Virus record (IMG/VR): IMGVR_UViG_3300047552_000114
Coordinates: 1 to 35,802 of that record
Reading direction: 5' to 3' (one strand)
From: a virus
Length of the DNA: 35,802 bases
Shown here: positions 1 to 35,802 of the stretch, one piece after another
How the letters are laid out: each line of letters begins with the position of its first letter
Numbering within the stretch: position 1 is the stretch's first letter
Position numbers and translations under genes: made by a program
Notes under the pieces: generated by a model
The model's input: only the letters and a program-made list of their open reading frames with translations
Told to the model about the DNA's origin: nothing
Databases searched by the model: none

Positions 1-1
1 T

Positions 2-148
2 GAATTTATCCATCGAAACAAGATTGGATTTGTTGAGGGCTGCATTATCAAGCGCATTTGTCGGTGGCGGCTCAAGGATGGAGTGCAAGACCTGAAGAAA
101 GCCATCCATGAGATTGAAATGCTGATCGAACTGGAAGGGCTTGCATGA
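2..148 (+). CDS. DUF3310-like phage protein, C-terminal part (cut by window edge)
   Basis: An open frame enters from the left edge and stops at TGA 146-148. The visible 48 residues contain GFVEGCIIKRICRWRLKDG followed by an acidic LKKAIHEIEMLIE helix. This resembles the C-terminal half of DUF3310 (SaV-like) proteins, which often occur in phage early or replication operons; their function is not known. The stop overlaps the next start as ATGA, so the two genes are translationally coupled. The identification rests on pattern memory only, and the start lies outside the window. Confidence 0.6.
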   Translation, partial: EFIHRNKIGFVEGCIIKRICRWRLKDGVQDLKKAIHEIEMLIELEGLA

Positions 149-498
149 ACTTAGAACTGCTGACGATCTACCTAAAAGAGTGGCAAAGACGATCAGACAG
201 GTTCAAGGGAGGGCCAAAGGGGTTTCCAAGAAGGTCGCTAGGGTTTTCTTCAGGAGGCTATCAAAAGGGGCTAGACGAGTTCCAAGATGACTCTGACGAC
301 AAGGTGATGATTGCGCTAGATACAATCATCTACGAAGACCTGCCAGAAGCACAGCGCATCTGCATCCTAGTGCTAACGCAACAGATGCCCAATGTGTTTA
401 AGACTAATCGCAGGGATTTGAACATGGAGGAATTGCTAGATATATCTCTCCGTGCGGTATGGTCTGGACTTCTGGAAAAAGTGCCTTCTGCTGTGTGA
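145..498 (+). CDS. Q-type late transcription antiterminator (probable)
   Basis: 117 aa. The start ATG overlaps the upstream stop (ATGA) and has a good SD (GGAAGGG). The central pattern, a basic N-terminal region, then LGFSSGG, a DD pair, and an ALDTIIYEDLPEAQR segment followed by helices, resembles the P22/lambdoid Q antiterminator family (roughly LGYP..S, DD, ID..I..LP..R). That family modifies RNA polymerase at the late promoter so that it reads through terminators. The context is the better evidence: directly downstream lies an extended -10 promoter, a transcript of about 65 nt and a strong terminator, and all late genes follow. It could instead be another small DNA-binding regulator. Confidence 0.6.
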   Translation: MNLELLTIYLKEWQRRSDRFKGGPKGFPRRSLGFSSGGYQKGLDEFQDDSDDKVMIALDTIIYEDLPEAQRICILVLTQQMPNVFKTNRRDLNMEELLDISLRAVWSGLLEKVPSAV

Positions 499-500
499 TA

Positions 501-531
501 TTTACGGTTGGAGGCGCGATTGTGTTATACT
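501..531 (+). promoter_or_regulatory. Late promoter (PR'-like), extended -10
   Basis: An extended -10 element TGTTATACT lies at 523-531. A weak -35 candidate TTTACG at 501-506 is 19 nt away. The predicted start is about 538-540. The promoter sits right after the Q-like gene and ahead of the terminator at 574-603, as lambdoid late promoters do. Confidence 0.65.
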
Positions 532-573
532 AGAATCACAGGGCAGGACTTTTTGCGCCCAGAAGAAACGTAC

Positions 574-603
574 CCCGCTATGAGCAATCAGGCGGGTTTT
601 TTT
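574..603 (+). terminator. Rho-independent terminator (tR'-like) at the head of the late operon
   Basis: The stem is CCCGC 574-578 with GCGGG 592-596, and an inner TGA/TCA stem closes on a GCAA tetraloop. Seven Ts follow (597-603). Without antitermination it would stop late transcription after about 65 nt. It is the likely target of the Q-like protein. Confidence 0.8.
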
Positions 604-615
604 ACGCCCGGAGAA

Positions 616-864
616 ATGAAAACACAACAAGAAAATCAACAAGCCATGCTTGATTTCTGGCGTGAGTTGATAGATTTAGCCCGTTGGAACAAAGACACGG
701 ACGCGCTACGCAACATACCCACAGACATTTATATGCTGCTTGGATATGACGTTGAAGCATTCCTTGGGTTGCCAAGTGAAGACGAGGAGTTGGGCCATGT
801 GTTTGCTTCTGGCTGTAGCAGAGGCTACATAGAGCAAGACGCTTACGGGGAACGCAATGGCTGA
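616..864 (+). CDS. Hypothetical phage protein, first late gene
   Basis: 82 aa, unrecognised. I start it at ATG 616, just behind GGAGAA and downstream of the terminator T-run; the same frame extends upstream into the promoter and terminator, which cannot be coding. The protein is acidic and probably helical (AMLDFWRELIDLARW, then IPTDIYMLLGYDVEAFLGL). It overlaps the next gene by 8 nt. It precedes the exonuclease and terminase genes, so it may be a packaging or late accessory factor, but nothing in the sequence shows the function. Confidence 0.6.
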   Translation: MKTQQENQQAMLDFWRELIDLARWNKDTDALRNIPTDIYMLLGYDVEAFLGLPSEDEELGHVFASGCSRGYIEQDAYGERNG

Positions 865-1132
865 AAAAGTTAAAAAGCTGAAGCTTGCTGAAGAACCACC
901 AAAGACAGAGTTCAGGCAAGCATGGATAGACATTCGCAACTTTGACGAAGATGCAGCTATTGGTGCTTATGTCATCGCCTTCACTTACGAAGACGAAGAG
1001 GGGCAGAAGCAGATCGCATTCAGCCATTCTCAATCTGGTGCAGAGTTAGCGGAGTTAGTCGGGCTGGCTACATTCTTGCAGCACTTTCTGCTGAATGAAT
1101 CGGCAGATATGGCAGACGAGTATTTGCATTGA
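857..1132 (+). CDS. Hypothetical phage protein
   Basis: 91 aa, unrecognised. It has a lysine-rich start (AEKVKKLKL), a beta-rich centre (YVIAFTYEDEEGQKQIAFSHS) and a hydrophobic helix near the end (LAELVGLATFLQHFLL). It overlaps the upstream gene by 8 nt, and its TGA overlaps the TTG start of the exonuclease gene (TTGA). It therefore belongs to a tightly coupled group ahead of terminase. No signal peptide or clear transmembrane segment is seen. Confidence 0.65.
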   Translation: MAEKVKKLKLAEEPPKTEFRQAWIDIRNFDEDAAIGAYVIAFTYEDEEGQKQIAFSHSQSGAELAELVGLATFLQHFLLNESADMADEYLH

Positions 1133-1881
1133 GAATTCTACTGCTAGACATAGAAACCGCGCCCAATCTGGCTTACGTCTGGGGATTGTGGCAACAGAAC
1201 ATCGCAATCAACCAGATAGAAAATAGCGGCTACACCCTATGTTGGGCGGCTAAGTGGCTAGACGAGCCAGAAGTATTCTTTGACAGCGTACACAAGAGCA
1301 AGCCAAAGCGGATGCTAGAACGTATCCACAAGCTCATTAGCGAAGCAGATGCGGTCATAACATACAATGGCATTAAGTTCGATATGCCAACGCTGAACAA
1401 AGAGTTTCTGCTGCACGGAATGCACCCACCAGCACCCTACAAGAATATTGACCTGCTACAGACCTGCAAGCGTGTCTTTCGCTTCCCTAGTAACAAGCTG
1501 GACTATGTATGCCAAGCACTCGGCATAGGTCACAAGGTGCGCCATGAAGGGCATGAGTTGTGGACTCTGTGCATGGCTGGTGACAAAGACGCATGGGGAA
1601 GGATGCAGGCTTACAACGAAACAGACGTTACCCTGCTAGAAACGCTATACACACGGCTCAGACCTTGGATAGATCGCCACCCGAACATGGCAACCCGCAA
1701 TGAAGATTTGTGTTGTCCAGTATGCTCAAGTCAGAACTATCAGAAGCGTGGACAGGCAGTAACAACAACGCAGAAATACAACCGCTACCAATGCAAGGAA
1801 TGTGGGCATTGGTTCAGAGGCAACAAGACCACCTGGAAAGCAAAGGCAGGGGAAGAGAGATTTATTTCCGTCCCTGTTTAA
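1129..1881 (+). CDS. DEDD-type 3'-5' exonuclease (RNase H-like) with C-terminal zinc ribbon
   Basis: 250 aa, starting at a TTG that overlaps the upstream stop. Exo motifs are visible: I at D7-I-E9 (LLLDIETAP), II at N80/D85 (TYNGIKFDMP) and III at Y162/D166 (YNETD). The Tyr in motif III makes it DEDDy-like. The C-terminus carries C196-x2-C199 and C222-x2-C225 in a zinc-ribbon spacing. Proteins of this shape degrade DNA from 3' ends. Here it sits directly before terminase, so processing of packaging substrates or recombination are both possible. The fold assignment is firm; the role in this phage is inferred. Confidence 0.8.
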   Translation: MRILLLDIETAPNLAYVWGLWQQNIAINQIENSGYTLCWAAKWLDEPEVFFDSVHKSKPKRMLERIHKLISEADAVITYNGIKFDMPTLNKEFLLHGMHPPAPYKNIDLLQTCKRVFRFPSNKLDYVCQALGIGHKVRHEGHELWTLCMAGDKDAWGRMQAYNETDVTLLETLYTRLRPWIDRHPNMATRNEDLCCPVCSSQNYQKRGQAVTTTQKYNRYQCKECGHWFRGNKTTWKAKAGEERFISVPV

Positions 1882-1911
1882 TCTAGCACCCTAGATCGCG
1901 CTGTGAAGCGC
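1881..1911 (+). promoter_or_regulatory. Two adjacent hairpins in the leader of the terminase genes, one with a GNRA loop
   Basis: ATCTAG-CACC-CTAGAT (1881-1896) is followed after one base by GCGCT-GTGA-AGCGC (1898-1911). The second has a GNRA tetraloop and belongs to a four-member family (see 3596, 13918, 24437). The SD GAAGGA and ATG 1929 follow within 20 nt, so the element is part of the terminase leader mRNA. Confidence 0.6.
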
Positions 1912-1928
1912 TTAGAAGGAAAAGACAA

Positions 1929-2273
1929 ATGGCAAGGCCAAGGATTATATCCAGCCCAGATGAGGCATGGGAAAGAGGGCAAGCTTTCTTTAAAGAAAGA
2001 CGCTCACAAGATCGCCCATTGACGGTAACAGGATTGGCTTTGGCACTTGGCCTTAACAGTCGTCAAGCATTGCTAGATTACGAAAATAGACCAGAGTTTA
2101 TTGACACGATAAAAGCACTAAAGTCTGAGTGCGAAGAATACGCAGAAGAGCGCATCTTTGGTGGCAATGCAGCGGGGGCAATATTCGCCCTGAAGAACTA
2201 TGGCTGGACTGATAAGCAAGAGATTGACCAGAAGGTTGACGGCAATCATGTTTATACATGGCTGCAATCGTAA
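1929..2273 (+). CDS. terS: Terminase small subunit
   Basis: 114 aa, with SD GAAGGA 8 nt before the ATG. The pattern is typical of small terminase subunits: an N-terminal RPRIISSPDEAWERGQAFF segment, an HTH-like region (LTVTGLALALGL, then SRQALLDYE), then a helical ECEEYAEERIF and a GNAAGAIFALKNYGW motif followed by DKQEID. The small subunit recognises the packaging site and loads the ATPase subunit. It overlaps the large-subunit gene by 16 nt. Confidence 0.85.
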   Translation: MARPRIISSPDEAWERGQAFFKERRSQDRPLTVTGLALALGLNSRQALLDYENRPEFIDTIKALKSECEEYAEERIFGGNAAGAIFALKNYGWTDKQEIDQKVDGNHVYTWLQS

Positions 2274-3595
2274 TACCGTATGCCCCACGGCAGGCGTTTA
2301 AGCCGCTACACAACAGAACGCAACGATGGGCAGTAGTAGTAGCCCACAGACGAGCAGGCAAGACTGTTGCCTGTGTCAACGAGCTAATCAAGGCCGCAAT
2401 CACATTCAAAGGCAATGATGGGCGCTTTGGATACGTTGCCCCCTTCTACTCACAAGCCAAGTCTGTTGCATGGGACTACCTAAAGCGATACTCAAGCGTA
2501 ATACCGGGGATCACAGTAAATGAATCAGAGTTGCGGATTGATTACCCGAATGGTTCACGCATTCGTCTTTTTGGTGCTGATAATGCTGATGCCCTACGAG
2601 GTCTGTTTTTTGACGGAATCGTTGCAGACGAGTATGGAGATTGGAAGCCTAGTGTTTGGGGTTATGTCATACGCCCTGCTCTGGCTGACCGAGGGGGCTG
2701 GGCAGTCATTATCGGAACGCCTAAAGGCCGTAATCAGTTCTTTGAAATATACCAGTACGCAGGCATAAGTAAAGAGTGGCTATGCTTGACTATTCGGGCA
2801 AGTGAATCAGGACTACTTCCAAAGTCAGAGTTAGACGCACTACGAGAAGAACTGACAGAAGATGCGTGGCGTCAAGAAATGGAGTGCGACTTTGATGCCG
2901 CTATTCCAGGCGCTTACTACGGCAAGGAAATATCCCAAGCAAGAATAGAGGGGCGCATCACCAATGTCCCGTATGACCCAGAGTGGAGCGTATATACAGC
3001 TTGGGACTTGGGCTTTAGTGATGACACGGCTATCTGGTGGTTTCAGACCATTGGTGGAGAAATACGGGTCATTGACTACTACTCAACCAACGGGGAAGAC
3101 ATTGAGCATTACGCTGATGTAATCCTCAACAAGCCTTACAAGTACGGCAAGCACTATCTCCCGCATGACGCTAGAGCAAAGACACTAGCATCTGGTGGCA
3201 AATCAACCATAGAACAACTGGCGAAGCATCTAGGCATAAGCAAGATGACCATAGCCCCAGAGCTTGGCCTGCAAGACGGCATACAAGCGGCTCGACTCGC
3301 CTTTCCCAAGGTATGGTTCGACAAGGTCAACTGTATAGACGGGGTTGACGCATTAAGCCTGTATCAGCGTGAGTATGACGAAGACAAGAAATGCTTTAGG
3401 GATAAGCCCCGGCATGATTGGACAAGCCACACAGCAGACGCATTCAGATATATGTGCATCGCATACCGTGAAGAACGCAAGGCCAAGAAAGAAGACGAAA
3501 CACGCTACCCGATACAGGGTACAGAGCGCGGCATAGTTACCGCACCCCTAGACGAGCTATGGGATACCGCACCTAAGAGATCAGGACGCATTTAA
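2258..3595 (+). CDS. terL: Terminase large subunit (packaging ATPase/nuclease)
   Basis: 445 aa. The ATPase domain shows Walker A AHRRAGKT (residues 29-36), Walker B IVADEYG (D124, E125) and the coupling motif IIGTPKG (151-157). The RNase H-like nuclease domain shows acidic residues at D250 (AWDLGFSDD), D304 (LPHDA) and D394 (HTADAFRY). It pumps DNA into the prohead through the portal and cuts the concatemer. Length and motif order are normal for the family. It overlaps terS by 16 nt and is followed at once by a hairpin and the portal gene. Confidence 0.95.
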   Translation: MAAIVIPYAPRQAFKPLHNRTQRWAVVVAHRRAGKTVACVNELIKAAITFKGNDGRFGYVAPFYSQAKSVAWDYLKRYSSVIPGITVNESELRIDYPNGSRIRLFGADNADALRGLFFDGIVADEYGDWKPSVWGYVIRPALADRGGWAVIIGTPKGRNQFFEIYQYAGISKEWLCLTIRASESGLLPKSELDALREELTEDAWRQEMECDFDAAIPGAYYGKEISQARIEGRITNVPYDPEWSVYTAWDLGFSDDTAIWWFQTIGGEIRVIDYYSTNGEDIEHYADVILNKPYKYGKHYLPHDARAKTLASGGKSTIEQLAKHLGISKMTIAPELGLQDGIQAARLAFPKVWFDKVNCIDGVDALSLYQREYDEDKKCFRDKPRHDWTSHTADAFRYMCIAYREERKAKKEDETRYPIQGTERGIVTAPLDELWDTAPKRSGRI

Positions 3596-3607
3596 CGCCG
3601 TGAGGCG
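3596..3607 (+). promoter_or_regulatory. GNRA-tetraloop hairpin before the portal gene
   Basis: CGCC-GTGA-GGCG follows the terL stop codon directly. The SD (AAGGA) comes 2 nt later and the portal ATG at 3619. Relative to the sister hairpins CGCT-GNGA-AGCG, the closing pair has changed from T-A to C-G with pairing kept. Confidence 0.6.
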
Positions 3608-3618
3608 CAAGGATAAGT

Positions 3619-5871
3619 ATGGAAGATATCAAATCATCACAGAGTTGGCAGCTTCAGCTAGACCTTGCGAAGAAAGACCAAGAGAAGTGGCTGGAACGTG
3701 GCAAGAAGATTGTTAAGAGGTATCGTGATGAGCGTGAGCAATCGTTCAATACAGGCGAAAAGAAATACAACATCCTGTGGTCTAACATCAGGACAATGCT
3801 CCCTGCTGTGTATGCCAAGAAGCCGCAAGCAATTGCTGAACGCCGCTATAAAGATCAAGACCCTGTTGGAAGATGCGCCTCTGAGATTCTTCAGCGCTGT
3901 TTGCAATATGAGATTGATACCTGTCCAGACTACGATTCTTCTATTCGTAATAGCGTCCTTGATCGCCTTCTGGCTGGTCGCGGTGTTGCATGGGTAAGGT
4001 TTGAGCAAGCAGAACAGTTAGAGCAAGAAGAAGATGCTCTTATCACGGATGATGTAGAGCAAGAGTATAACTATGAGAAGTCACCCGTAGATTATGTCTA
4101 TTGGGAAGATTTCCGCTGCTCTCCCGCTAGAACATGGGAGGAAGTGACTTGGGTTGCCCGTAAGGTCTATCTGTCGCGTGAGGAAGGTGAAGAACGCTTT
4201 GGTGAGGACTTTGCCAAGGTTCCTTTGGTGCATCAGCCTGTTGGCCTCGATGACGAGCTAAAGACCCATGACCTTGAGGGTGATGGCGAAAAGCTCAAGA
4301 AGGCTGTTGTATGGGAAATCTGGTACAAGAACGACAAGACAGTCGTATGGATCGCTGAGAAGCACCCGTACATTCTGGATGAACGTGAAGACCCGTTGCA
4401 GCTAGACGCATTCTTCCCCTGCCCCAAGCCTCTGTTTGCTACGCTTTCCACAGACACGCTAATCCCTGTCCCTGACTATGTTCAGTATCAGGATCAGGCA
4501 TACGAACTAGACTCACTCACAGACCGCATTAGTAAGCTTGTGAAGGCTTGCAAGGTAGTTGGTGTGTATGACGCATCGCAGAACGGTGTGCAACGTATGC
4601 TGACTGAGGGCGTGGATAACACGCTCATCCCTGTAGATAACTGGGCGGCATTCGGTGAGAAGAACGGCGTCAAGGGCGTTGTTGATTGGCTCCCTCTGGA
4701 CATGGTTGTTGCTACCCTTAACGAGCTTTATACGGCCCGTGAAGCGGTTAAACAGACCATCTATGAGGTAACAGGTCTAAGTGACATCATTCGTGGCGCT
4801 AGCGTGGCTAGTGAGACTGCTACGGCCCAACAAATCAAGTCCCAGTATGCAAGTCTGCGACTGAAGGAAATGCAGAACGATGTGGCTATGTTCGCATCTG
4901 AACTGCTCCGTAGGAAAGCGCAGATCATGTGCAAGTTCTACCGTCCAGAAACGCTTGTAATGATGAGTGGAATGCAGTCAGGTCAAGATGCGCAATATAT
5001 CCCCCAAGCACTCCAACTGCTGAACTCTGATGTACGCAACTTCCGCATTGAGGTAGCAAGTGATTCATTGGTTGAGTTGGATGAAGCCCAAGAGAAGTCA
5101 AGCCGCCTAGAGTTTCTGCAAGCCGCAGGGCAATTCCTTAAAGAGGCAATCCCTGCAAGCCAGCAAGTGCCTGAACTCGCTCCCGTCTTGGGTGAAATGC
5201 TCATGTTTGGAATTCGCTCATTCAAGTCAGGTAGAAACCTTGAGGGTTCGTTTGAGTCTGCACTCCAACAGATGCAACAGAAGGCACAGCAACCACAGGA
5301 GCCGCCCCCCGATCCTGAGATGATCAAGATTCAGCAGCAAGGCCAGATAGAACAAGGCCGTATGCAGATCGAACAGGCAAGACTGCAAATGGAACAGCAG
5401 AAGATGGCGCTAGAGCAAGAAAAGGCGCAGATTGAACTGCAAGCTAAAGCCCAGGAATCACAACTGAAGGCACAGCTTGAACAGGTCAAGGTAGAGGCTG
5501 AAGCGCAACGGGCTGAGTTAGAACGCCAGAAGGCTGAACATGATGCTGCATTGGAAGCACAAAGGTTGGAGTTTGAGCGCTGGAAAGCCGAACTGGACGC
5601 TAACACCAAGATTGTCGTGGCAGAACTATCTGCGAAGACTACGCTTGAAACGGCGGCTATGTCGGCAAACTCCAAGGACGAGACTGACAATGTTTCGGCA
5701 GACGGTTCCACTACTCCCAAAGCAGGGCTTACCGCATTGGTAGAGGCCATGAATGACAACATGGTCAAGCTGATGGAAGCGCAAGACGAGAAACACAGTA
5801 AGTTAATCGAAACAATGAGCAGGCCCAGGGTTGCTACGCTTAGCAACGGTAAGCAAGTGAGGATTCAATAA
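3619..5871 (+). CDS. Portal protein, P22-type, with long C-terminal coiled coil
   Basis: 750 aa, close to the size of P22 gp1. The N-terminal 450 residues have portal-like features: WSNIRTMLPAVYAKKPQA near residue 60, a stem region with TAQQIKSQYASLRLKEMQND, and a YDSSIRNSVLDRLLAGRG segment. Residues of about 560-700 are almost entirely Gln/Glu/Ala/Lys heptad-like sequence, fitting the helical barrel of P22-like portals. The portal is the dodecameric DNA gate at one capsid vertex and the docking site for terminase and then the adaptor. It follows terL and ends in a TAATG overlap with the next gene. Confidence 0.88.
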   Translation: MEDIKSSQSWQLQLDLAKKDQEKWLERGKKIVKRYRDEREQSFNTGEKKYNILWSNIRTMLPAVYAKKPQAIAERRYKDQDPVGRCASEILQRCLQYEIDTCPDYDSSIRNSVLDRLLAGRGVAWVRFEQAEQLEQEEDALITDDVEQEYNYEKSPVDYVYWEDFRCSPARTWEEVTWVARKVYLSREEGEERFGEDFAKVPLVHQPVGLDDELKTHDLEGDGEKLKKAVVWEIWYKNDKTVVWIAEKHPYILDEREDPLQLDAFFPCPKPLFATLSTDTLIPVPDYVQYQDQAYELDSLTDRISKLVKACKVVGVYDASQNGVQRMLTEGVDNTLIPVDNWAAFGEKNGVKGVVDWLPLDMVVATLNELYTAREAVKQTIYEVTGLSDIIRGASVASETATAQQIKSQYASLRLKEMQNDVAMFASELLRRKAQIMCKFYRPETLVMMSGMQSGQDAQYIPQALQLLNSDVRNFRIEVASDSLVELDEAQEKSSRLEFLQAAGQFLKEAIPASQQVPELAPVLGEMLMFGIRSFKSGRNLEGSFESALQQMQQKAQQPQEPPPDPEMIKIQQQGQIEQGRMQIEQARLQMEQQKMALEQEKAQIELQAKAQESQLKAQLEQVKVEAEAQRAELERQKAEHDAALEAQRLEFERWKAELDANTKIVVAELSAKTTLETAAMSANSKDETDNVSADGSTTPKAGLTALVEAMNDNMVKLMEAQDEKHSKLIETMSRPRVATLSNGKQVRIQ

Positions 5872-6269
5872 TGCCAACAGCAACCTATGAAAAGTTCCAA
5901 CCGGCTATTGAATTGATGCTTGAAGGGGGCAACCTCGGCACAGAAACCTATGCGCTTAAGCTTGCTACCGCACGGACGCTCTCAAGTGGTGCAATCACCG
6001 AAACAACTAACGGTGGCGGCTATACCACAGGGGGCGTTGCTGTATCTGTAGCCACAGCAGGGCAGGCCGCTGGCACATATACCCTTGCCATAACTCAGCC
6101 TACTAACCCTGTATGGACAGGTTCTGGTGGCGGCTTCACATTCCAATATGTAATCCTGACGGGTTCTGTGTCTGGGAATATCGCATCATGGGATTACGGG
6201 TCTAGCCAAACGGTTGCGGCTGGTGAAACTCTGAGCGTTACCCTTACTACGATTCTGACGGTAGCGTAA
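5871..6269 (+). CDS. Small beta-rich structural protein (unrecognised)
   Basis: 132 aa, joined by TAATG overlaps to the portal gene upstream and the repeat protein downstream. The composition is Gly/Thr/Ser/Ala-rich with alternating hydrophobic residues (YTLAITQPTNPVW, then FTFQYVILTGSV). It looks like an all-beta virion or decoration protein. The C-terminus AAGETLSVTLTTILTV is typical of phage structural proteins of this kind. No catalytic motif is seen. Confidence 0.65.
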   Translation: MPTATYEKFQPAIELMLEGGNLGTETYALKLATARTLSSGAITETTNGGGYTTGGVAVSVATAGQAAGTYTLAITQPTNPVWTGSGGGFTFQYVILTGSVSGNIASWDYGSSQTVAAGETLSVTLTTILTVA

Positions 6270-7900
6270 TGGCCCTCTATCACGTTTACAACCAGACTGT
6301 TGGTGATGGCACAGCCACATCTGTCGTTCGTCCTAGTGATTGGAACTCTGCCCACAGTCAGCTAGTAACGCTCTCTGGCAACACATCGGGCGCATCTACT
6401 GCATCTGGCACGAATATTGTATTTCAAGGTGGCAACAACGTAACAGCATCGGTTAATCAGGGTGCTAACGCTGCCACTATCGTATTTAGTGGTGCTAATA
6501 CAGTCGCGCAGACGGTACAGACGCAGCCATCAGGCAACATCGTAGGTGCAGGCTTCACCTCTACCACTACCGCAGGCACAGCGGTTGTAGCAACGCAGAA
6601 CAGCAACGGTTTAAGCATGGGTGTTCCAACGATCATCACCAATGCAATAACGACTGCCAGAGCATCTAATGACGCTGTTGGACTGAATACCGCAGGCACT
6701 AACGTAACCTGGACTGTAAACAGTAGCGGCATCAGCCTTAACGCAGGCGCATACCTTACTACTGCGGCTAATAGCACTCATAGCCACAACTTTGCTACGA
6801 CTACGACTAACGGCGCAAGCATCGTTGTAGGCACGGCTAACAGCGCAGGGGCAACCATTGGGGTTCCAGCCTTCCTGACGACTGCTAGAGGCTCTACGGA
6901 CGCTGTAGGGCTTAATACGGCCCAATCTAACGCGACTTGGACAGTCAATTCTAGCGGCATCTCATTCGATGGTCGCGGATACGCAGGTACAGGCACTAGT
7001 GCTACCAACGCAACATTGACGTTGAACAGCAACGGGCTTCAAATCTCTGTGGCTGGTGGTGGTGTAGTCAACCAGACAGGCCCGAATATCGCTGTAGCAG
7101 GTTCTACGGTTACTAGCGGTGACGTTGTATTCAGTAACAGTAATGGCGTTACTTTTGGAATGAACGGTTCTACTGTAACGGCTAGTGTTAATGCAGGTGG
7201 TGGTGGCGAAACGCTAACCAACTATGTGCCGTATCAGCTTGGGGCTAATACCACATTCAGTTCGCTCGGTCAGAACACGGTTTACTTCCAGCATTTCATC
7301 CCTGACGAATACGTCACTATGTCGAAGATTGAGATGTACGCTAGAGGTTCATTCGTATCTTCTAGCAACTCTCAGGTGTACGCACAGACCGTCCATTATG
7401 GTCTGTACTCGCAAGACACAGGGGCAAGCAGTACCCGTATGACGCAGATCAGTTCGTCCTCTTTGGTGTATAGCGTCAGTTACAACTCAACTACTGCGGC
7501 AGGGTTCACCATCAGTCAAGGTGCGGGTTCGTTTACATCAACGACCAATAACACATCAATGTTGACTAGCGTTAGTGGCCCATTTCACTTGTATCTGCCG
7601 TTTGAAGGCTCACTTGCTCCAGATGTTAAGTACGCCTTTGGCATTCGGGTATCAAGTGCAACCACAGGTAACACAGGCGCACACAGGTTTGCTCCGCTTG
7701 CTCTGTCAATGATGGCAACGACCAACATGGCAAAGATGTACACATCAACGGTAATCGCCTCTGCCAACTCATTGGTTGGTGATAGGGATATGGGCTTTTA
7801 CGCAACTACGTCTGCCTCTCTGCCTGTAAGTTACGCAACATCGCAACTGAGTCAGGTTGTATCTAGGCAGCGTTTTTACCTTCAATTTGAACAGAACTAA
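6269..7900 (+). CDS. Repeat-containing fibre-like structural protein
   Basis: 543 aa. The first 60 residues (HVYNQTVGDG, WNSAHSQLVTLSGNTSG, ASGTNIVFQGGNNVT) recall a domain shared by many phage fibre-like proteins. An imperfect tandem repeat with a 76-residue period is visible: residues 131-156 and 207-232 share the VGLNTA..N.TWTVNSSGIS core. From about residue 320 the sequence changes to a compact beta-rich domain without repeats, a plausible receptor-binding head. Composition is Gly/Ser/Thr/Asn-rich with few charges. A trimeric fibre or appendage is inferred. Confidence 0.65.
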   Translation: MALYHVYNQTVGDGTATSVVRPSDWNSAHSQLVTLSGNTSGASTASGTNIVFQGGNNVTASVNQGANAATIVFSGANTVAQTVQTQPSGNIVGAGFTSTTTAGTAVVATQNSNGLSMGVPTIITNAITTARASNDAVGLNTAGTNVTWTVNSSGISLNAGAYLTTAANSTHSHNFATTTTNGASIVVGTANSAGATIGVPAFLTTARGSTDAVGLNTAQSNATWTVNSSGISFDGRGYAGTGTSATNATLTLNSNGLQISVAGGGVVNQTGPNIAVAGSTVTSGDVVFSNSNGVTFGMNGSTVTASVNAGGGGETLTNYVPYQLGANTTFSSLGQNTVYFQHFIPDEYVTMSKIEMYARGSFVSSSNSQVYAQTVHYGLYSQDTGASSTRMTQISSSSLVYSVSYNSTTAAGFTISQGAGSFTSTTNNTSMLTSVSGPFHLYLPFEGSLAPDVKYAFGIRVSSATTGNTGAHRFAPLALSMMATTNMAKMYTSTVIASANSLVGDRDMGFYATTSASLPVSYATSQLSQVVSRQRFYLQFEQN

Positions 7901-7908
7901 GGACTGAC

Positions 7909-8157
7909 ATGGCGCGATATTTCATTACAGGTTTCTCAGGTGGTAGCGGCGGCAACTTTGGCGTTACTGGACAGCTTATTGACCACTCTATTGAGGTTGA
8001 CATGGGTTTGTCTGTGGACAACATTCCAACTGACCCAGCCGCATCAACTTCTGTGCGCCAACAGATTCAAGACGGGCTTGTCCCTGCGTTGAATGCACAA
8101 CTTCCGTCATATCTTGAATTGACGCTGATCGCATCTGACATTGAGTTCGTGTGCTAA
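7909..8157 (+). CDS. Hypothetical structural-region protein
   Basis: 82 aa, with an SD-like AAGGA 7 nt upstream of ATG 7909. It begins MARYFITGFSGGSGGNFGVTGQ and ends LELTLIASDIEFVC, suggesting a small beta protein. It lies between the repeat fibre protein and a 51-aa gene. I do not recognise the family. Confidence 0.6.
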   Translation: MARYFITGFSGGSGGNFGVTGQLIDHSIEVDMGLSVDNIPTDPAASTSVRQQIQDGLVPALNAQLPSYLELTLIASDIEFVC

Positions 8158-8313
8158 ATGGAAACCCGTGATGGCCTCATTGAGTTTCGCATTGAGGAAG
8201 TAGAAGTCCCTCACAAGGGCAAAGTGCGGATTAAGGAAGTATTTCAGTATCGCCAATGCTTCAAAGGCATCTGGACACCGTGGAAAGAAGTAAGCCTGCC
8301 GAAAGGGGATTGA
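8158..8313 (+). CDS. Small hypothetical protein (51 aa)
   Basis: ATG 8158 follows the preceding stop (8155-8157) without a gap, and the frame runs to TGA 8311-8313. The protein is charged and beta-like (LIEFRIEEVEVPHKGKVRIKEVFQYRQCF, split by short turns, ending WKEVSLPKGD). Coding is supported by the close spacing between neighbours and balanced composition. Function unknown. Its end precedes the glycosyltransferase frame by 16 nt. Confidence 0.55.
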   Translation: METRDGLIEFRIEEVEVPHKGKVRIKEVFQYRQCFKGIWTPWKEVSLPKGD

Positions 8314-8329
8314 AATAGAACCGCAGATA

Positions 8330-9049
8330 TTGTCATCTTATGACGGTGGCAAGCACAACGCAGAGATGGAAGAAACCATCAAGCGGCTAAAGAAGGAAGG
8401 CAGCTACAAAGACCTGTCCTGTATCTGGATAACCCCTGCATTTGGGTCTATTCCTACCAAGGCAGTAGCAAGCTGGATGAACACATACGCCCCACCTAAC
8501 GGCAAGTTTGTCAGGATGTGGGCTATGGGCATGGAAGTAGGCGCAGCATTTAGCAGCACTATCGCCTCTATCCTCGCTCACCCAGAACTGAGCACATACA
8601 AGTACATCATCACGGTAGAGCATGACAACATCATCCCGCCTGATGGGATTATCAAGCTGTTAAGCCAGATGGAAGCGCATCCAGAGTATGCCTGTATCGG
8701 TGGCCTGTATTACACGCAAGGCCCAGGTGGAGTAGCCCAGATATGGGGAGACAAGAAAGACCCTGTACCAAACTTTAGACCTCAACTGCCTGACCCTAAC
8801 GGTGGTCTAGTGGAGTGTTGGGGCACAGGGATGGGGTTTAACGCTTTCCGTCTTGATATGTTCAAGGATGAAAAGCTGCGCAAGCCTTGGTTCGTAACAC
8901 AGACAGAAAACGGGGTAAGCACCCAAGACCTGTATTTCTGGAATGACGCCCAGAAGCACGGTTATCGGTGCGCTATCGACTGTTCGGTAAAGGTAGGACA
9001 CTACGACTTGGAGGGTAAGCGGGGAGGAATCCCTGACATGACGTGGTAG
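8330..9049 (+). CDS. Glycosyltransferase, GT-A type (family 2-like)
   Basis: About 239 aa from TTG 8330. A GT-A signature is visible: YIITVEHDNIIPPDG (E97-H98-D99 in the DXD position), then ACIGGLYYT, a WGTGMGFNAFRLDMF acceptor-loop motif, and a C-terminal STQDLYFWNDAQKHGY followed by VGHYDLEG. Such phage enzymes transfer a sugar from a nucleotide sugar to a protein, DNA or glycan. The start is uncertain: no good SD precedes the TTG, and the open frame continues upstream to an ATT at 8309 overlapping the previous stop. It is paired with a methyltransferase gene on the other side of the HNH insertion. Confidence 0.8.
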   Translation: MSSYDGGKHNAEMEETIKRLKKEGSYKDLSCIWITPAFGSIPTKAVASWMNTYAPPNGKFVRMWAMGMEVGAAFSSTIASILAHPELSTYKYIITVEHDNIIPPDGIIKLLSQMEAHPEYACIGGLYYTQGPGGVAQIWGDKKDPVPNFRPQLPDPNGGLVECWGTGMGFNAFRLDMFKDEKLRKPWFVTQTENGVSTQDLYFWNDAQKHGYRCAIDCSVKVGHYDLEGKRGGIPDMTW

Positions 9050-9072
9050 TCACCAATCATTGAACTAATTTA

Positions 9073-9081
9073 TGCTATAAT
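9073..9081 (+). promoter_or_regulatory. Extended -10 promoter of the HNH endonuclease gene
   Basis: TGCTATAAT is a perfect extended -10 element located 34 nt before the HNH ATG at 9115. There is no convincing -35. It gives the inserted gene its own transcription inside the late operon. Confidence 0.6.
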
Positions 9082-9114
9082 TGTCATAGTGTAGTAATGA
9101 CTATGGAGGCAATT

Positions 9115-9801
9115 ATGGATAAATGCGGTAAGGGACATGATTTTGACGAAGCCAACACCTATATAGATGGCAGAGGAAAGCGGAATTGCAGGGAGTGCCG
9201 AAGATTAGCGGCGCAAAGGTTCCGCGACAGGGAAGATTCTACCTACAGGCAGCAGCACAAGAAATTGGTAAGAAAGCCAAAGGCTGATAAGCCTAAAAGA
9301 GTAATCAAGGAAAAGGTTGTTAAAGAGCCTCTTGATATGTCGCCAATAGCTAGGTTTATGCGCCGTTTATCAGTTGCAGGCAACGGATGCTGGATATGGC
9401 TTGGTGGCAGGAATGATGATGGGTATGGTGTTTTTTGCCTTGCAAAAAGAAAAAACATTTCGGCCCATAGATTTTCATATCAATTCCATCGCGGCGAAAT
9501 TGAAAAGGGTCTTGAAGTTGACCATTTATGTAGTTGTCGATCTTGTGTAAACCCAGAGCATCTTGAACTGGTAACTCACGCTGAAAATATTAGGCGCGGC
9601 AAAGAGCGTGGTTCATACAAGAATCACAACTTAATAGGCAAGCTAAATTCAGCAAAAACGCATTGTAAAAACGGTCACCCATACCAAGGTGACAACCTGA
9701 TTATTGACAAATATAACGGTGGTCGCAGATGCAAAATATGCGAGCAAGCTAAGTCAATGCGGTATCGGGAAAAAATTAAGGCAAACAAGGAGAAGGCTTG
9801 A
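9115..9801 (+). CDS. Free-standing HNH homing endonuclease
   Basis: 228 aa. I start at ATG 9115 because TATGGAGG lies 7 nt upstream; the in-frame ATG at 9097 would place that SD inside the gene. The HNH_3 core is at residues 118-150: AHRFSYQFHRGE, then VDHLCS (D136-H137), N146 and H149. Two copies of a zinc-binding motif flank it: C4-x3-H8 with C25-x2-C28, and C184-x3-H188 with C206-x2-C209, each followed by a basic helix. HNH enzymes nick or cut DNA near their insertion site and spread by recombination. The gene separates glycosyltransferase from methyltransferase, and its last codons contain the SD of the methyltransferase. Confidence 0.88.
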   Translation: MDKCGKGHDFDEANTYIDGRGKRNCRECRRLAAQRFRDREDSTYRQQHKKLVRKPKADKPKRVIKEKVVKEPLDMSPIARFMRRLSVAGNGCWIWLGGRNDDGYGVFCLAKRKNISAHRFSYQFHRGEIEKGLEVDHLCSCRSCVNPEHLELVTHAENIRRGKERGSYKNHNLIGKLNSAKTHCKNGHPYQGDNLIIDKYNGGRRCKICEQAKSMRYREKIKANKEKA

Positions 9802-10340
9802 AGATTGACCTTGGCTGTGGAAAAAATAAGCGTGAAGGTTTCGTAGGTTGTGACCAGTACGCGATGGACGGTGTAGACCATGTATTCAACATCGGAGAAG
9901 AACCTTGGCCTTTTGAGGATGGAAGCGTAGAAGAAGCACACGCAAGCCACTTCCTTGAACATCTTACTGCTAAACAACGTATCCACTTCATGAATGAACT
10001 GTGGCGCGTTATGGCTGATGGTGCAAAGGCAACGATTATTACCCCGCATTGGTGTAGTGGTCGCGCATACGGTGACTTAACGCATCAATGGCCCCCTGTT
10101 TCAGAGTTCTTTTATCATTACTTGGGTCAAGATTTCCGCAAGTCACAAGCCCCGCACAATGATACTGAGTGGAACAAAGACGGATACAAGTGCAACTTCC
10201 AAGCCTCATGGGGATATGCCCTGCATCCTGAAGTCGCACAGCGTAGCCAAGACTATCAAATGATGGCTATGAACTTTTTTAAAGAAGCAGCGCAAGACCT
10301 GTACGCAACGCTAATCAAGCCAAAACCTGTAACTGAATAA
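9798..10340 (+). CDS. SAM-dependent methyltransferase (class I)
   Basis: 180 aa from TTG 9798, whose last two bases are part of the HNH stop (TTGA); AAGGAGA lies 5 nt upstream. Motif I is clear: KIDLGCGKNKREGFVGCDQ (residues 2-20). It is followed by EEPWPFEDGSVEEAHASHFLEHL (motif IV region, split here as two parts of the helix) and MNELWRVMADGAKATIITPHW (motif VI). This is the pattern of small phage methyltransferases often found beside glycosyltransferases. The target is unknown: sugar, protein or nucleic acid. Its partner upstream is the GT at 8330. Confidence 0.82.
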   Translation: MKIDLGCGKNKREGFVGCDQYAMDGVDHVFNIGEEPWPFEDGSVEEAHASHFLEHLTAKQRIHFMNELWRVMADGAKATIITPHWCSGRAYGDLTHQWPPVSEFFYHYLGQDFRKSQAPHNDTEWNKDGYKCNFQASWGYALHPEVAQRSQDYQMMAMNFFKEAAQDLYATLIKPKPVTE

Positions 10341-10352
10341 AGAAAGGGCGCT

Positions 10353-10988
10353 ATGACTACAGCTTTCCAGTCTGGCGCTTTTCAAGAAGATGCGTACCAA
10401 ATTGATGCAGCCGCTGTTGGCTACTCAATCACCTGTGATCCCGGAAGTTATGCCATTACAGGCTCAAGCGCAACAATATCGCGCAACAGAGCATTAACAG
10501 CTAACGCGGGCAGTTACGCCTATACCGGCACAGCAGCAACGCTAGTCAAAGGTAGAGGCTTAACGGCTTCAAGTGGAGCGTATGCCTATACAGGCAGTTC
10601 TGCTGACATTACCAAGGCAACGCCTGGTGCTTATACGATCACAGCACTTGCTGGCGAATATGTAATCAGCGGTCAACCCGCAACGATTACATATGCATCT
10701 GGAACGGTAGCAGACACGCATGACGGTGTGCCATCCTGGTATCTCAAGTGGTGGTTGAACCAACATAAGAAGAAGAACATTGAAACCGTAGAAGAGGCAC
10801 TAGAAATAGTGCAGGAAACGGTGCTACAAGCCCCGCCAAAGGTCGCCAAACGGCCTGAAGTGATCGCGGCAAGGGATGACCTTCAGCTACAGCTATTTAT
10901 CGCTCGACAGATTGTTCTAGCCCGTCAGGAAATTAAACGCTTAGAAGATGAGGAAGAAGAGGAATTAATCCTCGCAATGCTGCTATGA
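10353..10988 (+). CDS. Structural protein with four short beta repeats and helical C-terminus
   Basis: 211 aa. Four copies of a short repeat of about 22 residues begin near residues 31, 53, 75 and 101 (GSYAITGSSATI, GSYAYTGTAATL, GAYAYTGSSADI, GEYVISGQPATI). From residue 130 the protein becomes helical and charged (WYLKWWLNQHKKKN, then KRLEDEEEEELILAML). Similar G.Y..TG..A repeats are found in other phage virion proteins. A fibre or decoration role is inferred. The end overlaps the next start by 4 nt (ATGA). Confidence 0.65.
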   Translation: MTTAFQSGAFQEDAYQIDAAAVGYSITCDPGSYAITGSSATISRNRALTANAGSYAYTGTAATLVKGRGLTASSGAYAYTGSSADITKATPGAYTITALAGEYVISGQPATITYASGTVADTHDGVPSWYLKWWLNQHKKKNIETVEEALEIVQETVLQAPPKVAKRPEVIAARDDLQLQLFIARQIVLARQEIKRLEDEEEEELILAMLL

Positions 10989-11287
10989 CCAAAGAAGAAT
11001 GGGGCGCTATCTGGAAGCTTGAAGGTGACGAGCTAGACCGTTGCTGGCAAGAGAAACAAGAAATGCACCAGCGCGAAGCAGGTTACTACATCATCTCGGA
11101 AGAAAAGAACTATCAGCCCTACAAGTCTATGAAAACGGGCGAGATGATAGAAGGTCGCAAGCAGCACAGAGAGCATCTAAAGCAACACGGTCTTGTTGAG
11201 GTTGGCAACGAACAGCCCAAGGCAAAGAAGATGGAATATGACTCAAAAGGCTTGAAAGAAGCCCTCATAAGACAAGTTTACAGGTGA
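10985..11287 (+). CDS. Conserved-type small phage protein
   Basis: 100 aa, strongly charged. The segment YKSMKTGEMIEGRKQHREHLK followed by HGLVEVGNE is a pattern I recall from small proteins in other phage structural clusters; no function is known to me. It lies in an ATGA overlap behind the repeat protein and 3 nt before the tailspike gene. A role in head-tail joining or tailspike assembly is possible but not shown. Confidence 0.65.
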   Translation: MTKEEWGAIWKLEGDELDRCWQEKQEMHQREAGYYIISEEKNYQPYKSMKTGEMIEGRKQHREHLKQHGLVEVGNEQPKAKKMEYDSKGLKEALIRQVYR

Positions 11288-11290
11288 TAT

Positions 11291-13897
11291 ATGGCAGAAA
11301 CCCTAACAGAAATCGTACAAGCCGCGCTTAGAGCAGCAACAGGAACGACTAACGATTACTACGGGGATTGGCACGCCTATCTTACTGCCCAAGGTATTCA
11401 GGAGGGCCAGATTGACGGGCGCATCTTAGCTTATGGGCAGATTATAGACGGCACACTTAACTCTGCGTCTGCCGCACACAACTACTTTTTGTTGAATGGA
11501 ATTGGTTCAACGACTGAAACCATCGACTACAAAGCCCTCTACCCTATCTCGGCAGACATTGGTACTGTTTACACGGGTGGGTCTGGTACAGGTGGCGCAG
11601 TAACCTCTGGCGCAGAGCTTGGCACAGCGTTAACAAGTCTTTCAGCTACAGGCGGCACGATTGTCATTGACTCTACCGCGACCATCAGCGCATATACGAT
11701 TACTGCCGCACCCAGCGCACAGATCATGATTCGTGGCGTTAGTTCTGGTAGCAAGGGGAAGCTACCGTTTTTGTCATGGGTAGCAACCTCCTCCCCGACA
11801 GGCGGCATCACATTCAAGTGGTGCGATTTTGGGGATGCTGCAACGATAAGCGGAGCTTGCTTTACGCTCGGTGATGGCACAAGCAAGACCTACGGAACGG
11901 TTAAGTTCCAAGAGTGTTCATTCTACGGTGCAACGCTAGACCCGAATGGCGCTTACTCTGCTGGACTTACAGGCATCAACGAATGTAACGGGTTCAGCTT
12001 TACATCCACCACCACAATGACAAACTTTGAGCTTAACGGTTGCTCATTCTCAAGTTTGTCCACCGGCATGAGTCGCATCAACGCTACAACCTCTGCCGTG
12101 GTGTTTAACAATACCTTTGACCTGATCTATCAGGACGCATCTGGATGGGGTCGCGCAGCTAATACAGCAGGCATTCCTGTAAAACTGTACTTCAATCGGT
12201 ACACTAGAAACTTGGCCCTGCCTACGGACACAGGAAACCCACACGCAGACGCTTTCCAACTGTTCCCAACTTCCCCAGTTAACCAAGATTGGATTAACTC
12301 AGAGTTTATTGGCAACATTGTATTCAACTACGGTTCTCGCGGTTCTTATCAGGGCTTGTTCTCTGGCGATATGGGAAGCACCTATTACCTTGCCGATTCA
12401 AAGATTGCAGGGAATCTGTGCGTTTATGACCAATCAGTAGTGTCTCAGGCTCATGCGCTGAACTTTGAACAAGCCAAGAATGTGTATGTGTTCGGCAATC
12501 GATGTGTAAACGCCAAGCCATCAACCAATAGCGCAACGGTTCGCATGGCAATCGGTAGCGTGACCTCTGATGGCAGAAACTTTTGCGGCTACAACATCAA
12601 CAGCGGGGCAACTCCTACGGTGGGGAATGGTGTTTTCTCTAACCAGACGCAAATCCCGACAATCAATACTGCTGCTTACCAGACATACATGGATTGGGCG
12701 GCTGAACCGACTAGCGTTGCTGAGTGCATTACTGCCGCACGTTGGAAAGCAGGCGAATACCTGCGCGACTATATCGACTACGACAACTGCACCCTTACGG
12801 TAAGTCTTGAGCCTTCCTATGTGCCGTTGCAGAACATATACAACCAAGCCACCAGCACCTCTGTATCGTCTAACAATGCACGTTTAACGGGTGGCAAGGC
12901 ATCTGTAGCAGTAAGCATTACAGGTGGCGAATATCAGATCAGTAGTGACGCCGCAGGGTCAACAGTCGTCACGGCATGGACAAGCGCATCTGGAACGATG
13001 GCAAGAGGCAACTACATCAAGGTGCGCCATACCACGTCTGGTAGCGAGGTTACAACGACATCTACCGTGCTGACTTTGGGCAATACTGCTACCACATGGC
13101 AATCGACCACGCTTGATACATCTGTATTTGACAGGGCTGTATTTGACGGTGCTGCTACTACTTACAGCAAGTCTGCCGGGGCATGGGCATCAACCTCATT
13201 CCCCCGTTGGATTATGGCATTCAAGTTCAAGCCTACGGCGGCAACAGGTGTTCAACAGATTTGGGCTGATGGTCCTGCTAACTCCAAGCTTGAATGGTCG
13301 CCAACATTCAGCACACTTCAGTTGAGCAGTTCAACCGTGCTTAAGTTTGGTCTGGGTGCATCTACGACCAACACAGAAAACCTGATGATTGTGTCAATTG
13401 ACTTCACGCAAAACGACCAGACGGGCGTTGATGCTGCGGCTAAGGCACAGATCAACTATAACAACGGGGTTAAGCGGGTTTTGAATGGTGTTGTCCTAAC
13501 TGGCGGCACTCCGACAGCATTTGACACATCCAACGGCACTAGAACAATCAGCCTTGCCAACATCTCAACTACAGCTATGGGCTTTGGCTCACAGTCTGAT
13601 GGTGGTGGCGTTGAGTTTACTGGTGAGTGGGAATTTATGTGGATGGATGGCTACACCTCTAGCGAGGACTTCCCCGACATTACCGACCCGCTCATATACA
13701 ACAAGTTCTCTGCCCAACTTATCGGCGCGGATGGTTCTGGCCCGACAGGTCGCCAACCGTTGATTTACTACAACTCTGTGCCCGGTGCTACAGACGGTTC
13801 TGAAGCAGGCACATGGAACGCAACACTCGGCCTTGCCAACAAGGGAACAATGACAACCAATCACTTAATGGTTCGTCAAGGTTCTCTATATACCTAA
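11291..13897 (+). CDS. Tailspike / receptor-binding protein with beta-helix and LamG-like C-terminus
   Basis: 868 aa, the largest gene here. The N-terminus is helical (about 1-70) and may bind the virion. Residues of about 110-450 show short repeating strands rich in Asn/Gly/Ser (FKWCDFGDAATISGACF, FELNGCSFSSLSTG, KNVYVFGNRC), as in right-handed pectate-lyase-like beta-helices. Residues near 520-600 look Ig-like. From about 610 to 830 the sequence looks like a concanavalin/LamG-type domain (FDGAATTYSKSAGAW, FKFKPTAATGVQQIW, FTGEWEFMWMDG). Surface glycan binding or cleavage is inferred; no catalytic residues can be named from the sequence. Confidence 0.75.
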   Translation: MAETLTEIVQAALRAATGTTNDYYGDWHAYLTAQGIQEGQIDGRILAYGQIIDGTLNSASAAHNYFLLNGIGSTTETIDYKALYPISADIGTVYTGGSGTGGAVTSGAELGTALTSLSATGGTIVIDSTATISAYTITAAPSAQIMIRGVSSGSKGKLPFLSWVATSSPTGGITFKWCDFGDAATISGACFTLGDGTSKTYGTVKFQECSFYGATLDPNGAYSAGLTGINECNGFSFTSTTTMTNFELNGCSFSSLSTGMSRINATTSAVVFNNTFDLIYQDASGWGRAANTAGIPVKLYFNRYTRNLALPTDTGNPHADAFQLFPTSPVNQDWINSEFIGNIVFNYGSRGSYQGLFSGDMGSTYYLADSKIAGNLCVYDQSVVSQAHALNFEQAKNVYVFGNRCVNAKPSTNSATVRMAIGSVTSDGRNFCGYNINSGATPTVGNGVFSNQTQIPTINTAAYQTYMDWAAEPTSVAECITAARWKAGEYLRDYIDYDNCTLTVSLEPSYVPLQNIYNQATSTSVSSNNARLTGGKASVAVSITGGEYQISSDAAGSTVVTAWTSASGTMARGNYIKVRHTTSGSEVTTTSTVLTLGNTATTWQSTTLDTSVFDRAVFDGAATTYSKSAGAWASTSFPRWIMAFKFKPTAATGVQQIWADGPANSKLEWSPTFSTLQLSSSTVLKFGLGASTTNTENLMIVSIDFTQNDQTGVDAAAKAQINYNNGVKRVLNGVVLTGGTPTAFDTSNGTRTISLANISTTAMGFGSQSDGGGVEFTGEWEFMWMDGYTSSEDFPDITDPLIYNKFSAQLIGADGSGPTGRQPLIYYNSVPGATDGSEAGTWNATLGLANKGTMTTNHLMVRQGSLYT

Positions 13898-13917
13898 TCC
13901 TGACCAGATAAAAAACT

Positions 13918-13956
13918 AACGCTGAGAAGCGCTGATTGTGGGGTTGGTCGCCCACA
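13918..13956 (+). promoter_or_regulatory. Leader hairpins before the scaffold/capsid genes, one with a GNRA loop
   Basis: CGCT-GAGA-AGCG at 13920-13931 is a GNRA hairpin; the 15 bases from 13918 to 13932 are identical to 24437-24451. A second stem, TGTGGG with CCCACA (13937-13942 with 13951-13956), follows. The SD AAAGGA and the TTG start come about 10-20 nt later. No promoter is obvious in the 79-nt gap. Confidence 0.6.
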
Positions 13957-13976
13957 AATTGACTAAAGGAAATATC

Positions 13977-14969
13977 TTGGACACCTCCAACGATACCTTG
14001 CGTGATTCTTTGGAATCAGCAATAGAAGCAGTAGAAGCACCCGTAGAAGCCACAGAAACCCCTGTAGAAGCGATTGAAACTGATCGGACAAGGGATGACA
14101 AGGGCAGATTCGCAAAGAAGGCTGAAGAGCCTCCAGAGGCCGTAGAAGAGCCTGTTGCGGTAGAGCAACCAGTAGAAACGCCTGCTGAGCGTCAAGAACG
14201 TCTAAGCCCAAAATCATGGCGCAAGGAAATCGCAGAAAAGTACTGGGGGAATCTTGACCCAGAACTACAAGCTGAGATTGAGCGCAGGGAGCAAGACGTA
14301 AACAAGGGCTTTGAGCAATACCGCCCCAAGGCACAGTTAGCAGACGAGTTTAACCAAGCACTTCAGCCGTATATGCCGACTATACAGGCATTGGGCGTAC
14401 ACCCTGCTGAAGCCGCTGCAAGACTGTTTAACGTAGAGCATCAGTTACGTTTCGGCAACGAACAACAGAAGATGGCTACAGTCCAGACCATTTTCCAAGA
14501 GTATGGCATCGATCCCAATCGGTTCTATGACCATCTACAGAATACGCCGCCACCTGACCCCCAGGTGCAGGCTATGCAACGCTACGTCCAGCAACTTGAA
14601 CAGCAATATAACCAAGTTCTGACGCAGCAACAACAACGCGAACAGCAAGCGCTCAACAGCGAGATACAAGCATTCGCGGCAGATAAAGAGCATTTCGATA
14701 CAGTCCGTGAGGATATGGCTGCGCTTCTCCAAGCAGGCCGTGCCGCTGACCTTCAGAGTGCTTACGACATGGCAGTTTACGCAAACCCAACGACACGCGC
14801 CGCAATGCTCCAACAGCAAGCGGCACAGCATCAAGCTAAAGCACAGACCCAAAGAGCCACCTCTGCGGCAGTAAGTGTTAAAGGCTCAAGCCCCGTGTCA
14901 GGTACGTCAAACGCCCCCAAAGGCAGTCTCAGGGATGAGCTTGAGGCCGCTTTAGCTAATCATTTTTAA
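13977..14969 (+). CDS. Capsid scaffolding protein
   Basis: 330 aa. I start at TTG 13977, which has AAAGGA 6 nt upstream; the open frame reaches further up but crosses the leader hairpins. The N-terminal 100 residues are acidic and Glu/Pro/Val-rich (repeats of VEA.E.PVEA) with TRDDKGRFAKKAEE, a common motif in phage scaffold proteins. The middle (SPKSWRKEIAEKYWGNLDPE, then AEIERREQDVNKGFEQYRP) and the long Gln-rich coiled coil (about 190-310) fit a scaffold. It lies directly before the major capsid gene. It would guide prohead assembly and then leave. Confidence 0.8.
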   Translation: MDTSNDTLRDSLESAIEAVEAPVEATETPVEAIETDRTRDDKGRFAKKAEEPPEAVEEPVAVEQPVETPAERQERLSPKSWRKEIAEKYWGNLDPELQAEIERREQDVNKGFEQYRPKAQLADEFNQALQPYMPTIQALGVHPAEAAARLFNVEHQLRFGNEQQKMATVQTIFQEYGIDPNRFYDHLQNTPPPDPQVQAMQRYVQQLEQQYNQVLTQQQQREQQALNSEIQAFAADKEHFDTVREDMAALLQAGRAADLQSAYDMAVYANPTTRAAMLQQQAAQHQAKAQTQRATSAAVSVKGSSPVSGTSNAPKGSLRDELEAALANHF

Positions 14970-14979
14970 AGGATAAATC

Positions 14980-15975
14980 ATGGCATTTCCGAACTCTGCA
15001 ATTTCGGACATTATCGCCACTACGATTCAGTCTCGCAGCGGTAAGCTGGCAGACAACGTACTGAACAATAATGCCCTGTTGATGCGCTTGAAAGAGCGTG
15101 GCAACGTCAAGCCTGTGTCTGGCGGTAACGTCATTCTTCAGGAAATCATGTACAACGATTCGACTACTTCTAACGCCAATTCCTATAGTGGCTATGACGT
15201 AATCAACATCGCCCCTAACAGCCCGATTAGTGCTGCTCAGTTTGACCTGAAGCAATACGCTGCTGCTGTTACCATCTCTGGTCTGGAAACCCTCCAGAAC
15301 GCAGGCAAGGAGGCCATTATTGACCTTCTGGAAAGCCGCATTCAGATTGCTGAAAAGCAACTGCTGAACAAGCTTTCTACCGACCTGTACGGTGATGGCA
15401 CTACCAACGGTGGCAAGGCGCTTACTGGTCTTGGTGCTGCTGTTGCTGACAGCCCTGCCTCTGGCACTTATGGTGGTATTGACCGTGGCTCTTACAGCTT
15501 CTGGCGCAACATCGCTTTTGACGCTACTACTGACGGTTCTGCTGCCGCTTCCGCTTCCAACATCCAAGGTTACATGAACCGTGTGATCCTTCAGGTTGTT
15601 CGCGGCAACGAAAGCCCTGACCTGATCGTAGCTGACAACAACTACTACCGCTTCTATCTGGAATCGCTGCAAACCATTCAGCGTGTTATGGACGAGAAGA
15701 TGGCAGGCGCTGGTTTCACCTCGCTGAAGTATTTTGGCGCAGGTAAGGCCGCAGACGTTGTTCTTGATGGCGGTGTTGGTGGTGCTATCACTTCTAACCA
15801 TATGTACTTCCTGAACACGGACTACCTGTTCTGGCGTCCTCACCGTGACCGTAACTTCACGCCCATCGGTGGTGATCGTATGTCGGTTAACCAAGACAGT
15901 ATCGTCAAGCTCATCGGGTTTGCCGGTAACCTGACTGGTAGCGCTCCCCGTATGCAAGCTGTTCTGAAAGACTAA
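14980..15975 (+). CDS. Major capsid protein
   Basis: 331 aa, with AAAGGA before the ATG. It starts MAFPNSAISDIIATTIQSRSG and continues with LADNVLNNNALLMRLKERGN, a pattern found in major capsid proteins of podo- and siphoviruses. LKQYAAAVTISGLETLQNAG, LADNNYYRFYLESL-type and KYFGAGKAADVVLDGGVGG segments follow (assignments by eye). An HK97-like fold is inferred. Position between scaffold and a small decoration-like gene, and a terminator after that gene, fit the highly expressed capsid module. Confidence 0.85.
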   Translation: MAFPNSAISDIIATTIQSRSGKLADNVLNNNALLMRLKERGNVKPVSGGNVILQEIMYNDSTTSNANSYSGYDVINIAPNSPISAAQFDLKQYAAAVTISGLETLQNAGKEAIIDLLESRIQIAEKQLLNKLSTDLYGDGTTNGGKALTGLGAAVADSPASGTYGGIDRGSYSFWRNIAFDATTDGSAAASASNIQGYMNRVILQVVRGNESPDLIVADNNYYRFYLESLQTIQRVMDEKMAGAGFTSLKYFGAGKAADVVLDGGVGGAITSNHMYFLNTDYLFWRPHRDRNFTPIGGDRMSVNQDSIVKLIGFAGNLTGSAPRMQAVLKD

Positions 15976-15985
15976 GGAGACTACT

Positions 15986-16483
15986 ATGTTTATTTCTGGA
16001 ATTGACCCCACAAGCGTCCGCACTTCTTCCCAAGGTGCGGAATTTGCCGTTGGTACTATCGGCTTTAACCAAACCTCTGCTGGCCCGAAAGGCTACATCT
16101 ATGTTCAGGACTCCGGTTCTGGCATTACTGGTGATGGCTATGTCGCGCTGGTTGACGGTTCTGCCTTCACCGCTGTAATGGCAACTACTACCACCTCTGC
16201 CCCCGGCGCTGGTGCTGGTAAGTTGGCAGGTGTAGCCCGTGCTGCTATCGCCGCATCTGGCTATGGTTGGTTGCAAATCTTTGGTGCTGGTACTGTGCTG
16301 GTTGCTGCTTCTGCTGCTGCCTACACTCTGATCAACACTACTGCAACCGCAGGCCAACTGGATGACGATGCAACCGCAGGTGCTGAAGTTGTGGACGGTA
16401 TCGTCCTTGACGTTGCTAACGGTGGTTCTGCCGCTGTTACTGCTGCATGGCTGAACTGGCCCAAGGTAGCACGTACCCTGTAA
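15986..16483 (+). CDS. Capsid decoration / stabilising protein (probable)
   Basis: 165 aa, with SD AAGGAG 8 nt before the ATG. It is rich in Ala/Gly/Thr/Val and beta-like (YIYVQDSGSGITGDGYVALV, then GYGWLQIFGAGTVLVA, LDDDATAGAEVVDGIVLDV). Size, composition and place directly after the major capsid gene match small head-decoration proteins (DUF2190-like in style). A terminator follows 15 nt downstream. An alternative is a minor capsid fibre. Confidence 0.65.
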   Translation: MFISGIDPTSVRTSSQGAEFAVGTIGFNQTSAGPKGYIYVQDSGSGITGDGYVALVDGSAFTAVMATTTTSAPGAGAGKLAGVARAAIAASGYGWLQIFGAGTVLVAASAAAYTLINTTATAGQLDDDATAGAEVVDGIVLDVANGGSAAVTAAWLNWPKVARTL

Positions 16484-16497
16484 TTTAAAAGTTACAC

Positions 16498-16521
16498 AAC
16501 CCCGCTTTCATAGGGGGTTTT
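16498..16521 (+). terminator. Rho-independent terminator after the capsid genes
   Basis: AACCCC (16498-16503) pairs with GGGGTT (16514-16519) around a 10-nt loop, and the T-run continues to 16521. It would lower expression of downstream tail genes relative to capsid genes unless polymerase is antiterminated. Confidence 0.65.
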
Positions 16522-16522
16522 A

Positions 16523-16540
16523 AGAATGGTCAACCATTCT
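16523..16540 (+). repeat. Perfect inverted repeat behind the capsid terminator
   Basis: AGAATGGT and ACCATTCT form an 8-nt inverted repeat with a 2-nt centre (or a 7-bp stem with a TCAA loop). It starts 2 nt after the terminator T-run and ends 32 nt before the next start codon. It could be a second RNA stem protecting the 3' end or a protein-binding site. Confidence 0.55.
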
Positions 16541-16572
16541 CTAAACCTCTTAACTCTCACAAGGCTCCCCAA

Positions 16573-17157
16573 GTGAATATCGTAAATGAACGTAGTAATG
16601 ACGCAGGCTTAATTGTTGAGTTTTACCAAGACGCAGAACAATCCATCTTCCAATCGGAGGAAAAGGGTTATCCGGTCTTTATAGACAAGATTTTCTGCAA
16701 GATCACGATTCCTGGCGACACATTCCAATCCTCGGTTAAAGAGGTAAAAGGCCAGCAAGGCGAAGACTTAAAGAAGCGTTTCCCTATGCAATGGGAAGCC
16801 TTCAGGCAGGGCATTGAAGCCCCTGTAGACGGTTTTGCACTAGAGCAATGGCCCGCACTAACCCGCAGTCAGGTTGAAACGCTCAAGGCACAGAAGTTCC
16901 GTACTGTGGAGCATATTGCAGACGCTTCAGACTCACAGATTCAGCGAATCATGGGTGGGTTTGAACTGCGTACTAAGGCAAAGGCGTTCTTGGCCTCTGC
17001 AAAGGATACACAGCTAGTACAGAAGCAAGCCGCTGAAAACGAGCGACTACAGCAACAAATTGAAGATTTAAAAGCGCAGCTAGCGCAATTAGCGACCCCG
17101 AAACGTGGGCGAAAGGTAGAACATGACGCTATTGGAGATAATTCAGCAGGTATGTAA
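16573..17157 (+). CDS. Hypothetical virion-region protein with helical-hairpin segment and coiled coil
   Basis: 194 aa from GTG 16573, with AAGG upstream. The N-terminal 90 residues are mixed alpha/beta. Residues of about 96-140 (LTRSQVETLKAQKFRTVEHI, then ADASDSQIQRIMGG) look like a helix-hairpin-helix/SAM-like unit, and 145-180 is a Gln/Leu heptad coil (ENERLQQQIEDLKAQLAQL). It ends with a basic patch. It overlaps the adaptor gene by 35 nt. A head-completion role is suggested only by position. Confidence 0.65.
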   Translation: MNIVNERSNDAGLIVEFYQDAEQSIFQSEEKGYPVFIDKIFCKITIPGDTFQSSVKEVKGQQGEDLKKRFPMQWEAFRQGIEAPVDGFALEQWPALTRSQVETLKAQKFRTVEHIADASDSQIQRIMGGFELRTKAKAFLASAKDTQLVQKQAAENERLQQQIEDLKAQLAQLATPKRGRKVEHDAIGDNSAGM

Positions 17158-18022
17158 CGAATTGGGGCTACTCAGCCCTAGTGCTGTTACGACCTCGACT
17201 GACCCGCAATACCTGCAATTCCTAGCCCTGCTGAACTCTGAAGGCAACAAGCTTGTCAGGGATTACGAATGGCAGCAACTCTCCAAGAGCTACGTTTTTA
17301 CCACCGAAACCGTAACGACCACAGGTGATACTACTGATGGTTCTGCGGTCATTACCAACATTCCATCTACTAGCGGCATTACGACAGACTATTCTGTCGC
17401 TGGTGATGGATTACCGGCTTGGGCGCAAGTTGTCTCCGTTGATTCAGCCACGCAGGTCACAGTTGACCTCCCCTCTACGGCTACCGGCACAACCTCTGCG
17501 CTCACCTTTTACAAGGTCAATTACGACTTACCTAGTGACTGGCTGAAGCAGACCCCAAATACAGAGTGGGACAGGACTAACCGTTGGCCTCTGCTTGGCC
17601 CTAAGTCTGCTCAAGAATGGGCTTATCTTAAAGGCGGGATTGTATCTGCTGGCCCCCGTATGCGTTATCGCATCATGGGTGACAAGTTTGAGCTTAACCC
17701 TAACCCTGCTGCTGATCGTAACCTTTCTTTTGAGTACATAAGTAAAAACTGGGTTGAATCCTCCGCTGGTACAGGAAAGACCAAGTTCACGGCTGATGAT
17801 GACGTTCATGTGTTTGACGACCATCTCTTGGTTCTTGGTTTGAAGCTCCGTTGGCTTATGTCTAAAGGTCTTGCTTACGATTGGGTCTATGCGGAGTACA
17901 TGGACAGGCTGAACAAGCTACAAGCACAGAACAAGTCTGCGCCTATCCTCTCGCTTGCCCCTGCTACACAGTCTATCTTGTTGGGCGTGGGCAATTTGCC
18001 GGAGACAGGCTATGGCAGGTAA
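17123..18022 (+). CDS. Head-tail adaptor / tail tubular-type protein
   Basis: 299 aa. It opens with TLLEIIQQVCNELGLLSP and continues with a YLQFLALLNSEGNKLVRDYEW helix, both typical of podoviral adaptor proteins. Residues near 65-120 are a Thr/Ser-rich beta insertion (VTTTGDTTDGSAVITNIP). The C-terminal DDHLLVLGLKLRWLMSKGLAYDW is the recognisable adaptor signature. The protein would form the ring below the portal. It overlaps genes on both sides (35 nt upstream; 11 nt with the nozzle gene). Confidence 0.78.
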   Translation: MTLLEIIQQVCNELGLLSPSAVTTSTDPQYLQFLALLNSEGNKLVRDYEWQQLSKSYVFTTETVTTTGDTTDGSAVITNIPSTSGITTDYSVAGDGLPAWAQVVSVDSATQVTVDLPSTATGTTSALTFYKVNYDLPSDWLKQTPNTEWDRTNRWPLLGPKSAQEWAYLKGGIVSAGPRMRYRIMGDKFELNPNPAADRNLSFEYISKNWVESSAGTGKTKFTADDDVHVFDDHLLVLGLKLRWLMSKGLAYDWVYAEYMDRLNKLQAQNKSAPILSLAPATQSILLGVGNLPETGYGR

Positions 18023-19532
18023 ACGGGTTAGTTCTACTGCTACCCTTCCCGCCCCAGTAGGGGGTTGGAACGCCCGCGATTCTCTGGTGAACATGGCTAA
18101 AGAAGATGCAGTCATTCTGGAAAACTTCTTTCCCCTGACCAATGATGTAATGCTCCGTAAAGGCTATTCTAGCTACGCTACGGGCATGACAGGCGCAGTA
18201 GAGACTCTTATGTCCTACAACGCTGGCGCAACGTCTAAGATGTTTGCAATAGCCTCTGGTAGCGTTTATGACGTTACTGCAAGCGGTGCTGTGGGTGCTG
18301 CGGTATTAACGACCCTTGCTAATTCCAGGTGGCAACACGCAAACATCACAACTGCTGGGGGTTCATTCCTGTGGATGTGTAACGGCGCAGACCATGTATA
18401 CACATATAACGGCACCACTTGGACTGACCAACACGCATCCATTACGGGTGTGGCATCTAGTGATTTAATCCAAGTATGCCTGCACATGAACCGTCTATTT
18501 GCGGTTCAGAAGAACAGCCTTAAAGTCTGGTATCTGCCGACCTCATCCATTACAGGCGCGGCATCTGCTTTAGACTTCTCTAGCCTTGCCTCAAGGGGCG
18601 GCTATCTGATGGCTTGCGGTTCGTGGACGCTGGATTCTGGCAGCGGCATGGATGACCACTTTGTAGCCGTTACCTCTGAAGGTGAAGTATTCATTTATCA
18701 GGGTTCAGACCCATCATCCAGCACCACTTGGTCTTTGGTTGGCAAGTACGTTATAGGTCAGCCTGTAGGTAGACGTTGTTTAAGTCAGTACGCATCTGAC
18801 ATTTTGGTAGTTTGTCAAGACGGATTAATGCCTTTATCTAAGGCTTTAATGTCGTCTAGAGTCAATACTAAGTCTAGTCTGACAGACAAGATTCAGTTGG
18901 CTATGTCGCAAGCTGTGACCTCATACGGCACTAATTTCGGGTGGGAGACTTCAATATTCCCCCGCGAAAATATGCTGATTATGAACGTGCCGACAAGCAC
19001 TACGACCTCCGAACAGTACGTCATGCAGACCATTACAGGCGCATGGTGCAAGTTCACCAACATCAACGCCCATTGCTTTGAGATGCTTGGTAACGAAATG
19101 TATTTTGGTGGCGAAAGTGGCGTTGTCTATAAGTTCTGGGATACCAACGCAGACAATTCGACCAACATTAACGCTGAAGCATTGCAAGCCTTCTCTGACT
19201 TTGGTTCTGGCAATCAGAAGTGGTTTAAAGAGGCAAGACCAATCATCTCTACAGACTCCCCCAGTTTGGGGATTTTGTTAGGTCTAAACACAGACTTTGA
19301 CCAAACAGCGCCAACTGGAACACCTACGTTTACCGCATCAACCTCGGCAACGTGGGGAACTTCCACATGGGGAACTGGCACATGGGGTGGCGGGATGACG
19401 CTGAAGAAGAACTGGCAGACTATCGGCGGCATTGGATACACAGGGGCATTGCACATTATCTCTGCCTCCAAAAGCGCAAACATGAGATGGCAGGCAACGA
19501 CATATCTATATGAGAATGGATTTGGATTATGA
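18012..19532 (+). CDS. Tail nozzle / DNA-stabilisation protein (P22 gp10 or T7 gp12-like)
   Basis: 506 aa. I start at ATG 18012 because GGAG lies 7 nt upstream and the protein then opens with a TLPAPVGGWNARDSLVNM motif typical of this family. Much of the sequence is repeated beta blades (DHVYTYNGTTW, NRLFAVQKNSLKVWYLP, EVFIYQGSDPSSSTTWSLVG, GVVYKFWDTNAD), as in beta-propellers of nozzle proteins. It should close the tail tube below the adaptor. It overlaps the adaptor gene by 11 nt and the next gene by 4 nt. Confidence 0.78.
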   Translation: MAGKRVSSTATLPAPVGGWNARDSLVNMAKEDAVILENFFPLTNDVMLRKGYSSYATGMTGAVETLMSYNAGATSKMFAIASGSVYDVTASGAVGAAVLTTLANSRWQHANITTAGGSFLWMCNGADHVYTYNGTTWTDQHASITGVASSDLIQVCLHMNRLFAVQKNSLKVWYLPTSSITGAASALDFSSLASRGGYLMACGSWTLDSGSGMDDHFVAVTSEGEVFIYQGSDPSSSTTWSLVGKYVIGQPVGRRCLSQYASDILVVCQDGLMPLSKALMSSRVNTKSSLTDKIQLAMSQAVTSYGTNFGWETSIFPRENMLIMNVPTSTTTSEQYVMQTITGAWCKFTNINAHCFEMLGNEMYFGGESGVVYKFWDTNADNSTNINAEALQAFSDFGSGNQKWFKEARPIISTDSPSLGILLGLNTDFDQTAPTGTPTFTASTSATWGTSTWGTGTWGGGMTLKKNWQTIGGIGYTGALHIISASKSANMRWQATTYLYENGFGL

Positions 19533-20212
19533 GTTTAAACACTTCTGCGGCATCAGCGGGTTATCAAGCTTTAAGCCCAACTCCATTGGGCGGGATTACT
19601 CTTGGCCTTGGCATGGCAAGTGGGCTATTGGGGGGCAAGGGTGGTAGAGGCACAACATATGAGCCGCAATTCCGTGTTGACCCATCCACAGGAAACTACC
19701 AGATAGCCAATACTGTTACAGGTGAAAGCGCAGACGGAAAGTGGCAGAACGCAAGCAGCACATGGGCTGCGCCTGGATACCAACAAGGTTCTGTTACAGC
19801 TAAACCTGTCCGTGATACAAGCTGGAATCCGTTAGCTGGTGGCAGAGGGGGTAACTCTATCGCAGCAATGGCAGCAGGCAAGCCAGCAGCACCTACCGCA
19901 GCACAGCAGGTAAACACGCAAACAAACGCATTGCGAGATATGACAGGGATTCAAAATCTGGTCAAGTCAAACCCTAACGGAAAGTTTGCCGATTCACAAC
20001 CTTCCCCGCAGGCACTTGCACAGGCGTTGCAGGCCCAACCGCAAGCCGCACAGCAACCCCCGTCCTACATTGACCCGCGAACCGTTGCACCGTATCAAGC
20101 CGCACCTCCTCCCGTTGCTCCTCAAACTGCTAGGACGCCTCAATCCGCACCTCAAGCCGCCCCTGCAAGGGCATTGGGCAACCTTACGGGCGTTTATTCG
20201 GTATTTAAATGA
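19529..20212 (+). CDS. Low-complexity Pro/Ala/Gln-rich virion-region protein
   Basis: 227 aa, ATGA-coupled to the nozzle gene. The N-terminus has a Gly-rich hydrophobic stretch (GGITLGLGMASGLLGGKGG). The second half is Ala/Pro/Gln-rich and probably unstructured. Such proteins near nozzle and ejection genes may be internal or tail-tip components. No family is recognised. Confidence 0.6.
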   Translation: MSLNTSAASAGYQALSPTPLGGITLGLGMASGLLGGKGGRGTTYEPQFRVDPSTGNYQIANTVTGESADGKWQNASSTWAAPGYQQGSVTAKPVRDTSWNPLAGGRGGNSIAAMAAGKPAAPTAAQQVNTQTNALRDMTGIQNLVKSNPNGKFADSQPSPQALAQALQAQPQAAQQPPSYIDPRTVAPYQAAPPPVAPQTARTPQSAPQAAPARALGNLTGVYSVFK

Positions 20213-20613
20213 TCGTAACTGGCAGAGAAGTAGCAAGTTGGGTGTTAAGCCCGCATGGTGGTGAAGCTGGTGAAGATTTCAACGCAATCGGGTGGCAAAA
20301 GGATGATGAACTGATTGCAGGTTTTGCGGTAAATGAATGGAACGGCGTCAACTGTTTTGTTCACATAAGACTAGACGGATACACCCCACGCAAGTTCTGG
20401 TTTGCGATGGTGGATTGGGTCTATAACCAGATGGGATGCGCTCGAATGACCGCGCCTGTTTCTGCATCAAACAATGATTGTATAAAACTGCTAGACCGTA
20501 TGGGCTGGACAAGGGAAGCAACCTTGCCTGATTCGGCATATGACGGAAGCGATCTAATTTTCTTTACATGGAAGAAAGAAGACTGCTTTTTGCTGTCTTG
20601 GGAGAACAAATAA
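20209..20613 (+). CDS. GNAT-like acetyltransferase domain protein
   Basis: 134 aa, ATGA-coupled to the previous gene. It follows a GNAT-like pattern: ELIAGFAVNEWNGVNCFVHIRL (strands 3-4), PRKFWFAMVDWVYNQMGCARM (acetyl-CoA helix region) and SNNDCIKLLDRMGWTREATLP (C-terminal GNAT motif). Similar small proteins occur in structural clusters of podoviruses. A role in modifying a virion or host protein is unproven; it may have lost catalysis. Confidence 0.7.
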   Translation: MIVTGREVASWVLSPHGGEAGEDFNAIGWQKDDELIAGFAVNEWNGVNCFVHIRLDGYTPRKFWFAMVDWVYNQMGCARMTAPVSASNNDCIKLLDRMGWTREATLPDSAYDGSDLIFFTWKKEDCFLLSWENK

Positions 20614-21428
20614 TGGGTAAAAACAAAGCGCCAAAAGCGCCTGACTACACCGCAGCCGCACAAGCCACAGCACAAGGCAATCTTGACGCCTCAAGAGCCG
20701 CATTGTCTGGCAGCTTAATCAATCAATACACCCCTGAAGGTTCGCTACAGTACCAACAGCGCGGGACAGACCAATTCGGCAACCCTCAATACTCTGCCTA
20801 CCAAACCTACTCCCCCGCACAGCAAGCCATTGCAGACCAAGAAAACAAGCTGAATGCTGGCCTGTTGTCTACTGCTAATACAGGGTTAACCTACGCCAAT
20901 GACGTACTTAGCAAGCCCGGAGTAGATACATCAAAACTACCATCTACTGGCATCGACCCCGGACAACAGTATCAAGACGCCATCATGAAGCGCCTGCAAC
21001 CTCAGATTGAGGGTGGGCGCAATATGCTGGAAAACAAACTGACTAACCAAGGCATCATGCAAGGTTCTGAGGCATGGAATAACGCTATCTCTGGTAACGA
21101 CAAGGCTAATAACGACCTGCTTACATCTGCAACTATCAACGGCATGGGAATGGGCCTTAACGCAAATCAGCAAGCCTTCCAGCAGCAAGCCTACAACCAG
21201 ATGCAGCCGATTAACGTCATTAACGCATTGCGTACAGGTTCGCAGGTTTCTGCCCCTAACTACGTTAATACTCCGGGGCAAGCCACAACACAAGGCGCCG
21301 ACCTCTTGGGTGCTGCTCAAGCGCAATACAACGCCTCTCTGGGCGCTACAAACGCTCAGAATGCGGCTAGCGGCAACCTAATGAACGGGTTGTTCGGTCT
21401 GGGCGGCGCATACTTGGGGAGGGCTTAA
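20613..21428 (+). CDS. Internal virion / DNA-ejection protein 1 (probable)
   Basis: 271 aa. I start at ATG 20613, which overlaps the GNAT stop as TAATG and has GGGAG upstream. The N-terminus GKNKAPKAPDYTAAAQATAQGN and the Gln/Asn/Ala-rich helical body are typical of phage proteins placed after the nozzle gene. A Gly-rich hydrophobic tail (LMNGLFGLGGAYLGRA) ends the protein. First of three consecutive genes that fit the T7/P22 ejection-protein set. Confidence 0.65.
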   Translation: MGKNKAPKAPDYTAAAQATAQGNLDASRAALSGSLINQYTPEGSLQYQQRGTDQFGNPQYSAYQTYSPAQQAIADQENKLNAGLLSTANTGLTYANDVLSKPGVDTSKLPSTGIDPGQQYQDAIMKRLQPQIEGGRNMLENKLTNQGIMQGSEAWNNAISGNDKANNDLLTSATINGMGMGLNANQQAFQQQAYNQMQPINVINALRTGSQVSAPNYVNTPGQATTQGADLLGAAQAQYNASLGATNAQNAASGNLMNGLFGLGGAYLGRA

Positions 21429-21429
21429 C

Positions 21430-22743
21430 ATGGCAACCACAGGTGTTCGCAATCTAATGCCCGGAGAATGGGAGTTACAACAACAGCAGATTGACCGCAA
21501 ACGCAAACTCGCTGAAGCCCTTCAACAGCAATCTATGGAAGCACCACAGGGCCAGATGGTTTCGGGCCACTACGTCCAAGCCAATCCCCTTCAGTACATG
21601 GCAAAGATGCTGCAAGGCTACAACGCCAAGAAGGAGATGGAAGGCTACGACCAACAGCAACGGGACATTGTTAACGGTGAACGCGAAAAGCAGACCGCTG
21701 CCGCTAAAGCTTTGGCACAAGCCCTCTCCCCGCAACAAGTCCAACAACCTATCAGCTACGAAGATGCAGGCGGTATGCCGGGGGCAGAACAGACCGTAAC
21801 GCAACAGCCTACGCAAGACCAAGTGTTCGGCGCTTTGGGTAATTACTACTCTCAGGTTGACCCGTCACAACTCGGCAGCATTGCGCTTGAAAAGCTTAAG
21901 TATGGTCAAGCCGATCAAGCCCGTGAAGATCAGCAACAGTTCAACCGTGAAAACTTGAACCTGCAACTGACTACTTCCGCACAAGCAAGACAAGACGCAA
22001 GAGAGCAACGGGCACAAGAATTGCAGTTGCGCCTGCAAGACGCACAAGCAAGCAGGCAAGAACAAGCTTTGGCCCGAAAAGAACTGGCACAGATGCAGAT
22101 AGATGCAAGAACTGACTTGGCTAGGATGCAAGCAGGCAATCAAATGGCTATTGCCCAACTGACAAAGGCCGCCAGCAATCAAGCCAAGGTTTCGCCTGGA
22201 TACAGGGAGCTACCAGATGGGTCATGGGAAGCAATTAAAGGTGGCCCCGCAGACCAAAAGGCATTACAGCAAGGCGCAGGGCGCGAAACTGTTGATTCTG
22301 TTGTGGCTGGACTTAGAACCGCATACGACAGTTTAGACGCTGGTGGCGGCATTACTAGCACGAAGCAAAGCGGCCCGGCAAATATTGGTCGGTGGGCATC
22401 GCAATCAGCAATTGGGCAAGCCATTGGTGGCGCTGTAGGTTCTGAAAACCAAAAGCAACGCGACTCAATTGCACAAGCTAGACCGTTGTTGCTGCAAGCC
22501 ATCATGAAAGCTACAGGCATGAGCGCGAAGCAGATGGACTCCAATGCTGAGTTGAAGCTTTACCTTGCAACTGCTACAGACCCGACAAAGAGTCTTGAGG
22601 CAAACCGCGAAGCACTCGACCGTATTGAGCAACTTTACGGGAGTGGCGCCGGCAATCAGAGCATTACAGGAAAACAGCAAATAATCCCACAAGGGGCAGA
22701 GATGCCAAAGAAAAAGACGGTTAAATTTGGAGACTTGAAATAA
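21430..22743 (+). CDS. Internal virion / DNA-ejection protein 2 (probable)
   Basis: 437 aa, starting 1 nt after the previous stop. Residues of about 160-270 form a long Gln/Arg/Ala coiled coil (QARQDAREQRAQELQLRLQD and on). The C-terminus ends with a basic KKKTVKFGDLK. High Gln and lack of transmembrane helices fit an internal core protein released into the host envelope. It joins the next gene through a TAATG overlap. Confidence 0.65.
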   Translation: MATTGVRNLMPGEWELQQQQIDRKRKLAEALQQQSMEAPQGQMVSGHYVQANPLQYMAKMLQGYNAKKEMEGYDQQQRDIVNGEREKQTAAAKALAQALSPQQVQQPISYEDAGGMPGAEQTVTQQPTQDQVFGALGNYYSQVDPSQLGSIALEKLKYGQADQAREDQQQFNRENLNLQLTTSAQARQDAREQRAQELQLRLQDAQASRQEQALARKELAQMQIDARTDLARMQAGNQMAIAQLTKAASNQAKVSPGYRELPDGSWEAIKGGPADQKALQQGAGRETVDSVVAGLRTAYDSLDAGGGITSTKQSGPANIGRWASQSAIGQAIGGAVGSENQKQRDSIAQARPLLLQAIMKATGMSAKQMDSNAELKLYLATATDPTKSLEANREALDRIEQLYGSGAGNQSITGKQQIIPQGAEMPKKKTVKFGDLK

Positions 22744-24293
22744 TGGACGTTGAGCTTCCTGACGGTACAGTTATTGAAGGCATCCCAGACGGAATTAGCC
22801 GCGCAGACTTGTTGGTGAAACTGCATAAAAACGGCTATAACATATCTAGCCTTGTTCGTCCTGAGAAGATCGGCAGGGATGCGTTTAAAGACGTTTTCAA
22901 GCAAGAGTTGGCAGATAACCCTGTTGGCGCAAACCTAGCTGCTTTCGGCACGGCTGCAAGCGATCTATGGCACGGTGCAAAGCAACTTGTCGGGGCTGAT
23001 GACCCACAAGCCAGAGAAGCAAATGCAATCATGAAGGACGCGCACCCGCTTTCTGCATTAGCGGGGAATGTAGCAATGTACGCAGGTGGTGGTGTTGCTG
23101 CTCCTGTCCTTAATACGGCAAAAGGCGCTATTGCTGGTGGTGCTGCCTTGGGTGCTTTGTCTCCCACAGACAATCCGAATGTTGCCCTTGGAAAGCTGGA
23201 AAACGCTGGTATAGGGGCCGCAGCAGGTGGTGTAGGGGTTGGGTTGGGCAAGGTGGTAGGAAATGCCGTTGGCAACGCTAGGCAAGCCGCTAACACGCTT
23301 AAAAGCCAGAATGCCACAAGAGATGCAACGCAATTGGCATCACAGGAGGCAGGCTATGTTTTGCCCCCTAGCTATGCTGGTGGCGGCACTCTTTCGCGCC
23401 TTGCTGAAGGGGTGTCAGGCAAATACAAGACCAACCAAGCAGCGCAAATATTAAACCAGCGCAACACTAACAACCTTGCTCGCCAGTTTCTTGGAATGCC
23501 AGAAGGTGAAGCGTTTAGCGAGTCTGCCATCCAACGCCTTAAAGACGTTAATAACGTGGCCTATAGAGATGTTGCCGCATTACCTAGCACGGTTACAGGC
23601 CAGCAAACTACTCGGTCGCTTGGAACAGGTGCAACTAGCACAACGCCAATAGCGCAAACTGGCGATGAAGTCCTCAATGCGCTAAAAGATGCGCGGTTTA
23701 ATTCTAAGCTGAATTGGCAGCACTTTAACCGAACTGGCGATCCAGAAGCATACGCAAAAGCTACGGCGCTGGACTCCCAAGCATCAACGCTTGAAAACAC
23801 TCTTGAAGCCATAGCCCAAAAGAATGGCTCCCCTGATCTTGTGAAGTCGCTGCAAGACTCAAGGCGCAATCTAGCCAAAATCCACACGATCGACAGGGCA
23901 ATGAATGATGCAACTGGCGATGTGGATGCTAAAGCATTGGCAAAGGTGCTTGAAAAAGGCGGAATGCTGACAGATGAAGCCGAACAGATTGCAAGATTTG
24001 CACAGGCTTACAAGGATGTTGCTGGTGTTCCTAAATCTGGCGATGCAAACCCGTTTACCGTGCTTGACTACGCTTCTGCCTTGCTAGGGTACGGGGTTAG
24101 CCCTGCTGCGCTTGCATTGCCTGTTGCGCGGGTTGGAAGTAGAGCAGCTATTTTGTCACCAATGGCACAGAAGGCTATGGCAAATAAGTCTTACGGTGTT
24201 GGCCCTACAAAGAAACTAGCGGAAGCTCTTTTGGCCTCTCGTTATTCGCCTATGGGACTCGCTGGCGCCACTCTCCCATCTTTCGCGCAATAG
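22743..24293 (+). CDS. Internal virion / DNA-ejection protein 3 with glycine-rich membrane-active region
   Basis: 516 aa. It opens with VELPDGTVIEGIPDGISRADL, a motif common at the N-terminus of phage DNA-transfer proteins. Residues of about 105-180 are Gly/Ala-rich with glycine-zipper spacing (NVAMYAGGGVAAPVL, GAIAGGAALGAL, GIGAAAGGVGVGLGKVVGNAVG), suited to membrane insertion. The rest is mostly helical. Such proteins form the channel through which DNA enters the cell. Its 3' end is overlapped by a possible antisense gene (24216-24419). Confidence 0.7.
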   Translation: MDVELPDGTVIEGIPDGISRADLLVKLHKNGYNISSLVRPEKIGRDAFKDVFKQELADNPVGANLAAFGTAASDLWHGAKQLVGADDPQAREANAIMKDAHPLSALAGNVAMYAGGGVAAPVLNTAKGAIAGGAALGALSPTDNPNVALGKLENAGIGAAAGGVGVGLGKVVGNAVGNARQAANTLKSQNATRDATQLASQEAGYVLPPSYAGGGTLSRLAEGVSGKYKTNQAAQILNQRNTNNLARQFLGMPEGEAFSESAIQRLKDVNNVAYRDVAALPSTVTGQQTTRSLGTGATSTTPIAQTGDEVLNALKDARFNSKLNWQHFNRTGDPEAYAKATALDSQASTLENTLEAIAQKNGSPDLVKSLQDSRRNLAKIHTIDRAMNDATGDVDAKALAKVLEKGGMLTDEAEQIARFAQAYKDVAGVPKSGDANPFTVLDYASALLGYGVSPAALALPVARVGSRAAILSPMAQKAMANKSYGVGPTKKLAEALLASRYSPMGLAGATLPSFAQ

Positions 24294-24419
24294 CTGATCT
24301 TTAAGCCATCCGTTTTTCATTTTGCGGATGATCAGTATTTTGATGGCAGATGCACCCCAAATAAGGACAACAGCACCAAAAGGTGCAAGGGCATAGCCTA
24401 GTACGTTGTGCCAAGTCAT
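24216..24419 (-). CDS. Possible antisense small membrane protein
   Basis: 67 aa, leftward. It starts MTWHNVLGYALAPFGAVVLI and continues through a hydrophobic helix into a basic segment (IIRKMKNGWLKDQLLRERW). This reads like a real single-TM protein, with positive-inside charges after the helix. The last third overlaps the ejection gene on the other strand and is probably less constrained. No good SD is seen. It sits next to the antisense HNH gene and would fill an otherwise empty 120-nt gap. Confidence 0.45.
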   Translation of the reverse strand: MTWHNVLGYALAPFGAVVLIWGASAIKILIIRKMKNGWLKDQLLRERWESGASESHRRITRGQKSFR

Positions 24420-24436
24420 TAGTTAGCATAACTCTA

Positions 24437-24473
24437 AACGCTGAGAAGCGCAAATCGAAAGGACAGACAAGTG
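24437..24473 (+). promoter_or_regulatory. Orphaned leader: GNRA hairpin, SD and GTG start cut off by the HNH insertion
   Basis: CGCT-GAGA-AGCG at 24439-24450, then SD AAAGGA (24458-24463) and GTG 24471 followed by TCA TTT. This repeats the arrangement before the scaffold gene. The frame from GTG stops after 10 codons (TGA 24501-24503), already inside the antisense HNH gene. Homologous fibre proteins, as I recall them, begin MSF-x-YNGSGTF, so GTG-TCA-TTT looks like the lost start of the fibre gene at 25085. Confidence 0.6.
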
Positions 24474-25025
24474 TCATTTTCCTTGCGCCCAAACTTCTCC
24501 TGACTTTATGCGGCTTATGTGCGATGGGTCAACGCCGTACTCTTTTGCAATATTAGATTGTGATCTGGTGTCGGCAAGTATTTTTTGAATGTCTTCATAA
24601 GTAAGTTTTGCTCGCCAATGTGACTCACCATGTTGGTTGCGATTTTTACGCTTTGCATCATTGTTGTTGTCGTAACGTGTTCCAGCAAACAAATGGTCTG
24701 GATTAACGCAAGCAGGGTTGTCGCAAGAGTGGCATATAACAAGGTCGTCAGGCAATTCGCCTTTGGCCAACCTATACATCTCTCTATGCGCTTTGACTGC
24801 TTTACCGTTTTTCCATACCAAAGGGTATCCAGCCCAATTTAATTGGCCTGTCCATGCCCAACAACCATCCTCTTGAACCATTATTTTCTGAAGGATGCGC
24901 TCCTTTAACGGGGCTTTATCAACGTCAAACAGGTTGAGCGTTCCAGCTTTCCAATGTTGCTGGTAATGAGTTCGGCACATTCCTCGGCCAATGACTTTGT
25001 TTTCGCAAAATCTACATTTCTTCAT
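24474..25025 (-). CDS. Free-standing HNH homing endonuclease, antisense, inserted at a tail-fibre gene start
   Basis: 183 aa. I start at ATG 25025 because the upstream in-frame extension contains the -10 element. N-terminal zinc-binding motif C4-x2-C7 with C17 and H20; HNH_3 core with H80, H99, N108 and H111 (AHREMYRLAKGE, VICHSC, CVNPDHL); C-terminal HTH (LTYEDIQKIL, then SNIAKEYGVDPSHISRIKSGE) that would bind the target site. It opposes the late operon. There is not enough extra sequence for a group I or II intron, so it is a simple insertion. It differs clearly from the HNH protein at 9115. Confidence 0.88.
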   Translation of the reverse strand: MKKCRFCENKVIGRGMCRTHYQQHWKAGTLNLFDVDKAPLKERILQKIMVQEDGCWAWTGQLNWAGYPLVWKNGKAVKAHREMYRLAKGELPDDLVICHSCDNPACVNPDHLFAGTRYDNNNDAKRKNRNQHGESHWRAKLTYEDIQKILADTRSQSNIAKEYGVDPSHISRIKSGEVWAQGK

Positions 25026-25055
25026 GTGTATCTCACATAATGTTATTGAAGAAAT

Positions 25056-25084
25056 ATTATAACTCATTGAATGGAGAAAGTAAA
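25056..25084 (-). promoter_or_regulatory. Promoter of the antisense HNH gene
   Basis: On the minus strand, TTTACT (25084-25079), a 17-bp spacer and a perfect TATAAT (25061-25056). The start would be near 25049, giving a leader of about 24 nt. The -35 overlaps the spacing between SD and TTG of the fibre gene on the other strand. Confidence 0.65.
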
Positions 25085-26203
25085 TTGGGATACAATGGAT
25101 CAGGGACTTTTAGTATCAACTCCACAGGGCAGCCTGTTGTCAGCGGCACGACAATCAGCGATACCGTCCACAACGCACTCACAGCAGACCTTGCCACAGG
25201 CTTGACCAACTGTATTACTAGAGATGGACAATCCCCTGCTACGGCAAATATCCCCCTTGGCGGCAACAAGATCACAGGGCTTGCCTCTGGAACGGCTGCT
25301 ACGGATGCTGCTACGCTTGCACAAGTACAGTCTAGTGCTGCTCAGTTCTTTACCGCAGGAGGTACTGCTGATGTTATAACGGGAACTCTCTCTCCTGTTA
25401 TCGGAGCTTATGCCGCAGGGCAGACTTTTAGGTTTGTCGCAAGTGGCGCAAATACTGGCGCGGTTACACTTAACCTGAACTCTCTAGGCGCGAAGTCTGT
25501 AACTAAAACTGGCACAACCGCACTAGCCTCTGGCGACATTCCAAGTGGTGCTTTGGTTGAAGTTGTTTACGATGGCACTCAGTTTCAGCTTATTAACGTC
25601 AAGGCTGGCACTCCATCTGGTTCCATCACCTCCTCTGGTTATACACAAGCCACGAGCCGCTTGCTAGGTCGTACAACCGCATCAACGGGTGCTATTGAGG
25701 AAATATCTGTAGGTAGTGGCTTGACGTTCTCTGGCGGGTCGCTTACTGGCAAGCTAGGTCAAATTGTTACATCTCAATTAGGAACTGTGGCAACTGGAAC
25801 AACCGTAATCCCTGACGATAACACAATCCCTCAAAACACAGAGGGCGACCAATATTTATCATTGTCAATCACTCCTTCAAATGCTTCAAGCACATTAGAA
25901 ATAGACGTTTCTTTGCAGGTATGTCCGGGAACTGCTGCCGCCTATGCAATTGTGGCTTTATTCCAAGACTCAACAGCAAACGCTTTGGCGGCAGTTAAAA
26001 CAATCTCTACCGCAGGCACTACAGGTATTGCAGAGGTCACATTTAAGCACGTTATGACCGCAGGCACTACTTCAGCAACCACATTTAAGGTTAGGGCTGG
26101 GCAGACTTTGGCTGGCACATTAACCATTAACGGCATCGCTTCCACTCAATATCTGGGCGGGGTTATGGCCTCACGCATAACAATCAAGGAAATTCTGCCA
26201 TGA
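25085..26203 (+). CDS. Tail fibre protein with re-acquired TTG start
   Basis: 372 aa from TTG 25085, which has GGAG 8 nt upstream (25073-25076). The open frame extends to 25040, but those residues have no resemblance to the family, while GYNGSGTFSINSTGQPVVSG directly after the TTG is the familiar N-terminus. INSTGQ, HNALTADLATGL, PLGGNKITGLASGTAATDA and FTAGGTADVITGTLSP are typical of podoviral fibre proteins. The last 130 residues form a non-repetitive C-terminal domain. The original leader and first codons lie upstream of the HNH gene. ATGA-coupled to the next gene. Confidence 0.8.
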   Translation: MGYNGSGTFSINSTGQPVVSGTTISDTVHNALTADLATGLTNCITRDGQSPATANIPLGGNKITGLASGTAATDAATLAQVQSSAAQFFTAGGTADVITGTLSPVIGAYAAGQTFRFVASGANTGAVTLNLNSLGAKSVTKTGTTALASGDIPSGALVEVVYDGTQFQLINVKAGTPSGSITSSGYTQATSRLLGRTTASTGAIEEISVGSGLTFSGGSLTGKLGQIVTSQLGTVATGTTVIPDDNTIPQNTEGDQYLSLSITPSNASSTLEIDVSLQVCPGTAAAYAIVALFQDSTANALAAVKTISTAGTTGIAEVTFKHVMTAGTTSATTFKVRAGQTLAGTLTINGIASTQYLGGVMASRITIKEILP

Positions 26204-26601
26204 GTTATAAGGTAATTAGAAATTCTCAAAATGCTGTTGTGGCATTTGGCCCTAACAATGACAACTATGCTCCAAGCATCCCAGAAGGAGCAACGTTATA
26301 TGTAGAAGCAGAAACTCCTCCTCCAAGTGCATCGCAGCTTAAATCTGCATTTATCAATGCGGTTCAATCTCACATTGATGAAACGGCACAATCAAAAGGA
26401 TACGACTCTGGCGTATCCATAGCCTCATACGCTGCCGACACTCACCCACCCTTTGCCGCTGAAGCCGCTGCATTCATCCCGTGGCGCTCTACCGTATGGC
26501 TTTACTGCTATACAGAGTGGGCTAAGTACGAAGCTGGTCAACGTACCTTCACTACTCCCGAATCATTTGTTGCTGAACTCCCTGCAATCACATGGCCTTA
26601 A
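26200..26601 (+). CDS. Tail fibre assembly-type protein
   Basis: 133 aa, ATGA-coupled to the fibre gene. The C-terminal half has the signature of fibre assembly proteins: SHIDETAQSKGYDSGVSIAS, FAAEAAAFIPWRSTVWLYCY and PESFVAELP. The N-terminal half (VIRNSQNAVVAFGPNNDNYAP) may be fibre-specific. It probably acts as a chaperone for, or an attached subunit of, the upstream fibre. Confidence 0.75.
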   Translation: MSYKVIRNSQNAVVAFGPNNDNYAPSIPEGATLYVEAETPPPSASQLKSAFINAVQSHIDETAQSKGYDSGVSIASYAADTHPPFAAEAAAFIPWRSTVWLYCYTEWAKYEAGQRTFTTPESFVAELPAITWP

Positions 26602-26807
26602 TCCAGATCGCTATTGCGGTAGATCAATTAGCCAACACGCTAATAGGTGGTATGGCAGACGAAACCATATCCGCTAGGGCATGGCGGGAGCAATGGAAAT
26701 TCAGATATGTGCTGGATTTTATATTTGGCAAGGGCCATTGCTTTAACTCCTTTGTAAGCGAGTTAGAAAGAAACCAACTCCCAAAAAAATACAAAAAAGG
26801 ACAGTAA
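26592..26807 (+). CDS. Conserved small phage protein near the lysis genes
   Basis: 71 aa, overlapping the previous gene by 10 nt and the next by TAATG. The pattern IAVDQLANTLIGGMADETISARAWR followed by GHCFNSFVSELER..LP resembles a widespread family of about 70-100 aa in phages and prophages, normally placed just before lysis genes. No biochemical role is established, to my knowledge. Confidence 0.75.
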   Translation: MALIQIAIAVDQLANTLIGGMADETISARAWREQWKFRYVLDFIFGKGHCFNSFVSELERNQLPKKYKKGQ

Positions 26808-27016
26808 TGGATATGTTAACTATCGCGGCAGCCCTTGTTGCTACCCTATTTGGCCTATTAGTAGCCATTGTCAGCTTTATCGGTTCAAAGATCATTCACC
26901 AACTAGACACTCTTGCAGAAAAGCTTCAGGACATTGCAGGGGAACTACATACCCGTATTACAGGCTTAGACCTGCGCCTTACCCGTGTTGAAACCAAAAT
27001 TGAGGATAACAAGTGA
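26807..27016 (+). CDS. Small membrane protein with N-terminal TM helix and coiled coil
   Basis: 69 aa. An N-terminal TM segment (LTIAAALVATLFGLLVAIVS) is followed by an amphipathic helix with heptads (LDTLAEKLQDIAGELHTRIT, then LDLRLTRVETKIEDN). Such proteins occur in lysis regions and may be holin-like or regulate the holin. It overlaps the following gene by GTGA. The function is not decided by the sequence. Confidence 0.65.
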   Translation: MDMLTIAAALVATLFGLLVAIVSFIGSKIIHQLDTLAEKLQDIAGELHTRITGLDLRLTRVETKIEDNK

Positions 27017-27180
27017 AAGAATCCGTGTTGAATATGCTTGTGAAGTGCCCTAACTGCAAGACTTTCTATCTTCCACATGAAAACGTCTGCGACTGTAATG
27101 ACGAACCAAGAGTGCGTGATTGGGAGGACGTTGACAAAACAATCCTGAGCAAATGGCAAACAGGCGAGGTGACACTCTAA
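27013..27180 (+). CDS. Small zinc-finger-like protein (55 aa)
   Basis: GTG 27013 overlaps the previous stop (GTGA), and the TAA overlaps the endolysin start (TAATG). The frame is fully bracketed by coupling signals. It contains C-P-N-C (residues 12-15) and C-D-C (26-28), a likely zinc site, then an acidic helix (VRDWEDVDKTILSKW). Unrecognised; possibly nucleic-acid or protein binding. Confidence 0.6.
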   Translation: MKESVLNMLVKCPNCKTFYLPHENVCDCNDEPRVRDWEDVDKTILSKWQTGEVTL

Positions 27181-27587
27181 TGCTGACACTAGACGCTTAT
27201 TTCGGCAAGTGGAAGCATAAGGCCACAGCAGATCATATCCATCACGCTACAGAACTGATTGCCAACTGTAACGGGCTTATCCAGGTCATGGAAGCAGACG
27301 GTTTCCAGTTCCCTATTAACCCCATTACAGGCTCTATCGTAGGTGGCGAGAGTTACGGTGGATACCGCCCACAGGATTGCCCCATAGGAGCACCTGCAAG
27401 CGCCCATAAGCAGGGAATGGCCGTTGACCTATACGACCCCCTTAACAAGATAGACGATTGGCTTATAGCGCATCCAGCGGCATACGAAAAACTGTTCCTT
27501 TGGTTTGAGCATCCTTCAGCTACTCCGCATTGGTCGCATTGGTCTATTCGTAAACCTAAAAGCGGCAGAAAGTTCTTTTTACCATGA
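27180..27587 (+). CDS. Endolysin: M15-type peptidase
   Basis: 135 aa, starting at ATG 27180 in a TAATG overlap; longer upstream frames cover the previous gene. The zinc motif is clear: SAHKQGMAVDLYDP (H76 and D83) and HWSHWSIR (H117, H120), as in VanY-like/M15 peptidases. Phage members cut peptide cross-links in peptidoglycan. There is no signal peptide or SAR helix, so export needs a holin. It is ATGA-coupled to the holin-like gene. Confidence 0.85.
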   Translation: MLTLDAYFGKWKHKATADHIHHATELIANCNGLIQVMEADGFQFPINPITGSIVGGESYGGYRPQDCPIGAPASAHKQGMAVDLYDPLNKIDDWLIAHPAAYEKLFLWFEHPSATPHWSHWSIRKPKSGRKFFLP

Positions 27588-27784
27588 GAGCTAAAACACG
27601 CAAGCTTATCGAATACTGGCTAGCCCGTATGGGTGAGTCATCAACGTGGCAAGGTGTGGCATTCATCCTTACCCTTTTTGGTACCAAATTTGGTACCACT
27701 TTAGACTGGGGGCAAGCCGCTGCTGCCGGGGGTGCTATCTCTGGCTTTATCAAACTACTGCTTCCCGATCAGGTGAAGAAATGA
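27584..27784 (+). CDS. Holin (probable)
   Basis: 66 aa, ATGA overlaps on both sides. It has the layout of small phage holins placed directly after endolysin: a charged N-terminus ending in a SSTWQGVAFILTLFGTKFG segment, then a second hydrophobic segment with AAAAGGAISGFIKLLL and a basic tail. The STWQG..F motif recurs in holin-like phage proteins. It would permeabilise the inner membrane to let the endolysin out. Confidence 0.7.
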   Translation: MRAKTRKLIEYWLARMGESSTWQGVAFILTLFGTKFGTTLDWGQAAAAGGAISGFIKLLLPDQVKK

Positions 27785-27885
27785 GCCAAGAAGATTTTGA
27801 AGCGCAAGAGTGGTGGACTGTCGCGTTAATCGTTGCATCTACGCTAGTCATGTTTCTAACTATGGTCGCAATTATTCTGGGGTAA
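27781..27885 (+). CDS. Single-TM mini-protein of the lysis cassette (34 aa)
   Basis: ATG 27781 overlaps the holin stop (ATGA). An acidic N-terminus (SQEDFEAQEWW) is followed by one TM helix (TVALIVASTLVMFLTMVAII). It could be a pinholin-like or holin-regulating peptide. Coding support is the overlap and the clean hydrophobic pattern. Confidence 0.6.
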   Translation: MSQEDFEAQEWWTVALIVASTLVMFLTMVAIILG

Positions 27886-27887
27886 TC

Positions 27888-28163
27888 ATGAAATATATCG
27901 TTGCATTAATCGTTGCATTTTCTACTCCCGCATACGCTGAAAACTATCTGGTAATGCCCTACAACGATCAGGTGCGGATTGTCCTGTCAGAACAAAAATG
28001 TGACCAATCTGGATTCCGTGGAGTCGCTCAACGTATCGACAAACAGTACATGAAAATGTGTTGGAGTCTGGATAAAAAGACAGGCATGGTTCATATCAAG
28101 TGGGAGGGTGGCGATTTCTCAGAATTCCCCGCATCCAATTTCAGCCCAGTAGAGGTGAAATAA
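27888..28163 (+). CDS. Secreted small protein with signal peptide
   Basis: 91 aa, starting at ATG 27888, 2 nt after the previous stop; upstream in-frame codons overlap the mini-protein. The signal peptide is classical (MKYIVALIVAFSTPAYA, then EN), so cleavage after AYA is expected. The mature part has two Cys, which could form a disulphide in the periplasm. It lies between holin and spanin genes; a superinfection or lysis role is possible, but no family is recognised. Confidence 0.7.
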   Translation: MKYIVALIVAFSTPAYAENYLVMPYNDQVRIVLSEQKCDQSGFRGVAQRIDKQYMKMCWSLDKKTGMVHIKWEGGDFSEFPASNFSPVEVK

Positions 28164-28164
28164 A

Positions 28165-28668
28165 TTGCCTATCCTAGCCATCCTATCAACCTATCGTCAT
28201 TTGTTCGTTCTAGGTGCCTTCCTGTGCCTTTTAGGGGGTGTTTACATCAAGGGTCATAGTGACGGTGTGGACGGTGAGAGAAAAGAGTGGCAAGCAGCAC
28301 AAACTCAGGTGCTTGAAACGCAGCTAAAAGAAGTCGAAAGAGTAAACAAGATCAATGCAGACATATCGGCAAAACTGGCACAAGAAACAGCTAGAGCTGA
28401 TGCAAACTATCGGAGTTATAAAGATGCAATCGCTAAAGTTACTGATGGTCGGATTTGTTTCACTCCTGATGCTTGGCGGGTGTGGATTACAGCACTTGGC
28501 GGTAAAGACAATTTGCCCCCAACCACCGGAGCAACTCCTAGTAAAGCCGCCGGAGCCAGTGATGCCGAAGTCCTCGGAAACGCAGTTGAAAACTTCCGGC
28601 AATACAAAGCCTGCCGAGAGCAACTAAACAGCTTGATTGAGTGGCATAAAAAAGTAAGAGGTGAGTAA
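28165..28668 (+). CDS. Rz-like inner-membrane spanin subunit
   Basis: 167 aa from TTG 28165, 1 nt after the previous stop. The N-terminus holds a TM/signal-anchor (LFVLGAFLCLLGGVYIKG), then a coiled coil (about 40-95: WQAAQTQVLETQLKEVERVN and on). The end is CREQLNSLIEWHKKVRGE, as in many Rz proteins. With the embedded lipoprotein (28424-28627) it forms the complex that fuses inner and outer membranes in the last step of lysis. Confidence 0.8.
   Translation: MPILAILSTYRHLFVLGAFLCLLGGVYIKGHSDGVDGERKEWQAAQTQVLETQLKEVERVNKINADISAKLAQETARADANYRSYKDAIAKVTDGRICFTPDAWRVWITALGGKDNLPPTTGATPSKAAGASDAEVLGNAVENFRQYKACREQLNSLIEWHKKVRGE
28424..28627 (+). CDS. Rz1-like outer-membrane lipoprotein, embedded in Rz
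   Basis: 67 aa, wholly inside the Rz gene in the +1 frame. I start at ATG 28424 because this gives a proper lipoprotein signal: QSLKLLMVGFVSLLMLGGC with the lipobox LGGC. The mature part is Pro-rich (PQPPEQLLVKPPEPVMP), the hallmark of Rz1. Embedded Rz1 genes are known from lambda-like phages, so the overlap supports both assignments. Confidence 0.82.
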   Translation: MQSLKLLMVGFVSLLMLGGCGLQHLAVKTICPQPPEQLLVKPPEPVMPKSSETQLKTSGNTKPAESN

Positions 28669-29234
28669 TGGCTGGATTTTTTGATTGGGATGTGTTGCCA
28701 CCAGAAGTAAAGAAAGGCCTTCTTGCAGTTGATCCTCCTCTAGAGTCGCCATTATTTAGCCCTGATGACTTAATTGGAGCTGGACTTGCTAAAGGATTGT
28801 TGGGGCTGGCAATATCTCCAGTTGGGAAGCAATCTTTGATTGACGCATTGCGTAACGGCGGGAAAACAGCAGGCTTTGAGCTTGGCGACATAACAGCTGG
28901 TCAAGCTAGAAGGGGAGGGGAGTCTGCCGGGCAGGTTGCTGGAACTGTTGTTGACGCAACCCCAAAACAAGTAAACCACGTTTATGTAAAGCACGTTGTT
29001 GGAGATGGTTACACCCCTGAAGAAATAGGGAAGTTTGCCGAAGAAGCAATGCGCCCAAATGCAATGGTAGGTCAAAACGCTAATGCAGGTAGGTTTAACC
29101 TAATTAACCGAGATAGAACAGACCCTGTATCTGGACGGCTTTATGACGCAACCATGCCTCTGGAAATAAACAATGACAGATTGAAAATGATTAGCATTGT
29201 TCCAGATGGATTGCGCCCAAGAGGAAAAAAGTAA
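28668..29234 (+). CDS. Unrecognised 188-aa protein, possible effector or moron
   Basis: TAATG overlap with the Rz stop. The N-terminal 90 residues have a Gly/Leu-rich helix (DLIGAGLAKGLLGLAISPVG). The C-terminal 90 (NHVYVKHVVGDGYTPEEIG, then RFNLINRDRTDPVSGRLYD) look like a compact alpha/beta domain with conserved-type His, Asn and Arg, faintly reminiscent of BECR-fold phage nuclease domains. That resemblance is weak. The position, last gene of the late operon and next to attP, is where accessory genes often lie. It could equally be a minor virion protein. Confidence 0.65.
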   Translation: MAGFFDWDVLPPEVKKGLLAVDPPLESPLFSPDDLIGAGLAKGLLGLAISPVGKQSLIDALRNGGKTAGFELGDITAGQARRGGESAGQVAGTVVDATPKQVNHVYVKHVVGDGYTPEEIGKFAEEAMRPNAMVGQNANAGRFNLINRDRTDPVSGRLYDATMPLEINNDRLKMISIVPDGLRPRGKK

Positions 29235-29240
29235 TATAAT
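29211..29240 (+). promoter_or_regulatory. Promoter of the ncRNA beside attP
   Basis: TTGCGC (29211-29216), an 18-bp spacer and a perfect TATAAT (29235-29240). Transcription would start near 29247. The promoter overlaps the last codons of the 188-aa gene and has no ORF downstream before the terminator. Confidence 0.6.
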
Positions 29241-29246
29241 GCTTTT

Positions 29247-29380
29247 AACGCGCCTCAAATGCGAGGCGAAATAGTCTATAGGTTGTGCCGCGTTACCACA
29301 GAAATGTGAATGGACAAGAGTAGGTATCCAGCCCTACCCCTCTTATAGGCTTAACAAGACCCGCTTCGGCGGGTTTTGTT
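29247..29380 (+). ncRNA. Candidate structured phage ncRNA (about 130 nt)
   Basis: The region between promoter and terminator is non-coding and highly pairable. Stems: CGCCTC/GAGGCG (29251-29256 with 29263-29268); an outer helix GTCTATA/TATAGGC (29274-29280 with 29344-29350, one G-U pair); inside it CACA-GAAA-TGTG with a GNRA loop (29297-29308) and AAGAG-TAGG pairing with CCTA and CTCTT (29316-29324 with 29333-29344). It does not match tmRNA, tRNA, 6S or c4 RNA as I know them. Function unknown. It could alternatively be the 3' UTR of the late mRNA. Confidence 0.55.
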
Positions 29381-29383
29381 TTT
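29356..29383 (+). terminator. Rho-independent terminator at the end of the late region
   Basis: AAGACCCGC, a UUCG tetraloop (29365-29368) and GCGGGTTTT, followed by GTTTTT. A very stable C(UUCG)G loop. It ends both the ncRNA and late-operon read-through before attP; leftward it lacks a good T-run. Confidence 0.85.
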
Positions 29384-29388
29384 ATATC

Positions 29389-29419
29389 AGGTTATGACGC
29401 AACACTCACCACATAACCT
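29389..29419 (+). repeat. Inverted repeat next to attP
   Basis: AGGTTATG (29389-29396) and CATAACCT (29412-29419), a perfect 8-bp inverted repeat around 15 nt. It lies between the terminator and the tRNA-like core. It may bind a recombination accessory protein or act as a weak stem. Confidence 0.5.
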
Positions 29420-29449
29420 ATCAAACCCATTGCCCCATATATACATTCC

Positions 29450-29499
29450 ACCCCCTCCTAAGGGGTAGGTCACACGTTCGATTCGTGTTCGGGGCGCCA
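29450..29499 (+). other. attP core: 3' half of a tRNA-Arg(CCT) gene
   Basis: The sequence folds as the 3' half of a tRNA: anticodon stem ACCCC/GGGGT (29450-29454 with 29462-29466), loop CTCCTAA with anticodon CCT (29457-29459), variable AGGTC, T-stem ACACG/CGTGT with loop TTCGATT (29472-29488), acceptor strand TCGGGGC, discriminator G and CCA (29497-29499). The 5' acceptor and D-arm are missing, so it is not a tRNA gene. Phages that integrate into tRNA genes carry such a copy to restore the gene. The integrase begins nearby. Confidence 0.85.
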
Positions 29500-29513
29500 A
29501 TACATATAGGGTT

Positions 29514-29588
29514 TGGCGTATTTTAGCCATTTCTAATTTAACGCTAAATTACACGTTTTTACGCCACATTTCACTAAGTTACGCCACA
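29514..29588 (+). promoter_or_regulatory. Candidate integrase arm-binding sites
   Basis: TACGCCACA occurs twice in direct orientation, at 29560-29568 and 29580-29588 (20 bp apart, two helical turns), and the core TACGCCA once inverted at 29514-29520. A small inverted repeat AATTTA-ACGC-TAAATT lies between. All lie between the attP core and the integrase stop codon, as arm-type sites do. Confidence 0.55.
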
Positions 29589-29600
29589 ATATCCACCACA

Positions 29601-30554
29601 CTAATCTACCCATTGCCTAAGGTGGTCTGGTGCAAGGTGGGCGTAGATCATAACCATATCCATGCTCTCCCATGCTCCAAGCTCTTTCAGCACCTGCAAT
29701 GGTGTTGGCTTCCCAGTCATAATTCCCTGAACGTGCCAGCTTGCAAACGTGTGCCTAAATCCGTGAAAGTGGAAATCTTTTATCCCTGCTTTATCCATAG
29801 CTGTGTGTAGTGCGGTCTTGATTGACTTTACTGGCGCATAGGTTGGATTCTTCTTCCCCCTCTGGTACATAAAAACATAATCCCCATGCTTTTCAATTCC
29901 TGTCAAAACCTCAAATGCCTTGGATGACAATGGCACTCCTATAGACTTTTTCCCCTTCGCGGTTGTCTTATCTACCCAAGCGGTTTTTGTGTCCAGGTTC
30001 ACGTTACGCCACTTTAAGCCGAATATATTTGATGCTCTTAGCCCTGTGTATATGGCAAAGGTACAAATCGATTTAGCGTGCCCAGAAAGGTGCTTCTCAA
30101 GCCTCTCCCATTCTTCTTTTGTCAGGAAGCATAGCTCCGCTCCATCTTCCTCTCTTCGTGGAATTTTAAGATCGCTGCACCATCCATTATTGTGGGCTAG
30201 GTTTAGAGCTGCGTTAATGTTGTTGAATGTCCTGTTAGCCGTTGATGCTTTCTTTTTTGCGTACAGGTCGCGGATAGAATTTGTGTCAACTTGGTGAAGT
30301 GGCCTTGACTTGTATGCCTTAAGAAAAGCTTTAATGTCGTTCTTTTCGTTGCGGCTGCGGTCTTTCTCAGTCAGCCATAGTCTAATTGCATCCGCTAGAG
30401 TATGTCCGTCAGAGATTCTTTCTCTAACCACTTTGCGTTGTTCATTCTCGAATGCTTGCGCTTCCCACTTGTTGGTGCATTCCGTTGTTCCTCGGTAACG
30501 CTCACCCTTATATTGGAAGTCGTAATGCCAGATATGTCCACGTTTGACGAGCAT
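29601..30554 (-). CDS. int: Tyrosine-recombinase integrase
   Basis: 317 aa. The catalytic set is complete: R173 (IYTGLRAS), K around 201-203, H264 and R267 (HGFRHTF), W295 in the H/W position (LGAWES) and nucleophile Y304 (MIYAHLAP). The N-terminal 50 residues form the arm-binding domain (HYDFQYKGERYRGTTEC); a core-binding SAM-like region follows. It catalyses integration at tRNA-Arg(CCT) and, with a directionality factor, excision. The gene ends about 100 nt from the attP core, and its first 160 nt overlap the HTH gene in another frame. Confidence 0.92.
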   Translation of the reverse strand: MLVKRGHIWHYDFQYKGERYRGTTECTNKWEAQAFENEQRKVVRERISDGHTLADAIRLWLTEKDRSRNEKNDIKAFLKAYKSRPLHQVDTNSIRDLYAKKKASTANRTFNNINAALNLAHNNGWCSDLKIPRREEDGAELCFLTKEEWERLEKHLSGHAKSICTFAIYTGLRASNIFGLKWRNVNLDTKTAWVDKTTAKGKKSIGVPLSSKAFEVLTGIEKHGDYVFMYQRGKKNPTYAPVKSIKTALHTAMDKAGIKDFHFHGFRHTFASWHVQGIMTGKPTPLQVLKELGAWESMDMVMIYAHLAPDHLRQWVD

Positions 30555-30721
30555 TTGTAACCTGCGCGAATCCAGTTGATCAGATCATCGTATATGAACA
30601 AGTAGCCCTTGCCAACCTTCCGCGCTGGTACTGCGCCTGACCTTGCCATATCACTAATTACCCTATTGCTTACGCCTAAAAGGTTTGCAGCTTCGTCTAG
30701 TTTAAGAACGTCCATACTCAT
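30395..30721 (-). CDS. HTH DNA-binding protein, excisionase/AlpA-like
   Basis: About 108 aa from ATG 30721 (GTG 30724 and ATG 30715 are alternatives). The N-terminal half is a MerR/excisionase-type HTH: LDEAANLLGVSNRVISDMAR, SGAVPARKVGKGYLFIYDD and LINWIR. The C-terminal half (YKCSSNVDISGITTS and on) is Ser/Lys-rich and lies entirely over the 5' end of the integrase gene in a different frame. Excisionase-type proteins bend att DNA and reverse integration; a repressor role is also possible. It overlaps the upstream small membrane gene by 20 nt. Confidence 0.75.
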   Translation of the reverse strand: MSMDVLKLDEAANLLGVSNRVISDMARSGAVPARKVGKGYLFIYDDLINWIRAGYKCSSNVDISGITTSNIRVSVTEEQRNAPTSGKRKHSRMNNAKWLEKESLTDIL

Positions 30722-30869
30722 CACAATCGCATTTTGCGGGATTGCAGCAACCTACATGGTGCATATAAAGCCTCCCTCCCTTCGTGAAGTACGCAAGGAA
30801 TATAAACAACGCAAACAATGCACCGCAGACTAGCAGAATGATAAATTCACCAATTTCTTGTTCAGTCAC
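30702..30869 (-). CDS. Small membrane protein with Cys-rich tail
   Basis: 55 aa from GTG 30869, which overlaps the upstream stop (GTGA); a longer frame would overlap the upstream gene by 61 nt. A TM helix (EFIILLVCGALFALFIFLAYF) is followed by CCNPAKCDC, five Cys in ten residues, a possible metal site. Unrecognised. Confidence 0.6.
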   Translation of the reverse strand: MTEQEIGEFIILLVCGALFALFIFLAYFTKGGRLYMHHVGCCNPAKCDCDEYGRS

Positions 30870-31051
30870 TTCCGCACCCCATACTCTGGCTTTTCCTTTA
30901 TCTCCCACCCATTTACCGGAGGCCATTTAGGTTTCTGTATCTCTCCCCTATCCAGCATATCTGCCACTTCGTTTTCGTTGGCGGCAAAGAATGGCATGGT
31001 CTGGTAAACGTGGGAATCGTTGTATAGCCACAAAACCTCATATCGCTTCAT
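30866..31051 (-). CDS. Small hypothetical early protein
   Basis: 61 aa. ATG 31051 has AGGTGG 5 nt upstream and overlaps the stop of a 16-codon ORF (ATGA). The sequence (KRYEVLWLYNDSHVYQTMPF, then ANENEVADMLDRGE) resembles a small alpha/beta protein. Its stop overlaps the next start (GTGA). No function is recognised. Confidence 0.6.
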   Translation of the reverse strand: MKRYEVLWLYNDSHVYQTMPFFAANENEVADMLDRGEIQKPKWPPVNGWEIKEKPEYGVRK

Positions 31052-31098
31052 GTTGCCACCTCGCATACTTCGGCAACTGGCTTTATATCGTCACTCAT
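31048..31098 (-). CDS. Possible 16-aa mini-gene in the coupled early operon
   Basis: ATG 31098 overlaps the upstream stop (ATGA) and its TGA overlaps the next start (ATGA), with SD GGGAGATGAGAA before it. The peptide is MSDDIKPVAEVCEVAT. The precise coupling on both sides favours translation; the length argues for a decayed gene or a leader peptide that carries ribosomes to the next gene. Confidence 0.4.
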   Translation of the reverse strand: MSDDIKPVAEVCEVAT

Positions 31099-31289
31099 TT
31101 CTCATCTCCCTTTAGCCGCCTTTTTGCCGCTGTTGCTCTGTTGTTACGCTTTGCCGCTACGCCTAACTTTCCATCCTCAACAACGAACACGAAGTCATGG
31201 ACAAGACCGCAATCACAGCAAGCAATACGGTAGATTTCACCTAACGGAACTTCAAACCCTTCACCGTCTTGGCGTTGCTTGTATTTCAT
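31095..31289 (-). CDS. Conserved-type small phage protein with CCDCG motif
   Basis: 64 aa. GEIYRIACCDCGLVHDFVFV is a pattern shared by small proteins of phage early regions, followed by an Arg/Asn-rich KRNNRATAAKRRLKGDEK tail. C-C-D-C may bind metal. The last six residues LKGDEK are encoded by a 21-bp sequence that also ends the neighbouring gene at 31286. ATGA overlaps on both sides. Function unknown. Confidence 0.65.
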   Translation of the reverse strand: MKYKQRQDGEGFEVPLGEIYRIACCDCGLVHDFVFVVEDGKLGVAAKRNNRATAAKRRLKGDEK

Positions 31290-31564
31290 TTCTCATCTCC
31301 CTTTAGTGCTAGGATTGCGTCTGCACTTTCACCGCACCCATCGCTCATGCCTTCCGTGTATTTAGTACCATCTGATTTGTAATATTCCCAATATTCAGAT
31401 TCAATTGCCGTACAAACCCCCGCGCACTCTTGAATCGTCCTGTTCCGTATCTCGGTGGCGAAGGCGAGGAGTTGCTGTGGCAAGAATAGTGTTGCTTTAG
31501 CGGCTCCCGGTTTAGGATAAGCGCCGCAGGACTTGGCTAGTTCTATGATTTCTTCCGGATTCAT
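31286..31564 (-). CDS. Small hypothetical early protein
   Basis: 92 aa from ATG 31564, chosen because it overlaps the upstream stop as ATGA; a GTG 9 nt upstream is in frame. NPEEIIELAKSCGAYPKPGA and LLAFATEIRNRTIQECAGVC resemble small phage proteins in which an EIRNRTIQEC-type segment is common. It ends with LKGDEK, the same tail as the next gene. Function unknown. Confidence 0.6.
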   Translation of the reverse strand: MNPEEIIELAKSCGAYPKPGAAKATLFLPQQLLAFATEIRNRTIQECAGVCTAIESEYWEYYKSDGTKYTEGMSDGCGESADAILALKGDEK

Positions 31565-31731
31565 TTCCACCACTCGCTTTCTTGCACAATGTCATCGAAC
31601 AAACCATGATGGATAATATCCACAGCATTCGGGTACTGAATACGAACGTCATCTTCTGTAACGCCATACGCTTCAACCCACTCGTAGGAAACAACTGGAA
31701 TCCGTACATGGAATAAAGTATCTGCGCTCAT
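31561..31731 (-). CDS. Small hypothetical protein (56 aa)
   Basis: ATG 31731 overlaps the upstream stop and TGA 31561-31563 overlaps the next start, both as ATGA, which fixes the frame. The protein is acidic: HVRIPVVSYEWVEAYGVTED, then HHGLFDDIVQESEWWK. It resembles no family I can name. The exact coupling is the main support. Confidence 0.6.
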   Translation of the reverse strand: MSADTLFHVRIPVVSYEWVEAYGVTEDDVRIQYPNAVDIIHHGLFDDIVQESEWWK

Positions 31732-31979
31732 TTCCTTGCCTCATATTCTGCGATGGCTTCATTAACCACAGCAAAAGACTTAATCATGTTCGGACAGTTG
31801 CGGATAAAGTCATCTGCTGCCTTCTCGCTTAAGCACTTCACCCCATGCTCCATGTCAGCAACATACGATTCAAGAATGTCTTCCAACGCCTCATACAACT
31901 TCCGGCTAATCTCGCGTAGCTCATCACACTCAGGGCATCCGTTGTCATAAGCCAAAGTATCGTCATCTTCCATCAGCAT
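31728..31979 (-). CDS. Small acidic hypothetical protein with CxxC
   Basis: 83 aa from ATG 31979 (ATG 31973 is also possible and would give a TGATG junction with a 17-codon ORF upstream). GCPECDELREISRKLYEALE suggests a short CxxC segment entering a helix; the rest is helical and acidic. ATGA overlap with the next gene. Unknown function. Confidence 0.6.
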   Translation of the reverse strand: MLMEDDDTLAYDNGCPECDELREISRKLYEALEDILESYVADMEHGVKCLSEKAADDFIRNCPNMIKSFAVVNEAIAEYEARK

Positions 31980-32026
31980 TTCCCTTCTATCACATGAACA
32001 ATGCCAAAGTTATCCTTCAACGTCAT
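31973..32026 (-). CDS. Possible 17-aa mini-gene
   Basis: ATG 32026 lies in the end of the upstream gene (overlap 17 nt) and TGA 31973-31975 abuts or overlaps the next start. The peptide is MTLKDNFGIVHVIEGKC. It fills the only gap in a run of coupled genes, but no strong SD is seen, and this may be chance. Confidence 0.3.
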   Translation of the reverse strand: MTLKDNFGIVHVIEGKC

Positions 32027-32228
32027 CTGGCAGACTGTTGAGCGCATCTGTATCGCCACCAGGTATCCCGTTGCCAACATCAGAAGGCACATTGCTGCCA
32101 TCACCACTACTGCGAATTGACTGTCTGACATTCTTTACGCTCCAATCTATCTGTCCGTATCCGTTGCGATATGACTCGCTTGTAGGTTTTGACTTTAAAA
32201 GATCACCTGTAATGTTGTTGGTTGCCAT
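32010..32228 (-). CDS. Small hypothetical early protein, Ser/Asp/Gly-rich
   Basis: 72 aa, with an SD-like AAGGAATAGAG before ATG 32228. It starts ATNNITGDLLKSKPTSESYR; the second half is low in hydrophobics (GDGSNVPSDVGNGIPGGDTD) and probably disordered. It lies between the SSB-tail protein and a chain of tiny genes. No family recognised with confidence. Confidence 0.55.
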   Translation of the reverse strand: MATNNITGDLLKSKPTSESYRNGYGQIDWSVKNVRQSIRSSGDGSNVPSDVGNGIPGGDTDALNSLPDDVEG

Positions 32229-32313
32229 CTCTATTCCTTAAAATCCCCAATTAAACGGATTTACGTTGGCGCGCATCGGGGAACCGTTACCTATCCAGAA
32301 AGGAGCGAATAGT

Positions 32314-32577
32314 CTAAAAAGGAATAAGGTCTTCGTCTTTGTCTGCAACGTAGGCATTAGCCTTCTCTGGTTCTTTGGGCTTGAACGTAGATACTTGTGC
32401 GTACCATTTCCCGCCCTTTGATTCTTTAACGTCAATGTTCACCCAGCCAGACTTAGTGTTCAGCCATTCCTTCAGATCATCAACCTTGATAGACAGATTG
32501 GCCTTTACAAAAGAAGGCGCATTTTCATGCGGCGCTTTAACGCTAAGTCCGTTTACAAATTCAATTTCTTCAGCCAT
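32314..32577 (-). CDS. Small protein with SSB-like acidic C-terminal tip
   Basis: 87 aa. It ends ADKDEDLIPF, which resembles the DDDIPF tip by which bacterial SSB recruits replication and repair partners. The body (SVKAPHENAPSFVKANLSIK, DLKEWLNTKSGWVNIDVKES and GKWYAQVSTFKP) is compact and beta-like and too short for a canonical OB-fold SSB. It lies in the same operon as the Sak3-like annealing protein, so a role in recombination or as an SSB mimic is inferred. A stretch of about 85 nt without a gene follows it. Confidence 0.65.
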   Translation of the reverse strand: MAEEIEFVNGLSVKAPHENAPSFVKANLSIKVDDLKEWLNTKSGWVNIDVKESKGGKWYAQVSTFKPKEPEKANAYVADKDEDLIPF

Positions 32578-32579
32578 GT

Positions 32580-32870
32580 TTATTTCCCCAAGTAATAATT
32601 AACTTTTTGAACAATGTGATTCACCAAATCACGCTTAAAGTCATATGCGTCAGAAACGTCAAACACATACGCAATCTGCTTATTTCCGAAATCAAGCAAG
32701 ATGTGACCTGATGTAATGTCGTCATTCTCAATTAGCTTGATTAGGCGCTTTACCGCAAGCTTTGGCGTTGCAAACGGTCTTGATTCGTCACCATCAAACA
32801 CGCATATATATCCGTCTGCGTTGCGCCTGATCCCGGCTACAACTGCGTAATAAAAAGTGCAATCCATCAT
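32580..32870 (-). CDS. Hypothetical early protein
   Basis: 96 aa from ATG 32870, chosen because it overlaps the upstream stop (ATGA); ATG 32879 is an in-frame alternative. CTFYYAVVAGIRRNADGYIC, then GHILLDFGNKQIAYVFDVSD gives an alpha/beta impression. It stands between two recombination-region genes. Unrecognised. Confidence 0.6.
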   Translation of the reverse strand: MMDCTFYYAVVAGIRRNADGYICVFDGDESRPFATPKLAVKRLIKLIENDDITSGHILLDFGNKQIAYVFDVSDAYDFKRDLVNHIVQKVNYYLGK

Positions 32871-33058
32871 TTTCCCCATCGTGCTACTGGTTGGTCGGTG
32901 ATGCCCATTGCTGCAAGCATCAGGTTTAACTTCTTTGCATCTTCTTGATACCGTTTAACGCTGTGGTCTTTGTCTGCACAACGAGCCTTTTGTAGTTCGA
33001 TACGGAACTGCTTGCGTATCATGTAGTTCTTGTGGAACTCAACGTGTTCTGGCTTCAT
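32867..33058 (-). CDS. Small basic helical protein
   Basis: 63 aa, ATGA-coupled to the annealing-protein gene upstream and the next gene downstream. It is rich in Lys/Arg/His (KPEHVEFHKNYMIRKQFRIE, then DKDHSVKRYQEDAKKLN) and may bind nucleic acid or the annealing protein. No family is recognised. Confidence 0.6.
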   Translation of the reverse strand: MKPEHVEFHKNYMIRKQFRIELQKARCADKDHSVKRYQEDAKKLNLMLAAMGITDQPVARWGK

Positions 33059-33678
33059 GCTGCCTCCTTTCCAAGCAATACATCTGCTAAAGATTGCTCT
33101 TGTGGTGGGTTCTTCAGAAACTCCCCATATTCCTTAATTTGTCGTCTTGGGGTTGATTGGATTCCAGCCCACCAGGTTGCCTCTCCCTCTGAATCGTTAA
33201 TGATCGCTTTTGCCTTCATCCACAGTTCATGCGCTACCTTTGGAATTGGTGCGGTGTTGATCTGTCGCACAAGACTTCTAAGTTCTTCCGTCTTGGAGTC
33301 CATTGGCAAATCTTCCCCGGCGTATATGTTCAACCCAAGGCCATGCAAGGCAATCGCCTTAACAAGGCCGCGCTGGATGCTTGTGTTAATGTCAAACGAA
33401 CTTGGTGACAGAATGGTGTTGTTCTTGTGGTCAAGAATCGGGTGTATCTGCGTTCTTGATACTCCGTTAGCTGTAACCGTAACTTTTACAAAGTAACCAA
33501 ACTCCTGATTGCCAGTAAAAGGAAGTCCGTTGTATTCAGCAACCTCCCAAGTGGCATCTGGGCAAGCTTCAATGAGCCTTGCAACCGCATAAGGCCACGA
33601 TAGGTAACTGAACTTGCCCTTTTGCTCAACGTGTTCGGAAACGTCTATTGCAAGTAGTTTTGCGCTGTGGTTTTCCAT
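33055..33678 (-). CDS. Single-strand annealing protein, DUF1071/Sak3-like
   Basis: 207 aa. The family pattern is evident: KFSYLSWPYAVARLIEACPD, then FGYFVKVTVTANGVSRTQ, PSSFDINTSIQRGLVKAIAL and HGLGLNIYAGEDLP. DUF1071 members belong to the Rad52-like annealing proteins that phages use for recombination. The C-terminal 80 residues are helical and may bind partners. SD-like AATAAAC is weak; the previous gene ends 2 nt before. Assignment to Sak3 is from memory of the family. Confidence 0.75.
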   Translation of the reverse strand: MENHSAKLLAIDVSEHVEQKGKFSYLSWPYAVARLIEACPDATWEVAEYNGLPFTGNQEFGYFVKVTVTANGVSRTQIHPILDHKNNTILSPSSFDINTSIQRGLVKAIALHGLGLNIYAGEDLPMDSKTEELRSLVRQINTAPIPKVAHELWMKAKAIINDSEGEATWWAGIQSTPRRQIKEYGEFLKNPPQEQSLADVLLGKEAA

Positions 33679-33680
33679 GT

Positions 33681-33869
33681 TTATTCCACCTCATATTCTG
33701 GATGTTGTTCGTTCATAAACTCTTCAAAACAGGTCGGGTCTTCCATGTAGTTAATCAACATATCCCCGTTGCAAATCATTCTGTCGCTGTTCATCAGCCA
33801 GTTAGTAAATTCATCCATGAACTTGCTAAATGCTGTATCCCACGGTAAAACGGCTTTTATGTAGCTCAT
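33681..33869 (-). CDS. Small acidic hypothetical protein
   Basis: 62 aa from ATG 33869, which overlaps the stop of the 55-aa membrane protein (ATGA); the longer frame above it is a shadow of that gene. SYIKAVLPWDTAFSKFMDEF and PTCFEEFMNEQHPEYEVE are acidic and helical. Unknown function. Confidence 0.6.
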   Translation of the reverse strand: MSYIKAVLPWDTAFSKFMDEFTNWLMNSDRMICNGDMLINYMEDPTCFEEFMNEQHPEYEVE

Positions 33870-34033
33870 TTCCTGTTCCCCTCCCATATCCACAGATGAC
33901 CGATCTGCCAGTAAGAGTCTTTCTGTACACTTTTCCGTACAGTTTCCAGATTGCATTGCTCATCCCATTTTTTGTAATCAGCGTAGATGCCGACAATAAC
34001 GAGGATAAACATCAGTAGAATTAGGTATTCCAT
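33866..34033 (-). CDS. Small membrane protein (55 aa)
   Basis: ATG 34033 has an excellent SD (AGGAG, 6 nt) and the TGA overlaps the next start (ATGA). A TM helix (YLILLMFILVIVGIYADY) is followed by a charged tail with WDEQC and LWIWEGNRK. One-TM early phage proteins can block superinfection or lysis, but nothing here decides the role. Confidence 0.65.
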   Translation of the reverse strand: MEYLILLMFILVIVGIYADYKKWDEQCNLETVRKSVQKDSYWQIGHLWIWEGNRK

Positions 34034-34035
34034 GA

Positions 34036-34221
34036 TTAACTCCTATGTGCGGCTTCTACAGACTCAAGCGCATTCAGCGCATCGTCTATGTATGTAAGCG
34101 AGAATTGAAACTGCGCCATGTTCTTTTTCAGTTGCTCCAAGTCTTGACGCGCAATCTGTAGCTTGTGGGCAATAAACTCTTCCTTGCGCCCTACTTGTTC
34201 GTGATATGCCTGATCCATCAT
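34036..34221 (-). CDS. Small coiled-coil protein
   Basis: 61 aa, ATGA-coupled to the gene upstream; GAGG lies before the ATG. Residues of about 10-40 (EEFIAHKLQIARQDLEQLKK) form a heptad helix, followed by a second helix (LTYIDDALNALESVE). Probably a small oligomeric protein. Function unknown. Confidence 0.6.
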   Translation of the reverse strand: MMDQAYHEQVGRKEEFIAHKLQIARQDLEQLKKNMAQFQFSLTYIDDALNALESVEAAHRS

Positions 34222-34484
34222 GCGGCCTCCTTAAAGCTGTAGTAGTTAGGAAAGCCAGCATCATTCTTCAGCGCTCCCCACACTCCGAACCATTGGTCAC
34301 ATTCGATTGCGTACTTGGCGCAGGCTTCTAGCATGGAATAATGCAGATCATTAATGCGGCCTAGCTTGTCGTCTTCGTTATCAACCAGAATCGCTGCAAC
34401 CCTGTCGCCAAACTCAAAATCTGGGTCAATCAGTTCTGCATACTTCGTCCAGTTTTCGCCCAACAAATCCATTAACTCGCCCAT
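34218..34484 (-). CDS. First gene of the leftward (PL) operon, hypothetical
   Basis: 88 aa with SD TAGGAG 6 nt before the ATG. It is acidic (GELMDLLGENWTKYAELIDP, FGDRVAAILVDNEDDKLG, CDQWFGVWGALKN). Being first behind the PL leader and terminator, it is where lambda carries N, but it lacks an Arg-rich N-like region, so it is unlikely to be an N analogue. No family recognised. Confidence 0.6.
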   Translation of the reverse strand: MGELMDLLGENWTKYAELIDPDFEFGDRVAAILVDNEDDKLGRINDLHYSMLEACAKYAIECDQWFGVWGALKNDAGFPNYYSFKEAA

Positions 34485-34495
34485 GATTCGCTCCT

Positions 34496-34526
34496 AAAAA
34501 AGTGGGGGGTACTGCTTAATCCCCCC
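34496..34526 (-). terminator. Leftward terminator in the PL leader
   Basis: On the minus strand GGGGGG (34526-34521) pairs with CCCCCC (34509-34504); AC and six Ts follow (34501-34496). It lies downstream of the repressor and PL, and just before the first gene of the leftward operon. That operon therefore needs read-through or antitermination. Confidence 0.8.
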
Positions 34527-34606
34527 TTAGTTGCCTTGCGGCTCCCTTAGTACCACCCAAATACTTGCCAGGTCGGCTTGTCTGGCTGCCTTACTGCTGT
34601 GAAACT
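34527..34606 (-). promoter_or_regulatory. PL leader RNA with two hairpins and an alternative pairing to the terminator
   Basis: Minus-strand RNA contains GCCAG/CTGGC (34586-34582 with 34571-34567) and GCC-GCAA-GGC with a GNRA loop (34542-34533). GGTACT (34554-34549), preceded by GGG, can pair with AGTACCCCCC (34513-34504) and would break the terminator stem. That gives attenuator or HK022 put-like options. No ORF is evident in the leader. Confidence 0.5.
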
Positions 34607-34612
34607 GTGTCC

Positions 34613-34641
34613 AGAATACATAAGTACATTTCTAATGTCAA
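34613..34641 (-). promoter_or_regulatory. PL-like leftward promoter with operator palindrome
   Basis: A perfect TTGACA (34641-34636), a 17-bp spacer and TATTCT (34618-34613) on the minus strand. ACATT-AGA-AATGT, a perfect palindrome, overlaps the -35 and the spacer and shares TTGACAT and ATGTA with PR. It probably drives all genes down to the integrase. Confidence 0.75.
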
Positions 34642-34671
34642 ACACTTTTACATTTATTTCCACAAATTTTT

Positions 34672-35031
34672 TTACTGGTCTATATGGAGGTCGCGCATTG
34701 CCTCTTTAATGCGCTTGTAAAACTCACGCTCAACGTCTGATGGTTGGCGAAGTACAGGGGGGTTTGCAGGGTCAAAGTTAGGCACTAGCAATTGCCATAC
34801 TTGCATACCGCATTTGTTGGCTACTTTATTGAGCGACTCTATATGGGGCATAAGATCACCAGACTCCATGCGCTGGTATACGGGCTGCTGTATTCCGCAG
34901 TACCTGGCAAACTCGGCCTTGTTCATGCCGTAGCTATTCCTTAACCCTCTAAGGTTCCCTACGACCATATCTTTAATGTCGCTCATGCAAAGCATGATAT
35001 CTGCAATCGAAATGTATTTATGTGTTGACAT
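34672..35031 (-). CDS. XRE-family HTH repressor (cI-like, short)
   Basis: 119 aa from ATG 35031, or about 104 aa from ATG 34986. The HTH_3 domain is visible: NLRGLRNSYGMNKAEFARYC, then GIQQPVYQRMESGDLMPHIE and LNKVANKCGMQVWQLL. It has no LexA-like cleavage domain, so it is shorter than lambda CI. I prefer 35031 because the PRM promoter start falls 0-5 nt before it, giving a leaderless message as for lambda cI; no SD exists for either start. The gene lies between PL and PR as an immunity repressor should. Confidence 0.75.
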   Translation of the reverse strand: MSTHKYISIADIMLCMSDIKDMVVGNLRGLRNSYGMNKAEFARYCGIQQPVYQRMESGDLMPHIESLNKVANKCGMQVWQLLVPNFDPANPPVLRQPSDVEREFYKRIKEAMRDLHIDQ

Positions 35032-35038
35032 GATATGT
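34983..35038. promoter_or_regulatory. Operator candidates in the immunity region
   Basis: TCATGC-AAA-GCATGA at 34983-34997 is a perfect 15-bp palindrome inside the 5' part of the repressor gene. ACAT-GAT-ATGT at 35028-35038 overlaps the PR -35. CATGATAT occurs twice (34993-35000 and 35029-35036), 36 bp apart. The HTH repressor probably binds one or more of these. Confidence 0.55.
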
Positions 35039-35053
35039 AGAAGTGTATACGAT
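35025..35053 (+). promoter_or_regulatory. PR-like rightward promoter
   Basis: TTGACA (35025-35030), a 17-bp spacer and TACGAT (35048-35053). The start is expected near 35060. It drives the replication operon. Its -35 overlaps the repressor start codon and an operator palindrome. Confidence 0.75.
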
Positions 35054-35070
35054 GATGGTTAACAAGTCAA
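35042..35070 (-). promoter_or_regulatory. PRM-like promoter of the repressor
   Basis: On the minus strand TTGACT (35070-35065), a 17-bp spacer and TACACT (35047-35042). Its -10 directly abuts that of PR, so polymerase cannot occupy both. The start lies near 35031-35036, at or just before the repressor ATG. Confidence 0.65.
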
Positions 35071-35082
35071 AACAAATTACGA

Positions 35083-35280
35083 ATGACACGTTACGCAACT
35101 TTACTTCAGCACAGCAAGATCCAGCACATACAACTGGCACGGCAACTCATCTCCGCTGAAGACAATCCAGTTTTACTCGCGGTGGCAGGGCCGATCAACC
35201 CGAACAGGTCAACCCCTGTGCTTGTTCACGCCACCGTATCTATTTATACAGGGTCAACAGGGGGTAATCGTGGCAGTTGA
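35083..35280 (+). CDS. Possible first rightward early gene (cro position)
   Basis: 65 aa, starting about 23 nt after the expected PR start, without a clear SD. The sequence (TLLQHSKIQHIQLARQLISA, then NPVLLAVAGPINPNRS) has no HTH, so it does not look like Cro. It overlaps the replication gene by 11 nt. Coding is plausible by position, but the composition of the second half is not convincing. Confidence 0.35.
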   Translation: MTRYATLLQHSKIQHIQLARQLISAEDNPVLLAVAGPINPNRSTPVLVHATVSIYTGSTGGNRGS

Positions 35281-35802
35281 TTGGATAAAGATGAGAAGCG
35301 ATTTATACCGTGATCCAAAGGTATGCATGATCGCAGACATTTTGTTAGACCCTAGAAGCAATCTTTCTTCATACGTTAATCAGAACCTTCAATGTGACAT
35401 GGCAGTTACACGTAACGTTATGCGTAACGTGACAGTTGGTGCTCTTGTATCTGTATGGGGTGTGTTACGTCACAGAGGGAAGAGAATAAATGATGATCTT
35501 TTAATCAAAGATTGCAACCCATGCGTAGTAGATGACATAGCAGACATTCCCGGTTTTGGTTTTGCTATGACAGAAGTTGGTTGGGTTGTGGAGTCTGAGG
35601 AAGGTATTGTTTTTCCTAACTTTTTTGATGAAATGAATGTTGACCCAGAAGAAAAATTAAGGGCCAATAACGCAGAAAGACAGCGGAAACATAGAGAGAA
35701 AATTCGTAACGCTTCAGTAACGGAAAGTAACGTTACCGTAACGCATAGAGAAGAGAAGAGAAGAGAAGAGAAATATATTAACTACGCAGACGGAGTTTTC
35801 GA
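35270..35802 (+). CDS. Phage replication protein, N-terminal part (O-like; cut by window edge)
   Basis: 177 codons visible from GTG 35270, with SD AGGGGG 6 nt upstream. It begins AVDWIKMRSDLYRDPKVCMI, the typical start of phage replication initiators of the O/helix-turn type, followed by a winged-helix-like region (VGALVSVWGVLRHRGKRIND). The end of the visible part is a basic, repetitive KLRANNAERQRKHREK linker and an EEKRREEK stretch. It should bind the origin and recruit a helicase. The origin may lie within this gene, as in lambda O, but the iterons are not evident in the visible part. Confidence 0.75.
   Translation, partial: MAVDWIKMRSDLYRDPKVCMIADILLDPRSNLSSYVNQNLQCDMAVTRNVMRNVTVGALVSVWGVLRHRGKRINDDLLIKDCNPCVVDDIADIPGFGFAMTEVGWVVESEEGIVFPNFFDEMNVDPEEKLRANNAERQRKHREKIRNASVTESNVTVTHREEKRREEKYINYADGVF

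Follow-up and report, generated by a model that had tools for sequence, protein, structure and literature searches.

The viral DNA analysed here, a stretch of 35,802 nucleotides (the window), carries four short hairpins ahead of late genes on one strand. Are these hairpins chance inverted repeats or copies of one structured RNA element, and, if they are an element, what might read it? The analysis below shows that all four are instances of a modular RNA element that acts in cis in the leaders of virion genes.

Results

Four hairpins in the window

The positions and sequences that the initial annotation gave for the hairpins were exact in all four cases, and all four are present in both the minimum-energy and the centroid folds. 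The terS hairpin (1898–1911, plus strand; GCGCT-GTGA-AGCGC) has a 5-bp stem, and its aligned copy in locus L005 reads ACGCC-GTGA-GGCGT. Immediately 5' of it the fold shows an extra perfect hairpin (1881–1896, plus strand; ATCTAG-CACC-CTAGAT), for which L005 has a similar sequence. On the 3' side are the Shine-Dalgarno (SD) sequence AGAAGGA (1914–1920, plus strand) and the ATG at 1929 of the gene assigned as terS (PHROG 606; Pfam GP3_package). The portal hairpin (3596–3607, plus strand; CGCC-GTGA-GGCG) begins directly after the terL stop codon, TAA (3593–3595), and hairpins of this type also follow terL in L068 and L024. It is followed by the SD AAGGA (3609–3613, plus strand) and the ATG at 3619 of the portal gene (PHROG 12082).

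The scaffold leader has a more complex layout. Its GNGA hairpin (13920–13931, plus strand; CGCT-GAGA-AGCG) is followed by a second folded hairpin with a non-GNGA loop (13936–13957, plus strand; TTGTGGG...CCCACAA), and then by the SD (13965–13970, plus strand) and a TTG start codon at 13977. The initial placement of the hairpins just upstream of the SD does not extend to this copy, which lies 33 nt before its SD with the second hairpin in between. The GNGA hairpin has counterparts at the equivalent place in L010 (CGCC-GCGA-GGCG), L047 (CGCT-GCGA-AGCG), L097 and L118, and the second hairpin in L010, L047 and L296, the double-hairpin layout being conserved in L010 and L047. In L097 and L118 a separate, terminator-like hairpin lies directly 3' of the GNGA hairpin.

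The fourth hairpin (24439–24450, plus strand; CGCT-GAGA-AGCG) precedes a minus-strand gene for an HNH homing endonuclease (24474–25067; PHROG 1872/6254; Pfam HNH_3) inside the tail-fibre leader, as was implied when the site was first called the original tail-fibre start. Judged from its sequence, the AAAGGA at 24458–24463 (plus strand) is probably the SD of the tail-fibre gene, and the HNH gene now probably splits it from the tail-fibre ATG at 25040. No GNGA hairpin copy was found in other gaps of the window (8158–8329 and 16484–16572), and the capsid gene of the window (14980) has no copy of its own.

Judged from the window alone, a hairpin family is only suggestive. GNRA hairpins with a stem of at least 4 bp and at least 3 G/C number 7 on the plus strand, compared to 1.6 in dinucleotide shuffles (maximum 8 in 100 shuffles), and 1 on the minus strand. 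It is the related phages that settle the matter. A covariance model, R1, was built on 100 sites, mostly foreign to the window. Its top four matches in the window were exactly the four hairpins, all on the plus strand: portal (27.7 bits), scaffold (27.1 bits), terS (21.1 bits) and tail-fibre (15.8 bits, a partial match, 7–22), with the next match at 11.7 bits. Three of the four were in the training set; the weakest (24439) had been left out.

A paired core with a GNGA loop

The core of the element is a 4-bp stem of C-G, G-C, Y-R and H-D pairs (the last being C-G, U-A or A-U) closed by a GNGA loop; its 5' flank is (Y)AA and its 3' flank C. Often an outer stem encloses it, which is variable, shows covariation and comes with an asymmetric 3x2 internal loop. 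Copies lie on the sense strand, one to four in a row. The core presumably resembles rRNA hairpins with GNGA loops.

Several lines of evidence show that the pairing is conserved. In a stem-neutral scan for tandem arrays, both hairpins were fully paired in 45 of 50 non-redundant arrays (chance 1/16; P about 1e-48). At independent sites, 58 of 67 in leaders were fully paired, compared to 30 of 165 elsewhere (odds ratio 29, p = 8e-23). A broken closing pair was seen at 25 loci, against at least 120 stretches. The outer stem was paired in 56% versus 39% when shuffled, and its covariation score was 0.43 versus 0.19. Sequestration of the SD was rejected as the sole purpose of this outer stem, as it also pairs where the SD lies beyond it.

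The loop had initially been described as GNRA. Every model site has a GNGA tetraloop of 4 nt, however, and the leader loops comprise 140 GNGA and 6 GNAA, so the GNRA rule does not stand. When the tandem scan was repeated with GNAA loops as a control, it returned 7 loci, none of them leaders, compared to 66 loci with GNGA.

The proposed structure, a covarying family of RNA hairpins heading late gene blocks, is thus confirmed. Lack of conserved pairing in relatives, and an equal frequency of such hairpins at random places, were both examined, and the finding survived both. It had even been understated: the family is large, and its hairpins precede virion genes both in several ssRNA phages and in many dsDNA phages unrelated to one another.

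Position and genes headed

The hairpin mostly ends 1–10 nt before the SD and 10–22 nt before the start codon, in inter-cistron gaps and often right after the stop codon of the upstream gene. The genes headed encode major capsid, scaffold, portal, terminase, head protease, major tail and fibre proteins, and the element is common to many unrelated dsDNA phages, the major head proteins behind it belonging to at least five unrelated PHROG families. As the genes for minor proteins, terS and portal, also carry it, high expression is not the whole explanation.

In ssRNA phages (Leviviricetes), tandem copies precede the coat genes of L402–L417, L450 and L470, where the element must act as RNA, and compensatory changes are seen among relatives. 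The L441 array heads the replicase gene. Contig L481 has four GNGA hairpins after its replicase gene and no gene behind the array, and thus initiation is not the only setting of the element. ssRNA phages with 33–39% replicase identity lack it.

Bacterial chromosomes and databases

A pattern search of 369 bacterial genomes found 3 sites in 2 genomes, and those inspected lie in prophages. A model search of 300 genomes gave 4 matches, of which only that in an Aquitalea prophage, a tandem element in the leader of a capsid gene, was genuine; the other three, which fell within coding sequence or on a simple inverted repeat, were rejected as chance matches. Prophages apart, bacterial chromosomes have practically no copies of the element, and it does not appear as a host 5'-UTR element in these searches (369 genomes by pattern, 300 by model).

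It was also absent from the nine annotated relatives that were checked (PBR31, P26218, ppBjS10J-1, Venkman, BUCT555, PAE2, Mx8, RHph_TM3_14A and EBPR podovirus 1), and named phages gave no megablast match to the window. BLAST matches in SRR5466725_15, SRR6960549_2, SRR7976301_10 and a gokushovirus lay inside coding sequence and were excluded from the counts. The covariance models of Rfam 15 had no match with E ≤ 1 in the window, and in nine element-bearing loci the only Rfam match, to a miRNA, was due to chance and lay elsewhere than the sites. Literature searches reaching a minority of subscription papers returned no description of the element, which is apparently undescribed so far.

Some known leader structures resemble it in part. 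The T7 gene 10 leader has a stem-loop near the SD of a capsid gene; unlike the element, it concerns a single gene, lies at the 5' end of a transcript after a promoter and has no shared sequence family. Mini-ykkC, or guanidine-II, has ACGR loops and precedes bacterial guanidine-related genes. Like the element, it consists of two small, similar hairpins arranged in tandem within a leader (its tandem hairpins are mentioned in PMC2864571), but its loop and genes differ, and the element has no Rfam match. The RNA operator of T4 gene 43 is likewise a hairpin with a conserved loop upstream of a phage start codon; unlike the element, it has the loop UAAC, lies about 40 nt upstream, and serves a single gene and an autogenous repressor (PMC3014915). 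Intrinsic terminators have a G/C stem followed by a run of T, whereas the element is followed by a purine-rich SD and a start codon.

Discussion

What does the element do? The best explanation, which we hold tentatively and at rather less than even odds, is that it is a modular leader element working in translation initiation and read by a host component. It would dock at the upstream margin of the 30S footprint, or a host RNA-binding protein would bind there; such a candidate protein could recognise the GNGA loop together with the CG base and the AA/C internal loop. The effect would be to raise or time virion protein synthesis, and to make each element-bearing cistron independent of the preceding gene. 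We infer a host factor, either the 30S subunit or an RNA-binding protein, as the reader because the genomes of the element-bearing ssRNA phages leave no space for a regulator that dsDNA phages would have in common with them. Of the roles raised in the initial annotation, translation initiation fits the position best, while mRNA cleavage is unlikely, as it would be self-defeating for a virus to have its RNA genome cut. Against the translation model, a second structure is retained between the hairpin and the SD in scaffold leaders, and named relatives (Mx8, BUCT555, Venkman, P26218 and others) manage without the element.

A role in mRNA stability, also raised initially, is possible but doubtful. 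Hairpins between cistrons could shield the downstream 5' end and the upstream 3' end from host RNases, perhaps via a stabilising host protein, and the location in gaps, often just after a stop codon, the tandem copies and the L481 array behind the replicase gene all fit. However, a generic barrier needs neither a fixed CG base, a GNGA loop and AA/C flanks nor a strictly SD-proximal position; a stem of 4 bp blocks only weakly; and GNAA loops, expected to be about equally stable, are avoided. Binding of a coat or other phage protein, with the hairpin as translational operator or packaging signal, is less likely still. The coat operators of ssRNA phages (TR) are small hairpins overlapping or abutting a start region (PMC6513524), arrays of equal hairpins resemble protein sites, and the L441 array precedes a replicase gene, as does the operator bound by MS2-type coat protein. 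Yet the MS2/Qbeta/PP7-type operator has a bulged adenosine in a stem of about 8 bp at the replicase start (PMC6513524), whereas the inner stem of the element is an uninterrupted 4–5 bp without a bulged A, its loop is different, and its copies lie mostly ahead of coat or capsid genes. Moreover, no protein is shared by the ssRNA phages and the at least five unrelated capsid families of dsDNA phages that have the element, and the ssRNA phages have no more than three or four proteins of their own, which makes phage-protein binding improbable as the common role.

The likeness between ssRNA and dsDNA phages might instead reflect convergence on a simple, stable hairpin. The core is short, and ssRNA phages with 33–39% replicase identity lack it, but several separate ssRNA phages have the same loop rule and CG base, similar AA/C flanks, the tandem layout and the place before the coat gene, and GNAA hairpins were not found in such an arrangement; we therefore regard convergence as improbable. 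A site for processive antitermination in late operons is more improbable again. Lambdoid boxB RNA, of the N-antitermination nut sites, has a small G/C-rich stem, which in P22 is similar to that of the element, and GNGA should adopt the same GNRA-type fold; the terminator-like hairpins of L097 and L118 would also fit. However, boxB has a GNRNA pentaloop in place of the 4-nt loop, and boxA matches of 8 of 9 or better lie upstream of 2 of 95 leaders, compared to about 2.0 in shuffles; at 7 of 9 any excess is slight. The element is sited at the SD of each of many genes, not near a promoter, and occurs in ssRNA phages, which have no transcription from DNA. A palindrome acting in DNA, as an operator or part of a promoter, has almost no probability: the core is an inverted repeat, but its asymmetric loop is oriented with the sense strand, and its presence in ssRNA phages already contradicts this reading.

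To our knowledge, no other non-coding RNA element marks virion structural genes in both unrelated DNA phages and RNA phages. Our data suggest that very different viruses use one signal, and that the machinery reading it is probably the bacterial cell's own. The broader proposal, to which we give nearly even chances, is that one host-read RNA signal controls virion protein synthesis for viruses of two realms, dsDNA tailed phages on one side and ssRNA leviviruses on the other, as an undescribed, virus-specific leader code of bacterial translation. The element provides a compact leader signature for annotating the starts of virion genes in metagenomic phages. If the proposal is true, it points to recognition of viral messages by a host factor, which may be useful to the virus, as a translation or stability signal, or be something that the virus must manage.

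Window hairpins and their phage

The four hairpins described in the initial annotation lie exactly at its coordinates on the plus strand (terS, 1898-1911; portal, 3596-3607; scaffold, 13920-13931; tail fibre, 24439-24450) and are present in both minimum-energy and centroid folds. The window by itself shows a modest excess, with 7 G/C-rich GNRA hairpins on the plus strand compared to 1.6 in shuffles (highest single shuffle, 8). The decisive evidence for the element, a small hairpin with a 4-bp stem and GNGA loop ahead of the Shine-Dalgarno sequence (SD) of virion genes, is outside the window.

The record is podovirus-like (35.8 kb), with terS, terL, portal, scaffold, major head protein (PHROG 9953), integrase and Sak-type annealing protein genes; capsid and portal similarity links it to three named phages, Mx8, BUCT555 and ppBjS10J-1, all of them distant relatives. 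A minus-strand HNH endonuclease gene (24458-25067 region) separates a good SD (AAAGGACAGACAA) from the tail-fibre ATG at 25040. It is probably a homing endonuclease inserted into the tail-fibre leader, so that 590 nt now lie between the GNGA hairpin and its gene. Another HNH endonuclease gene lies at 9097-9801 (plus strand). The scaffold leader has a second hairpin (13936-13957), with equivalents of different sequence in five other viral loci (L010, L047, L296, L308, L336) and an intrinsic-terminator-like hairpin at that position in L097 and L118. A terminator-like hairpin (AACCCC...GGGGGTTTT, 16490-16525) stands 3' of ORF 15986-16483, and another inverted repeat comes after it.

Among 99 longer loci, all phages found solely via TerL, capsid or portal similarity, about 8 carried the element in terS, scaffold or post-terL leaders. 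The terS leaders read ACGCC-GTGA-GGCGT (L005) and CGCT-GAGA-AGCG (L068), the leaders of the gene 3' of terL CGCC-GTGA-GGCG (L068) and CGCC-GCGA-GGCG (L024), and the element also occupies the scaffold leaders of L010, L047, L097 and L118. T-A/C-G changes at corresponding sites thus preserve pairing. Occurrence among relatives is patchy, and the element is absent from nine annotated relatives. In three relatives (L021, 14207; L039, 7848; L078, 6090) ACGCC-GNGA-GGCGT is followed by TTAC, apparently away from an SD; here the hairpin may have a different use.

A viral family

Scanning IMG/VR, whose contigs are redundant, for TAACGCYGNGARGCG then AGGA gave at least 120 matches, compared to 25 for a control pattern with a non-complementary closing pair. 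Most of the matches listed were 10-22 nt upstream of the start of a long ORF. Among the genes headed are major-head genes of at least five families unrelated to one another (PHROGs 267/283, 1328, 212, 9953 and 10), scaffolds (3927, 8865), portals (1216, 156), major tail proteins (158, 584), head protease and tail fibres. Two dsDNA phages, L458 (7139-7218) and L466 (6812-6890) (minus-strand numbering), carry triple GNGA arrays in leaders of capsid/virion genes. We found no earlier description in open-licence papers; subscription journals may hold one.

Selection bias was controlled by counting every 4-nt-loop hairpin across 868 leader zones of IMG/VR pattern loci. GTGA (69), GAGA (38), GCGA (24) and GGGA (9) stood out, and GNAA loops totalled 6. 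Stems beyond the search pattern were also found (CGTC/GACG, CGCA/TGCG, CGTT/AACG, TGCC/GGCA). Among sites that the search pattern had missed, CGNN-GNGA-NNCG was fully complementary in 58/67 cases in leaders versus 30/165 elsewhere (odds ratio 29, p 8e-23). A tandem scan neutral on stem pairing (AACGYYGNGARRCG-N5-35-CGYYGNGARRCG) returned 66 loci, and both stems paired in 45 of 50 non-redundant ones (expectation, 1 in 16). With GNAA loops it returned 7 loci, both stems pairing in one alone, and no leader site with both stems paired.

The search pattern found 3 sites in 2 of 369 bacterial genomes (class of Aquitalea), and a covariance model 4 matches in 300 genomes (order of Aquitalea). The genuine chromosomal sites are prophages, in Aquitalea palustris, Sterolibacterium and one further genome (tandem copies ahead of scaffold, a single copy ahead of capsid), and the remaining matches are chance; thus the element is viral. 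The few named hosts are all betaproteobacteria.

RNA structure

In an ungapped alignment of 100 sites, for which inner pairing was among the selection criteria, the inner pairs were C-G 98/U-A 2, G-C 100, C-G 83/U-A 17 and C-G 64/U-A 29/A-U 7. An outer helix (columns 1-5 with 23-27), not selected for pairing, had 56.4% of its cells paired (38.8 ± 1.8 shuffled) and a covariation score of 0.428 (0.185 shuffled), and this register was better than every slid one. A 3x2 internal loop (5' YAA, 3' CY) separates the helices. The element's 5' UAA is sometimes the upstream gene's stop codon; UAA enrichment was partly imposed by the first scan, and sites outside it have CAA, CAG, CAU or UAA. E-values of the covariance model are rough, and the scores of three window sites are partly circular because they were among its 100 sites; the tail-fibre site was outside these.

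RNA phages and mechanism

A leader query recovered the ssRNA phage Esthiorhiza.4_8, whose coat leader reads GCGTC-GTGA-GACGC, a 10 nt gap, aa-CGCC-GTGA-GGCG-c, AAAGGA and ATG at 1202. Its IMG/VR relatives have compensatory forms at both hairpin positions: CGTC/GACG, CGCC/GGCG (loop GTGA or GCGA) and GCGCT/AGCGC. The stem-neutral tandem scan added L450 (coat leader; an ssRNA phage by gene layout and coat-sized ORF) and three loci with levivirus replicase and/or maturation protein by Pfam, with the element 3' of the maturation gene (L470), upstream of replicase (L441) or as four tandem GNGA hairpins (L481, 1728-1812). In ssRNA phages the element is part of an RNA genome and so has to act as RNA; these genomes have no space for a regulator that dsDNA phages would share.

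The main rival explanation is that the hairpins form a stability barrier, as the L481 array, 3' of replicase with no gene behind it, would suggest; the element's strict loop and base rules argue against this. The element's sequence, structure, position, orientation and distribution are observed; we infer that a host component recognises it at translation initiation. In most leaders the hairpin ends 1-10 nt ahead of the SD, which puts it where the 30S footprint has its upstream boundary. Tandem copies, spaced 8-33 nt apart, look like repeated binding sites.
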